A stretch of 64,000 bases of DNA from Physcomitrium patens (lineage: Eukaryota > Streptophyta > Bryopsida > Funariales > Funariaceae). Both the position numbers and the translations under genes were made by a program. The stretch spans positions 13,603,590 through 13,667,589 of the forward strand of contig NC_037274.1 in NCBI RefSeq assembly GCF_000002425.4. Direction: 5' to 3'. Shown here one piece after another: positions 1 through 64,000 of the stretch (its first letter is position 1; every line of letters begins with the position of its first letter). The notes under the pieces are model-generated. The model searched no databases, was not told the DNA's origin, and saw only the letters and a list, made by a program, of their open reading frames with translations.

Positions 1-1602
1 ATAGCTAATAATGGAAGAATTGAAGATATTTGATTACGATGGTTGCTAGCAACCTTGAAAGATATGACGTTTGAATGGTACAATCGTCAAGCAATGGATC
101 AATTTTCTAATTGGAAGCATTGAAGAATATATTTTTAATCCATTTTTGCGCAATTGGTTTTGAAGATTAACTTCGAGAAAGATTAATGACTAGCAAAATG
201 GATCCAAGAGAAGCAGTGGAATCATACTATAGTCGTGTGGCAGATATACTCCGCAAGTGGCCAAATCACCAAATGCCAAAGGCTTTTGTATTGTCCATAT
301 TAATCAACAGAGTGCACCCACCCAAACTAAAAATGTTTGTAAAAGAGACTCAACCAAATATGATAATTGCATCTCTTAATAGAACTAAGGTTTGGAAGGA
401 ATGCCATTATGATCAATTTTTAACTGTGGATGCCACAATGATTCCAATTCAAGGCAGCTATCAAAATCCGACTTGAAACGGATCAGTGGGTAGTTAACCA
501 TGGATGTTAGAAACAGTGGCCAATTTCAGTGCCAATATTTAGGGGCCAGTTAATGTCACCCTATTACAAGAGTAACCGAACATAATAACAGCGTATGCTC
601 CATATTTTCCATATCAACAACAACCAACAAAGTTATCAATAATATTAGCCCTAAAAGATTCCAATAAAGCCTTGTTATTGAATCTGACGAAGAAAATGGA
701 AGAAATGGCTATTAATTTGGCCAAGAATAACAAGACGAGGCACAAGCCTATCAACACTAGGACTAATGTATGGTATAGTAAATGTAAGCGCTATAGTCAT
801 TTGGTAAGAGAATGTCCTTCACCATCACAAATGATGGATCAATGTATATTTTATGAAGGAAAGTACTTAATAGCTAATTGTTGGAATTGGCAAAGGCAAC
901 AACAATTCAATAATCAGACCATGATTCCACCGACTTAGTGGGAAGTCAATCAAGTTCAAATGAGAAATATGTTTGGATAGAATGGAAATCGATCTAATCA
1001 ACAAAATCAAGCATTCAATAACTTTCAAAGTTCCAATTTTAATCAGGGGTCTACATCAAATCCCTAGACCTACAGGAAGGAGTAGTAGAGGTATCAGCAA
1101 TATGCTCCACCAGCATCATCAAATCAAGTACCCTTCGTACCAATGAGACAACCAAGATCATTTTCTAATCCTACATGGAACAAGTCTAGTAGGTATATAT
1201 TGATAGAGACACCCAATATGCCTGATGGGAGCACAAGAAGACTACTTTGTTATTTTTGTTGTAGACAGATTGGTCTTTATGCCAATGAATGTCCCAATCT
1301 TAGAGCCAGTGATGATTATGCGTCAGTGTGTGGATATTGCAAGCAATTGGGGCATACTTATCAACAATATAATACTCCATTCAATTTCAATAATGGGGAT
1401 CAGCAGATCTAAAGCCAAGAAAAAATTGATGAGATAAATTAAGGTCCTCAAGATTCTCCAGTAAATCGAGTGAAATGTGTCTAAGCCGTTCTTACCAGAA
1501 GTCATCAAAAGGAGAAAAGACCAATTCAACATTTGGATGAACCTGATGCGTAGAGCCAATTTGATCCAATTATAGGGACATCCAATCCAGGTTCCATTAC
1601 GG
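1..1602 (+). pseudogene. Element A gag, first part (degraded)
   Basis: Gag packages element RNA into cytoplasmic particles. Open segments lie at 186-476 (capsid-like helical region, with KWPNHQMPKAFVLSILINRV), 672-938 and 1143-1412. Two zinc-knuckle pairs are visible. The first (about 775-885) is badly eroded. The second (about 1243-1370) has CYFCCRQIGLYANEC followed by CGYCKQLGHTYQQY, where the last Cys has become Tyr. Element B gag at 5797-8006 is the best match in the window and keeps the same order. Several TAG and TAA stops sit where B has Gln or Trp. The frame runs up to the Y1 solo LTR at 1603 and resumes at 2859. Identification as retrotransposon gag is firm; the clade is inferred from B. 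Confidence 0.85.
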
Positions 1603-2854
1603 TGTCGGGATAGAGAGAGTTTGTCTCAAGAAAACGCTGGGTTCTGGCTGTCACTAATTATTCAATCAAGCTTGAAAATAAGCGAAGCTCTAAGTTTATA
1701 TATAATTTTTTTCTTTTTGAGTAATTACACTAAATACACAATCCTCAAGTAATCCACAACTTCCAAAATATGATAAAATCTTATAAATCCTTGTTTATTC
1801 TTATGTGGAGATTTTCCCGAACTTCAACACCTCATATCTCTTAATCCGACCGTCCAAACAAACTGTAATTTTACATGAAGTACTGATGTATTCTTATTAA
1901 CTTTTATAACAATTTTCAACCGCAAATTCATTGCAGATCTTGAGATATCTTGAAATCCCTAACAGCCGCTTCAAACCCTTGTCTTTATACATCCGCGTGC
2001 AATTTTCTTTATATCTCACAAAATATAAGCTTAAATGCCACAAAATTTATATGTAAAGCTTCTTAACACAAAATTTCACATTCTCCCAAATGTTTGAGCC
2101 AAAAATTCGTCCGAAAACTGAAGTTATGGCTTCAACCATCACTACAAACAAACCCGCTTACTTACTGCTTTTGATTTGGAAGCATCGCCTTCAACTCCTT
2201 ACAACTCCTTCATATGAATTCTAAAAGCAGTAATTCTTTCGTGAAAGATGTAGGCCTTGAAATCACCATTCCAGTCGCATCTTTCGATCTTCAAAAGCTA
2301 CTATAAAACTCCTCGTACTCTCAAAAGAGTAACAGTATGTCTTAAATAAACACCTTAACTTCAAACGGTTATAATTTTTTCACCCTAACTCCAAATCCTC
2401 TAATTTTTGTACACAAATTTTTCTCCAAAACTTTACAACTCTAGCTTTTAATCTCCGAATGCCTCCTTTGAAGTCGCCGAAATCCTTCTTAAGGTCGTGG
2501 GCAACCTCCTCAAAGCCCATTAGGCATGGTATTTGACCAATAGGGATGAAGTTCGTCATTCCTTGCCTTCATCCAACCATGCCTTGCTTTCATCCCTCCC
2601 AATTAGCTTCCTACTAGTTTAGATTTTCATCTTTAGGTTTCCACCTTTTCCCTAGGTTTCATACTAAATATTTAGGTCCTATATATATATATATATTAAT
2701 GTCAAAATCAAAAGAAATAAAGAAACAAAGTAAAGTTTCTTATACCAACTCTTTTTAATTTAATCTACTAGCCACTCTAACACACATCTAGATTTATCAA
2801 TATATAATATGTTTTAGGTAATTTTTATATACTGTAAGTATTTACAGTATGACA
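1603..2854 (+). repeat. Solo LTR Y1, inserted in element A gag
   Basis: It starts TGTCGGGA and ends ATGACA. It is flanked by ACGG (1599-1602) and ATGG (2855-2858), a 4-bp duplication with one C-to-T change; removing the insert and one repeat restores the gag frame. The reverse complement matches 11550-12818 almost end to end. It holds no ORF, only a short (TA)n near 2681-2697 and an 8-bp-arm hairpin at 2830-2849 beside the end. Orientation is assumed by analogy with D LTRs. A solo LTR is the simplest reading, but no internal region of this family is in the window. Confidence 0.85.
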
Positions 2855-2888
2855 ATGGGTCTCTTATCGAGTATGAAACTTGACTCGA

Positions 2889-4829
2889 TGTTGTATTACG
2901 TGCTATCTAGCTTAAGAACGTACCAAGCATCTGGATGTAGAAGATATAATAATGTTTTGCAAGTATCCAAGTAGTCTAGTGGATTTCAACCATCTAAATA
3001 CAAACTATTTCGAATTTCAATGTAAAAGCTTAATCCCAATACAAAGTACTTAGAAACACTATTTTTAATAACTTCAAGATATTATAAGTACAAATTCTTT
3101 TGTTATTTGTTAGTTTTATTTTATTTTATTTTTATTAGTATTATTTTTTATCTGTATTTTTATTTTAATTTTTTATTTGTATTTTTATTTTAATTTTTTA
3201 TTTTTTTTTATTTTATTTTTTTAATTTTTTAACCCTAACCCTATACACAGAGCTTCGGCAAGCTATAATTCTCAATCTGATCGTTCAATTGTTGTAAAAC
3301 TTCTACCACTAGTGTCTTTGCAAGTCTTTTAAATGTTTAAGAAGTTTCAATCCAATCTAACTTACAGATTGCAAGAAAATGCTATAAATCCACACTGATG
3401 TCCCTTGACAGTCACCTAGAAAGTTGATGACGAATCTTGACTTATAATTTCTCCTTCTCCAACTGTTAATTCTCATTCAAACCTTGTGTGTAGCTCCACC
3501 TTTAAGTCCTCGACTTATCACGTCAAAATTCACCTTATTTCAGCTAGTAGATCTCTAGATATTACAAAAATCCTAAACAATCTCAATATATCAATTTTTG
3601 ATACCTCTCTACGCTAATGATCAAATATCCTCTATCCGTATAGTTAGATTAATACAAATTTTTGCATGCACTTGGCATACTCAACCATTTAGTCACCTCT
3701 AAAATTTCAACCACAGATGTCTCTCTAATTTTGTAAAACAGTCAAGAGTATTAACCTTAACTTTATTGCAAAAAAAAACCCAAATCACAATACAAACACT
3801 GACTTTGAGCAACGATTGCCAAAATCCTCCCAAACCCTCTGAAAACTAAGTCTTACATCTTTCAAAGGAGCCTGAAGCTAGCTCTTTGACCTTAAAATCC
3901 GAATCTCCCAATGCCTTCTTCCTTTTCCTCCTTTTTTCTTTTAACTCCGTGACGTCCCCTATTCTTCCGCCCTAGACTCGGAATTGGAACAACAGACCAT
4001 GCTTCCATGGAATTTCCACCTCTAAGAAGATCTTTCTATAGAAAGGACATTTCCTTGAAACGGCATAGAGAACGGAACAGCTTGAAATGGAACTGAAGCC
4101 TCTGTAATCAATACCTCATTGGGTTGCCCAACCAAGTCACGTCTCATATTAGATAAGAGGCCCGTAATAGGACCTGAATTGGATGTCCTTGTAATTGGGT
4201 CAAATTGGCCCTTCGCATCAAGCTCACCCAAATGTTGAATTGGTCTTTTTCTCTTTTGTCGACTCATGGTAAGAATGGCTTGGACACATTCCACCCGATT
4301 TATTGGAGTAATTTGAGGACCTTGATTTATCTCCTCAATTTTTCCTTGGCTTTGGATTTGCTGATCCTGATTATTGAAATTAAACGGAGCATTACATTGT
4401 TGATAAGTATGCCCTGACTACTTACAACTCTGACACACTGGAGTGTAATCATTATTGGCTTTGGAATTGAGACATTCACTAGCATAATGACTAATTTGTT
4501 TGCAACGGAAATAACAAAGTGGTCTTCTTGCACCTCTATCAGACATATTGAGTGTCTCCACTGGTATATACCTACTAGGCTTATTCCATATAGGGTTAGA
4601 AAATGATCTTGATTGTCCCGTTGGTATGGAGGGTACTTGGTTTGATGACATCGGTGGAGCATATTACTGATGTCACGTACGGTGGTATAGCTTGCAATGG
4701 GGTGACATTAACTGGCCCCTGAATATTGGCACTGGAACTGGCCACTATTTCTAACATCTAAGATGACTAAATATTAATAAAATCTTTTTTATTTATATTT
4801 TCACCATATAGTCATGTTACAACACGACA
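2889..4829 (-). repeat. Element D 3' LTR (mosaic)
   Basis: Plus-strand ends are TGTTGTATTACG and AACACGACA. It matches 23185-25124 along its length, but unevenly. The first 50 bases differ at about a dozen sites, 2937-4303 differs at only about five, and 4304-4829 differs at about 36 sites, nearly all transitions. The half from 3961 to 4765 is a captured gag segment, annotated separately. An AT-rich low-complexity stretch lies near 3105-3230. The solo LTR X (8007-9220) is a shorter relative. Confidence 0.85.
3961..4765 (-). pseudogene. Foreign gag fragment captured in D 3' LTR
   Basis: On the minus strand this matches element A gag: A 501-560, then A about 1085-1602, 2859-2888 and 25125-25290, skipping the part that encodes the first zinc-knuckle pair. 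The main frame runs from 4651 down to 4022, 210 codons with one in-frame TAG at 4418-4420. It encodes a second-pair zinc knuckle (CYFRCKQISHYASEC, then CQSCK, stop, SGHTYQQC) and the basic region after it. It lies in sense orientation to D, starting about 65 bases inside the D LTR, so it sits in what should be U3. The same frame and the same TAG occur in the 5' LTR. Element D has its own unrelated gag at 21351-23160, so this is acquired sequence. Whether it was ever translated is unknown. Confidence 0.8.
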
Positions 4830-4843
4830 TCCACCTTCTCTGA
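4830..4843 (-). other. Element D polypurine tract
   Basis: Read on the minus strand, the bases beside the 3' LTR are AGAGAAGGTGGA, a purine run in the position used to prime plus-strand DNA. Element G has the related AGAGGATGGAG at the same place (about 42497-42508). Confidence 0.6.
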
Positions 4844-4866
4844 ACATGTGCATCCTCTGGTATGCA

Positions 4867-5608
4867 TGTAGAATAAGTAGATATTTTCAGAATGTAGATA
4901 CCTAGTGTATGGTGTAAAAAAAGATAGATAACTGGTGAAAAGGTGGTTCAGCAGGTAAAATGGATGAATAGTCTGGAAAAGTAGTTATCATCTGTAGTAT
5001 AGGAGTTGGTATCTCGGGGTAGTATAAGGAGGATGGGAGAGGGGAAGAAAATGCTAGATTGTAATAGTACTGAGCCGAGGATAAGCTTGGTGCTATCTCT
5101 TCTATTTAATTTTCTTGTTTCTTTTGTATTAGTATTGATTCTAGTGAAGAGAATCGATTTAATGAATTAATGTTTGATTTATGAAGTTATTTATGGATCA
5201 TTGTTTACCAATTGTTGTGAAAGATTGAGGATGTATGGAAGTTTCCAGTCACTATTTATCGCAAGGTTGTAAGTTTAGTGGAGAGGAATTGTAATCAAAA
5301 GAATTATCTTGATTAGATTTTGTGGATTGGAAGTTGTTCGTTCTAGGGTTTGGGATATACTTGTGTGTTCGTGAATTATATAGGGTATTGAAATCATTGT
5401 CGTGAATGTTATTGTATTGATACGAGAGAGTGGACAGTAGGAAGAAAAGTTAAGTGTTCTTCGGTATAGTAAGCATTCAGTTGTAGCGGTTAATTGTGTG
5501 ATCCTAACAATTGGAGATCATATATATGGTCATTCCCCATGTTCGAATCCCCCTATATGGATTTATGCTAGGAGGTTTCTTTTGGAATAAGTAAAACAAA
5601 CAATCACA
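4867..5608 (+). repeat. Element B 5' LTR
   Basis: It runs from TGTAGAATAAGTAG to CAATCACA, 742 bp, the same length as the 3' LTR at 16579-17320. Differences between the two are scattered and mostly transitions, roughly 5 percent by eye, so B is not a recent insertion. Related LTRs are the solo copy at 49545-50320 (reverse strand) and the A LTR at 32489-33228. Confidence 0.92.
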
Positions 5609-5611
5609 TTT

Positions 5612-5629
5612 TGGCGCCGCTGCTGGGGA
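5612..5629 (+). other. Element B primer-binding site (tRNA-Asp)
   Basis: TGGCGCCGCTGCTGGGGA starts three bases after the LTR. It matches the complement of the plant tRNA-Asp 3' end (TGGCGCCGTTGCCGGGGA) at 16 of 18 positions; the same primer is known from Athila elements. It marks where minus-strand DNA synthesis began and supports a plant host. Confidence 0.85.
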
Positions 5630-5796
5630 TTGACAACATTATTGAGTGTTAGGAATTAACTATTGAAGCAATAAAGGAGATTAGGAAGCAAACTCAGTAG
5701 AAATAATGAAAGAGTATGGTTATTAAGAATGAGAATTTAACAGCAAAGAGAATAAAGCAATCAAAGGAAAGAACAGAGCGATCGTAAGCAAGAAAT

Positions 5797-8006
5797 TTGT
5801 TGCGTAATGAGCAAGATCATAAATTAAAAAAGAAGCATCGACAAAGTTGGATTAAGCCATGGTTGCATGATTTTTGGCATATTTCATCATACCCAGAAGA
5901 CGATCGACCTCTAATATTTCAGAAGTACATATCGTTAAAGAAATTGCCAAGAGCACTCGCGGGGAGCGCTACTAATAATCCAGCAAACCTCTCGAAGCCG
6001 TTAATGAAAAACGAGGAAGGCACAGAGGAATTAGGTACCCCACTGGGTATCTTCTCAATTGGAAATACGTCCGATCCTAATAAGACTGGTTTTGAAGATT
6101 GGTAGAAATCACTTGCCAATAAAGCCCAATTCAAAGTATATCAAAATCTGTCGTTTTTACCTCATATTCAACTAGTAAAATTATTTGGAGATAATAATAG
6201 CCAATCACGAAGGCTTGGAAGTCCAAAAAAGACTTTTGTGGGAGACAGTTTTTATTTTAATAAGAAATTGAGCAGAACACCAGCATCTTTAATGACGTTC
6301 GGAGGACCAACAGTCTCGATTGAAGTTCAAATGGGTGTAGTGGGCGATCGAATGACTAGCGTTGCGCCATTATCTACTTTTCGGGGTTTGCCAGGTGCGG
6401 ATCCAGATCAACATTTATCTCAATTCTTGACGACATGTGTAGCCAATAATGGAAGAACAGAAGACATTTGGCTGAGATGGCTGCCAACGACATTGAAAGA
6501 CATAGCATTTGAGTGGTATAACCGCCAACCTGTGGGACAATTTATCAATTGGGAGGTATTAAAAAATATATTTTTAGCCCATTTTCGACCAATTGGTTTT
6601 GAAGAACGTCTTAGAGAAAAATTAATGAACAGCAGAATGGTACCAGAGGAAGCGATATAGTCATATTATGGTCGTATAGCGGATATACTTCAAAAATGGC
6701 CAAATAACCAAATACCGGAATCATTTGTGTTGTCTATATTGGTTAATGGACTACACCCACCAGAATTAAAAATGTTTGTAAAGTAGGCCCAATCAGCCAC
6801 CATTGCATCATTTCTTGAGCGAGCAAAAGTATAGGAGGAATGTCACTATGACCAAAACTTAACAGTTGGAGCCACGATGATTCCATCTCAAGGAGGTTAT
6901 CAAATGACAAATTTGAATGATGCATCGGAAAGTTATCTGGGAAGGAATGATTATGGTACAATTCCACAAGGAATAGTGGATGCCATTCTATTGCAAGCTG
7001 TACCACCATCATCATCACACTCGTATGCGCCTTATTTTGCATATCAGAAACTAATACCTACAAAGGAATTGCCAAATGCATTGGTATCAAGGGAATCCAA
7101 TGAGTCATTGCTATTAACATTGACGAAAAAAATGGATGAATTGGCTGTGAATCTGGCCAAGGATAAAGAAAAAAAGGCATTAACCAACCAATATGCATCC
7201 CAATGTCTGGTGCAGCAATTATAAGGGGCAAGGTCATTTAGTAATAGAATGTCCTTCACCATCCCAAATGACTATACAATGTACCTTTTGTGGAGGCAAG
7301 CATATTACCACCAACTGTTGGAATTTACAGAAGCAACAACAACTCAATAACCAAATAATGTCTCAACCAACTTTGTGGAATGTCAATCAAGTACAAACGA
7401 ATAATAAGTTTGGCTGGAATGGAAATTGAGCGAATAAACAAAATAGGAATTATTCTAATTTCTTCAACTCTGAATTTCATTAAGAAGGTGTATCCAATAC
7501 TCACGGATCGGCGATGAACCAAGCAAGATACCATCAATATCCACCCATGACGAAGCCAATGCCAGACTCTACAGTAACAATTGTTCAACCAGGATCCTTT
7601 ACTCATCCGACATGGAAAAGACCTAGCCATTATATACCCGTAGAGACACCCAATATCCTTGAAGGAGTTGGCAGGAGACCACTTCGTTGCTATCGTTGCA
7701 GACAAATTGGTCATTATGCTAATGAATGTCCTAATCCAAGGGCTAGTGATGACTATGCTCCAATATATGGAAATTGTAAGCAGTCTGGTCATACTTATTA
7801 GCAGTGCAATGCACCTTTTAATTATAATAATCGGGACCAACAAATGCAAACAAGCCAACCAATGGAGGACAAAGGCCCTGTTCAATGAGACTCACTAGTA
7901 CATCGTGTTGAGGTGGTGAACGCAAAGCTTATCAGAGGCCAACAAAAAGATAAGAATCTAATTCAGGACATGGATGAACCAATCGCAGGAAAACAAGTAG
8001 CGCCAT
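5797..8006 (+). pseudogene. Element B gag with four zinc-knuckle positions
   Basis: Structural protein of the particle. A basic N-terminal part (5797-6105) is followed by a capsid-like region (6238-6900) with PGADPDQHLSQF and EWYNRQPVGQFINWEVLKNI, typical of plant Ty3 gag. A Lys-rich stretch follows, then two pairs of zinc knuckles: CSNYKGQGHLVIEC and CTFCGGKHITTNC (about 7208-7320), then CYRCRQIGHYANEC and YGNCKQSGHTY-stop-QC (about 7690-7805). Two of the four have lost a Cys to Tyr. In-frame TAG stops replace Gln or Trp codons (for example 6658 and near 6785, 6831 and 7799), and there is a frameshift near 7190. X interrupts the frame at 8007; it resumes at 9225 with the frame kept. No single start is intact. 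Confidence 0.88.
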
Positions 8007-9220
8007 TGTCATATTACGTGCTTTCCTGCTCGAGAACACGCCAGGCGTCTAGCTGTAGAAGGTAGTATGGAGATTCGCCAATATTCAAGCAGTTTATCGG
8101 TTTTTGACTGTTGGAATATAAACAACTACAAGAATACACCGTAAATCTATACGGATGCCCTTTGACTGCTTGTCGAAGTCCTTTTTGCCCCAGCCAGTAG
8201 GTCTCTAGACGTTACAGAGAACCCCGAACAACCCAAACTGCTAATCTTCGATACCGCTTTATACTCACGATCTTGTATCCACTGACTGTCATGTTAGATT
8301 AACCCAATAAATTTCATTCACTCCGCATATTCAATCCTATAGACACCCTTTTAATTCCTCATCACAGATGTAACTTGATTTCACAAAACAGTCAAGAGTA
8401 ATCAAACCCACTTCATTAAAAATCTCGATTCACCATTACAACACTGACTTCAGCAACGATTACCTCAATCTTCCCAAAATCCAATTCTCTGTCTTTTTTC
8501 TCCGCCCGAAGCATGAAGCTAGCTCTCTGATTCTTCAAAAACTCCCCAAAACTTCTTCTCTCCCCTCTCATTTCTTAACCTTAATTCTGAATTTCTTCAA
8601 TCCTCCGTCTTGGATCTGGAATTGGCTCTTGCCGTCAGAGCTTTCTCCTCTGTTTTTACCTTTAAGAGATCCTTTTACTGAAAAGACGTTCCCGGAACGA
8701 CACAAAGGACGGAACAGCCTGAAACGGAATCGGAGCCCTGTAATCGGGACCACATTGAGTCACCCGACCAATTCAGGTCTCATATTGGGTAAGAGTCCAG
8801 TAATAAGACCCGAATATTCCCGTAATTGGATCAAATTAGTCCTTTGCGTCAGATTGGCTGAGGTCCATAGTAAGACCTGGATTTTCCCATAATTAGACTG
8901 CATTGGGTTGCCCGACCAATTCAGGTCTCATATTGGGTAAGAAGACCTAGATTGGATGTCTTGAAATTGGATCCAATTGGTTCTTCGAACTAGGCTCACC
9001 CGTCGTGTGAATTGGTCCTTTCTCTTCCTGTTGACTTCCGTTATTGGAATCGAATGGAGCATTTCAGTATGCCCCGGCTGACTGTAACAGGGTGACTGAA
9101 AATGGCCACTCAGTATTTGCACTGGAATTGGTTGTTGCTCCCAATATTCGAGGTAACTGAATATTAATAAAAATCCCCTTTCTTTATATTTTCACGGTAT
9201 ACTCGTGTTATAACACGACA
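8007..9220 (-). repeat. Solo LTR X (short D-type LTR), in element B gag
   Basis: It runs TGTCATATTACG to AACACGACA, with flanks CCAT (8003-8006) and CCGT (9221-9224), one G-to-A change apart. Both ends match the D LTR. The part from about 8640 to 9150 carries the same captured gag as D, on the minus strand, but it lacks the zinc-knuckle portion and has a partial tandem duplication (8753-8794 and 8901-8942, period about 148). It is 1214 bp against 1940 for D. Its ORFs are short and not credible. Confidence 0.85.
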
Positions 9221-10570
9221 CCGTCCATGGGGCTAAACGAACCAATATCAAAATTGGGACGTATCTCAATATTGAGACTTCAACAGACTGAGGAACCCAA
9301 TTCGATTCCACATGCTAATTTGCCGGGACCATCAAGATCGATCCCAACTGACCAAGTACCAATACCTGTACAGCCCAATAAAAGATCTTATGTATTAAAG
9401 GAACCTTTAGTGGTAGATAAATTAGCAAAGTTACCAACGGTAATCTCAATCGCTAGGAAGGAATTGCTGCAGAACGGAGTAAAATCGAAACCAATGAAAT
9501 GCAAAAGAGCATTGGAAATTACTCTCAATATGAAACCCTACGACATTTTGAGGGATTTGGATGTTATTCAACCTTCAATTATAATGAAGCAACTTTTGGC
9601 TGTAGCACCGGAATGTCGATCTACATTAAATTCAGCGTTAATACGATGAAGATTCCCTACTAAAAAAAATCATGAAGTTAGCTTAAACCCAGATCCGGGA
9701 GCACCAACAATCGATGTATCAATCGATGGCGTTTTAATTCCAAGGGTATAAGTCGATGGTGGCTCCAGTGTGAATTTAATGAATGCGAATACAATGGAGG
9801 ACTTGGATCTAAAACAATTGCTACCTACGACATTGGTCTTACGAATGGCAGATCATAGTCGGGTAAAGTCAATGGGAATCTTACGCAATATTGCCACTAT
9901 AATCGTGGGATTGACATACAAAATCGATTATATTGTATTTCGATTACAGAGTTCTATATTATCGTATTCCATTTTATTGGGTAGACCTTGGCTTTATCAA
10001 GCCCAAGCTAAGAACGATTGGGACCGAGGCACATTGACAATTAGAAAAGGATGGGACTAGATTGTTCTACAGATGTATCTGGTACAATATCATGGAGAAT
10101 CTCAATTGCCAAAATCAGAATTTACATCGAACAACGAGAGTCAATCGATTGAGGTAGATGACGATGCTATAGGTTCATCGCAATTTGAGGTAGGACAAAA
10201 CACTTCAACAGCAAAGGCAAGAATCTATCAATGTGGAAGTCTTGGTGAATATCTACTGCATCAGGAGGATGCGACTAACTCGGATCATGCTCTTGCCAAC
10301 TGGATGAACAATTTCGCAGTCAATAGAGTCAGCACATTGGCACCAGATTTGGGTGGTTTCCATATGTCGGATAATACAAGAAATTTAGATCAAGAGAAGA
10401 TAATTAAATCAGAGGTTGTTGAAGACCCTGTGTGTCAATTAATTAACTTGGGCACTAATGAAATGCCACAGCTAATTAAAGTATATATCGATATTATCGA
10501 TACAAAATTAGATGCTTGGAAACAGTTTTTTGTCTGTCACAAATCTGCCTTTGCATAGTCGTATGCGAAT
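9221..10570 (+). pseudogene. Element B gag C-terminus and aspartic protease
   Basis: It continues gag after X and enters the protease that cuts the polyprotein. The active-site motif VDGGSSVNLM lies near 9750-9771, the DGGS type seen in Tat-like plant elements. The flap and C-terminal strands follow, with ADHSRVKSMG and the distal SILLGRPWLY near 9970-9995, matching the retroviral-type I-L-G-R signature. Stops occur at 9647, near 9750 and at 10058; the one near 9750 lies just before the catalytic Asp. After 10073 an acidic linker of about 160 codons (10073-10555) leads to RT. Element A has the same protease with DGSSSIN in place of DGGSSVN. Confidence 0.85.
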
Positions 10571-11549
10571 TTGAAAGGGATTCCAGCCGACGTGTGTGAG
10601 CACCAGATTATTCTGGAGGAGGGTGTTACTCTAGTTCGTCAAAGACAACACCGGCTTAACCCAAAATATTTCTTTTTAGTGAAAGAAGAATTGGATAAAC
10701 TTCTCGACGTGGATTTTATTTATCCTATTCCACATAGTGCATGGGTGTCACCAATCGTGATAGTACCGAAGAAGAATGGAAAAATCAAGATATGTCAAGA
10801 TTTTTGAAAGTTAAATGCGGCTATTAAGAAGGATTATTTTTCGTTACCATTTACAGATAGTATTTTAGACGCAGTGGTCGGACATGAATGTTACTCATTT
10901 TTGGACAGATTTTCGGGATATAATCAAGTTAAAATTACCAAAGAAGAGCAGTTGAAGACTACGTTTACCACAGATTGGGGCACATTCGCCTATAAAGTAA
11001 TGCCATTTGGGTTATATAATGCCTCGGCTACTTTTCAACGAGTAATGACACAAGCGTTTCAAGATTACCTATGTTTATCAATGGAGATATTTCTGGACGA
11101 TTTCTACACCTTTAACACAATGACTGAACATCTAGCATGCTTGGATAACTGTTTGAATCAATGCGACAAGTTTGTGATATCTCTAAATTCAGAGAAGTGT
11201 CAATTTGGAATACCATCGGAAAAGCTATGGAGACACATTGTCTCTGTTGAAGATATTGCTATAGACCCCGATAAAATTACTTGTATATTGGGGTTACCAA
11301 AGCCAGATATGGTGTCAGCCATGCGCGATTTCATCGACGATGTCAACTACTATCGGCATTTTATTGAATCCTTTGTGGTTATCTGTCAACCGTTAACCCA
11401 CTTCTTAAAGAAACCCCTGTCAGACGGGTCTAACCCAATATGGACTGAAGACTGTACTTTCGCATTCGATGAATTGAAACAAAAATTGGTATCTGTCCCA
11501 ATTCTTGTAACACCTTGTTGGACAAACCGTTTCATGTCTATGTGGATGC
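10571..11549 (+). pseudogene. Element B reverse transcriptase (C-terminus and start of RNase H)
   Basis: Copies element RNA into DNA. Visible blocks in order: HRLNPKYFFLVKEELDKLL, SPIVIVPKKNGKIKIC (10750-10795), a stop at 10805 where Arg is expected, SFLDRFSGYNQVKI, MPFGLYNASATFQ, the catalytic FLDDF near 11092-11106 with both Asp present, then GLPKP and the FIDDVNYYRHFI region. The RNase H domain starts near 11460 and is cut at a DASD motif by Y2. Frames are good from 10874 to 11549. RT identity is certain from the order of the motifs. Confidence 0.92.
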
Positions 11550-11699
11550 TGTCGTACTGTAAATGCTTACAGTATGTAAAAATTAGCTAAAACATATTAT
11601 ATGTTGATAAATCTAGATGTGTGTTAGAGTGGCTAGTAGATTAAATTAAAAGGATCTGGTATAAGAAACTTTACTTTGTTTCTTTACTTCTTTTGATTT

Positions 11700-11750
<51 letters not shown>

Positions 11751-12818
11751 ACCTAAATTTTTAGTATGAAGCCTTGGGAGAAGGTGGAAACCTAAGGATG
11801 AAAATCTAAACTAGTAGGACGCTAATTGAAAGGGATGAAAGCAAGGCATGGTCGGATGAAGGCAAGGAATGGAGCACTTCATCCCTATTGGTCGAATATC
11901 CTGCCCAATAGGCTTTAAGGAGGCTATCCGAGGCCTTATTAGGGATTAAAGTTCCTCTTTCGAGGGCATTCAAAGTTGTAAAGTTTAGGGTTTGGAGAAC
12001 AATTTTTGTACAAAAATTAGGGGATTTGGAGTTAGGGTGAAAAAGTTATAACCGTTTGAAGTTAAGGTGTTTATTTAAGATATATTGTTACTCTTTTGAG
12101 AGTACGAGGAGTTTTACATTAGCTTTTGAAGATCGGAAGGTGCGACTGGAACGACGATTTTAAGGCCTACATCTTTCAGGAAAGGATTATTGCTTTTGAA
12201 GTTCATATGAAGGAGTTGTAAGGAGTTGAAGGCGATGCTTCCAAATCAAAAGTAGTAAGTAAGCGGGATTGTTTGTAGTAATGGTTGAAGCCCTAACTTG
12301 AGTTTTCGTACAAATTTTTGGCTCAAACTTTTGGGAGAATGTGAAATTTTGTGTTAAGAAGCTTTACATACAAATTTTGTGGCATTTAAGCTTATATTTT
12401 GTGAGATATGAAGAAAATTGCACGCGGATGTATAAAGACAAGGGTTTGAAGCGGCTGTTAGGGATTTCAAGATATCTCAAGATTTACAATGAATTTGCGG
12501 TTGAAAATTGTTGTAGAAGTTAATAAGAATACATCAGTACTTCATGTAAAATTAGAGTTTGTTTGGACGGTCGGATTAAGCGATATGAGGTGTTGAAGTT
12601 CAGAAAAATCTCCACATAAGAATAAACAAGGATTTAGAAGATTTTATCATATTTTGGAAGTTATGGATTACTTGAGGATTGTGTATTTGGTGTAATTACT
12701 CAAAAAGAAAAAAATTATATATAAACTAAGGGCTTCCCTTATTTTTAAGCTTGATTGAATAATTAGTGACAGCCAGAAGCCCAGCATTTTCTTGAGGCAA
12801 ATTCTCTCTATTCTGACA
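11550..12818 (-). repeat. Solo LTR Y2, inserted in element B RNase H
   Basis: It starts TGTCGTACTG and ends TTCTGACA. Flanks are ATGC (11546-11549) and ACGC (12819-12822), one C-to-T apart. Removing it restores GTG-GAT-GCG-TCC and the RNase H frame. It is the inverse of Y1 with high identity. The (TA)n tract is 47 bp here (11702-11748) against about 17 in Y1. The hairpin with arms TACTGTAA/TTACAGTA is at 11555-11574. Confidence 0.87.
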
Positions 12819-13190
12819 ACGCGTCCGATGTTGCTATTGGATTCGTTCTTAGTCAAAAGGATGAAAAAGAGTTAGATCATCCCATATATTATGCGAGCCG
12901 ACAATTCGTTGCTGCAGAATAAAATTATAATACTACCAAGCGAGAGGCCCTCGGAATGATCTACTCTGTACAAAAATTCCGCTACTATCTCCTTCGATAC
13001 TCATTTGTGTTCCACATTGATCATAATGTGCTTAGGTACATGATAAATAAACCTCAATTGAGTGGATGAATTGCTCGATGGGTGTTACTTCTACAGGAAT
13101 TCAACTTTAGAATTAACGTTTGACCCGACAAGAAACATGCCAATGCGGATTACTTATCCCATTTATCTAATATATTAGATAATGAGCCGA
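12819..13190 (+). pseudogene. Element B RNase H
   Basis: Degrades the RNA strand during reverse transcription. After Y2 the domain resumes with SDVAIGFVLSQKDEKE, HPIYYASRQF, a Glu-containing TTKREALGMIYSVQKFRYYL, and FHIDHNVLRYM with the third Asp. It ends at the ADYLSHLSN block, the usual A-D-x-L-S-R junction with Arg changed to His. Stops occur near 12920, 13068 and 13122. The first catalytic Asp is in the piece before Y2 (11545-11547). It leads directly into the integrase. Confidence 0.88.
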
Positions 13191-13204
13191 TAAACGATGC
13201 TCTT

Positions 13205-14494
13205 TTGGATGCACAATTATTCGCTGTGGATGTCATTACATTCGAATATGGTGAATTGATCCAATATCTAACGTTTCAAACTTTTCCTATTTCTTATAAT
13301 GAAAAATTAAAGAAGCGTCTGATTTTAAAAAGTGTGCCATATACCATGATTGGAGATGCCTTGTACAAACAAGGGCAGGATGGAATTTTACGCCGTTGCA
13401 TCTTTCAAAGTGAAGTTCGTACAATTTTGGAAGGATGTCATTTGGATAGTTGTGGTGGATATTTTGCGAGAGACAGTACTGCTCGCAAGGCTTTAATAGC
13501 CGGATATTGGTCGCCCACAATGTTTTATGATGCACACCAATTTGTTCGTCGTTGTGATCCCTGTCAATGAATTGGTCGACCCACGGGTACTTCAGCAATG
13601 CCGTTAGTACCAATCTTGGCACAGGCACCATTTGAGAAATGGAGAATTGATTTTGTTGGACCCATTACACCAGCATCGAGACATGGACAAAAGTGGTATA
13701 TTTTAGTCGCTACGGACTATGTAACCAAATGGGCGGAGGCTATTGCTATCCGCAATGATAATGCCAGTACGGTGGCTACATTTCTATATGAGAATATTAT
13801 TACTCGATTTGGGTGTCTGAAGGAATTGGTTAGCGATCATGACACCCATTTCATAAATGCTACCATAGCAACCTTGACGAACACATACAAAATCAAGCAC
13901 AAGAAAATAACACCATATCACGCTCGGGCCAATGGACAGACGAAAAAGACCAACAATATTCTATGTAAGATTTTAACAAAAATAATTTTGGGCACGGAAA
14001 TGGATTGGAATACTAAATTGTTTGCGGTATTGTGGGCGTATCATACTGCATATAAAGTGACTACCAATTCTACACCATTCTAATTAGTGTACGGGCAAGA
14101 AGCAATATTATCCATTGAATTGGAAGTTCAGAGTTTGCGCATTGCGTTGGATGAACGTCTTAGAGATAAGGAATCACTTCAATATTGGTTGGTAGAGTTG
14201 GACAAATTGGATGAAATACGGGCTACAACTCTCTTCAACATGGAAGCAACTCAAAAATGGCGGAAGAGTTACTATGATAGTTAACTGCGTCCGAAGAATT
14301 TTATGCCCAATGATTTGGTATTGTTGTTTGATAGCAGGTTTAATCATTTTTCAGGCAAATTTCAAGTTCGCTGGCATGGGCCATATCGTGTGATTGAAGG
14401 ATTTTTCAATGGGTCTGTTCAATTGGAGGATTTCATGGATCATCGATTCAGTACCCGCATTAACGGGAACCGATTACGGTTATATCATACATAA
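13205..14494 (+). pseudogene. Element B integrase
   Basis: Inserts the cDNA into the chromosome. The N-terminal HHCC domain spans about 13430-13570, with CHLDSCGGYFARDS (second His now Tyr) and CDPCQ. The core domain has WRIDFVGPI (first Asp, near 13650), TDYVTKWAEA, LVSDHDTHF (second Asp, near 13835) and YHARANGQTKKTN, where the expected catalytic Glu is Lys (GAA to AAA). The C-terminal GPY/F module is at 14303-14494 with GKFQVRWHGPYRVIEGFF and RINGNRLRLY. Stops are at 13567, 14081 and 14281. There is no chromodomain after it, which fits Tat/Athila rather than chromoviruses. Loss of the catalytic Glu alone would make it inactive. Confidence 0.92.
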
Positions 14495-14811
14495 AATCCG
14501 AGATGGGTTTTCAATTTCTAGAGGAGGTCACGTCGAATGTACTTAGGATAGACCTAATTAAGTGCGTTAAGGTGTAGAGGCGGCTGAAAGGATAGTTAGT
14601 AATTACTAATGTGTCAGATGGGACGGGGATGAGAAACGGACAGTAGAGGTAACATATTGTCGTTATCACCACTAGGTAAAAGAATAGGAGTGGGGCACCC
14701 ATTTATGGTCATTCTCAGTTGTCGCATTCTGTTATTGTTTCTTTTCGGTGTTATAATTTCGGGTATTTTTGGAATACTGGAGCGTAGTATTGATGGTTAG
14801 AGCTTGAAAGA
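14495..14811 (+). other. Element B spacer between integrase and extra ORF
   Basis: About 320 bases after the GPY/F module, without a convincing frame. It may hold a leader or splice acceptor for the downstream ORF, as in other elements with a post-integrase gene, but no signal is clear enough to name. Confidence 0.4.
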
Positions 14812-16490
14812 GTGTGCGTCATGGCGATGAAGAGTACAAAGAGAGCTACGGACAGAGAAGAAAGTGGCCGAAATGTGAAAGCTAAATGCAATTTAGGACC
14901 ACCATCCGTAGTTATCGTTACCAATATAGAGCCTATGAAGCTGGAGATTTGTTGGACGCCAAGGAGAATACGAGATTTTCGAAACGTACAAATGTTTTAG
15001 TTTTTACGAAGGTCAGATAATTTGCCTTCAATTAATGTGGCATTAGTGGAAGAATACATTGCGAATTATGATCCACAGGATGGATCGAGCGTAGTACAAG
15101 GACGCATTATCAGTATTGATGAAAAGATCTTCGAAAAAATACTATTTCTTTGAGTAGGAGAGATTGCGGTGGGTGCTAAGGAGTTCAGTGACTTCCGACC
15201 AGGAAGTTATTTCAAAAGTGGCATGTCATCATTTGAGAAGAACCAAGGTTGGCGGACGGCTGAGGCAATTACACTAGAGCTCATAGAATGATTGTGCTTT
15301 GTGCTAAGGCATCTAGGGTTATATCGACACAACACATATATTTCAAAACGGTTAATGTTTGTAGTAGTAGGGACGTTTGAAGGGATGGTGTTCAATTGGG
15401 CAACTTATGTAGCAACCCATATTCATGCGGAAATGGGAGCCAAGCACAAAATATGAAAGTTTACAGCATTGCTACATTCTAATTATGTGTATGCTGTGAT
15501 TGCATACACATTGCGGCAAATATCGCCAGTAGAGGGAAGTTCTAAACTAGTGCCAGTGCCTCCACAGCGAGAATGGAATTTGTTGGCACAGAATGTCAAT
15601 ACAACGGAGGTAATACATAAAACTGGAGAATCCAGTCATCTAGTGGCACCCCAAACGGATCCGATTCGTTCAATGGTGGAGGAGGAGAATGAAGTCCCGA
15701 TGTTGTTAGATATCAATTAGTTAGCGTTTCTATAGGGCCGACTGTCGGAAGGCGTACATCTTAAAAATTCTTTATTGAAGTATATTTTACAAATACATTG
15801 TATGGTACAAGCATTAGATGTAGAGGGCAGTGATAAACTGGAATTAGAGGCAAGCAAAAAGGTGATATCAGAGCAGACACAAAGAATTGAAGAGCAAGAA
15901 CGGATCATCCAAGCAAATGTAGAATCTAAGCTGCTATTAGAGTGACAAATTGGGGAACAACAGGAAGCTTGGGACAAAAAAAGAGAGCGCATGGTGGAGA
16001 CCCACAGGCAAGAACTATTCCAGGCTCGCAATCATTCAATTTTGGAACTGAAAAAAGTGAAGGGTTAGTTGGTAATGGAATGAAAAAAGACCGAGTTATT
16101 GGCGCAAGAGAAATTGGTATTGAGTGACCAATACAGATGTGAAACGGAGTAGTTAAGGGCTGAAATGGAGGCCTTGAACACCAAAGTGACAAGATTGGCA
16201 GAGGATTTAGTCAATATTGGTCAAGCACAAGTATCGACGTTGCCAGTTCCCGAAGTTCCAGAAGAGAAGAGTCACTTTCAGTGCCAGTTGGAATTGAGAG
16301 ATGCCTAGATCCTGAAATTGGAAGCTCAAGTCTGTGAACTGGGTGAGTACAATGAAGACCTTTTAGCTCAGTTAAGGCAGGAGTCAATGGAAGGATTGGA
16401 AGAGGACAAAGATTTACAATTGGAATTGGAATCGGTGGAACCAATAACAGATACTGCGGCAATTGATTAATTAGATAGGCCAGAGGAATC
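14812..16490 (+). pseudogene. Element B extra ORF after integrase (mobile-domain-like, coiled coil)
   Basis: A decayed reading frame of roughly 550 codons between integrase and the 3' LTR. The N-terminal half is globular, with VQGRIISIDEKIFEKILFL (near 15100), FRPGSYFKSGMSSFEK and HNTYISKRLMFVVVGTFEGM. The layout loosely recalls the putative plant transposon protein domain often found in plant Ty3 elements. The C-terminal half (about 15800-16450) is rich in Glu, Gln, Lys and Leu, a likely long coiled coil. Stops near 14998, 15152, 15288, 15454, 15718 and beyond break it. No transmembrane segments are evident, so an envelope role is not supported. Function is unknown. Element A keeps only the last 30 or so codons, fused to its protease. 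Confidence 0.6.
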
Positions 16491-16560
16491 GTAATTTTTG
16501 TAGAGTTTTGTTAGATAATTTTTAGATAGGTATCAATTGAGTGTTTGCAAGGATGCTGCA

Positions 16561-16578
16561 CAGTTAGGAGTAGGACTA
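16561..16578 (+). other. Element B polypurine tract
   Basis: CAGTTAGGAGTAGGACTA lies directly before the 3' LTR, in the place of the plus-strand primer. Element A has the close relative GTAGATAGGAGTGGGACTA at 32470-32488. It is only moderately purine-pure. Confidence 0.6.
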
Positions 16579-17320
16579 TGTAGAATAAGTAGTTATTTTC
16601 AAAATATAGATACCTAGTATATGGTGTAAATAAGGATAGATAACTGTTGAAAAGGTGGTTCAGCAGATAGAATGGATGAATAGTCAGGAAAAGTAGTTAT
16701 TATCTGTAGTATAGGAGTTGGTATCTTGGGATAGTATAATGAGGATGGGAGAGGAAAAAAAAATACCAGACTACGATAGTACTGAGCCGGGGATAAGCTT
16801 GGTGCTATCTCTTCTTCTTAATTTTCTTGTTTCTTTTGTGTTAGTGTTGATTTTAGTGAAGAGAATTGATTTAATGAATTAATATTTGATTTATGAAGTT
16901 ATTTATGGATCACTATTTATCAATTGTTGTGAAAGATTGAGAATGTATGGAAGTTTCCAGTCACTATTTATCGCAAGGTTATAAGTTTAGTGGAGAAGAA
17001 TTGTAATTGAAAGAATTGTCTTGATTAGATTCTGTGGATTGAAAGTTGTTCGTTCTAGGGTTTGGGATATGCTTGTGTATTCATGAATTACATAGGGTAC
17101 TGAAATCGTTGTTGTGGATGTTATTGTATTGATATGAGAGAGTGGACAGTAGGAGAAAAAGTTAAGTGTTCTTCAGTATGGTAAGCATTTAGTAGTAGCG
17201 GTTAATTGCGTGACCCTAACAATTAGAGCTCATATATATGGTCATTCTCCATGTTCGAATCCCCCTATACGGCTTTATGCTGGGAGGTTTCTTCCAAAAT
17301 AAGTAAAATGAGCAATCACA
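16579..17320 (+). repeat. Element B 3' LTR
   Basis: 742 bp, TGTAGAATAAG to CAATCACA, colinear with 4867-5608. The target duplication ATGCA follows at 17321-17325, and element D resumes there. Confidence 0.92.
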
Positions 17321-17329
17321 ATGCACTAA

Positions 17330-18845
17330 ATAATCTAGTTTTTTATTTTATTTTTAATATGTTCTCCAAGTCTTTGTCTAAATCACTTTTACTATTTAAG
17401 TCAAATTCATCTTCCTATTGAGGAATATCTATATCTTCATCAAGGTCTTCTATATTTATTTCTCTGTATCTTTTTTTAAATATTTTTACTCGCTTCCCTC
17501 TAATTGGTATTTTTAACCTTATTCCATCTAACTTCCATAATGAGTAAGTTACATTATCTTGAACAGTTGTTATCACATACAGTCCAAACCATCGTTAAGA
17601 AAACTTTCTTAAAGTACTATATTGATTGTCCAAGCTACTATCATAGACCAAAATCCAATCACCTTCTTCAATTGCTTTAGGTTTCAATCGATGCTACTTA
17701 TCAAATCGTGCCTTATTTTGTAACCTCGCTCTTTTTAACCTTTCTAATGCTATTAGCGCATCTTTTGATCTTTGCTCTAATTGTTGAATTCGAATAGCTA
17801 GAAGTTCTTCTCTTATCAATCTATCTTCCTATGGTAGTATACTCCAAGTAGATACTTTTTTTTCAATTAACATAATTGGTTTTTGACCTGTCATAAGCTC
17901 AATAGGCATATATCTCATTATTGAACTATGAATTGTCCAATTAGCTCATAATGCAAATGAAAAAAGTCGTGGCCACTCTCTACCCTTATCATTACAGGCT
18001 TAAATTAATGCTTTCACAATCGGTGGATGACTACATTCACTTTTTACATTTCCTTCAAGATTATAAGCAGTAGTCAGTGATAATTTAATTCCACATCTTT
18101 CAAAGAATTCACGAGCTTCTTGTGCATTTAATTCTCCATGATCTGCAGTGATTTTTCCTACACATCCATAGTGGCAAATAACATCTTCAAGCAAAAATCT
18201 ACAAATTCCTTCTGTAGATTTTGTTCTCAATGCTCTTCCTTCTACTTGATTTGATAAATCTTTACGAACTAAGACCAAATATCTCATTTGTAATAACCCG
18301 ATTGGCATAATAACCAAATCAATAATCCATTTAAAATGAATAGCTAGAAGATATGTAGCATAAAGTCCATCTCAATGTTGTATATTAGAATACGCTTAAC
18401 AAATTTTACATGACTCTATAAATAAGAACACATCTCAATACATATTTTTCCACCAATATCGTTCCTTAAGTTTAGCAAAAGTAGCCCAAATTCCTCTATG
18501 TCCTGCCCATAAACTATCATGAAACCCCTTTAATAATTTTTGTTTCTCTTCCTTATTGCCTATCACTCTTTAAGGCATTCCAATTCCTTTCTTTGGTCTC
18601 TTCCATAAGAATCCTTCTTGAAACAAAAATCCATATGTATTTTTTCTTATTTGTTTAAATTTTTCTACAGACCAATTTTTTTGCTTAGTCAAGGTATTCA
18701 AGTAATGACCAATATCCAATAATTGTCTTTCATAAAATTCTTCTAGATATAGCTTATCTTCTTTGTTAAGATTTGATACTGAATAGAATTTTGATCCAAC
18801 ATCATCAATGTCTTCAACCATTTTGTCTTCTCTTTCATATCTTGC
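17330..18845 (-). pseudogene. Element D integrase and linker
   Basis: Read leftwards. A linker with ERQLLDIGHYLNTLTKQ (18570-18821) leads to an HHCC-like region (about 18400-18540, with CKIC). In the core (18000-18317) the expected first-Asp motif is eroded. The second-Asp region reads KITADHGELNAQEAREFF, and the third region is AYNLEGNVKSECSH, where the NG-x-x-E pattern keeps a Glu. After stops, the C-terminal module near 17500-17620 has RWFGLYVITTV and KLDGIRLKIPIRGKRVKIF, a GPY/F domain ending about 80 residues before the D 3' end. This integrase style differs from B and E. It is broken by many stops. Confidence 0.82.
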
Positions 18846-19208
18846 TCAAGATAGCATGTCTGCTACTAAATTGTCTTTTCCAATAACATGCTTTAATTCC
18901 GAATAAAATGACTTAATATAAGCAATCCATCTTAACATTGCAATATTCGGCATTGAACAATTAGTAATCATTCTAAGTAATAGCAAGCAATTTGTTTCAA
19001 TTACTACTACTGCACCAATTAAATAATCCCTTTCATCTTTTATAGCCGAAATAACTCCCCAAAGTTCTCTTTTGACTTGCAAATATGCACGTTGATGAGT
19101 ACTTAAAACTTTAGCTCCAAATCGAACTGTAAATCTATTTCTACTTGAATCATCTTCACCCATAGCCCATCCAATAGCAATAGGATTAGTATCCACAATA
19201 AGAATTAC
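18846..19208 (-). pseudogene. Element D RNase H
   Basis: A continuous frame with VDTNPIAIGWAMGEDD at its start (the first Asp just outside the open part), FGAKVLSTHQRAYLQVKRELWGV with the catalytic Glu, and IETNCLLLLRM, where the third catalytic Asp is replaced by Asn. It ends with the classic GKDNLVADMLS block. Length and motif order fit a Ty3 RNase H. The Asp-to-Asn change (GAT/C to AAT/C) is one more G-to-A decay event. Confidence 0.85.
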
Positions 19209-20300
19209 TTATTTATTATAGTCATAATCAATTCTTCTTAAAATTGGAGGTGTCACCAATAACACCTTCAGCTTCTGCATTGCTTCATTATGATAAAATA
19301 CACAAGCCTCTAAAAACTTACGTACTTCTGTTAAAGAGTCACATGAATCTTTCATCCTTCCAATTGCATCAACTTTGCTTGGATCTGGCTTTCTCCCATA
19401 AAATCCACACAAATATCCAACAATAAGAACTTCTTGCACTCCAAATATAGTTTTTGCTCCTCAAAGTATAAGATAAATCTCTTCAAGTTGAATTAAAATC
19501 TTTTCACAATCTTGTATATGATCAACAACATATTTGCGACACCCTCTCTCATCTAAAGTTTCATCTTTTTTTCTTTTTTTACATCCTTTGATAGAAACAT
19601 TATCTAAAAAAGGTATAGTTTTTTCAAGAATGAAGTCTCTTAATACCTTATTCATCCCATTCATCATATGTACAACTGAATTAGTAGCACCCTGAGAGAG
19701 AATATACATTTTAAGTAATCCAAGAAGCATTCTCATTGTTGTTAGATCTCTACTTCCATGCGCAAATTGAAATTGATCATAATCCGAATATAAATCACAC
19801 ATTGAATAAATTGTCCTTCCCACAAACGCTTCTACAAATTCATCTACTAAAAATCCTATACCTGCATTTCTTATAGTTATTGCATTCATTGGCTACATAT
19901 CTTGAATAAAACATAATGATTTATTTTTCTTAAACACCATAAACCAATGACTAGAATATGGAGCAAAAGAAGGCTCCAAAATTTTCATTCACAACTTTTC
20001 TTTCAATAATTCCACCAATTTAGATAAATATGCTATCCGCACGGAAATTGGCCTTAAGTTCCAAGGCACATGAGGTATTGTAAAAATAACCATAGGAGTA
20101 ACAATATTAGGATCTACACATCCTATTTCACCAGATCCAAAGCCAAATGATTTACCTCGTTTCGAAAATATTTTTTTAAAATATTCAATTTCTGTTGGAA
20201 ATAAAGAACCATCTCATCCAATCTTCAATTCTTCAAAATTCTCCTTTATAAACTGATGTCCAATCTTCTTTGGATCTCTTAAACTCTTTTTTTTAGATGG
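19209..20300 (-). pseudogene. Element D reverse transcriptase
   Basis: Two open blocks. 19461-19889 carries FVGRTIYSMCDLYSDYDQF (motif A Asp), the GATNSVVHMMNGMN region and the catalytic box as FLDN instead of FLDD. 19209-19439 carries GYLCGFYGRKPDPSKVDAI and TEVRKFLEACVFYHN. Upstream (about 19900-20300) the fingers region is present but full of stops. The CDLYSGYDQ-type motif and the GATNS wording mark a Ty3 lineage distinct from B and E. Loss of the second catalytic Asp would abolish polymerase activity. Confidence 0.87.
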
Positions 20301-21350
20301 TTCTTTTATTTATTCCTTAGAATCTTCTGGTAAAGGTCCAACAACAGGTTTTAACTTTTTATCTATTGTTTTATATTTTGTCTCTATAATAACTTTTGGT
20401 GCTTGAAAAGATTCAATTATAGTATAAACCTTCCTCGAGTGAATTTCCACAATCTTATCATTATTTCCTAATTCAATAGATACAATTAATTCCAAAGAAT
20501 CTTCCAATCCATTTTCTTCATAAACACCTAAAATCTTCTCATCATCTTCTAATGTCCTTAACTTGTGTAATTCTCTTTCAATATTATATAATCTTTTTCT
20601 TTCTTTTCTTTTAAAATCATCAATTTTCTTATATATAATATTTCCATCCTCAAAAATACCAATAAAACTTGCATCAAAGGTACCTTCATCTCGCAAAAGT
20701 ACCTCCTCTTTTGTACCTCCATAATCCCGCTTTATAGTGGTACTTCTTCAAAATCTTTAAATCCTTCAACAACCCTTAGCAATGGTTTCTCTCTCAACCT
20801 ATCTCGATTCCGTTCATGATTAAGAAATACTGTTAGAAATTGTACAACTTTCCTTCCATCTTCACTATGTATCCTTGCATGAGCAGAACCATCGTTAAGT
20901 ACCTTTGTTTCTATCCAAATTGTCATAATATAAGATTGTCCTAAAATCAATGGATAAGATGTTGTATCTTGAACAAAGAAATGTTGTTCTGTCACAATAT
21001 CTCCAATCCAAATTTTGACATCAGGACAAGCTTCATATAATTTGCCTCATGTGTTATTAGCTGCTCGTATTGTCCATCCATGTTCCATATCAATTGGCCA
21101 TTTTTGCTTCTTATAAAGATCCTTAGACATAAGATTTATTTCAGAACCATAGTCAACTAAAGCAAAAATTGGTTCTTCTATATCTCCTACTTTCACCAAT
21201 ATTTTAATAGTTACCCTTGCTCAATACTTTCGAGTATAATGGCTTGAAGCTTCTATTTCCTTATCATTATAATCTTCAAAATGTACTCGTTGATTATATC
21301 CATTTTTTTTTATTTGTTGATTGCTTGTAACCATTATCAACCTTTTCTTC
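20301..21350 (-). pseudogene. Element D protease and protease-RT linker
   Basis: Near 21130-21180 the minus strand reads LVDYGSEINLMSKDLY, an aspartic protease active site in which the usual Asp-Thr/Ser-Gly is Asp-Tyr-Gly (probably Asp-His-Gly before a C-to-T change). The frame at 20732-20995 (HFFVQDTTSYPLILGQSYI) gives the distal L-I-L-G motif of a retroviral-type protease. A charged linker at 20310-20696 follows. The relative in G lies around 43000-43740. Protease is assigned by the two-motif spacing and position between gag and RT. Confidence 0.75.
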
Positions 21351-23160
21351 ATCTTAATATAATCTTGCATCAATAGCATGACTCATTCTAGCTTCATCCA
21401 TTAATTGTTGCTTTTGCTTAATGCTGTCAATGATAATATCATGAAACTCCTTCTTTGCGATTCCCAAAATTTCTTTCAATGTGAATTCCATCTTAGTATT
21501 TAATATACGTTCTTCTGACACCCCTTTTAAATTTGTTGCCACTTTAATATCAGAAAGTAGCTTATAAGCAATTGATTTACCTTTATCTTTTGTTTCTTTT
21601 GTTAATTCTTCCAATAATGCTGAAGTATCCTTTATAGACAATTCTTGTGAAGCCCCCTCACGAACCTTGTTTCCTCGAGTTTGCCTCTTACAAGAATTTC
21701 CTTCTCTTGTATCATCAAAATTTCTTTTTCTCTTTTCTTCCATCAAAGCTTCATGTTGGCTCTTAGCAATATATGCATGAATTAAAATTGACTCAACAAG
21801 ATCTTTTCAACCTGTTGCATCTTGTATTGTAGCTCCAGACCTCAATAATGCTTCTCTAGGTATTTTTCCTTTTAGCATTGTAGAAATGTCAGAAGTCCAA
21901 AATTCACTAGTTTCTATACTTCCACCAAAGTCATCATCTACTCTACCACCATAACTTGCATTCTTTGATGTTGCTATTCCATGTTCTATTAAATAATCTT
22001 GAATCAATGCTCTCATACCTCCTTTACCAAAATTAGTTTGAAAAAGATCCTTTGTATCTTTTAATACAATCTTTCCATCTTTTTAGTAAATAATTCCTTA
22101 CTGTACCATATTATTAAATTCATTGCAATCCTTAGTATATGAAGCATCATCACACCAGATACATCTTTGTATATATCCTTATTTTGAAACATTCTTCAAA
22201 TTTTTTGTAGAAGTATTTTCTTCAAGTCTTGTCAATTTAATTTGAAGATCTCGCATTCTACATATAATTTCTTCAATCTCTATATCTCCTTTCTTTGATA
22301 AAGATGTTGAAGGTTGAACAGTAGGCATTATTGGTCGTGTTGTATATATTGGAATTTAAGGTGCTTGTATTGCTTTTGGAATATTACTCCTATCCTTCTT
22401 CTTTTCTCTTTTGCAAGAAAACCCACCGCATTTCTAATATTTTTTTACTTTGTTGTCAATCCTTCATCTTCTTCTTTGTCTTCAAGAAACAACTCCAATT
22501 TCTCTAGTAACTCTCCATCAGCAGCTTGAAGAAATAATTCAACCTTGTTCGGCTCTAATGTCAATTTTTTTACCTTCGATAATTGAGAATATTGTCTCTC
22601 AAATTTCCTTAGTAGCTTTGTTGCTTGCAAATTATTATTAGGCCACTCAATCCATTCTAGAGATAGTTTCTTAGTAACCCGATCAGTGTCCTTCAAGAAA
22701 TATTCATCTTTCAATACATGTGAAAAAATTTCCCATGAATTTCCATAATACTCCATAATTGATGTAATATGCTGTCTTATTTCCGATATCGTGGCAAGTC
22801 CAAATAATTCAACCATCTTCTTTTCAAAAACCCAATTTAATTCTATTTTCCAAACATAAAATCTTAAATACTTTGAAATATCCCTTCCATCAAATTGATC
22901 AATTTTATTGACCACTGCTTGCAATGCTTTGGTTGCTAAAGCTTCTTTGCAATTACTCCTTTATTGTTGCTGCATAGATAATGATAAGGCTTGAAACATA
23001 CTAGCAACGGATGGATCTATATACATATCTTGTCCATTAGAAGAAACCCCACCAAAAGCTCCACTTGAAGCTCCTCCCAAAGCTCCTTCAAAATTTTTAT
23101 TCTCGTTCTCTATAAAATAAAAATAAAAATAAATGAATTCCAATACCTCTGACCTTAAGC
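21351..23160 (-). pseudogene. Element D gag
   Basis: First in element order, right after the primer site. The start region at 22961-23167 has a Gly/Ser-rich stretch (GGASSGAFGGVSSNG). 22445-22924 is a helical capsid-like domain (FDGRDISKYLRFYVWKIELN, EWIEWPNNNLQATKLLRKFE). A Cys-containing segment follows near 22145-22170 (CIWCDDASYTKDC, a C-x2-C-x7-C zinc-knuckle remnant). 21807-22016 and 21354-21746 are basic, helical regions before the protease, with FTLKEILGIAKKEFHD. This gag is unrelated to the A/B gag that sits in this element's LTRs. Confidence 0.78.
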
Positions 23161-23162
23161 GT

Positions 23163-23180
23163 TTCACGTCGGGTTCACTA
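23163..23180 (-). other. Element D primer-binding site (tRNA-Trp)
   Basis: The minus strand reads TAGTGAACCCGACGTGAA, four bases from the 5' LTR. The complement of the plant tRNA-Trp 3' end is TGGTGAACCCGACGTGAA, so 17 of 18 positions match, with one G-to-A change. Element G has a decayed version at 45264-45281. Confidence 0.82.
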
Positions 23181-23184
23181 TTAA

Positions 23185-25124
23185 TGTCATATTATGTGCT
23201 ATGTAGATTAAAAATGCACCAAATATTTGGATATAGAAGATATAATAATGTTTTGCAAGTATCCAAGTAGTCTAGTGGATTTCAACCATCTAAATACAAA
23301 CTATTTCGAATTTCAATGTAAAAGCTTAATCCCAATACAAAGTACTTAGAAACACTATTTTTAATAACTTCAAGATATTATAAGTACAAATTCTTTTGTT
23401 ATTTGTTAGTTTTATTTTATTTTATTTTTATTAGTATTATTTTTTATTTGTATTTTTATTTTAATTTTTTATTTGTATTTTTATTTTAATTTTTAATTTT
23501 TTTTATTTTATTTTTTTAATTTTTTAACCCTAACCCTATACACAGAGCTTCGGCAAGCTATAATTCTCAATCTGATCGTTCAATTGTTGTAAAACTTCTA
23601 CCACTAGTGTCTTTGCAAGTCTTTTAAATGTTTAAGAAGTTTCAATCCAATCTAACTTACAGATTGCAAGAAAATGCTATAAATCCACACTGATGTCCCT
23701 TGACAGTCACCTAGAAAGTTGATGACAAATCTTGACTTATAATTTCTCCTTCTCCAACTGTTAATTCTCATTCAAACCTTGTGTGTAGCTCCACCTTTAA
23801 GTCCTCGACTTATCACGTCAAAATTCACCTTATTTCAGCTAGTAGATCTCTAGATATTACAAAAATCCTAAACAATCTCAATATATCAATTTTTGATACC
23901 TCTCTACGCTAATGATCAAATATCCTCTATCCGTATAGTTAGATTAATACAAATTTTTGCATGCACTTGGCATACTCAACCATTTAGTCACCTCTAAAAT
24001 TTCAACCACAGATGTCTCTCTAATTTTGTAAAACAGTCAAGAGTATCAACCTTAACTTTATTGCAAAAAAAAACCCAAATCACAATACAAACACTGACTT
24101 TGAGCAACGATTGCCAAAATCCTCCCAAACCCTCTGAAAACTAAGTCTTACATCTTTCAAAGGAGCCTGAAGCTAGCTCTTTGACCTTAAAATCCGAATC
24201 TCCCAATGCCTTCTTCCTTTTCCTCCTTTTTTCTTTTAACTCCGTGACGTCCCCTATTCTTCCGCCCTAGACTCGGAATTGGAACAACAGACCATGCTTC
24301 CATGGAATTTCCACCTCTAAGAAGATCTTTCTATAGAAAGGACATTTCCTTGAAACGGCATAGAGAACGGAACAGCTTGAAATGGAACTGAAGCCTCTGT
24401 AATCAATACCTCATTGGGTTGCCCAACCAAGTCACGTCTCATATTAGATAAGAGGCCCGTAATAGGACCTGAATTGGATGTCCTTGTAATTGGGTCAAAT
24501 TGGCCCTTCGCATCAAGCTCATCCAAATGTTGAATTGGTCTTTTTCTCTTTTGTCGACTCATGGTAAGAATGGCTTGGACACATTCCACCCGATTTATCG
24601 GAGTAACTTGAGGACCTTGATTTATCTCTTCAATTTTTCTTTGGCTTTGGATCTGTTGATCCTGATTATTGAAATTAAACGGAGCATTACATTGTTGATA
24701 AGTATGCCCTGACTACTTATAACTCCGACACACTAGAGTGTAATCGTTACTGGCTTTGGGATTGAGACATTCACTAGCATAATGACCAATTTGTCTGCAA
24801 CGAAAATAACGAAGTGGTTTTCTTGCACTTCCATCAAGCATATTGAGTGTCTCCACTGATATATACCTACTAGACTTGTTCCATGTAGGGTTAGAAAATG
24901 ATCCTAGTTGTCTCGTTGGTATGGAGGGTACTTGGTTTGATGACATCGGTAGAGCATATTGCTGATATCACGTACAGTGGTATAGCTTGCAATGAGGTGA
25001 CATTAACTGGCCCCTGAATATTGGCACTGGAATTGGTCACTATTTCTAACATCTAAGATGACTAAATATTAATAAAATCTTTTTTATTTATATTTTCACC
25101 ATATAGTCATGTTACAACATGACA
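23185..25124 (-). repeat. Element D 5' LTR
   Basis: It runs TGTCATATTATG to AACATGACA, 1940 bp. It is colinear with the 3' LTR at an offset of about 20,295. The segment 23232-24597 is almost identical to its partner while both ends are not. Element A gag resumes at 25125-25128 (TTGG, the decayed TCGG duplication). Confidence 0.88.
24256..25060 (-). pseudogene. Foreign gag fragment captured in D 5' LTR
   Basis: Second copy of the segment described at 3961-4765. The frame runs from 24946 down to 24317, again 210 codons with the same single TAG (24713-24715). It contains CYFRC-like positions altered to RYFRCRQIGHYASEC and keeps SGHTYQQC after the stop. The 3' part of the frame differs from the other copy by one residue; the 5' part, outside the near-identical tract, differs at many. 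Confidence 0.8.
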
Positions 25125-25631
25125 TTGGTTGGACAATCGAATGAGGTCTCAATCACGGAGGCTTCGTTTCAAGCTGTTCCATTTTTTATGCAGTTTTGAG
25201 AAACATCATATTCATTGAAAGATCCTCTCGAGGGCGCAAATTCTAAGGAAGCTTAGTCTATTGTTCCAATTCCAAGTCGAAGATGGAAGAATATCTTTCT
25301 TCTTGGAATTAAAGTCAACCCAATGAAAAGAAAGAGGGCATTAGGAATTACCTTAAATATGGAACCCTATGACATTTTGAAGGATTTAGATGCTATTTGG
25401 CCTTCTATTTCTAAGAAGCAACTTCTAGTAGTCGCACCAAAATGCCATTTTACATTGAATTCCTCGTTAACATGGCATAGGCAACACAATAAAGAAGTTT
25501 GTAAAGTCAGTATGAACCTTGATCCAAGTACACCAACCATCGATGTTTCAATTGATGGTATTATGGTCTCGAGTATTCAGGTGGATGGTAGTTCTAGTAT
25601 CAATTTAATGAACGTTAATACAATGGATGCT
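25125..25631 (+). pseudogene. Element A gag C-terminus and protease, before E
   Basis: Continues gag from 2888, with GQSNEVSITEAS matching the captured copy in D. After a stop near 25198 an open frame at 25323-25643 has KRKRALGITLNMEPYDILKD and the protease active site VDGSSSINLM (about 25582-25611), where B has DGGSSVN. E interrupts the frame immediately after NTMDA. The ORF end past 25631 belongs to the E LTR. The frame resumes at 32018 with LDLKYLVSTLLVL. Confidence 0.87.
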
Positions 25632-26192
25632 TGTCAAGGATAAGAACTCGATGAAAAGACAATTCAGATAAGTGAGCCTTCACTCAAAGAAAGGTAACAA
25701 AATATAAATAAACAAGTATGTATATTGAAAGAAAAATTGGAATGCCTATTGCCAAAAGACAAGAAAACTAGAGACCCTTGAAACTAGACTAGAAGCAAGA
25801 AAGGAGTTGACAAGAGTGAAGAAGGCTTCACTCTTTTCTCTATATATACTATCTAACTTGAGGCTACATGGCAACGTTCTATAGGACCTCCAAAATATGT
25901 TGACTTTGTAGGACACATGCCTTGACTTACAAGGCAAGTTTTTCTACGTGTGGGCTACATAATTAGCTTGATTTTCAAGCTAACAATATGTGTGGCACAT
26001 GGCCAACTTGTTGACCACGTTTCTAATCCAAAAAGTCAATTAAAGACACCTATGAAGTCAAAGCAGCATCTATGAAGCTTCTAGGAAGCTTCTATATTAA
26101 ATACTATAGAATTAACTTACTTTTATCTATTTTTACTTACTTCTACCTATTTGTTTATATAATTAATAGCTTACATGAGTATGTCCATGACA
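25632..26192 (-). repeat. Element E 3' LTR
   Basis: 561 bp, TGTCAAGGATAAG to GTCCATGACA. It has exactly the length of the 5' LTR at 31452-32012, with scattered, mostly transition differences. The decayed copy in E2 is at 58670-59193. Confidence 0.92.
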
Positions 26193-26759
26193 ATACCCCT
26201 CCTTCTAGGGACGAGTTCCACGAGAAGCGGTCATCATATGTTGAAGAAATCTATGATGCGACAAATTGTATTCGCCACATACTCTGATCTTTGTTCTCTT
26301 CAAAGATGATTGATAGGGCCTCTCAACCATCGGTAGTGTCTCATACCAAGGCAGGAAAACCACCCAGTTATTTGATCATTGTTGAGGCCTTCATAACTTC
26401 CTTCAAATAGAACATTTGGAATACAATCAGAGTTGTTCTTACCTCTAGCAAAATCACCAAACATTGGGAGTTCCTTCTCAAATCGTGATACCAAACGCGT
26501 TCTATCTCGCCATCTATTTGAGGAAGAACATATCGTTCTTGAAGATCTTCATCTCGATTACATCATCTTCAAGGTTGTGACAATCGTGATGTCTCATCCA
26601 ATAGGTCAGTAAATGAAGGCTCTTGAGTCGAATCCACTGGTTGTTGGTTCTCCATCTCTTGAGCGTCACAACTACAAAGAAGCTACGAACAAGAATTGAA
26701 AGTAGAATATTATCTTGCCTAGATTTTGTTTCTTTTATAAAGAAGGTTTTCATCTTGAT
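26193..26759 (-). other. Element E 3' untranslated region and polypurine tract
   Basis: The minus strand ends AGAAGGAGGGGTAT against the 3' LTR (26193-26207), a good polypurine tract. The remaining 550 bases after the chromodomain contain short open stretches, the longest at 26300-26494, with no recognisable domain. The same segment, more decayed, lies at 59194-59769 in E2. Confidence 0.7.
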
Positions 26760-26945
26760 TTTGATAGATGTCATTGATGAAAAGCCTCCACCGCCTTTGT
26801 TGCATTTGTAAGATTCTTTATTGGCTCCCGTGTGCATTCACTAATATTATATCCGTGCTAATGGATAAGATATTCCAATTTATTTTGGCACCGCCTTGAA
26901 TCTAAGACTTTTTCTACTTCAAACTTTTCATTATTATCCATTTCT
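26760..26945 (-). pseudogene. Element E chromodomain
   Basis: Targets integration by binding modified histone H3. The minus strand reads EKFEVEKVLDSRRCQNKLEYLIH, a stop, HGYNISECTREPIKNLTNATKAVEAFH. This is the canonical E-x-E-x-I-L-x-x-R ... Y-L-V-x-W-x-G-Y ... T-W-E-P-x-x-N-L fold. The conserved Trp of the YLxxW aromatic cage is the stop codon (TGG to TAG). In E2 (59770-59955) that Trp survives as YLIYWYRYN. Assignment is secure by motif order. Confidence 0.85.
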
Positions 26946-28200
26946 ATAGGAGGAGGTAGAGCTTATCGTCTTCTTGATATGTCCACTGTCTTGTATGGTT
27001 CAAGAAGAGACATGTGGAATACTAGATGGATTTTCGTTGATTCCGATAGATGTAAACGATATGCAACAGGATTGATTTGTGCAGAAATAGAAAATGGTCC
27101 CAGCCTTCGATAGTCCAACTTGTCACAAGGATGAGTGGTCTCAATATTGCGACGAAGTAGTAACACCTTATTACCCAAGTGGAACGGTGGTTGTTCTTTT
27201 AAATAGACATCTACATTGATATTTTGTTGTTCTTGAGCTTCTTTTAACTGTGCCTTCATCGTTGCATGTAGCTCTAATAAATGAATCACCAAATCTTTTG
27301 CAGTAGGATTATCAACTTTTGAAAAGTTAAAAGTATCAAGTCGTGGATGATAACCATAATTAACAAATAAAATTATTTATTTTGTAGAAGAATGTACCGT
27401 GTTATTGTAAATAAACTCTACCAATGGCAAAAGAATTGTCCAATTATCTTGTTGGTAGTTAATGGTACATCTTAAATATTGCTCCAAAACTTGATTAATA
27501 CAATCTGTTTGTCCATCAGTTTGAGGATGGAATGTCGAAGATAGTTTTATATCCACTTTTAGAATCTTGAAAAGAGTCCACAAAAATCTTGATACAAATT
27601 GAGTTCTCCTATCTAATATAATATCTTTGAATAATCCATGATAGTGATAGATATTGTCAAGAAAGAGCTTAGTTGTTTCTTCACCTATGATAGATTTTGT
27701 ACATGGTACAAAATGTGCCATCTTGGTAAAACGATCTACTATCACAAATATAGAGTCATAAGAACCTGAGATTAGAAGATCCATGATGAAGTCCATAGAA
27801 ACAGAAGACCATGATTGTTCTAGAATGGATAATGGCTGAAGAAGTCCAAAAGGTCGATGACGAGGATTTTTGATCTTGAGCAAACATCATATGATGTACA
27901 AAATCTTTAACTGCCTTCCACTTTTGAGGCTACCAAAAATCCCTAGATATCAACTCCAAAGTCTTATTATATCCAAAATATCCTACTGCTAGAAGTCGTG
28001 ATGAGCTTGAAGAATACATAAACATACTTCTCCTTCTAGAACATATAGGTGTCCTTCGAAATAGAGTAGGTTGTTCTTGAATTTAAATTTAGAAGGATCA
28101 TGAGATTTAGAAGAATTATTCTTGATATCATGAACAAGAGGGTCTGAAGACATACTTAACTGGACTTGCTTAAGAAAAGTTAAATCAATAATCAATGTTG
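26946..28200 (-). pseudogene. Element E integrase
   Basis: Three blocks read leftwards. The N-terminal zinc region (27989-28195 and the stop-rich part to 27884) is eroded. The core at 27377-27883 has SVSMDFIMDLL (first Asp), IVDRFTKMAHFVPC, ILDRRTQFVSRF (second Asp) and HPQTDGQTDCINQVLEQYL, where the catalytic Glu is Asp. The C-terminal module at 26963-27292 has KLDYRRLGPFSISAQINPVAYRLHL and FHMSLLEPY. The TDGQT and LEQYLRC wording is typical of sushi/Tcn1-like chromoviruses. A stop at 27374 separates core and C-terminus. Confidence 0.92.
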
Positions 28201-28760
28201 ATTTTATTGCTCAAAGATGAAATTGCTTCGGCTATAAGAGAACCGTTCTTTGTTGCTCAAAAGTTACATCTCCTTCTTTTGGTACAAGATAAGAACGACT
28301 AAACAAGGCATTAGACAAACCTTGTTGTTTTTCTGGTCGATAAATGATGATGAATTTGAATCTTAATAAAGACATACTCCAACGAACTTGACGACAATTT
28401 AATACGTATGCTGACATAAAATACTCGAGATTCCTGTGATCTGTATACGCAATGACTAGACTGGAAGTGCCTTCTAGATAATGATGCCATTCTTGAAAAG
28501 AATCCATGATTGCAAGAAGTTCTTTGTCATGGATCTCATAATTGATTTTTTCTACTGAGAATTTTCTTGAATGAAAGGCTACTGGATGAAGTTTGTCATC
28601 TGTTCCCATTTGTGATAAAACCACACCTAGAACAAAGTCTGATGCATCCGTTTCTATAAAGAATGCTTTGGAAAAATCAACACGATACAAGATTGATGCA
28701 AAAACAAATGCTGTCTTCAAAGATTCAAAAAGAACTTTCGCTTCTTGATTCCATTAGAGT
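28201..28760 (-). pseudogene. Element E RNase H
   Basis: A long open frame at 28232-28720: FIETDASDFVLGVVLSQ (first Asp), HPVAFHSRKF, NYEIHDKELLAIMDSFQEW (Glu), AYTDHRNLEYF (second Asp) and the QGLSNALFSRS block where ADALSR is usual. All three catalytic acids are visible, so this is the best-kept domain of E. Beyond 28720 stops break the link to RT. Confidence 0.92.
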
Positions 28761-29500
28761 TTGTCTTTACAAGTCAAACATGTAAGTGGAGCTGCAACTC
28801 AAGAGAGTCCTTGATGAAGATTCGATAGTAGTTGGCAAAAAGCATTGGATATTTCTTATCATTTTTGGAATCTTTCAATCTATAATAGTTTGAACTTTCT
28901 TAAGATCTATCATAAGTCCATCATTTGAAATGATGTAACCTAAGAAATCGACTTGAGTAGTATAGAATACATACTTTTCTATCTTGGTATAGAGTCTTGC
29001 ATCTCTTAATTTTTGTAACACATGACGAACATGAAGTTTATGTTCTTCTAGATTCTTAGAATAGATCAAGATGTCGTCTAGATAATAGACCACAAAATCG
29101 TCCAAAAACTTTCAAAAAACATCATTCATTAGATGTTGAAAAGCTGATGGTGCATTTGTAAGTCCAAAAGGCATGACATTGTATTCAAAATGTCCATACC
29201 TAGTTCAAAATGCAGTCTTCCATTCATCTCCTTCTTTGATGCGTACTAGATTATATGATCTCCGGAGATCTATTTTTGTATAGTTCTTAGCTTGATTCAG
29301 CTGATCAAAAAGTCCAGATATTAAAGGTAGTGGATACCAGTTCTTGATGGTAATCTTGTTGAGTCTTCGATAATCAACACACATCCGCAATGATCCATCT
29401 TTTTTCTTCACAAATAGAATTGGAGCTCCTACCGGAGATTTAGAATGGTGTATGAAATTCTTGGCTAGATTTTCTTCAATATACTCCTTGAGTTCAGCCA
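28761..29500 (-). pseudogene. Element E reverse transcriptase
   Basis: The fingers and motif A are in the long open frame that starts in protease: [36 protein letters not shown] and [14 protein letters not shown] (29205-29450). After a stop at 29202 come [20 protein letters not shown] and the intact YLDDILIYSK (28875-29105). FLGYIISNDGL closes the thumb. RT is unambiguous. Stops near 29202 and 29110 and beyond 28875 inactivate it. Confidence 0.93.
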
Positions 29501-30260
29501 ACTCATTTTGTGATAAACTGTAGATTGGTTCGAATGGCGATTGTGCTCCTTCTTGAAGGTCAATTGAGCAATCATAGGGATGATGTTCCGAGAGTGTATC
29601 CACATTCTTTTTTTCAAATACATCTTGAAATTCTTGATATTGGCTTGGAATGCCACTTGAAGTCTTTCTACCAGTAGAAACAGGTGTGACATAAATAATA
29701 TATGGTGATTCTTTCATAGCAGCATATAAGAAAGCTTTTGTACCTATAAATACGGGTTTAATTGAACTAGACTTATGACTCTCTACTTGATTAACTACAC
29801 TATTAGTTATACTTTTAAAAAAAATAAGAGTTTGAAAAATCCAATCTATTTGAGGGTTATATTTTTCTAACAATGATAAATCTAAAATGATTGGATTAGA
29901 GAGAGATCTAATGATATTAAATACTACAAAGCTATTATGACCATTGATTATTACTTCTATAAGAAGGATTTTGTGAGTAATATCTCTAAAAGATAATGGA
30001 CGACCATCTATGACTTCTACATGAACAGGTTTAGTTTTCTTTACTAAAGATATGCTATGTCTTTTAGTGAATTCTTCATCTAAGAAACACGCCAAGGATC
30101 CTGAATCTAATAAGGCAGAGGCTTTGTAATATTTAGGTCCTAAAATAACATTTAATGTAAAACAAGGAAAAGGCTCTGAGGAAAGAATAGGACCTTTACT
30201 AGATGTTGTGCAAGGTTCCAACTGCACAGTCCCTATTTTAGCTAGACAAACTCGTTTTCT
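29501..30260 (-). pseudogene. Element E aspartic protease and linker to RT
   Basis: Open frame from 30227 leftwards, running unbroken through the linker into RT (340 codons to 29205). The active site is [16 protein letters not shown], an Asp-Ser-Gly triad near 30110-30130. [16 protein letters not shown] gives the distal motif near 29880, with the usual G changed. The linker includes [19 protein letters not shown] and [14 protein letters not shown], the standard lead-in to RT in chromoviruses. Confidence 0.88.
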
Positions 30261-30299
30261 GACATATTATCTTCTTTCACAGCCATACTCCTCATTTTA

Positions 30300-31239
30300 T
30301 GATTGCGTCATTTTTTGGACAATATTAAGCAGTGTGCTTTGGTTCTCCACAATATAAACATAATCCTTCTTGACGACGACAAGTCTTTTCTTGCTCAGTA
30401 AGAGGTTTGAAATGTATTGCATTAATTTGCATATCCTCTACTTTCGAATGTATGTGTTGAAGAGGTATTGGTATTGCCATTGAACTATAGTAACGTTGAG
30501 GTCTACTTGTACGGTTCTCAGATCGAAATTCAAAAAGGTGATTGTCGCACTTCACAGCAAAGTCAATTGCTTGAGTCAATATTTGAGGATCAAGTAAGTT
30601 GAGCATTAGATTTTTTACCTCATATTGTAATCCGTAGAAAAATTGGCTAATAAGTACAGCATCATCTCACTTGATATCAGTTGTAAGTTGTCAAAATTGA
30701 AAAGCATACAACGTTATTAATCGATTGCCTTGTCATAAAATACGGATCTTATTGGTTGCAACATGAATTGCATCATGTTCTCCATACATGGATCAAAAAT
30801 TCACCAAAAAAGTCTCTAAATTATCCAATATTAGATCTCATCGTTCAAAAAAAGATCAAAACCATGATAATGCTGAACCTGAAAGAAGCGTATCAATGAA
30901 TCTAACTTGTGATCTTGGAGTTGGATAGCTTTGGGATTGAAGTTCAATCACAAGTTGTACTTGATTGATTAATCCTCGAAACTTAGATCTGATGCCATCA
31001 AACTTCTCGGGTAGGATAATTCTTGGTTCTCTAACACTGGAAGGATGTTCCACCATAGGAGAAAGGATATGGTTTGGTACAGATGTTGAAGCAGCTCCAA
31101 CCATTTCTATATCTTCACTTCTTGCCAATCTTATTGCTCTTTGTGCTGGTAAATTGAATTGATGCATCATAAGCATTAACTCCCTCAATTGCTCTTGCAT
31201 TTGTATCATTGCACTCTTCATTTCAACAAGTTCTGCCAT
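30300..31239 (-). pseudogene. Element E gag
   Basis: The best start is the ATG at 31237-31239 (MAELVEMKSAMIQMQEQL), about 210 bases inside the element and followed by a coiled-coil-like helix. 30856-31239 holds the capsid N-terminus (IILPEKFDGIRSKFRGLINQVQL, SGSALSWF). A stop-rich stretch at 30607-30855 follows. 30325-30606 holds the matrix-distal part and one zinc knuckle, CLYCGEPKHTA-x-x-C. The whole pattern is that of sushi-like gag. No other zinc knuckle is present, in contrast to B. Confidence 0.88.
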
Positions 31240-31412
31240 GATAACTCTTAGAAAAAAAAAGATGTCTAATATCACTTATGAAAAATAGAAGAGAGGACTT
31301 GAGAACAAAGAAAATACTAAGGACAATATCAGTTTAGAAGAGGGTAATCCGTAACTTCTAATATGCTTATATCTTATCAACAAAAAAGGATAATCCACTC
31401 TTAATCAAGATT

Positions 31413-31432
31413 AGACAAAGCTTTGATATTGT
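31413..31432 (-). other. Element E putative primer-binding site (tRNA-iMet)
   Basis: The minus strand reads CAATATCAAAGCTTTGTC, close to TGGTATCAGAGC, the complement of initiator tRNA-Met, with differences that are mainly G-to-A. It lies about 20 bases from the LTR, further than usual, so this is tentative. Confidence 0.4.
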
Positions 31433-31451
31433 AGGTATACTCTTGTCAATC

Positions 31452-32012
31452 TATCAAGGACAAGAACTCGATGAAAAGGCAATTCAGACAAGTGAGCATT
31501 CACTCAAAAAAAGGTAACAAAATATAAATAAACAAGTATGTATATTGAAAGAGAAACTAGAATGCCTATTGTCAAAAGATAAGAAAATTAGAGACCCTTG
31601 AAACTAGACTAGAAGGAAGAAACGAGTTGACAAGAATGAAGAAGGCTTCACTCTTGTCTCTATATATACTATCTAACTAGGAGCTACGTGGCGACGTTCT
31701 ATAGGACCTCGAAAATGTGTTGACTTTGTAGGACACATGCCTTGACTTACAAGGCAAGTTTTTCTACGTGTGGACTTTATAGTTAGCTTGATCTTCAAGC
31801 TAACAATATGTGTGGCACATGGCCAACTTGTTGACCACGTTTCTAATCCAAAAAGTCAATTAAAGACACCTATGAAGTCAAAGCAACGTCTATAAAGCTT
31901 TTAGGAAGCTTCTATATTAAATACTATAGAATTAACTTATTTTTACTTACTTTTACTTACTTCCACCTATCTGTATATGTAATTACTAGCTTACATGAGT
32001 ATGTCCGTGACA
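31452..32012 (-). repeat. Element E 5' LTR
   Basis: 561 bp, TATCAAGGACAAG (TG decayed to TA) to GTCCGTGACA, directly followed by the ATGCT duplication. Pairs with 25632-26192. Confidence 0.92.
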
Positions 32013-32405
32013 ATGCTTTAGATTTGAAATACTTAGTATCCACATTATTAGTATTAAAGATGGCAGATCATAGCCGGGTTAAATCAATGGATATTTTATG
32101 GAGTATTCAAATTATAATTACTAGTATTGCATACGAAATCGACTACATCGTCTTTCAGTTACAACATTCTACTTTATTGTATCCAATTTTATTGAGATGA
32201 CCTTGGCTTTATTAAGCAAAGACCTAGAACAATTGAGGTTGGAGTACTTTGACAATTGGCAAGGATAGAGATAAAATGGTGTTACAAATGTATCCAATAT
32301 ACTATCACAAGGAATCTCAAGATTTGAATTTAGAACTAGAATTAATGGAACTTACATTATATAATGCAGCAAATGATCAATTGGGTGGACCAAGAAAAAT
32401 AATAA
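32013..32405 (+). pseudogene. Element A protease C-terminus fused to post-integrase ORF tail
   Basis: Resumes the protease after E: LVLKMADHSRVKSMDI and YPILLR-stop-PWLY match B at 9840-9995. At about 32320 the frame passes from QMYPIYYHKESQ (B protease linker, near 10098) straight into DLNLELELMELTLYNAANDQ, which aligns with the last 30 codons of the B extra ORF (near 16410). About 6.3 kb of B-equivalent sequence, including RT, RNase H and integrase, is missing, and the frame is kept. It ends at TAG near 32411. In-frame stops (near 32200-32230) came later by C-to-T decay. Confidence 0.8.
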
Positions 32406-32488
32406 CTTTATAGAGTTTTGTTAAGTAGTTTTTAGATAGGTAATAATTGTGTGTTTGCGAGGACACCACGTAGATAGGAGTGGGACTA

Positions 32489-33228
32489 TGTAGAATAGAT
32501 ATTAGTTCGTTTCTGTAAGATAATGGTAAAATAGACTAATAATCTATAAAATAGTCAGTTCAAGAAGACGGATGGTTAACTTAGTTATTAAAAGCGGTTA
32601 ATTACACAATTACAATTAGAATCTGGGAATAGGAAGTAAGCATATAGGAGTTGTAGAAGTTAGTCTGAGTGCCAGACTATGATAGTCATAAGTCGAGGTT
32701 AAGCTTGGTGCTACCTCTTTGTTTTTTTTTATTGTTGAAGAATAATGGATAATTTCTAAATACTGAGAATTGAATCTGTGGAATAAATCAGAGATTGATT
32801 TATGAGTTATTGATTATGTAATTGGAGTACTAAGTAATTGAATTATATGAGGAGTTATTAGAAGATTATGATTGTTGTTTATTAAGAGCTGTGTGTGTTT
32901 TCGATAGAGGAAGTCTGTGATTACAAAAATTATGTGAATTTAGATTGGTTGAAGTGAAGTCTATTAATTCTGGTGTTGGATAGAAATTATGTATTTTGAG
33001 CGGTCTTTTGAGAGTGTAGGGTTGCACACTGTTGTTATCAATTGATGAAGGAGTATTATTATTGGAAAAAAGTATTGTAATATTTTTTGGTGTTTTAGTG
33101 GTTCGGAATACGGTTAATTGTGTGACCTTAATAAGTAAAACTCATGCACTTAGTCTTTCCCTATGTTCGAATTCCCTATACAAGTTTATTCTAAAAAGAA
33201 TTGTAGAATAAGTAAAACAAAAATCTCA
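32489..33228 (+). repeat. Element A 3' LTR
   Basis: It runs TGTAGAATAGATATT to AAATCTCA, 740 bp, after a polypurine tract at 32470-32488. The last two thirds align with the B LTR (for example AAGCTTGGTGCTA near 32700); the first 200 bases are diverged. The expected target duplication is 33229-33233 (TAGCC), whose partner is outside the window. Confidence 0.82.
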
Positions 33229-33750
33229 TAGCCATTCTATTTTTTTTTTAATATACATACTTTATTGCTATTTTGTCACTTTTCTTTTAGCACAAATTTT
33301 TTAGATTTATGCATCTTCTTCCAATTCATATCCTTGATATACATCCAATTGGATTATAAGAAGTATCTTTTGCTCTTTTTTTATAATAAATTGAGTATTG
33401 CAACTAGAAAGAAGTATTGAAAGAAAGAAACAATCCTAATCAACATAAATGATGCTTTTGCCTTAGTTTCTTACTTAGATATAGAAGAATAAGAGGTTCA
33501 TTGTCAACAAAATCAATCCACTTTAATTATATCTAGTAGTTTAGTAGAATAGTTTCATCCATATAAGATTACATGTCTTTTATTTTTTAACCATTATTTA
33601 TCTATAATTTTATTTTATCAAATTTATATATATTTTTATTTCTTTTACTTATTCAAGTTTTTATTTTTATTATTTTTATTTATTTATTTATTTTTAAAAT
33701 TTAAAATTTAAAATTTTTTAATTTAAATTTTAAATTATTATTATTATCAT

Positions 33751-33785
<35 letters not shown>

Positions 33786-33830
33786 TATTTTTTAATTTAT
33801 TTATTTTAGTTTAGTTTAATTTTTTAATTA

Positions 33831-33861
<31 letters not shown>

Positions 33862-34780
33862 ACATATTACTTTAATTAGTTATTTATTTATTTAAACTAC
33901 CCAATAATCCGCTGATGATAGTTTTTACATACATTATTTTCTTTAGCAAAGAGACTACTTTACTAAAATATTGATCACAATGGCAAAATTATTTATTATT
34001 ACACCAAAAAAACATGTAAAAGAATCTTTTTATACTTGATGTCTAATCACTATTAGAAATCAATTATTACCTCACAATAATATGACAAATCATGGCTGAT
34101 CTACTATGGTCATCAATTCCCTAGCCATGTCCTATCCTTGTTGCTATTAGACCGTCTCTACATCCCCGCAATACCATTGCTATGATTTTGTTTGATAGGA
34201 ATGCCTTTACCTCACAACCTCTTTTGAAACAACCGTGTAGCTTAGATCTATCAATACCAATCAAGTACAGTATTGCCATTGCTTCTCTTTGAGTAAACTT
34301 GAGCTCATCTAAAATTGGCAGTCCCTCTTCCTTCTAATTGACAACCTTCTTTATTGATCTAGATCTACTCCTTTATCCTACAACCAAAAAATCTCTTCAC
34401 ATTGCAATCCTCTTCTTCTTCTATTTAAAATCTTTCACTCATCTTATAAAATTAAATCACAATTTGATCTTTTATGCAATTCTTGTACATATTACTATCA
34501 TATCTTGCAATTTGTACTTCTCCCTAAATACAAATTCTCTAAGCAATACACATGTTTCCAACAAAATCATCCCTTGCCTGATTTCTTTGTCTACTACATA
34601 CCATACCTTGTACCACCTTGCCATACAGCCTTCATTAATTTTGTCATGTTCAAATTTTGGCACTCTATATCTCATCTACCTAATACTATTGACATAACTT
34701 GTGTAGTTCAAAATCATCTAGATCGATACTTACACGGCCTAGACTAGTTCCGCAAAATAGGTCGCTGGTCTATGTGTATA

Positions 34781-34811
<31 letters not shown>

Positions 34812-35274
34812 TTTTTTTTTTTTTTTAAAGTCCTTGATATATCTTTAAGAAAGATTATAAGAGGCCTTTTTAAAAGTCTTTTTTATTCTATTCTTATTTA
34901 GAAATAGTATGTTTAATTTTTTACTATTTTTAGTATATTTTTTTAGTTCTAAAGGTCCAAATAATTTATTTTCTATCATTTATCTCTTCTTCATCACTTT
35001 ATCAATATGACACCACTATCCCTAATTAATCTAATTTTAAATCATCCACCATTACAATTGTATGGTGCTCTTAACATCTAAATGAGCCTTTTCTTTGATA
35101 CTTTATCCTATTTAATTACATCTAAACTTTTTTCTTCTTAATTCCATTGATTTATTCTAATATTTTTTCTAACTACATTATGAATCAAAAAATTTGGCTC
35201 ACATTTGCTATAATAAATAAAATACTATGACAAAAAATTTAAAAAAAGAAGTATAACTTTCAAGGAGGAGTTAA
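33229..35274. other. AT-rich unique and simple-repeat DNA, no gene recognised
   Basis: From 33590 to 33900 there are ATTT and ATT microsatellites, including (ATTT)n near 33748-33788 and (ATT)n near 33838-33861. A further (ATT)n plus poly-T lies at 34780-34828. Between 33900 and 34740 the composition is more balanced, and the minus strand has an unbroken stretch at about 34118-34337 (73 codons, with EAMAILYLIGIDRSKLHGCF) and another at 34472-34675. Neither matches a family I know. 34830-35270 is AT-rich filler, possibly the eroded 5' part of element F. Confidence 0.5.
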
Positions 35275-36120
35275 GCCTATTCATAGCAATAAGAATCTCC
35301 CATTTCTAAAAAGAAGATTTGAAGAAAGTAATCGTCAATCTTCTAAGCCTAAAGGTAAAAAAAGCTAAATCATTAGTTTTAAGAAGGCAAAGATAAGTTT
35401 AATTAATATAACTTGTTTTAAGTGTCAAAAAAAAAAAAAATGATTTTAAGAATAAAGAAGTGATTAAAAAAGTAAGTGGAATTTCTAATACTTCTTTGTT
35501 TATTGATACTAATGAATTGGAAAGACTTCAAGTCATGAGTCTTAGTAAGAAGGTCTTAGTAAGAGAAGGGGGTTTTAAAGGCAAACTCTCTTTAACAAGT
35601 TTGCACAAGAAACTCATCTATTTAAGTTCTAAGGATGAAGATATTAAAGTTTCTATATTGATTGACATAGGAGCAACTAACTCATTTATGAATTAAACTT
35701 GTGCCAAGAGACTAAAATTGATTCAAGAACCAACTAAAGAAAAGAAAGTATTTTTTGCCCAAAGAGGGTAGACAATCAAATTGGTTGTAAAAGATGTAAA
35801 GTTTAAGTTCTAAGAAGACTTTATAGTGTGTAACCTTAGTGGAATAGATTTAGTATTAGAGAATACTTTCTTGAACTTCTATGGAGTAGAACTCTAATGG
35901 AAGTCCAAAATAAGAGTAGTCATGGTTAGAGAGAATGGAAAAATAATAGATTTACTATTTATAAACCATTTTATGTTATATGAATCTAAAATCTCTATAG
36001 TTTTTTAGAGTAATTTAGAAGGAAAAAAATTCTTTTTACACTTAAAAAGTAATAATTTTGATTTCAAACGTATAAAAGATTTTTTTTATAATAAAAATAA
36101 ATTATTGAAGATAAATTTTT
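35275..36120 (+). pseudogene. Element F gag end and protease
   Basis: CFKCQKKKK near 35410-35440 looks like the first half of a zinc knuckle. The open frame at 35460-35696 ends in ILIDIGATNSFMN, an aspartic protease active site in which the usual Asp-Ser-Gly reads Asp-Ile-Gly, followed by a stop. FIVCNLSGIDLVLENTFLNFYGVEL (35820-35897) fits the distal L-G-x-x-F-L motif. The stretch to 36120 is a poorly conserved linker with stops. Confidence 0.75.
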
Positions 36121-37446
36121 ATTTTCAAAGCTTCTGAAAAATCTTATGATGGAATTTGGAGATGTATTGATAAATAAACTTCCAAAAGAACTTCTACTAA
36201 ACAAATTAGTAGATCATAAGATAGAATTAATTCCATGCATACAACTTCCAAGTAAGGCACCTTATGGATTGAATCAAGTGGAATTAAAAGAATTAAAAAA
36301 AAAACTTAATGAATTGCTTAAAAAAAGATATATTAGACAAAGAAAATTTCTATTTGGAGCTTTAGTCCTTTTTTTGAGCAAAAAAGATGGAAAAATGAAG
36401 ATAAGCATTTACTAGAGAACCTTGAATAAGATCACTATCAAAAACAACTATCTACTTCTAACAGTTAATGATTTGTTGGATTGGTTGAATAGTAGTAAGT
36501 ATTTTAGTAGGATTGATTTTAAGAATAGTTACTATATAATAAAGATTGTTCAAGAAGACATAGAAAAGATTGCTTGTAGAATCAAGTATGGTTATTATAA
36601 GTTTGTAGTTATACTTTTAGATTTTATAATATTCCTACTTTCATTATTATTTTGATGGACTCTATTTTTTATAAAAAAAGTGATGAGTTTGTCATAGTTT
36701 ATATTAATGATATTTTAGTCTTTTCTAAAAGTAAAGAAGCACATAAATTACATTTGGAAGTATTCTTGAAGAAACTAAGAAATAATCAATACTATGTCAA
36801 TGTAGAAAAAATTATTTTCTTCTTGGAAGAGTTAGAATTTTTAGGTCATTTCATCAATGGAGAAGAATTAATACAAAATTCAAAGAAGATAGAAGCAATT
36901 AAAATTTGAGAGATATCAAAAATTCAAAAGGAAGTAAGGTCTTTTTTGGAAATAATAAACTATGATAGAAAGTTTATAAAGAATTTATCAAAAATTGCTA
37001 TTTTTTTCACAAGTCTCTAAAAAAAAGTTAACAAAATCATAAGGTGGAACTTGGAATATAAAAAATCCTTTCTAAAGATAAAGAATATTTTAATTTCAAA
37101 TTTGTTTTTTAATTTTATCCTAAATTTGCTATAAATCCTGAAATCCATATAGATATAAATGATTTTGCAATTGGAGGAATCTTAATACAAGAAAGAAGAT
37201 CTATAGCTTTTTAAAGTAAAAAATTAAGTAGAAGCCAATTGAAGTTGCTAACACATGAAAAAAAATTATTTACAATAGTATATTGCCTAAAGACTTGAAT
37301 ATACTACTTGAGAGATAGATGAATCAAAGTATATACTCATAGCATTTCTCTTAAGTACTTTACTTCAAAAGCACAAGCCTTTCTTAGAAAGTTGAGGTAG
37401 TATGATGTAATAGTTTTAATGGATATTAAACTTATTTACAAACCAA
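36121..37446 (+). pseudogene. Element F reverse transcriptase and RNase H start
   Basis: Frames at 36146-36415, 36422-36655 and 36652-36909 give, in order, the DHKIELIPCIQLPSKAPYGL lead-in, [46 protein letters not shown] (motif A Asp), and YINDILVFSK, where YIDD has become YIND. FLGHFINGEELI follows. From 36910 to 37446 the RNase H is readable between stops (YDVIVLMDIKLIYKP at the end). It breaks at the YKP of a KPSKDN motif because of Y3. The catalytic Asp-to-Asn change inactivates RT. Confidence 0.88.
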
Positions 37447-38815
37447 TGATGTGTTGTAGTTCAGTTACCATGTGAAAATATTGTGTTTATATGTTTGATA
37501 TATGATTTATTAAGTAATATGGTAAGAGCCATATTAATGAATTTTAGTTGGTTGTAGAATGGAGTTAGATTACTATCTTAAAAGAAGGTTGTTTAAAAAG
37601 ACTATTATTAAAATTTATATAACTTTATTTTCTTTTGATAGTAACTTTTGAAGTTGATATTATTAATAGTAACTTTTAAACATTTAGGGTCACCCTTGTT
37701 AGACATTGGTAATCCTTGAAGTTTTTTTTTGGTTCTTTTATTTGATATTTAAGACATATATTATATGAATCTTATTAGAAAAAGGATTGGAGAAGGATCT
37801 TAGAAGCAAAAAGAGAAGTTAGAGCATTCATATAGATGAATAGAGATGGATGAAAATCTCCATTCTTATTGGCCAAAAATCATGCCCAATCGACTTTACA
37901 AAGGCTGCATGAGGCCTTATTAGGGATTAGGATTATTCCTTCGGAGCCATTTGAGCTTTAGAGGCTAAATTCAATAAGTTAAGGTTTTTGGCTATGGTTT
38001 TGGTACAAATTTTGTGTAATTTGGACTTTATATGAAAGAGATATGAGCGCTAAAAATTAAGATGTTGATTTTGTACCTACTGTCACTCTATTGGATATAA
38101 CATGCATGTATAGAAAGTAATAAAGAATTGGCGATTGAGGATTGGAGAGAGCACTTTCTTGGCTATATTTTTAATATTTTTTTTTTATGGATTCCAAATT
38201 GAAATGAAGGAGATATTAGAGGTTGAAATCAGTATTTGTAAATCTAAGGGTGGTAAGTGACCCGATTCACTAGTGGTTGTATTTTGAGCTATATCTTGAG
38301 TACTTTGATGAAATTTTGGCTCAAAATTTTCAAAAATATTTATAGTCATGTCAATAAACTTTATGCACAAATTTTGTAGCATTTGAATTTTGGATTTTTG
38401 AGATATGAAGAAGATAGTGCTCAAGTGCTTATAAATTAGAATTTAGAGTACTTGCTAGGATTTCTAAGATATCAAAAGATTGATAGTAATTTTATAATTT
38501 ATTTAATTTGAAGTAAAGCTTAAGGATAATAACTATATTATATAAAAATTTGAAAAAAATTGAACAATTGGATCAAAAGATATGAATTTTAAAGTTCAAG
38601 AAGAAAAAATCTTTTGTAGAAAAAATATATTTTGGATGATTTTTCTACAATTTGGACATTTTATATAAAGTGAAGAGGTTTTGAAAGCCAAGAATTTGTA
38701 GGTAAGTTGAAGGTGGAATAAATCACTTGTTGGAGTTTAGTCAATAAGTTAAAACTGAACTCTCTACAGCTAGATATTCTATGTATTTTTAGATTTCAAA
38801 TCATACTTCATAACA
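37447..38815 (-). repeat. Solo LTR Y3, inserted in element F RNase H
   Basis: It runs TGATGTGTTGTAG to TTCATAACA with a perfect 4-bp duplication CCAA (37443-37446 and 38816-38819). Removal joins AAA-CCA to AGT-AAA-GAC-AAC, restoring the RNase H-integrase junction KPSKDN. It is related to Y4 and Y5 along its length and to Y1/Y2 in the middle (for example the TATTAGGGATTAGG block near 37918). Confidence 0.85.
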
Positions 38816-40270
38816 CCAAGTAAAGACAACTTGGTATTAGATGTATTAAGTAGAAAAGAAGAGTTTATAGAAAAGAAGCTCTATGATAAAATGGCACTAA
38901 AGACAATAGTGTATTGTAATGAATCTTTTTTCTTAAAAAGTATTAAAAAAGATTATAAAAAAGATGAAGTTATATTTGAAATAAAAAAAATATTTGCTCA
39001 AATCAAAACTATAAAGAAACAAAGAAGATTCATGGGAGTCTCTTCTATAAAGCATGGACTTATTTGATTAAAAAAAATTATATTTTATGAGCCATAAGAT
39101 AAATAGAGAAGAAAAGTAATGTATAAAGTATATGATTTTTTGTGTAAAGGACGTAAAGGTGTAAAAATCACACTAAAGGATATGACAAAATATTACTATT
39201 GGCCTTCTATAAAAAAACATGTAGAATAATATGTAAGAAGTTGCTTGATATGTCAAAAGAATAAATACTCTATACAAACAAAAGTAGGACTTTTGGAACC
39301 ATTTCCATTTCTATTTCTATTTTATAGAGATATCTCAATAGATTTCATAATCAACTTATTAAAATGTAGTGAAGATAACTTTATATTACTAATTGTTGAT
39401 AAGTTTAGTAAGACTGTTAGATTCATATCAATGACAATGTTTTCAAAGGATTCAAAAGAAGAATTGGAAATTGCTCCAAAGATAACAGTAAATCTCTTTT
39501 TTAATGGACAGATCTCTTTGTATAAAGTGCCAACCTCAATTGTGAGTAATAGAAATGTGAAATTTATAACTCAATTTTAGTAATATATTATAAAGAAGTT
39601 GGATTCTAAAATAATCCTAATAATTTTTTGGCATCTATAAGAAGATAGCTAAACTAAAAGGTTCAATAGAATTCTTTCAATCTACCTAAGGCACTATGTG
39701 GCAAGTGACTATAAAAATTGAGTCAAGTAATTTCCTATAGCCGAGTTCAATTATAATATTACTTAGAGTAAATCCTTAAAAAATACACTTTTTTAAGTGA
39801 TTCATGGTTTTAGTATATTCAGGCCAATTGACTTGATAGGAGTTAGGCAAAGTCATGAAATAACTTTTGGTATCTATTCAGTAGAAGGAATAAAGTAGAT
39901 GGCTAAAAGAAATGTTATAATAAAAATTTCCAAATCTAGGCTTGAATTAACTCAAAGAAGATATAAGAAAAAAACTTACAAATATAAGAGAGATGTGTAT
40001 TATATAAAAAGACACAAGGTGTGGTTGAACACAAGTAATCTTATTTGCCTAGCATATCTCACTTCTAAATGGACTTAAAAGAAGATAGGCTCTTATGAAA
40101 TTTAAAAGAATGCTACACAAAAATGTATATGTTTTGGATATACCAAAAAGATTGAAGTGGCATCTGGTTTTTTATGGAAGTATCTTTAAGAAATTTGTGG
40201 AGGATGTGAGAGGCTGTCACAAAAAAAAGACAAAGTTTTCACCTCAAAAAGAGGTGTAGGATCAAACCAT
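38816..40270 (+). pseudogene. Element F RNase H end and integrase
   Basis: SKDNLVLDVLSRKEEF (38816-38870) is the RNase H end. The integrase zinc domain is near 39150-39260 (YYWPSIKKHVE, CLICQKNK). The core at 39245-39580 has DISIDFIINLLK (first Asp), LLIVDKFSKTVRFISM and TSIVSNRNVKFITQF, where the second catalytic Asp is Asn. The Glu region near 39650 is too eroded to read. Near 40130-40160 PKRLKWHLVFYGSIFKKFVED resembles the chromovirus integrase tail (HPVFHVSLL type). About fifteen stops lie between. Confidence 0.82.
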
Positions 40271-40749
40271 AGATTAAAAAAATATAATACTTGATTAGAA
40301 ATAACTAAATATTAAAGAAATTGAATTCTTATAATATTTAGAAAATTAATACTAATAAAAAATTTAATACTTATAGACTTAGTATAAAGATCAAAAAATT
40401 TGACCTTGTCACTTGCTTGTTTAAAGAAACTTGTGAAAAAATTGAGGAGGTAAGATTAGCCAAGGCATTCTTGATATTTAAAAAAATACCATGGCAAAGT
40501 GGCAAAAGAGTAGTTGAAAGGGCCACCTTCTTCACTGCAAGATTAATCTTGTACAAAGACACAAGGTATGGTACAAAATTATTAATAACTAGGAGTAAGT
40601 CTTAGGTGCTTTAAAGAAAAGACTTGTGATTTATCTTCTCCTTAGAGTCTAAATTATAATTTATGCTTAATTAGAAAGTCAAAAGTCAATTTGAGAGTAA
40701 AAGGCAACACCTGAAGTAACTTTCAAACTTTGACCTTAAGAAGTCACGT
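40271..40749. other. Unassigned, between F and G
   Basis: AT-rich. A 63-codon open stretch at 40417-40605 (FKETCEKIEEVRLAKAFLIF) has no recognisable relatives. It may be the eroded 3' end of F. No promoter or terminator signal is visible. Confidence 0.4.
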
Positions 40750-42496
40750 TGTTATATTATGTATATTCTTGCATGAGAATGCATTGGGCATCTATTTGTA
40801 AAAGATAAATAGAAATGCAACGACAATCCTATTGAGTCTTATAGAATTTTAAATAAACTTTAAATAATCTTTAATAATATTAATCAAATTTTATCCAATT
40901 CAAAATAAATTTAAAAGAAGTTAAAAAAGAAAAACAAAGAAGTCTTAAATTAGTTTTTAAAAAAATAATAAAAAAATCTTTAAAGAATGTAAAAATAAAC
41001 CTTTAAAAAAATAAAAATAATCTTAAAGAAATATTATAAATAGAAAATAAAAAAAATAATAAAGAATCCTAAAGAAATATTAAATAAATCCTAAATAAAT
41101 CCTAATAAAATCTTAATTTAATCTTTCTTAAAATTTTAATGAATCTTAATCAAATTTTAGATCAAATCTTAATTGAAATCTTAATTAAAATCCTAATAAA
41201 TCTTAATCAAATTTTAGGTCAAATTCTAATGAAATCTTAATGAAATCCTAATGAAATCTTAAATCCTAGACCAACCTTAATGAATCCTAGTAAAATCTTA
41301 ATTAAAACCTAAAAAAATACTAAATAAATCTTAATCAGATCTTAATTAAATCTTAATCAAATTTTAATCAAATTCTAATCAATCTTAGTCAAATCCTAAT
41401 CAAATTCAAACAAAATCCTAATTTCTAATCAAACCTTAGATCTTTAATCAATCCTAATTAATCTTTAATCAATTCCTAAATCTTAAATAAATCTTAATAA
41501 TCCTATAGTAAATTAAAAATTCAATAACTAATGATTGAACTATTGATTTGGAGCTATAATTTGAACACTTTACAAAAACTAAATAAGCAACAAGTATAAA
41601 AGATTTGAAGAAGATCACACATATCAATAGTAAGCAAAGCTTCCAAAACCTCTTAGTTGTTGGCTGCCCTCCTTCTTTGATTTGAATGTTGATCTTTCAA
41701 TACAAATTTTTCCTTGCTTAACCATTCAATTACTCCACAATTTAGATTATACTTAAACATTCTATTCTAAATTACTCTCATCAATTTTTGATTCAATCAA
41801 ATTAATAAATATTTTCAAATCACCAAGTCCTTTATTAATCCTAAATCTCAATTATTTGATATTATAATCCACAAAAACCTTCAAATTCTTCAATCTAATT
41901 ATTCAATTGACTTTAAATTTCTTACACACATCCACAAGAAGCACAACAATAAACTTTCCAATTTTCACTTGTAAACACATTATAAAATTCACAAAAGCTT
42001 AAAATTTGTAAATTTTATTTTATTTTTTAAAATCTCAATCCATTGAATATATTATTAACTTTAAAAATCTCTCAAAATCTCAATATTATATCAAGTGACA
42101 TAAAACTAATACTCAAAAATCTCTTCTTAAGTTTACTTTTAAATTCCACTCTTTGATTTACAAAAGTACTTTAGAATCGCCATAAGGATATAATTTTATA
42201 TCTTAGGATCTGGTTTCGGCTTTGGTTGACAACCTATCTTCTTTAGGTATCAATTTTTAGTAATTTGAAATATTTTTTACTTTATTCTATAGTTAATATT
42301 TTTTTAAATATGCTTATATTAATTTCTTATTTTATTTACTTTGATTTGGATTATTTCTATTTTAATAAAAATAAATATAAGTTTCTTTTAAAAAAATATT
42401 ATTAAGATTAAAAATTTTATTACCTTTTTACTAAATTCTTCTATAATAATATTCATATTTTTATTTTTTACTCTGTAGTCATATTACCACATGACC
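40750..42496 (-). repeat. Element G 3' LTR
   Basis: It runs TGTTATATTATG to CACATGAC. About 650 bases (40856-41510) are a degenerate tandem array of units like AATCCTAATGAA. A segment of about 630 bases (near 41500-42125) is missing from the right LTR. The last 350 bases match both the right LTR end and a fragment at 57838-58040. Confidence 0.72.
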
Positions 42497-42508
42497 TCCA
42501 TCCTCTCA

Positions 42509-43400
42509 AAACTTGTGCATCTTTTGGTATATACCAAATAATTCAAATCTTATTTGCTTCATATTATGTTCTCTATGTCTTCATTTAAATCATCTTCATT
42601 ATTTTTGCTATTCAAGTTAAAATCATTTTATTTTCTTGAAATATTTTATTTTTTCTATAAGGCTTGATAAATCTTCACAAGCTAAGATTAAATATCTCAT
42701 TTTTCATAATCTACTTGTGATTATAATGAAATCAACAATCCATTTAAAATAAATAGCTAAAGAATATTCTTGGTATAAACCATCTTCATGACATATATTA
42801 GAATATGTTTGATAAGTTTCACACAATTCTACATACAAAGTATTATCTCAATACATTTTTTTTTTCCAATATTATTCTTTAAGTTTAATAAGAATAGTAC
42901 AAATTTTCCTATATCATGCCCATAAACTATTGTGAAATTATTTTAGTAATTTTTGTTGCTCTTCCATATTTCCTATCACTTATTGTGGCATCATGTTCTT
43001 TTCTTTGATCTTTGTAATATCTTCTGGTCTTTAAAAAGATTCAAATGCAGAATAAACCTCTTTTGAATTAATTTCTACAATCTTATCATTATCTTCTAAT
43101 TCAATAGATATAAGTAATTCTAAAAATATTTCTAATCTATTTTCTCCATAAACATATAAAATCTTCTTATTATCTTTTAATATCTCTAATTCATATTTAT
43201 ATATATATATTTTAAAACTTCAACTTTCTTATACATAATACTTCTATTTTTAAAAATATTAATAAAGCTTGTATCAAAAGCACCTACATCTTGCAAGAGT
43301 ACCTATCTTTTTGTATCTTAATAATCTTTCTTTATAGTGGTACTTTTTAAAAATCCTTAAATCCTTCAACAACTCTTAACAATAGCTTCTTCCTCAAATT
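42509..43400 (-). pseudogene. Element G integrase remnant joined to protease linker
   Basis: 42540-43000 matches D integrase and its C-terminus (for example the Asp-Lys-Ser region at D 18255) with many indels. 43010-43400 matches the D protease-RT linker (D 20380-20800). The junction near 43010 marks a deletion of about 1.8 kb relative to D. No open frame above 60 codons survives. Confidence 0.65.
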
Positions 43401-45250
43401 ATCTTGATTTCATTCATAATTAGGAGACATAATTAGAAATTATACCACTTTTCTTTCATCTTCACTATGTATCTATAAATAAACTAAACCATTATCAAGT
43501 ACTTTTGTTTCCATTTGTATTGCCATAATATATGGTTGTCCTAAAATTATTGGAAATTTTTTTGTATCTTCAACAAAAAAATGTTATTATATTGTAACAT
43601 CTCCAATCTAGATTTTAACATTTGGATAAAATCCATATGATTTATTTTATATATTATTAGCTCTTCACATTATCCATCTATGCTTCATATGAATTGGCCA
43701 TCTCTATTTCTTAGACATAAGATTTATTTTTGAATTGTATAGTTGCCTTTGTCTAATGCTTTTGAGTATAATCACTTGAAGCTTCTATTTCCTTGTCAAT
43801 ATAATCCTCAAAATGAACTTCTTAAATATAACTATCCTATTCATTTGTTGATTGCTTGTAACCATTATCAACCTCTTCTTTGTCCTTGTATATCTTTGTA
43901 TCAATAGCATGATTTATTTTAGCTTCACCTATTATTTTTTTATTTTTTTTATTTTTTACAATTCTGTTAATAATATCATAAAATTCCTTATTTGCAATTT
44001 CTAAAATCTCTTTTAATGTGAACTCCATTTTAGCATTTAATACACATTCTTCCAACATCCTTTTTAAATATGTTGCTATAATATTAAAAAGTAGTCTACA
44101 AGTTATTGATTTATTTTTATTCTTTATCTCCTTTTTTTTTTCTTCCAATGTAATTGAATTATTCTTTGTTGGTAATTTTTACAAAGCCATCTCATGAACC
44201 TTATTTCCTTGAATTTACTTCTTAGAAGGATTTTCTTCTTTTGTATCATCAATTTATTTTTGTCGCTTTTCTTCTATTAAGGTTTCATGTTGGCTCTTCT
44301 TAATATATACATGAATTAAAATGGTGTCTATAAGATCTTTCTAACTTGTTGTACTATATATTATTGCTGTAATTCTTAATAATGCTTTCCAAGGTGTTTT
44401 TTTTTTTTTTTTTTTTTGTATTATAGAAATGGTAAAAATTCAAAATCCTCTTATTTCTATACTTTCATCAAAGTCGTCATCTATCCTAATACCATAACTT
44501 GTATATTATAGTGTTTCTACTCTATTTGTTACTAAATAGTCTTGAACTAATACTTTCATACCTCCTTTATTAAAATTGGTTTGAAAGAAGTCTCTTATAT
44601 CTTTTAATACCATCTTTTCATCTTTTCAAAAAATATTTCCTTATTTGGTACCAATATTAATTTATCCACCTTTAATAATTAAAAATATTACCTTTAAAAC
44701 TACTTTAATAGCTTTATTTTTTGTAAATTCTTATTAGGCCACTTAATCCATTTTAGAGATAATTTCTTTGTAAAAAAATTAGTGTCTTCTAAGAAATATT
44801 TTTCTTTTAATGCATGTAAAAATTTCTTTCATAAACTCCTATAATACTTTATAATTGATATAAAATGTTCTCTTATTTTTGGTACTATGGCAAGCTCAAA
44901 TAATTCAATCATCTACTTCTTAAAAATTTGATTTAATTCTATTTTTTATATATAACATCTTGAATACTTTAAAATATCTCTTCTATCAATTTTATCAACT
45001 TTGTTATCCACTGCTTGCAATACTTTAGTTGCCAAAGCGTCTTTGCAATTATCACTTTGTTATTGTTGCATAGATAATTTAAAAGCTTAAAATATACTTG
45101 CAATGATTGGATTTATATACATAACTTGTCTTTTAGTAGAAACTCCATTAGAAGCTCTATTTGAATTTCTTTCCATAGCTCTTTTAAAACTCTTACTCTT
45201 ATTCTCCATTAAATAAAAAAAAAATAATAAAAAAAAAAACTCCAAGACCT
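43401..45250 (-). pseudogene. Element G gag and protease remnant
   Basis: 43837-44148 is an open frame of 103 codons with KMEFTLKEILEIANKEFYDI, matching D gag C-terminus (21354-21746). 44150-45200 aligns with the rest of D gag, and 43420-43740 with the D protease distal part. A poly-A/T run sits at 44398-44417. All frames except 43837-44148 are broken. Confidence 0.72.
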
Positions 45251-45263
45251 TCTACCTCAAGCT

Positions 45264-45281
45264 TTCACGTTGGATTCAACA
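45264..45281 (-). other. Element G primer-binding site, decayed tRNA-Trp type
   Basis: The minus strand reads TGTTGAATCCAACGTGAA, 15 of 18 matches to the tRNA-Trp complement, four bases from the LTR as in D. Confidence 0.65.
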
Positions 45282-45285
45282 CTTA

Positions 45286-47681
45286 CGTTGTCATGTTGTG
45301 ATTTGGTTACTATATGAAAATAATGTAATTATATATTTAACATATAATTTACTAAGTAACATGGTGAGAGCCATGTCAATAGATTTTAGTTGGTTGAAGA
45401 ATATAATTTGATTATTACCTTGAAAAGAGGTTGTTTAAAAAGATTACTATAGAATTTGTATAAATTTAATTTTCTTTTGATAGTGGCTTTTAAGATTGGT
45501 TTTGGTTGATAGTAACTTCTCAATATTTAGAGCCACCTTGTTAGATATTGGTGACTTTTGAAAACTTATTTTGGTTCTCTTATATGGTGTTTAGAGCATA
45601 AATTATGTAAATCTTATAAGAAAAAGGATTGAAGGATTTTGGTAGCAAAGGGAGTAATAAGGGCACCAATATAGATGAATGGAGATGGATGATGAAAATC
45701 TCCATTCTTATTGGTCAAAAATCATGACCAATGGACTTTGAGGAGGCTGCCCCAGGCCATATTAGGGATTAGGATTAGTTTTTTGGGGCATTTGAGCTTT
45801 GAAGGCTAGGATCAATAAGTTTAGTTTTTTTGCTATGATTTTGGTATAAAACTTATATGATTTGGAGTTTATATGAAGGAGATATAGGCGCTCAAAGTTA
45901 AGGTGTTGATTTGGGAGCTATTGTCACTCTTTTTGACATAACGCACGCATACAAAGGACAATTGAGGATCGATGACTGCGACTAGAGAAAGCAGTTTTGC
46001 GGCTATACTTTTTGCTTATTGCTTGCTGGATTCCAAGTTGGAATGAAGGAGTTATTAGATTTTGAAGTCAGCATATGCAATCTAATGGTAGTAAGTGACC
46101 CGATTTACTAGTGGTTGTGTCTTGAGCTATATCTTGAGCAATTTGATAAGATTTTAACTCAAAATTTCAGGAAATGTGTAAATTCATGTTAATAAACTTT
46201 TCACATAAGTTTGATGACATTTGAATATTGGATTCTTAAGATATTAAGAAAATAAAGCTCGGATTCTTGTAAATTAGGGTTTAAAGTATTTACTATGGTT
46301 TCTTAGATGCTAAATGATCGGAAGTAAATTTGTCATTGTTTTATTTTGTGGTAAAATTTAAAGGTGAATTCTACCTATCCTATAAATTTTAGACAAATTG
46401 AACAGTTAGATCAAGAGTTATGAATTTCTAAAGTTCAAGAAGAGAAAACCCTTCTCTGGAAAAATATGTTTTGAAGGGATTTTGTTATATTTTGAGTTTT
46501 ATGCAAAATAAAGGAGTTTTGGAAGCTAAGACAAGATTCATATAAAAGGTTTAAGCTACACTCTCTACAGCTAGATACCTAGTGTATTCCCAGATAACAA
46601 ATCACGCTATATGATAACGTCATATTATATGTGATCTTATTTGAGAATGCATTGGGCACCTAAATATGGAAGATAAATAGAAATGCAACAACAATCCTTT
46701 CAACTCTAATATAATCTTAAATAAATTTTAAGTAATCCTTAATAATCCTAATCAAACTTTAATCAATCCAAAATAAATTTAAAAGAAATTATAAAAGAAA
46801 CAAAAAAAAAGTCTTAAATTAATCTAAAAGAAAAATAATAAAAAAATCTCAAAGAAATATTAGAAATAAAAAAATTTAAAGAAATAAAAAATAATCCTTT
46901 AAACATATTAAAAATAGAAATCTTAAATAAAGCCTAAATAAATTCTATTTAAATCTTAATTTAATCCTACTTAAATTTTTTATAAAACTTAATCAAATCT
47001 TAGGTCAAATTTTGTTTAAAAAATTAATTAAAATCTTAATTAAAATCCTAATTAATCTTAATCAAATTTTAGGTTAAATCTTTATGAAATCCTAATAAAA
47101 ATCCTAATGAAATCATAATGAAATCCTAATGAAATCCTAAATTCTAGACTAATTCTAATGAATCTTAGTAAAACTTTAATTAAATCCTAGAAAAACCTTA
47201 GAAAAATTCTAATCAAATCTTAATCAAATCTTAGTCAAATCTTAATTAATCTTAATTAATCTTACTTAAAAATTTCTTTATAAGTTTGATCTCAAATTTC
47301 ACTCTCTAATATATAAAAGAAACTTAGAATTGTTGTAGATGTACTATATTATGTTTGAAGATTTGATTTTAATCCAAGTTGACAATTGGTCCTCTCTAGG
47401 TATCAAAGTTTTGGTAATTTGAGATAATTTTTGCTATAACCTATCGCTAATTTTTTCTTAAATATGCCTAAATCAAATTCTTATCTCATTCCACTTTAGC
47501 TTATTTATATCTCTATTTAGTAAATAATAGTTCTTTCTATAAGAAATAGCATTAAGACTATACTTTTTGCTACCTTATTATAATTTTTCTTATTCTTTTA
47601 CTACATCTTTTTATTAGGCTCTTCTATAATAATATCCATATTTTTTTATTTTTTACTATATTGTCATATTATCACATCACA
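45286..47681 (-). repeat. Element G 5' LTR, interrupted by Y4
   Basis: The LTR begins CGTCATATT (TG to CG) at 45286, is cut by Y4 and continues to CACATCACA at 47681. The degenerate tandem array of AATCCTAAT-type units is at 46715-47272. It is about 1.06 kb without Y4, shorter than its partner because it lacks an internal segment. Confidence 0.7.
45289..46617 (-). repeat. Solo LTR Y4, inserted at the G LTR edge
   Basis: It runs TGTCATGTTGTGATTTGG to TATGATA (CA decayed to TA), flanked by a perfect ACGT (45285-45288 and 46618-46621). It is a relative of Y3 and Y5 through its whole length. No ORF. Confidence 0.8.
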
Positions 47682-48179
47682 ATATTGTGGAGCAATATCT
47701 CAATAGAACCTCAAACTATGACAAGTTGGAACTAGAATTGTGGTGTAGTAAACCTAGGATTGTACTACATCTTGATGCAATGTCTCAACATGATATAGTG
47801 CCACAAAGTGCCCTTATGTCAAGATATGACTATTTCCAAGACAAAAGTCTGTTATCATTCCATTTTATTTTGAAACCTCAAAGAAACTTTATTACATTGT
47901 TTTGGGCCTGTTTTCATATTTGTATTTAAGTGAGTAATAATATTTAATTGGATATATTTATAATTGAATAAGAATTCAAAATGAAGCAACATTACACATT
48001 GTAACTTGCTTGACTGGGTATTCTATATTTTTAATTCATTTTGATTTAAGTAGCTAAATAGTCTCTTTTACTTTCTCTGGATTTGAATACTATATGACAT
48101 TTATCAATAATTTTTCATGTTATATCATGCTTTGGCTTCTCCATCAAAAGAACAAATGCTTTCATGTCTTTAGAATATT
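47682..48179. other. Unassigned, between G and the copia fossil
   Basis: A plus-strand open stretch at 47687-47929 (MEQYLNRTSNYDKLELELWC) has no recognised relatives. It could be the eroded gag side of the copia element that follows, but I see no motif that shows this. Confidence 0.35.
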
Positions 48180-48760
48180 TCATATATGGATAGGAATCCA
48201 AATAAGATACAAACTCTAAGTTCTTTGTTCCAATCAAAGAAAAAAATAAATCTTCTTTGATTTTAATCAATATTTAGAAATTTATAGTATTCAATATTAA
48301 ATTACTAGGGCATATATTCTTTGTTAAAATGGCATTGGAAAACAAAGAAATTGCACTCTTCTCAATGCCATTAGATGTATGCTCTATGAAGCTAAATTAT
48401 TACAACCATATTGAGGCAAAGGTGTCATATGTACCACATACTTTCAAAATTTTTGTCCTATCAAAATTATTTCAAATGACACAACTTCCTTTAAATTATG
48501 ACTCAAAAAAAATCAAATATTACTTATCATTGCATTTTTGGAAGTCAGTGTTTTATAAAAAAATTTTATCTACTCTATATTAAACTTAACAATAAAACTT
48601 ATGAATTTAAATTACTTGATTATAACTCCTTTAATAAAGGATATAAGCTTCAAAGAATCATCAATGACATGCTTCTTATATCAAGAAATGTTGTATTTTA
48701 GAAAAAAAATGTCACACATTTTTTTCTTAATATGTACTTTTTAAATCTTCATGACCAAAT
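48180..48760 (+). pseudogene. Ty1/copia integrase C-terminal fragment (C1)
   Basis: The frame at 48498-48701 reads MTQKKSNITYHCIFGSQCFI and ends KGYKLQRIINDMLLISRNVVF. This fits the copia pattern G-K-K-P-x-x-x-H-L-R-x-F-G then L-G-Y-S ... K-G-Y-x-L-x-x-x-x-x-x-x-I-x-S-R-D-V-x-F. Upstream (48329-48500) is a frameshifted continuation of the integrase core without its catalytic residues. The second fragment at 58150-58669 is the same region. Copia element order (integrase before RT) is then met by RT at 50340 onwards. Confidence 0.85.
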
Positions 48761-49544
48761 AATTTTAACAGATTTGTGTATTTTTTAACCTATAGGCTCT
48801 TCTATTTTAGAGCCCATCTAAAGCAACCTTGGGCTAAGACTTCATAATTATCTAGAGCCTCTTCTAAGTAGTCTAGGACCTCATCCTAGTTGTCCAATAC
48901 TCCCCTTTAGTTGCTTTGGCATAGCAAACTCCTATGGCCACTTGGAATTTTCTTTCATAAAAAACCTACTTAGTCTAAATATTCTCTTTAAATGAAATTT
49001 CCTTAGCTACCTCTGCATCTCCTCCAAAAAAAACTCACTAAGAAGTAGCTATAGATTCCTTAAGTTGTAGGCAGTTCCACAATTCTTGCTAAGTGACCCT
49101 ACTATAATAATCCTTGAATTGCAAGTAGACCCACATCCAACACAAAGTGACCATGAGTCTCTTGAAATATAAAAAAACTTCTACCTTGTGCTAGAAGGCA
49201 ATAGATTCTTTTTGTTCTAATTTGTGAGCAATTCAACTTTTGAAGACTCTTTTTGCTTGATTTCTTTACTTGTGCTAAAGAATGTCAACTTGCATGAATA
49301 TGTATTAGATCCCATTTAAGATTGAACCTCATACCATATCTTTGCAAGTATATTTAATCTCCCTACTTGCTTAGAACTCATTCTAAATCTAATCTAAATA
49401 CTCAAGTAGAAGTTGGTGATTTATTTCCTACTATTCCAATATGATATTCTTCTCAACATAATAAAGATGTCTCTTTATTTTATGATCCTACTAAAAATTA
49501 TACCATGGAGTCTCTTCTTTCTAATACTAAACTAAGTAAAGTAA
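48761..49544 (+). other. Copia C1 integrase-RT linker, eroded
   Basis: This lies where copia elements have a poorly conserved linker. Only short frames remain, and no motif is readable. The segment runs without a visible break into the solo LTR at 49545. Confidence 0.45.
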
Positions 49545-50320
49545 TGTGGTTGCTCGTTTTACTTATTCCGAAAGGAACCTCCCAGAATAAACCTTTATAG
49601 GGAAATTTGAACACGGGGAGTGACTAGTTGCTTAAGCGTTCACGTTAGGGTCACACAATTAATTACCTCCTATGTATCGTCTCTATTTCCATTGTCTAAG
49701 CACACAAGGAAACTATAATCTCTCCTTTCACCTTATCAATCTCTTCCTTACAACAATTCAATCATACCAATAACTGTTATTTCCACCAATATATCTTCAC
49801 TCTTATAATCTCCAACTGTAATACCGCAACATCACAGCTTCAGCACACAATTATCCTCATTCCAATTACCGGAATTCTTCACACAGAACTACCATTCACA
49901 TTACAGTGTTTCACACAACCACAGATTCATTCTTTCTGCTGAACTACATTCAAATTTCAGCATTCAATCTCTCTTCTTCTCATTCAATAATATATAATTC
50001 CAATCACACTTTCATTCCATGATTCACTTCACAATATTCAGAAACTCTCAATACTCTTATTTCAAAGAACATAACAACAAAAGAAAAGAGGTAGCACCAA
50101 GCTTACCCTGGCTCACACTATCACAGTAATGGCCGTTTCTTCCTCTCTCTCATCCTCCTTATCCTACCACGAGATACCAACTGCTACATCTCTAATGAAA
50201 ACTACTTTTCCTAACTATTCATCCATTTTAACTACTGAACTACCTTTCCAACAGTCATCTATCCATGTTTACACTATAAACTAAGTATCTACAAATCAGC
50301 AAATAACTACTTATTCTACA
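49545..50320 (-). repeat. Solo LTR of element B type in copia C1
   Basis: It runs TGTGGTTGCTCG to TTATTCTACA, the reverse complement of the B LTR, 776 bp. Flanks AGTAA (49540-49544) and AGCAA (50321-50325) differ by one transition. It is less AT-decayed than its surroundings, so it is younger than the copia fossil. Confidence 0.87.
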
Positions 50321-52125
50321 AGCAACAAAAAAAAATTACACTTTAATTATGATTTCTATTGTTTTTATTCAACCTACAAGCTATTCTCAAGCAATCAATT
50401 TTCTAAAAGAATCTCAATGGCAATTGGCAATAGAAGAGTTTAATTTTCATGTTGTCAAAGCTATATAGTCGTTTGCCAAACTTCCTATTAATTGTAAGTC
50501 CATGACTTAAAAATGGATATTTCAAATCAAGCTAAAAAATTAAAAAGTCATTGTGAAGGTAAAATTTATTTTTCAAATAAAATTATCAAATGGCCTCAAC
50601 TAAAAATTGCTTGTAATTAGTAATATAAAGGAAAAAAAAATAACAAGAACAAAAGAAGAAAAAATAAAAAATAATCGAAATAAATAAAATCAAGTAGTTA
50701 CACAATCTAAAACTTTATTACAATCTGTTCATTGAATTTTTATTTAATAAAAAATAAGTATAAAAGTAAAATCTATTTTTATAAATTTAATTTTCTTATC
50801 TTTTCAATGATATAAGAAATATATAAATTTAAATTACTACAAATTATGAAAGTTTAAGAATAACAAGTATATAAATAAAAAATTAAGTAAAAATATTTTA
50901 TTTTAAAAATATTTTATTTTAAAAATATTTTATTCACAGATCAAGGATTTGAGCCTCATTAAGGCTCACATGTAGTATATATGGATGTATGAGAGATTCC
51001 ATGAGGCCTTAATCTTATCCTCCTAACTACCTTTAAGGTGTTATAATCTATGTGGAACTTATACACCTCCCTTCTTATAAGGACTACATTTGCTATTGAT
51101 CATTCTATTTTCTACTAGTAGATCCAATATTTTTATATTTTTGACTTAATCATAGTATTAAAAAAATCTAATTAGTCTAGGAATCTTATGTAACCTTCAA
51201 ATCTTGCTCCATTTCTTCATAATGGCTCCCACAATAGTAAAACTCATTTTTATTAAAGTCTTAAAAATTACTCTAAACATTCTAAGTAAATTCTAAATAA
51301 ATTCTAAGTAAATTCTAAAAATTCTTGTAATATTTCTATAATTCTAATATCAATTCAAAGCTATTATTTCCTATCTTGATAATTTTTTATAGTATAAAAG
51401 TAATTTAATCCATTATAAATCTTACTTTCTATATAAATAACTAAAAAGACATGAGGTTTTTTTTGATACTTCTTCTAACTATTAATTAAAATTTTTAGTT
51501 TTTTATAAGTAATACATATAAATAAAAGGCCAATATAAATATTTATCTTAATAAATAATCCTTCATATAGGCCATAAATTCAACCAAATTTTGAATTTGG
51601 ATCATAGTAAAACTTTTCTCTATTGTTCAAATCCAATCCATTTGTGTTATCCTTGCTTTGATGGTTCAACTTGATTTATATGTCCATCAAATGGACATTA
51701 CAATTGCTTTCTTAAATAGACATCTTTAAGAATAAATTTACATGAAGATTTCAAAAAGAGTCATCTCTGTTCATTTAAATATGGTGTATTGACTTCATAA
51801 GTTTTTTTATGGATTAAAAAAATTACCTTATAAATAATTTAAGGTGATCAATATTTCTCTCATTACATTTAGATTTGCTAATTTGACAGTGGATGGCAAT
51901 GTATATCATGTCAAATATAGCTCAAAATTTATCATTTTTACCTCATACATAAACAATACACTCATTATAAGTAGTAGCATGTTATTTCTTAGTAAAATTA
52001 TAATCCAATTCTATGCACATTTTCTTCTTTCACATTCAAGCAAAGTTCATCATATTTTGAGTCTCAAAATAATCCGCAATTGTACTCAAGATTGGCTTTG
52101 CATTTATCAATGACTTTATTTCATT
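50321..52125 (+). pseudogene. Copia C1 reverse transcriptase, split by a 1 kb insert
   Basis: 50390-50580 is the RT start: ESQWQLAIEEFNFHVVKAI, LPINCKS and KWIFQIK, the copia W-x-x-A-M ... K-W-V-F-K-x-K block. After the insert, 51566-51830 reads GHKFNQILNLDHSKTF, VQLDLYVHQMDITIAFLNRHL and IYMKI (the catalytic V-K-T-A-F-L-N-G region with its Asp). 51844-52113 reads FIIFTSYINNTLIISS, in which Y-V-D-D is replaced by Y-I-N-N, then LSLKIIRNCTQDWLCIYQ. Both Asp of the catalytic box are lost to Asn. Confidence 0.87.
50580..51565. other. 1 kb insert inside copia RT
   Basis: Very AT-rich, with a repeated TATTTTATTTTAAAAA motif near 50890-50930. On the minus strand near 51020-51130 there is a short run resembling a Ty3 RT lead-in (KCSPYKKGGV, HIDYNTL), too short to be sure. 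Boundaries are set by where copia homology stops and resumes. No target duplication could be found. Confidence 0.45.
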
Positions 52126-52830
52126 CAAAAATTATAAGAATTTGGATTTATTGAGTCCAAGCAAAAGACCACTCCTCTTGCCTTAGACATTAAGTTATCT
52201 TTTATCAATTTCTTAACTATCAAAGATGAAAACCATGAAACTAATTTTTTTTTTCTTATATTAATGTTATCGGGTCTTTAAATTGATCTACAATTTGCAC
52301 ATAATCCAATCTTATTTTTGTGACAAGTGTGTTGAGTTAATACATGCATATTCTCAGTGAGGTTTATGTGTGGGCTTGTAAACATGTATTCTATTATTAA
52401 TGAGGCTCAATAAACTATAACTTCAAGTATTAATAAGAACTATAGACTTTGATGCCACTATATAATTTATCTAATGCAGATTGGATCAACGATTTGAATG
52501 AATGGTACTCAACATTAAGCTATCATTTTTTATTGTCAAAGTGTGTAGTTAACTCAAGCTCCTTTCATCAAAGGTCAACTATACTTTTCAGCACAGAGAT
52601 AGAGTACATAGCCATAGTCATTGTTGCTTCCAAGTTGGTGTAGCTATAGCATCTATTATATGACTTCAATTAGTTCAAAGTCCTAACTCCTCTGATGGTG
52701 ATTCATTACAATAATCAATTGGCCCTTATACTTGTTGATACAATAAAATTTTATTCAAGAAGAAGGTATATTAATATTTGATATCACTTTATTCAATAAT
52801 TATTTATCCTTAATAAATAATAATTTTGAT
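52126..52830 (+). pseudogene. Copia C1 RT end and RNase H
   Basis: 52255-52440 is the eroded Y-x-x-L-I-G-S-L-x-Y-L region. 52449-52643 is clear copia RNase H: SNADWINDLNEWYSTLSYHFLL, then ILFSTEIEYIAIVIVASKLV (the S-T-x-E-A-E-Y-x-A box). 52675-52810 continues TPLMVIHYNNQLALILV and RRRYINI, stop, YHFIQ, the D-N-Q-S-A ... K-H-I-D-I-x-Y-H-F box that ends copia polyproteins. The final catalytic Asp is Asn (HYNN). Confidence 0.9.
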
Positions 52831-55315
52831 ATCTTTTCACACTTAATATAAAAAAAGATTTAATTATCAAGTTATTTTTTGTACCAAAGTTCATCCAATA
52901 CCTACTGTTATTGAGCTTGTTTAGAAGAGCAAACCTAGCCTCACCATGATATGGTTAAGAGGATGTAATAGAATAAATTATTCATTAACGATATTCATAA
53001 GATGAGCAATTAGGATGATGATTAGAACTCATCCAATGTAGAAATACAAACTTTCAGAAATATCTCCCTTTATAGATTATACATGTATAAATACACATAA
53101 TTTTTTATGCATTCAATATAATATTATCTTATTATATAATTTATTATTATATTATTTATTATAAAAATATTATATTATTCTAATATCTAAAATCAACTAA
53201 CTCTTGTCCAAATATTTGTGCTTATAGGTTTATGTAAAACAAATAGTAAAATGGGTCTTTTACAACTCAAGGAAATTGATGTGAGTTTAGAAACAAAGAC
53301 AAACGTACTATTGAGAACTGGTTGTATCACAAGCTTTGGCTTACAAAAGATGCACAATTTGAACCACATCAATTTGAGTTTGTTATATATAATTTTGAAG
53401 CATTATTTTTTTTTATCCTTCCAAAGATGTGATATTACAAAGATATATTAGGAATGTGTAAATTTTGGGCATTTGAAAATTAGCAAGGATAGATAATAAA
53501 GATATTAAAACTAGTATCTTTTAAAAATATTTTATTTTTTTTATACATATTTTTTTTTGTATAAAAAAAATCCATGTTGTTTCAAAGGCTATAATCAATA
53601 AGAAAAATAAGTCTTGGAATTTTAATTTTTTTCTTAAAAAATAGAGCTTTTTTCTTCATGATATAACTTAACAATAAAGATATTATGATTTAATAATAAA
53701 ACCAAAGAATTTGCTATTGCCAAATACAAGTAAAGTTATTTATTGGAATTTAAGTTATAAATATGAAGTGGAAATAGTAATAACATTGTTACTATATAAT
53801 TTTGATAGATTTAAGTAAATTTCATATCATAGATATATAGAATCTAAGAGAATTGGTTATAAAAACCAACATAAATTTTTAAGTTTATAACATAGTAGTT
53901 TTATGAAACAAATAAATTTATTTGTATATATCATATTAAAAACTTAAAAATCTTAGTTTTATTGCATTTAATTTGAATCTTTTATAAAATTATATGTTAT
54001 GATATATTTAATAAAAATTTTAAAAAATTAAACTATTTGATATCATCTTTTAGTATAATAAGTACTTTGTAAAACTTTAATAAGATTCTTAAATAGAATC
54101 TATTTTATTAGAGATCAAAAATTATTCCACCAATCTAATTTCTTTTACATTATTTTTAATTTTTTTATGTATTTTGTAAAATATTGATTGTCATAATTTG
54201 TAAAAGCTATTACATTATAAAATATTGACATAGTCATAAAATATTTTTATTTTTGTTTTAAAAAAAACTTTTGTTATATTTTTTTATATGATTCGACATG
54301 ACTATTGATGTTATTAGAAGTCTAAAGAAACTTAATTATTCTTTTTCTAAAAGTAAAAATTATTAGAGGTCAAATTTTTTATCTTATATTATCAATGTTG
54401 TCATGCCTTCATCATCAATAGTTACTTGTTTTACTTTATTTCTATCCGTCAAATTTTATAATCTAAAATATATAAATAATAATTATATTTTGATGTTTTA
54501 AATAGTATTATTTTTAGCTTCGAGAGATAAAAGATGGTAATTTTAAATCATAAAGAAGATCAGTTTATAGTTGAAATCAATAAATCTAACCTTACACATA
54601 AGATATATCATTACATATTCAATTGACATTTAACTTAGATCACGTTATATTAAAGATATCCAAAATAATAGATATATTAGAATACTTAGAATTATACATA
54701 ACTGATTGATTACACAAGGAAAAGTTAAATCTAAAACATCACATTATATTGAGGAATTTCAATCTCTTATAGTCATATTTACTTCAAAGATATATATTTT
54801 GTTAAATTCTATTAATAAAATAATAAAAATATTATTAAAATATATACTAAATATAAATCTAATATAATATTAGAATAGCAATTAATCTAAAAAATTCTAA
54901 AAAATTCTAAAAATATATAATATTAGAAAAAAAAATTCACAAAAAAAAGACTATATCAAAGATATTTTGAATAGAAATTGGAACATTAGTGTGAATCACT
55001 CAATTAACTCACTTGGATATTTAGCATAAAAAAAATATACTTGTTGTACTTAAAATCATAGATTTTACAAGTGAGTAGTAGAATTTTTAAGAAAAAATAG
55101 AAAATAGATTGCCAATAGTAGATATGTAGTCTAGAGTAGAATTCATTAAGACAAATTTTCATGATGAATAGGTTTTTTGTAGTAAATATTAGATGATGAC
55201 CTATAGAAGTACTCTTCGTTGTCAAAAGGAAAAAAAATATGTATTTTATTTATATTTCATAAAACATATATATATATATATATATATGTTAAAAAAATTT
55301 AAAAAATTAAAAATA
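52831..55315. other. AT-rich region, no gene recognised
   Basis: The average is well above 75 percent A+T. Open stretches at 53218-53451 and 55004-55225 are what this composition gives by chance and have no motif. A (TA)n tract lies at 55262-55287. It may hold the 3' LTR of copia C1, but no repeat partner is in the window. Confidence 0.5.
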
Positions 55316-55425
55316 AATAAAAAATAAATAAAAAGATCAATAAAAAAGAAGGAAGAAAGAAAAAGAGAAAGAGAAGAGAAAAGAAAAGGAAAAAGGAAAA
55401 GAAATAAATAAAAGAAAATAAAAAG
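55316..55425 (+). repeat. Polypurine (A/G) tract of about 110 bases
   Basis: The strand is almost only A and G, with a few T, from the A-rich start at 55316 through AAGAGAAAGAGAAGAGAAAA to AAAAAGG at 55425. It separates the AT-rich region from the GC-richer island. Such tracts can form triplexes. It is much longer than a retroelement polypurine primer. Confidence 0.6.
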
Positions 55426-55439
55426 GCGATCAATGTGGG

Positions 55440-57170
55440 ACAAGAGGCTGTCTCCAAGGTGAGACAACTTCTTTGTCAATAGAGGTTTGATCGCTTAGAT
55501 TCCTCCCTCTAGTGTTTTTTTTGTTTTGTTCTTTTTTTTTTTTTTTGATTTGTGTGATGTGTTCTAGAGGCTCTAATCTTCACGGCGTGTTTTTTTCCAT
55601 GTGAATGTCTTGCTGAATTTGTTTATTCATTTCATCGAAGTGTTGCGGCAGCCGTTGCAGCTGGTGCATGTGGTAAAGATTGGCGTACTGTAGAAGCGGC
55701 CCAAGAAGGCATGAGACAATCTTCTCTTTTTGGTTGTTGCAATGGACAGCAATACCTTGTATATTAGGTGTAAGCGCAAGCATCAAGAACGACTGTGTTT
55801 ATTTTGGTTCTAGGTAATGCAAAGCATGAGCGGCGGCTGGTGTCACAATTGTTGTCGGCTGCTTCCATTTTCTTCTCCTATCGTTGTCAACGTTATCGGT
55901 GGCTCGTAAGCGACGTCGAGCATCCTTTTTTTTTTTTTTTTTTTATTTTATTTTATTTATCAAGTAGGCATGGAGGTATTACTTGCATAGCTAGAAGGTG
56001 TTCAAAAGGATCACGTCATTGTGCGATTGGCCTTAGAGGAGCATCAACAATCTTCTTACTTCCAATGCAAGCAAGGTCTTCTTCTGTTGCGAATTGGATG
56101 TAAGAAGGGAAGCTAGCAGCAATGCAAAGTGGCTATTGGATCTTGCAGTGGGCCTCATCGACAAGAGTTCAAATCAATAGTCATGTTTTAGGGGTTCTTA
56201 TCATTGATGGTTTCTCCACACTAAGGTCGAAGCACAGAAGCTGGATGTTGTCCTTGAGGAGCAATGCATAAAGATTGATAAGACGCCGCATTCCTCTGCG
56301 GTGGAATGGTGCTATGGCAATTGACCCTCCTCTCTTCTTCTTGTTCCTGTTTTTTCCGTGTTATTGAAGCTATGTACTAAGCAAATCATATCTTTTTGTT
56401 CTTGTTTTTTCCTTTGGTGAAGGAAAAAAGAATTGTTGGTTGTTTCTATAATCAACAATAGTGGCAATCTAGGTACTGTGGAGGCAACATGATATGTCTG
56501 CAGTAAGGATCACAACACACATGTTGCGTTGATCAAGATAGGACTGCATCTAGCTGGCTGATCTTCATTAGCTCCAATCTTCAAATTTGATTCCTTCTTG
56601 TTTTTTTGTGCCTTCATTTCTCTTATTCAGTGGCTATACTATGATTGTGAAGCTGCAAATTACTATCGCATTGTAATGTTGCTTGTCCAAGCATGGAAGT
56701 TGGATTGTAGACTGCTTATGTTCTCGCAAGGTTGAAGCTTGCTTTGAATATTGAAGACATGGTTGCACGTCAAAGCTGGGTGTAGAGCCCGATAACAAAA
56801 ATCTTCAGAGATCGGCAATACAGGCTTACTTCAATTCATCATTATCATCATTGGGCAAGTCCACTTGATATGTCTAAAGATGCTGCGATAGATGGTGCAT
56901 AGGTGATGACGACATACTACAAGGCCATTGACTTCATGTTCTCGTGAAGAGGAGTGCTGACTCTTTGCAGTGATTAAAAATTGGCTAGATATAAGACAAG
57001 TTCTTGCTTCTGGTATAGAGAATTTAAGGAGTAGGATAATGACGTTTTAGGAGGTAGAATGTGAGTTGAGACCCATTGGTAAAGTTGCAACGTCATAGTC
57101 ATGAGAGTCAATTCAAGATTGTTAGTTGCAGATCAATAGAATACAAAGAACTGGATTGTAGTAGTTAAAA
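55440..57170. other. GC-richer island of unknown origin
   Basis: Around 42-46 percent G+C by eye, against about 25 in the flanks, and still rich in CpG. Open stretches: minus 55580-55786 (QGIAVHCNNQKEKIVSCLLG) and plus 55795-56103 (which includes a poly-Phe from poly-T at 55925-55943). Neither looks like a known family. The start, near TGTGGGACAAGAGG at 55434, could be an LTR end, but I find no matching TG...CA end with a duplication. It could be a young unrelated LTR, a gene fragment or organelle-like DNA. Confidence 0.45.
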
Positions 57171-58149
57171 AAAAAAATAATAATAATCTTGATCACAATT
57201 GGTAATTGAAAAATCTTATGTTAGACTGGCTTCTTAGATTGCATAGTAAGAAGACCAAAGAATGGAGGGCTTTAAGTGCTAAAAATTAAATAAATAGTCA
57301 CTCAAAGATACTAGAATGCTATTTGGGCATTTGTTGCAAAAAATCCACAACTTGTAGAAGAGGTGTTAAGTAACAGAACCACCTTCACAATATTGGATAG
57401 GGCTTATCATGTTGTGGCTTCTAAATGGATGAAGCTATATTAAGTTGATTGAAGTAGATGCGGATGAATTAGGTTAGAGAAAAATTAGATTAAAATGTTG
57501 ACTTTTATATTAGATGAAAATTAAAGAATTGAATGACTTATTAATAGATGAATCTAAAAAATGAATAATAAGTCATTTATAGATGAGAAGTTATTTGCAG
57601 ATGATAAATTATAATTATATGATTTTTTATATAAATAAAAAAATAAGAAAAATTAATAATTAAATCAAGAGTTTATAAGAGGAGTTCTTGGGCATGCATA
57701 TTGTGGATAGAATGCGATTGAAATTATGAACTAATGATATAGATTTTGCTTAATAACTTGGGATTTTAAGAAGATTAAAAAGTGAGTTGATTATGATTAG
57801 AATTAATATCCAAATAGCCATTCTCAAGTTCTATCTCTAAACAAATTTTTTACTTAGCAAAAGAACGTTGGAATTGTTGTAGATATATAATTTTGTGCCT
57901 TAGAATCTAATTTCAACTCAAATTCATAATTAACCTTCATCAAATATCAATTTTTGATATTTTGAGATAATTTTTATTAAAATCTATTTTTAACTTCTTC
58001 TTAAAGATTTCAATATGATTTATTTTATTAATATCCTACAAAGTCTCCAAAAGGAGCTATATTTTGATTTGATACCATTCAAACTTATTTATACAAATCT
58101 TAGTGACCAAATTGTAATTTTCACATTCTCTAGATTTAAATAATATATT
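57171..58149. other. AT-rich DNA with a fragment of G-type LTR
   Basis: 57838-58040 matches the terminal part of the G LTRs (42120-42340 and 47270-47470), for example TAGAATTGTTGTAGAT. The remainder is AT-rich without recognisable content. The fragment is truncated at both sides. Confidence 0.5.
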
Positions 58150-58669
58150 ACTTTCATAGCCAAATTTTTTAGCTACACATCATATTATCTTTTGTATAAA
58201 AGTAATTATTATTAAGTATTCAAAAAAATTTATATATATATTAAATACCAAGCTTGAAAAAAAATTAAAACTCTTAGATTTGATCAAAGAAGAAAATATC
58301 TTTCTTCCAAATTTAATTAAAATCTTATTTAATGCTACCAAATGTATGTTTCATAAAGACAAATTTATCAAAACTTAATAGAAAAAAGTTTTCATATATA
58401 CTACTTACTTCTATAATTGATGTTTTAAGCCATTTCAATTGATACTACCTCAATTGAACTATTGATATCTCACATCTTAGAGTATTTAAAAGAAAAGTAT
58501 ATTTAAAAATATATGATGAATTTTAAATAAAACTTGACAATCATTCATATGAGTGTATTCTACTTGATTATAGCTCCAAGATCAAGGGATACAAGCTTCA
58601 CAAACTATACAATAAATAAATGCTTATCTTTTGTGACGTCAGATTTAAAGAGAAATATCTTTCTAATAG
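58150..58669 (+). pseudogene. Ty1/copia integrase fragment (C2)
   Basis: Readable between stops: SHLRVFKRKVYLKIYDEF, stop, IKLDNHSYECILLDYSSKIKGYKLHKLYN, then FCDVRFKEKYLS. This is the copia H-L-R-V-F-G ... K-L-D-x-x-S-x-x-C-I-L-L-G-Y-S ... K-G-Y-x-L block, the same part as C1 at 48480-48705. It is cut by the E2 LTR at 58670, so the rest lies beyond the window. Confidence 0.82.
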
Positions 58670-59193
58670 TATCAAGGAAAAGAACTCAATAAAAGCAAAT
58701 AAGCAAGTAAGATTTTTTCAAAGAAGTGTAACAAAATATAAATAAAAAAGTATGTATTATTAAAAAGAAACTAAAATATGTATTGCTAAAAGATAAGAAA
58801 AGTAGACACTCTTGAAATTAAACTAGAAGTAAGAAAGGAATTGATAAGAGAGAAAAAGACTTTATCTTTACCTCTATATATACTATCTAACTATAAGCTA
58901 TGTGGCAACATTCTATAGGACCTCTAAAACATGTTAACTTTGCATAACACATATTTTAACTTGTAAGACAACTTTTCTACATAGACACTACATAATTAGC
59001 TTATTCCATAAGTTATCAATATGTATAGTACATGGTTAATTTGTTCACCAAGTTTCTAACCTATCAATCAATTATAAAGACATATAAAAGAAAAGCAATG
59101 TCTATAAGTTGTTACAAAATTAATCTATTTTTATTTACTTCTACTTATTTATATCATCTAAGTAATAATTATAATAAATATATGTCAGTGATA
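58670..59193 (-). repeat. Element E2 3' LTR
   Basis: Aligns with E LTRs at 25632-26192 along its length, with about 20 percent difference by eye and small deletions. Both terminal CA/TG dinucleotides have decayed to TA. The partner 5' LTR is outside the window. Confidence 0.85.
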
Positions 59194-60014
59194 TTACACT
59201 TCTTTTAAAGGAAAAGTTTGACAAAGAGCGGTGATCACATGTTGAAAAAGTCTAAGATGTAGCAAATTATATTTGCAACGTATTTTAATCTTTGTTTCTT
59301 TTGAAGGTAGTTGATAGGTCTTTTTAGCCATTGGCAACATCCTATTCTATGACAAAAAGATCACCTTATTATTTGATCATCATAAAAACCTTCATAACTT
59401 CCTTCAAACAAAATATTTATAATATTATTATGACTCGTTTCTACCTCAAATAAAATCACCAAATATCGAGACTCTCTTTTCAAGTTGTGATACGAAATAT
59501 GTTGTATCTTGCCATCTATTCAAGTAAAAATATATTGCTCTTGAAGGTCTTCATTTCTCCTAAAAGCTATAATAATCGCAATGTCTCCTTTGGTAAGTTA
59601 GCAAATGATGGTTCTTCACTTGAATTTTTTGATTGTGGTGTTGCATCTCTTGAATGCTATAATTACATTGAAACTACAAATAAGAATAAAAGATAGAATA
59701 TAATCTTATTTAAATTATATTTCTTTTATAGAAAAGATTTACTATTCTTTATTTTAATTTTAATCGACGTTGTTAATAAAAAGCTTTGACCTTCTTTGTA
59801 GTATTTGTAAGATTTTTTATTGGCTTTTATGTGCATTTGCTAATATTATATCTGTACCAATAAATAAGATATTTCAACCTAAGTTGGTGCCGCCTTGAGT
59901 CTAAAACTTCTTTTACCTCAAATTCTTGAATATTACCTACTTCTATAGGAGGCGGTGGTATTTACCTTCTTCTTGAAATATTCACTATCTTATATGGTTC
60001 TAAAATAAATACAT
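59194..60014 (-). pseudogene. Element E2 3' noncoding region, chromodomain and integrase end
   Basis: 59194-59769 matches the E 3' noncoding region. 59770-59955 encodes a chromodomain remnant (FEVKEVLDSRR, YLIYWYRYNIS) that keeps the aromatic-cage Trp lost in E. 59960-60014 is the end of the integrase C-terminus and breaks at Y5. The plus-strand open stretch 59487-59696 is antisense to this element and not a gene. Confidence 0.82.
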
Positions 60015-61598
60015 TATTGTGTTGTAGTTCGGCTACTATGTAAAAATAATATACATATATATTTAATATATAATTTATTATACAATATAATAAAAATGAT
60101 GTTATTAAATTTTAGTTGATTTTAAAGTATGATTAGATTATTACTTTGAAGTAGTTAGTTTAAAAAGGCTATTATTAAGGTTGATTTTATATTGATAATA
60201 ATCTATATATATTTAAGGCTACCTTTATTAAATACTAGTGACTCTTAAAATCTTATTTTATTTTTTTATTTAATATTTAAAGCACATATTATACAAATCT
60301 TATTAAAAAAAAAAAGATTAGAAAATAATTACTATATAAAAAAGAAGTAGTTAGGCCAACCATATGAATGAATAGAGATGGATGATGAAAATCTCCATTT
60401 TATTTGCCAAAATTCATATCCAATGGACTTTAAGGAAGCAACTTAAGGTCTTATTAGAAATAAGGATTATTCTTTTACAACCATTTAAACATCAAAGATT
60501 AGGGTCATCAAGTCATCAAGTTTATATTTTTGAGTATGATTTTGATAAAACTTTTGTGTGATTTGTATTTTTTTGAAGAAGATATAGGTGCTCAAAGTTA
60601 AAAGGTCAATTTTATACCTATTGTCATTCTTTGGGATATTTTGAACATATAATAAGCGTTCTTGAGAATCAAACTATGCGATTAAAAGTTTAGTTTAAAG
60701 AGCTACATTTTTTATGCAAAAAAAAAGATTTAAAAATAATTTAAAGAAGCAATGATTACTTGAAGATAAAACTTTCAAATTGAGAATTGTCAGTGAGTCG
60801 ATTTCATGAGATATTTGATTGTAGCCATATCTTAGGTATTTGGATAGATCTTTGGATAAAACTTTTTATAAATGTATATTACTATGTTTTTAAGCTATAT
60901 TCCAAATTTTGTAGCATTTGTATTTTGGTTTTTTAAGATATAGAGAAAATAGTACCAATTAATTATAAATTGAATTTAGGGCACCTACTAGGATTTTTAA
61001 GATGTTAAAGAATTGAAAGTAGAATTATGGTTTATTTTTTTATGATAAAGTTTAAGAATAAAGTATAAATTATCTAAAAATTTGAAAAGAAACTAAAAAA
61101 TTGAATCAAGAGATATGAATTTTTAAAATTCAAAGATAAAATATTTTGTAAGAAAAAAATATTTTAAAAATAATTTGATACAATTTAGGCATTTTATGCA
61201 AAGTAAAGAAGTTTTTGGAAGCGAAGATTTTATATATATGTAAAAAATGAAGTTATGGAGCTATGAAAAAATTCTGATATAAAGATAGATTTTTGAAAGG
61301 AAATTATGGATTTTCTTTGAGCTTAATAAAGATCTAGCTTACCAACAAATGATTAATTATGACTTAGTATAGTAAAAAATATTGGGATATTTCTAGATGC
61401 TTTAGAAAGTCTTAAGTACAAAGCTACTTAAATATTAAAGAATTTTTATTAATAGAATATCTTTTGATATTATTGTATTTATTTATCTTTTATAATAAAA
61501 ATATATTACTTATTCGAACTTGGTCAATAAGTTAAAGCTAAACTTTCTACAACTAGATACCTAATATATTCCTAGATAGAAAATTATACCATACAACA
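60015..61598 (-). repeat. Solo LTR Y5, inserted in E2
   Basis: It starts TATTGTGTTGTAGTTC (TG decayed to TA) and ends CATACAACA. The flanks are ACAT (60011-60014) and ATGT (61599-61602), each one transition from ACGT. It is related to Y3 and Y4. 1584 bp, longest of the family. No ORF. Confidence 0.78.
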
Positions 61599-61797
61599 AT
61601 GTAAAATATGGGATTAATTTTTATAGATTCTAGCAGATGTAATTGATAAGTGATTAAATTGACTTATTCACAAATAGAAAATGATCCAAGTCTACAAAAA
61701 TCTAACTTATTATAAAAGAAAATAGTTTAAATACTATGATGAAGTAATCATACCTTATCACCAATGTGGAAATGAGGTTGTTCCATGCAATAGGCAT
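61599..61797 (-). pseudogene. Element E2 integrase C-terminal fragment
   Basis: Aligns with E 27004-27200 (the GPF/Y region), with many stops. It is bounded by Y5 on the left and Z on the right; E2 resumes at 63633. Confidence 0.75.
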
Positions 61798-63627
61798 TGT
61801 GAGCATAATTAATAGCTCTAATAGTTAGTTATAATTACTTTTGTGATTTTCAACATATTTTTACTAATTTTTATACTAATAAAATTAACTTATGGATTTA
61901 AATTATTTTATTTAATTAATTAAGAATTTATTTGTATTATTAGGTTGTTAATTATAAAAATACTTCTAATTATTAGATTGAGTGATTATTAAAGATTCTA
62001 AAAATATTAAGTTTAGAAAGTCTATGATTTTTTGATCTGGTTTAAATTCTCTTTTATTACTAAAATTAGAATTTTAGTAGAATATTTCTTCTAAGTTCTA
62101 AAAATTATAACTTGAATTAATCCAAAATCTTAATTTTCAATCTCAAGATTAATTCCTAATTTAATTATGTTTAATAAATTCCTTAAGTCTAATTCCTATA
62201 TCTTTTTATTTAATTTTAAGATTTTTTAAGCTTAACTTTCATGCCATAATTTAAATGAAATAAAAATATAAAGTCACTCAATATTTTGTGCTTTTGAGAA
62301 ATATTTGGTAATCATCTTTTTCTAGTTACCAACTTTTCAATAATGTAAGCCATAAGCAATTTAAAGAATAGACGGATTTTTTGCAAATTTCCAAGTAGTA
62401 AGGAGTCTATTGCCCTTGGTAATGTAAGAGAATCAATTTTGAAAATTTATCACTCGGTGACCTTTAGCTCAACTTTAATGTGACTTGCTATTATGAATGC
62501 AATTTGAAGTGTACTTTATTAGAAAATTTGTGTCATTAACTTCAAAGTTATAACAAATTTTTGATGATTTTTAAAGTGAGGATGAATTTTCTACTTCAAT
62601 AGTTTAGAATAATTAACTTCAAAAAAATATAGCTTAATACCTATTGATGTTTTGTCATCAAATCCTTTTTCTTTAAAAAAAAACTTACTAATTTTAGTTT
62701 TAGGAAAAAATTAGAGTTGCTAACTTTGAATCACTAGCTAATTTTTAGTGAATTTTTAAATAGAAGGAATCTATTACCAACCTAGCATAAGTATTTCTAT
62801 TTGGAAAAAAACCATATCTCAAGCATTTCGGGTCGGATTTCCACAACATTTATGAAAGTAGAAGCACACTAGAGTTGATCTTGATCACATCAAATTTCAC
62901 ATACATTGGAGTCTCAAGAAAGTTTCAATGAATTTTTGAGTGGCAAAAGTGGCTGCCTACAACTTGACAAACTGAAGATATGTTAATTTTTTTGTCTCTA
63001 ATCATCCTCCAATTACATTCTTTTAACACCTAATCTACTATATTAGTTCTCATTTGTTTTATTATTATTAATAAATATAATTTAATAATTTTTGAGAATT
63101 TTTTCCTCATTCCAGTAATTAATGGTAAAGTTTCATCTTTTCATCGATCTTTATATTTAAAAGATAAATGAAAATAAAAATTATCCTTATCTTTTTATTT
63201 TCACCTTTTACTTTTTATTGTAGTTTATAAATTTTATTTTTTACCTTTAAATTTTTTTATTATAGTTGTTTTTAAATTTTTCACTTGATTTTTTAGTGAT
63301 TAATTCTAACTTATTTTATTTTATTTTATTTTATTTTTATTCGTAATTTTTAAAGTTTAAGCTGGATCAAATAAACCTTAGAAGAAAATTGACTTATTAG
63401 ACTATAAAGTTTAAGAATTCATAAAAATCATATATTTGACTTATTGTATTTAGTTGGATTAATTATGATTATTATATCATTTATTTATTTTTATTTTTAT
63501 TTATTTAGTTATTTAGTTATTTTTTATATTTATGATTTAAGTGCCTATATTGGTTAATATTTAATTTTAATCTAAGTTACAATTGAATCAAATGGAACTT
63601 AAGAGAGAAAAGAAAAAATTGCTCATA
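61798..63627. repeat. Solo LTR Z, 1.83 kb, unrelated to the others
   Basis: It starts TGTGAGCA and ends TGCTCATA (CA decayed to TA), giving inverted termini. Flanked by a perfect GGCAT (61793-61797 and 63628-63632), and E2 is continuous across it. AT-rich, without ORF, primer site or internal LTR pair, so a solo LTR is the likeliest reading. No other copy is in the window. Confidence 0.75.
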
Positions 63628-64000
63628 GGCATCTACGTTATTCTTTTGTTGTTTTTAGGATTCTTTTAATTGTGCCTTCATTATAATTCGAATAAATGAT
63701 TTGTCATATTTTTTGCTGCAAGATTATCAACTTTTAAAAAGTCAAAAGCATCAAATAATGGATGATAATCATAATTAGTAAAAAAAAAGTATTTGTTGTA
63801 TAGAAGAATGTACTGTATTATTATAAGCAAACTTTACTAATAGCAAAAAAATTGTTCAATTATCTTATTGGTAGTTGATGGTACTCCTCAAATATTGCTT
63901 CAAAACTTCATTTATATGCTTTATTTGTTTATTAGTTTGAGGATAGAAAGCTAAAGATAGTTTTATATCTACTTTTAAAATCTTGAAAAGCATTCTTTAA
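63628..64000 (-). pseudogene. Element E2 integrase core fragment, cut by window end
   Basis: Aligns with E 27230-27590, including the region after the catalytic Glu (E LEQYLRC, here eroded). Every frame has stops. The element continues beyond 64000. Confidence 0.82.

Follow-up and report, generated by a model that had tools for sequence, protein, structure and literature searches.

Results

The elements D, G, X and Y of a 64,000-nt stretch of Physcomitrium patens DNA (the window) are very probably LTR retrotransposons, mostly present here as solo LTRs, of a single non-chromovirus Ty3/gypsy lineage, most likely Phygy, whose integrase reads the central CG of its 4-bp stagger, the CpG decaying later. 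The NCGN habit is found in four or more LTR types, and T and C, likewise Ty3/gypsy elements in this nest, lack it (Table 1).

All eight 4-bp duplications of the window (Y1, Y2, Y3, Y4, Y5, X, D and G) were re-read as originally predicted. A literal CG is present on at least one side in six of these eight sites, while Y5 lies two decay steps away and Y3 has none. CG makes up 1.18% of the dinucleotides in the window (observed/expected 0.51), and the probability of meeting CG on either side in six or more of eight sites, taken as independent, is ~5e-9, which bears out the claim that CG-centred tetramers are beyond chance. The interrupted reading frames were also said to fix four junctions, and this agrees with the few codons on either side of each empty site, which for Y1, D, X and Y2 read in frame through ACGG, TCGG, CCGT and ACGC, respectively; in the case of X and Y2, the two copies of the duplication as observed are synonymous, so that the frame settles the junction and not the CG. 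The two LTRs of D (about 2889-4829 and 23185-25124) are 97% identical, the strand of X was inferred from the D LTR and from inner flanks, and the motif TGGCGCC starts within a few bases of the left LTR end of T.

Table 1. Elements of the window and the target site duplications (TSD) that flank them.
Feature	Position	Strand	Description	TSD (left / right)
Y1	1603..2854	-	solo LTR, Y1/2 type (TGTCG...TGACA), within gag of older element T'; inverted match to Y2	ACGG 1599-1602 / ATGG 2855-2858
D	2889..25124	-	LTR element with T nested inside	TCGA 2885-2888 / TTGG 25125-25128
T	4867..17320	+	control Ty3/gypsy element, nested in D	ATGCA on both sides (5 bp, without CG)
X	8007..9220	-	solo LTR akin to D LTR, in gag of T	CCAT 8003-8006 / CCGT 9221-9224
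Y2	11550..12818	+	solo LTR splitting the RNase H frame of T	ATGC 11546-11549 / ACGC 12819-12822
D integrase region	17538..18449	-	decayed; core 17898-18449, C-terminal part 17538-17894; DHGE at second catalytic Asp	
C	25632..32012	-	control Ty3/gypsy element, in T'	ATGCT on both sides (5 bp, without CG)
Y3	37447..38815	+	solo LTR	CCAA on both sides, without CG
G	40750..47681	-	D-related, internally shortened, contains Y4	ACGT / ATAT
Y4	45289..46616	+	solo LTR, adjoins LTR edge of G	ACGT / ACGT
Y5	60015..61598	+	solo LTR inside a C-like element	ACAT 60011-60014 / ATGT 61599-61602

Genomic LTR copies of four types other than G were sampled: 30 of 40 scored matches for Y1/2, 10 of 40 for Y3-5, 10 of 40 for D and 10 of 39 for X. 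The ten-copy sets were picked for matching over the full length, with the flanks still unread. Two duplicate loci (L017, with the flanks of L015, and L055, with those of L053) and one control (L119, same as L107) were removed before counting, leaving 58 distinct copies, of which L009 is Y2 of the window itself and the other 57 come from outside it. The LTR-end strings for the genome count were selected after the ends had been inspected, and two ends were adjusted by hand (L011 shifted by one base, L071 read as CGATA).

A literal CG occupied TSD positions 2-3 in at least one outer flank of 43 of the 58 copies, against none of nine copies of control element C in the same genome. By type, it was found in 26/29 Y1/2, 10/10 X, 4/10 D and 3/9 Y3-5 copies, that is, in a minority (7/19) of the last two types. 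When the one-step decay products TG and CA were also admitted, 57 of the 58 copies passed (Y1/2 28/29, Y3-5 9/9, D 10/10, X 10/10). This rule is lenient, since CG, TG and CA together form 12.5% of the window dinucleotides and three of the nine control flanks pass it, and for this reason only the literal CG counts are strong. Individually, L022 matches no version of the site, L031, L035, L049 and L059 match on one side only, and L016 matches only as TG/CA. The enrichment was to be judged on copies with perfect duplications, and there it is present: 13 of the 14 in the sample are NCGN (11/11 in Y1/2), with CCAT (L047) as the lone exception, so that together with Y3 of the window only two perfect duplications have no CG.

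The Y1/2 copies allowed the register of the site to be examined. Agreement between left and right flanks is 0.81 at a length of 4 and falls to 0.15-0.24 at lengths 2, 3 and 5-8. Among the reconstructed sites, 69% have CG at the central offset, against 0-7% for any other. The first TSD position avoids T (9% vs 33% background), and beyond the duplication there is little base preference (relative entropy ≤0.11 bits). Because the CpG is held in fixed register with the cut, the integrase is implicated. A preference of the integrase for a central CpG in the 4-bp stagger is thus strongly supported, by the fixed register, by the way it tracks the integrase lineage and by its absence from T and C. The further suggestion that insertion favours methylated or CpG-retaining DNA found no support in these measurements. 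The flanks of Y1/2 copies are CpG-depleted (CG 1.43% at 33% GC), from which it follows that scarce CpGs are selected out of CpG-poor DNA.

These counts bear on three other readings. The first puts the motif down to chance or to biased reading, in that allowing for decay lets many sites pass as NCGN. It could draw on the three window sites that need latitude (Y3, Y5 and G) and on the control flanks that pass the lenient rule, but a literal CG at one place in most copies, against a background of ~1.4% and none in control C, already refutes it, and we consider its likelihood negligible. It is very unlikely, too, that the integrase favours any flexible pyrimidine-purine centre and that CG is enriched since the DNA was CpG-rich when hit. 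Such central steps are indeed preferred by PFV, MLV and others (PMC4422553), and the CCAA and CCAT duplications are CA-centred; however, no sampled perfect duplication is centred on TA or TG, although near Y1/2 copies each of TA, TG and CA outnumbers CG at least fourfold, and the flanks are CpG-poor.

Alternatively, the integrase itself might be indifferent, with the pre-integration complex tethered by a host factor that has affinity for CpG or for its methylated form. In line with such a tether, the window copies sit in other retroelements, where methylation is to be presumed, and sites in a TG/CA form are common. Yet a tether would place CpGs at varied distances from the insertion, and the single offset observed makes it a highly improbable account compared with direct reading of the CG by the integrase.

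The pol genes of D and Y form one lineage, as judged from their sequences, far from those of the 5-bp elements T and C: D and Y share 57% identity in RT, 47% in RNase H and 55% in both the integrase core and its C-terminal part, against 20-33% between D or Y and T or C in RT, RNase H and integrase. Full-length Y copies measure ~8.5 kb, and Pfam finds RVT_1, RNase H and rve in L039/L040. In L039, a Y1/2-type element at 995-9544 with LTRs of ~1.27 kb, nearly all of the internal part (2262-8273) is taken up by interrupted coding frames, which run from ~2724 to 8211, a layout examined in the Y1/2 type only. The frame of the Y copy stops ~54 residues past the KWFxxY motif, and Pfam found no chromodomain at E up to 1 in the Y C-terminal pieces, which are decayed. 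No relatives were found in the viral contigs searched. The 1.27-kb Y elements, with their TGTCG...CGACA ends and CG-centred 4-bp duplication, were also considered as Ginger-type DNA transposons; this was ruled out because the LTR pairs of L039 and L040 lie ~7.3 kb apart and enclose gag-like, RT, RNase H and integrase frames.

Discussion

The NCGN habit is not new, since Neumann et al. (2019, PMC6317226) have already described an NCGN insertion preference for Phygy elements in Physcomitrella patens. Phygy is a non-chromovirus Ty3/gypsy clade which, like D and Y, has NCGN sites and mostly 4-bp duplications, and its short elements, with a polyprotein that fills the internal part and no chromodomain, resemble the Y copies; in P. 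patens they are recurrently nested in Tcn1 elements (PMC6317226; Jedlicka et al. 2019, PMC6911290). A passage of PMC12885004 also names Phygy for a liverwort genome. At the level of the published descriptions, we found no difference between Phygy and D/Y.

ZAM of Drosophila, also an LTR element, belongs to another lineage. Its integrase binds directly and selects a CG-rich target, CGCGCg, which is longer than the 4-bp site of D/Y (Faye et al. 2008, PMC2527525). Ginger1 DNA transposons (Bao et al. 2010, PMC2836005) share with D/Y a gypsy-type integrase, TGTNR ends and CG-centred 4-bp duplications (CCGG 75%, CCGT/ACGG 24%), but have terminal inverted repeats (40-270 bp), no RT and nearly fixed outer bases, where D/Y have LTRs, RT and loose outer bases. 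The PFV and MLV intasomes (Serrao et al. 2015, PMC4422553) make a 4-bp duplication and favour a central pyrimidine-purine step, as in D/Y, and retroviruses with 4-bp TSDs disfavour T at the first position just as Y1/2 copies do; unlike the D/Y lineage, which takes mostly CG, PFV and MLV moderately prefer any such step. By analogy, the D/Y integrase complex may bend its target sharply midway in the 4-bp stagger, as those of PFV and MLV do, but would read the CG itself. The two CpG copies left by an insertion would each turn into TG or CA in the manner of methylated DNA, and this decay may mask the NCGN motif in more diverged copies.

Among solved sequences, the integrase of PFV scores best. At the target-DNA-contacting position where PFV has Ala188 and HIV-1 has Ser119, the D/Y lineage carries a near-invariant Glu: a 36-row integrase alignment shows 34 Glu, 1 Asp and 1 Lys. 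This alignment was free of the condition set in a separate motif count, whose pattern required the counted residue to be followed by a hydrophobic one and was not matched by 31 of 120 relatives. The bases on which this residue acts in PFV and HIV-1 lie outside the duplication (PMC4422553), and Arg329 of PFV touches site-edge bases and -2/+5. A tie between the conserved Glu and CpG choice is only a lead, because the PFV/HIV-1 residue acts beyond the duplication, where Y1/2 copies show little preference. A wider proposal, which we regard as doubtful, is that direct reading of CpG characterises a Ty3/gypsy integrase clade present in mosses, liverworts and elsewhere, with this Glu and an adjacent one-residue deletion as its mark, in which case all marked members would integrate at NCGN, possibly preferring methylated CpG.

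What the present work mainly adds to the one-sentence published statement is counts, a control and a residue worth testing. Since the preferences of PFV and HIV-1 are only weak, a retroelement integrase with a strong reading of CG offers a way to test how sequence choice is grounded in structure. Such reading also links insertion to the very dinucleotide that methylation erodes: the CpG is duplicated each time, and is then prone to decay.

Results

The window contains a nest of retroelements, in which we placed every junction by script. The older host element T' contains Y1, D and C; T lies inside D, and X and Y2 lie inside T. Further to the right, Y4 is inserted in G, and Y3 and Y5 in other retroelements. 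It had been proposed that the LTR elements D and G and the solo LTRs X and Y1-Y5 share CpG-centred 4-bp target duplications (NCGN, CG at positions 2-3), and the scripted junctions reproduced all eight duplications exactly. By reading, the few codons round the empty sites of Y1, D, X and Y2 stay in frame (Table). At the Y1 site, the residue of a related frame matches that encoded by the CG copy, and at the X and Y2 sites the two duplication copies are synonymous. CG makes up 1.18% of window dinucleotides (observed/expected 0.51), and the control Ty3/gypsy elements T and C have perfect 5-bp duplications (ATGCA and ATGCT, respectively) without CG. The ACGT site of Y4 takes in the start of a G LTR, which reads CG there and not the usual TG; the change at this base seems to predate the insertion of Y4.

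We searched the genome (470.4 Mb, 101 contigs; the window is C22:13603590-13667589) for further copies. For the Y1/2 LTR type, a first look gave 5377 candidates, and 30 of 40 scored matches were cut out as loci and their ends read, yielding 29 distinct copies. Agreement between left and right flanks was 0.81 at length 4 vs 0.15-0.24 at lengths 2, 3 and 5-8. CG was present on both sides in 14 copies, on one side in 12 and on neither in three (GTGG/GCAG, CAAT/AATT and ACAA/ACTA). All 11 perfect duplications were NCGN (ACGT and ACGC three times each, CCGT twice, GCGA, ACGG and TCGG once each). In the reconstructed sites, CG occupied offset 1 in 69% and any other offset in 0-7%, CG being 1.43% of the 88,558 dinucleotides in the flanks. 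Position 1 of the duplication favoured A (52%) and avoided T (9%), position 4 was its mirror image, and the signal outside the duplication was slight.

For Y3-5, D, X and control C, copies were picked on end-to-end match with their flanks still unseen (10 of 40 scored, 10 of 39 for X), and 81-base stretches were read at both ends, the inner side of full-length members being excluded from the flank count. In 3/9 Y3-5, 4/10 D and 10/10 X copies, one or both outer flanks carried a literal CG; pooled with Y1/2 (26/29), this makes 43 of 58. When TG and CA, the one-step decay products of CG, were also accepted, 57 of 58 copies passed (Y3-5 9/9, D 10/10, X 10/10, Y1/2 28/29), the 100 outer flanks comprising 59 CG, 19 TG, 16 CA and 6 others. 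Over the four types, 13 of the 14 perfect duplications were NCGN (the other, in L047, was CCAT). The proposal passed the test that had been set to refute it. In control C, CG was absent everywhere in nine distinct outer flanks of 5 bases, three of which pass the lenient CG/TG/CA rule. Literal CG was kept more often in the types nearer their query (X, 89-93% identity; Y1/2, 91-92%, window copy excluded) and less often in the more diverged D (84-86%) and Y3-5 (86-89%), which fits age-related decay of the duplicated CpG, identity to a single query being a rough clock. Three pairs of copies had identical or near-identical flanks: L015/L017 (small contig C33 repeats a stretch of C7), L053/L055 (repeated stretch on C15) and L107/L119 (repeated stretch on C5).

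Two full-length Y copies (L039 and L040) have LTRs of ~1.27 kb, ~7.3 kb apart, and an internal part of ~6 kb with gag-like frames (DUF4100), RVT_1, RNase H and rve. The integrase frame ends ~54 residues past a KWFxxY motif, and Pfam found no chromodomain in this part. D and Y are 57% identical in RT, 47% in RNase H and 55% in both the integrase core and its C-terminal part; either shares 20-33% with T or C. G matches D on its gag side, lacks RT and RNase H, retains only the first part of integrase and looks non-autonomous. Among the best 120 of 142 Y integrase relatives, those with a named source belong to the liverwort Riccia and to a single fungus.

Matches to the D LTR elsewhere in the genome cover the entire LTR, so its antisense gag-like piece, which seems to be a captured fragment, appears to be part of the LTR family. 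CACGTCGGGTTCAC and decayed forms, also seen at L091 and L097, adjoin D and X LTRs within a few bases; the motif resembles the 3' end of plant tRNA-Trp and is a possible offset primer site.

Empty-site codons and features of the elements in the window
Feature	Window position	Observation
Y1 empty site		Gly-Ser-Ile-Thr-Gly, in frame by reading
D empty site		Asp-Ser-Val-Gly, in frame by reading
X empty site		Ala-Pro-Ser-Met, in frame by reading
Y2 empty site		Val-Asp-Ala-Ser, in frame by reading
Antisense ~510-bp piece of D LTR	4162-4671, 24457-24967	81-83% match to T-like gag at 1092-1602
Start of Y1/2 LTR	11555-11574	near-perfect palindrome TACTGTAAATGCTTACAGTA, directly inside terminal TGTCG
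CACGTCGGGTTCAC	23160-23185	beside LTR
G	40750-47681	D-related, internal part without RT/RNase H
AT-rich arrays, both G LTRs	41060-41512, 46900-47260	copies at 11-bp spacing
Y4	45285-46620	adjoins LTR edge of G

When aligned to solved sequences, the integrase scored highest with PFV integrase. A Glu three residues past the second catalytic Asp falls at PFV Ala188 in this alignment, where a one-residue gap adjoins it. It is found in 34 of 36 aligned relatives (Asp and Lys once each), in 84 of the 89 with a recognisable motif among 120, and in D; by reading, T and C have Thr.

Discussion

The observation of CpG-centred duplications was right, far beyond chance. Phygy, a P. patens clade of non-chromoviruses, prefers NCGN, and other plant elements do not, according to Neumann et al. 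2019 (PMC6317226). Jedlicka et al. 2019 (PMC6911290) describe 4-bp duplications with a GC-rich centre across 12 plant genomes; Phygy is among the families in which this length is commonest, and insertion of Phygy into Tcn1 is the most frequent among 26 repeated-position cases. Phygy is also named in a liverwort genome (PMC12885004), and Ginger1 (PMC2836005) and ZAM (PMC2527525) are precedents for CG-rich target choice by a gypsy-type integrase. We found no fuller study of the NCGN preference among the open-licence papers listed by our searches.

CG lies at one offset from the cut, from which we infer that the strand-transfer complex itself would select it. In retroviruses that make 4-bp duplications, a flexible pyrimidine-purine step is preferred at the centre, and T is disfavoured at position 1 (PMC4422553). 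These elements share the T avoidance, but their centre is mostly CG and not just any YR. For this choice the Glu is a lead and not a proof; in HIV-1 and PFV, the residue at this position acts outside the duplication (PMC4422553). Since D, X and G are related by LTR or internal sequence, and D and Y by pol, the 4-bp CG habit tracks lineage and not neighbourhood, and it agrees with the NCGN preference already published for Phygy.
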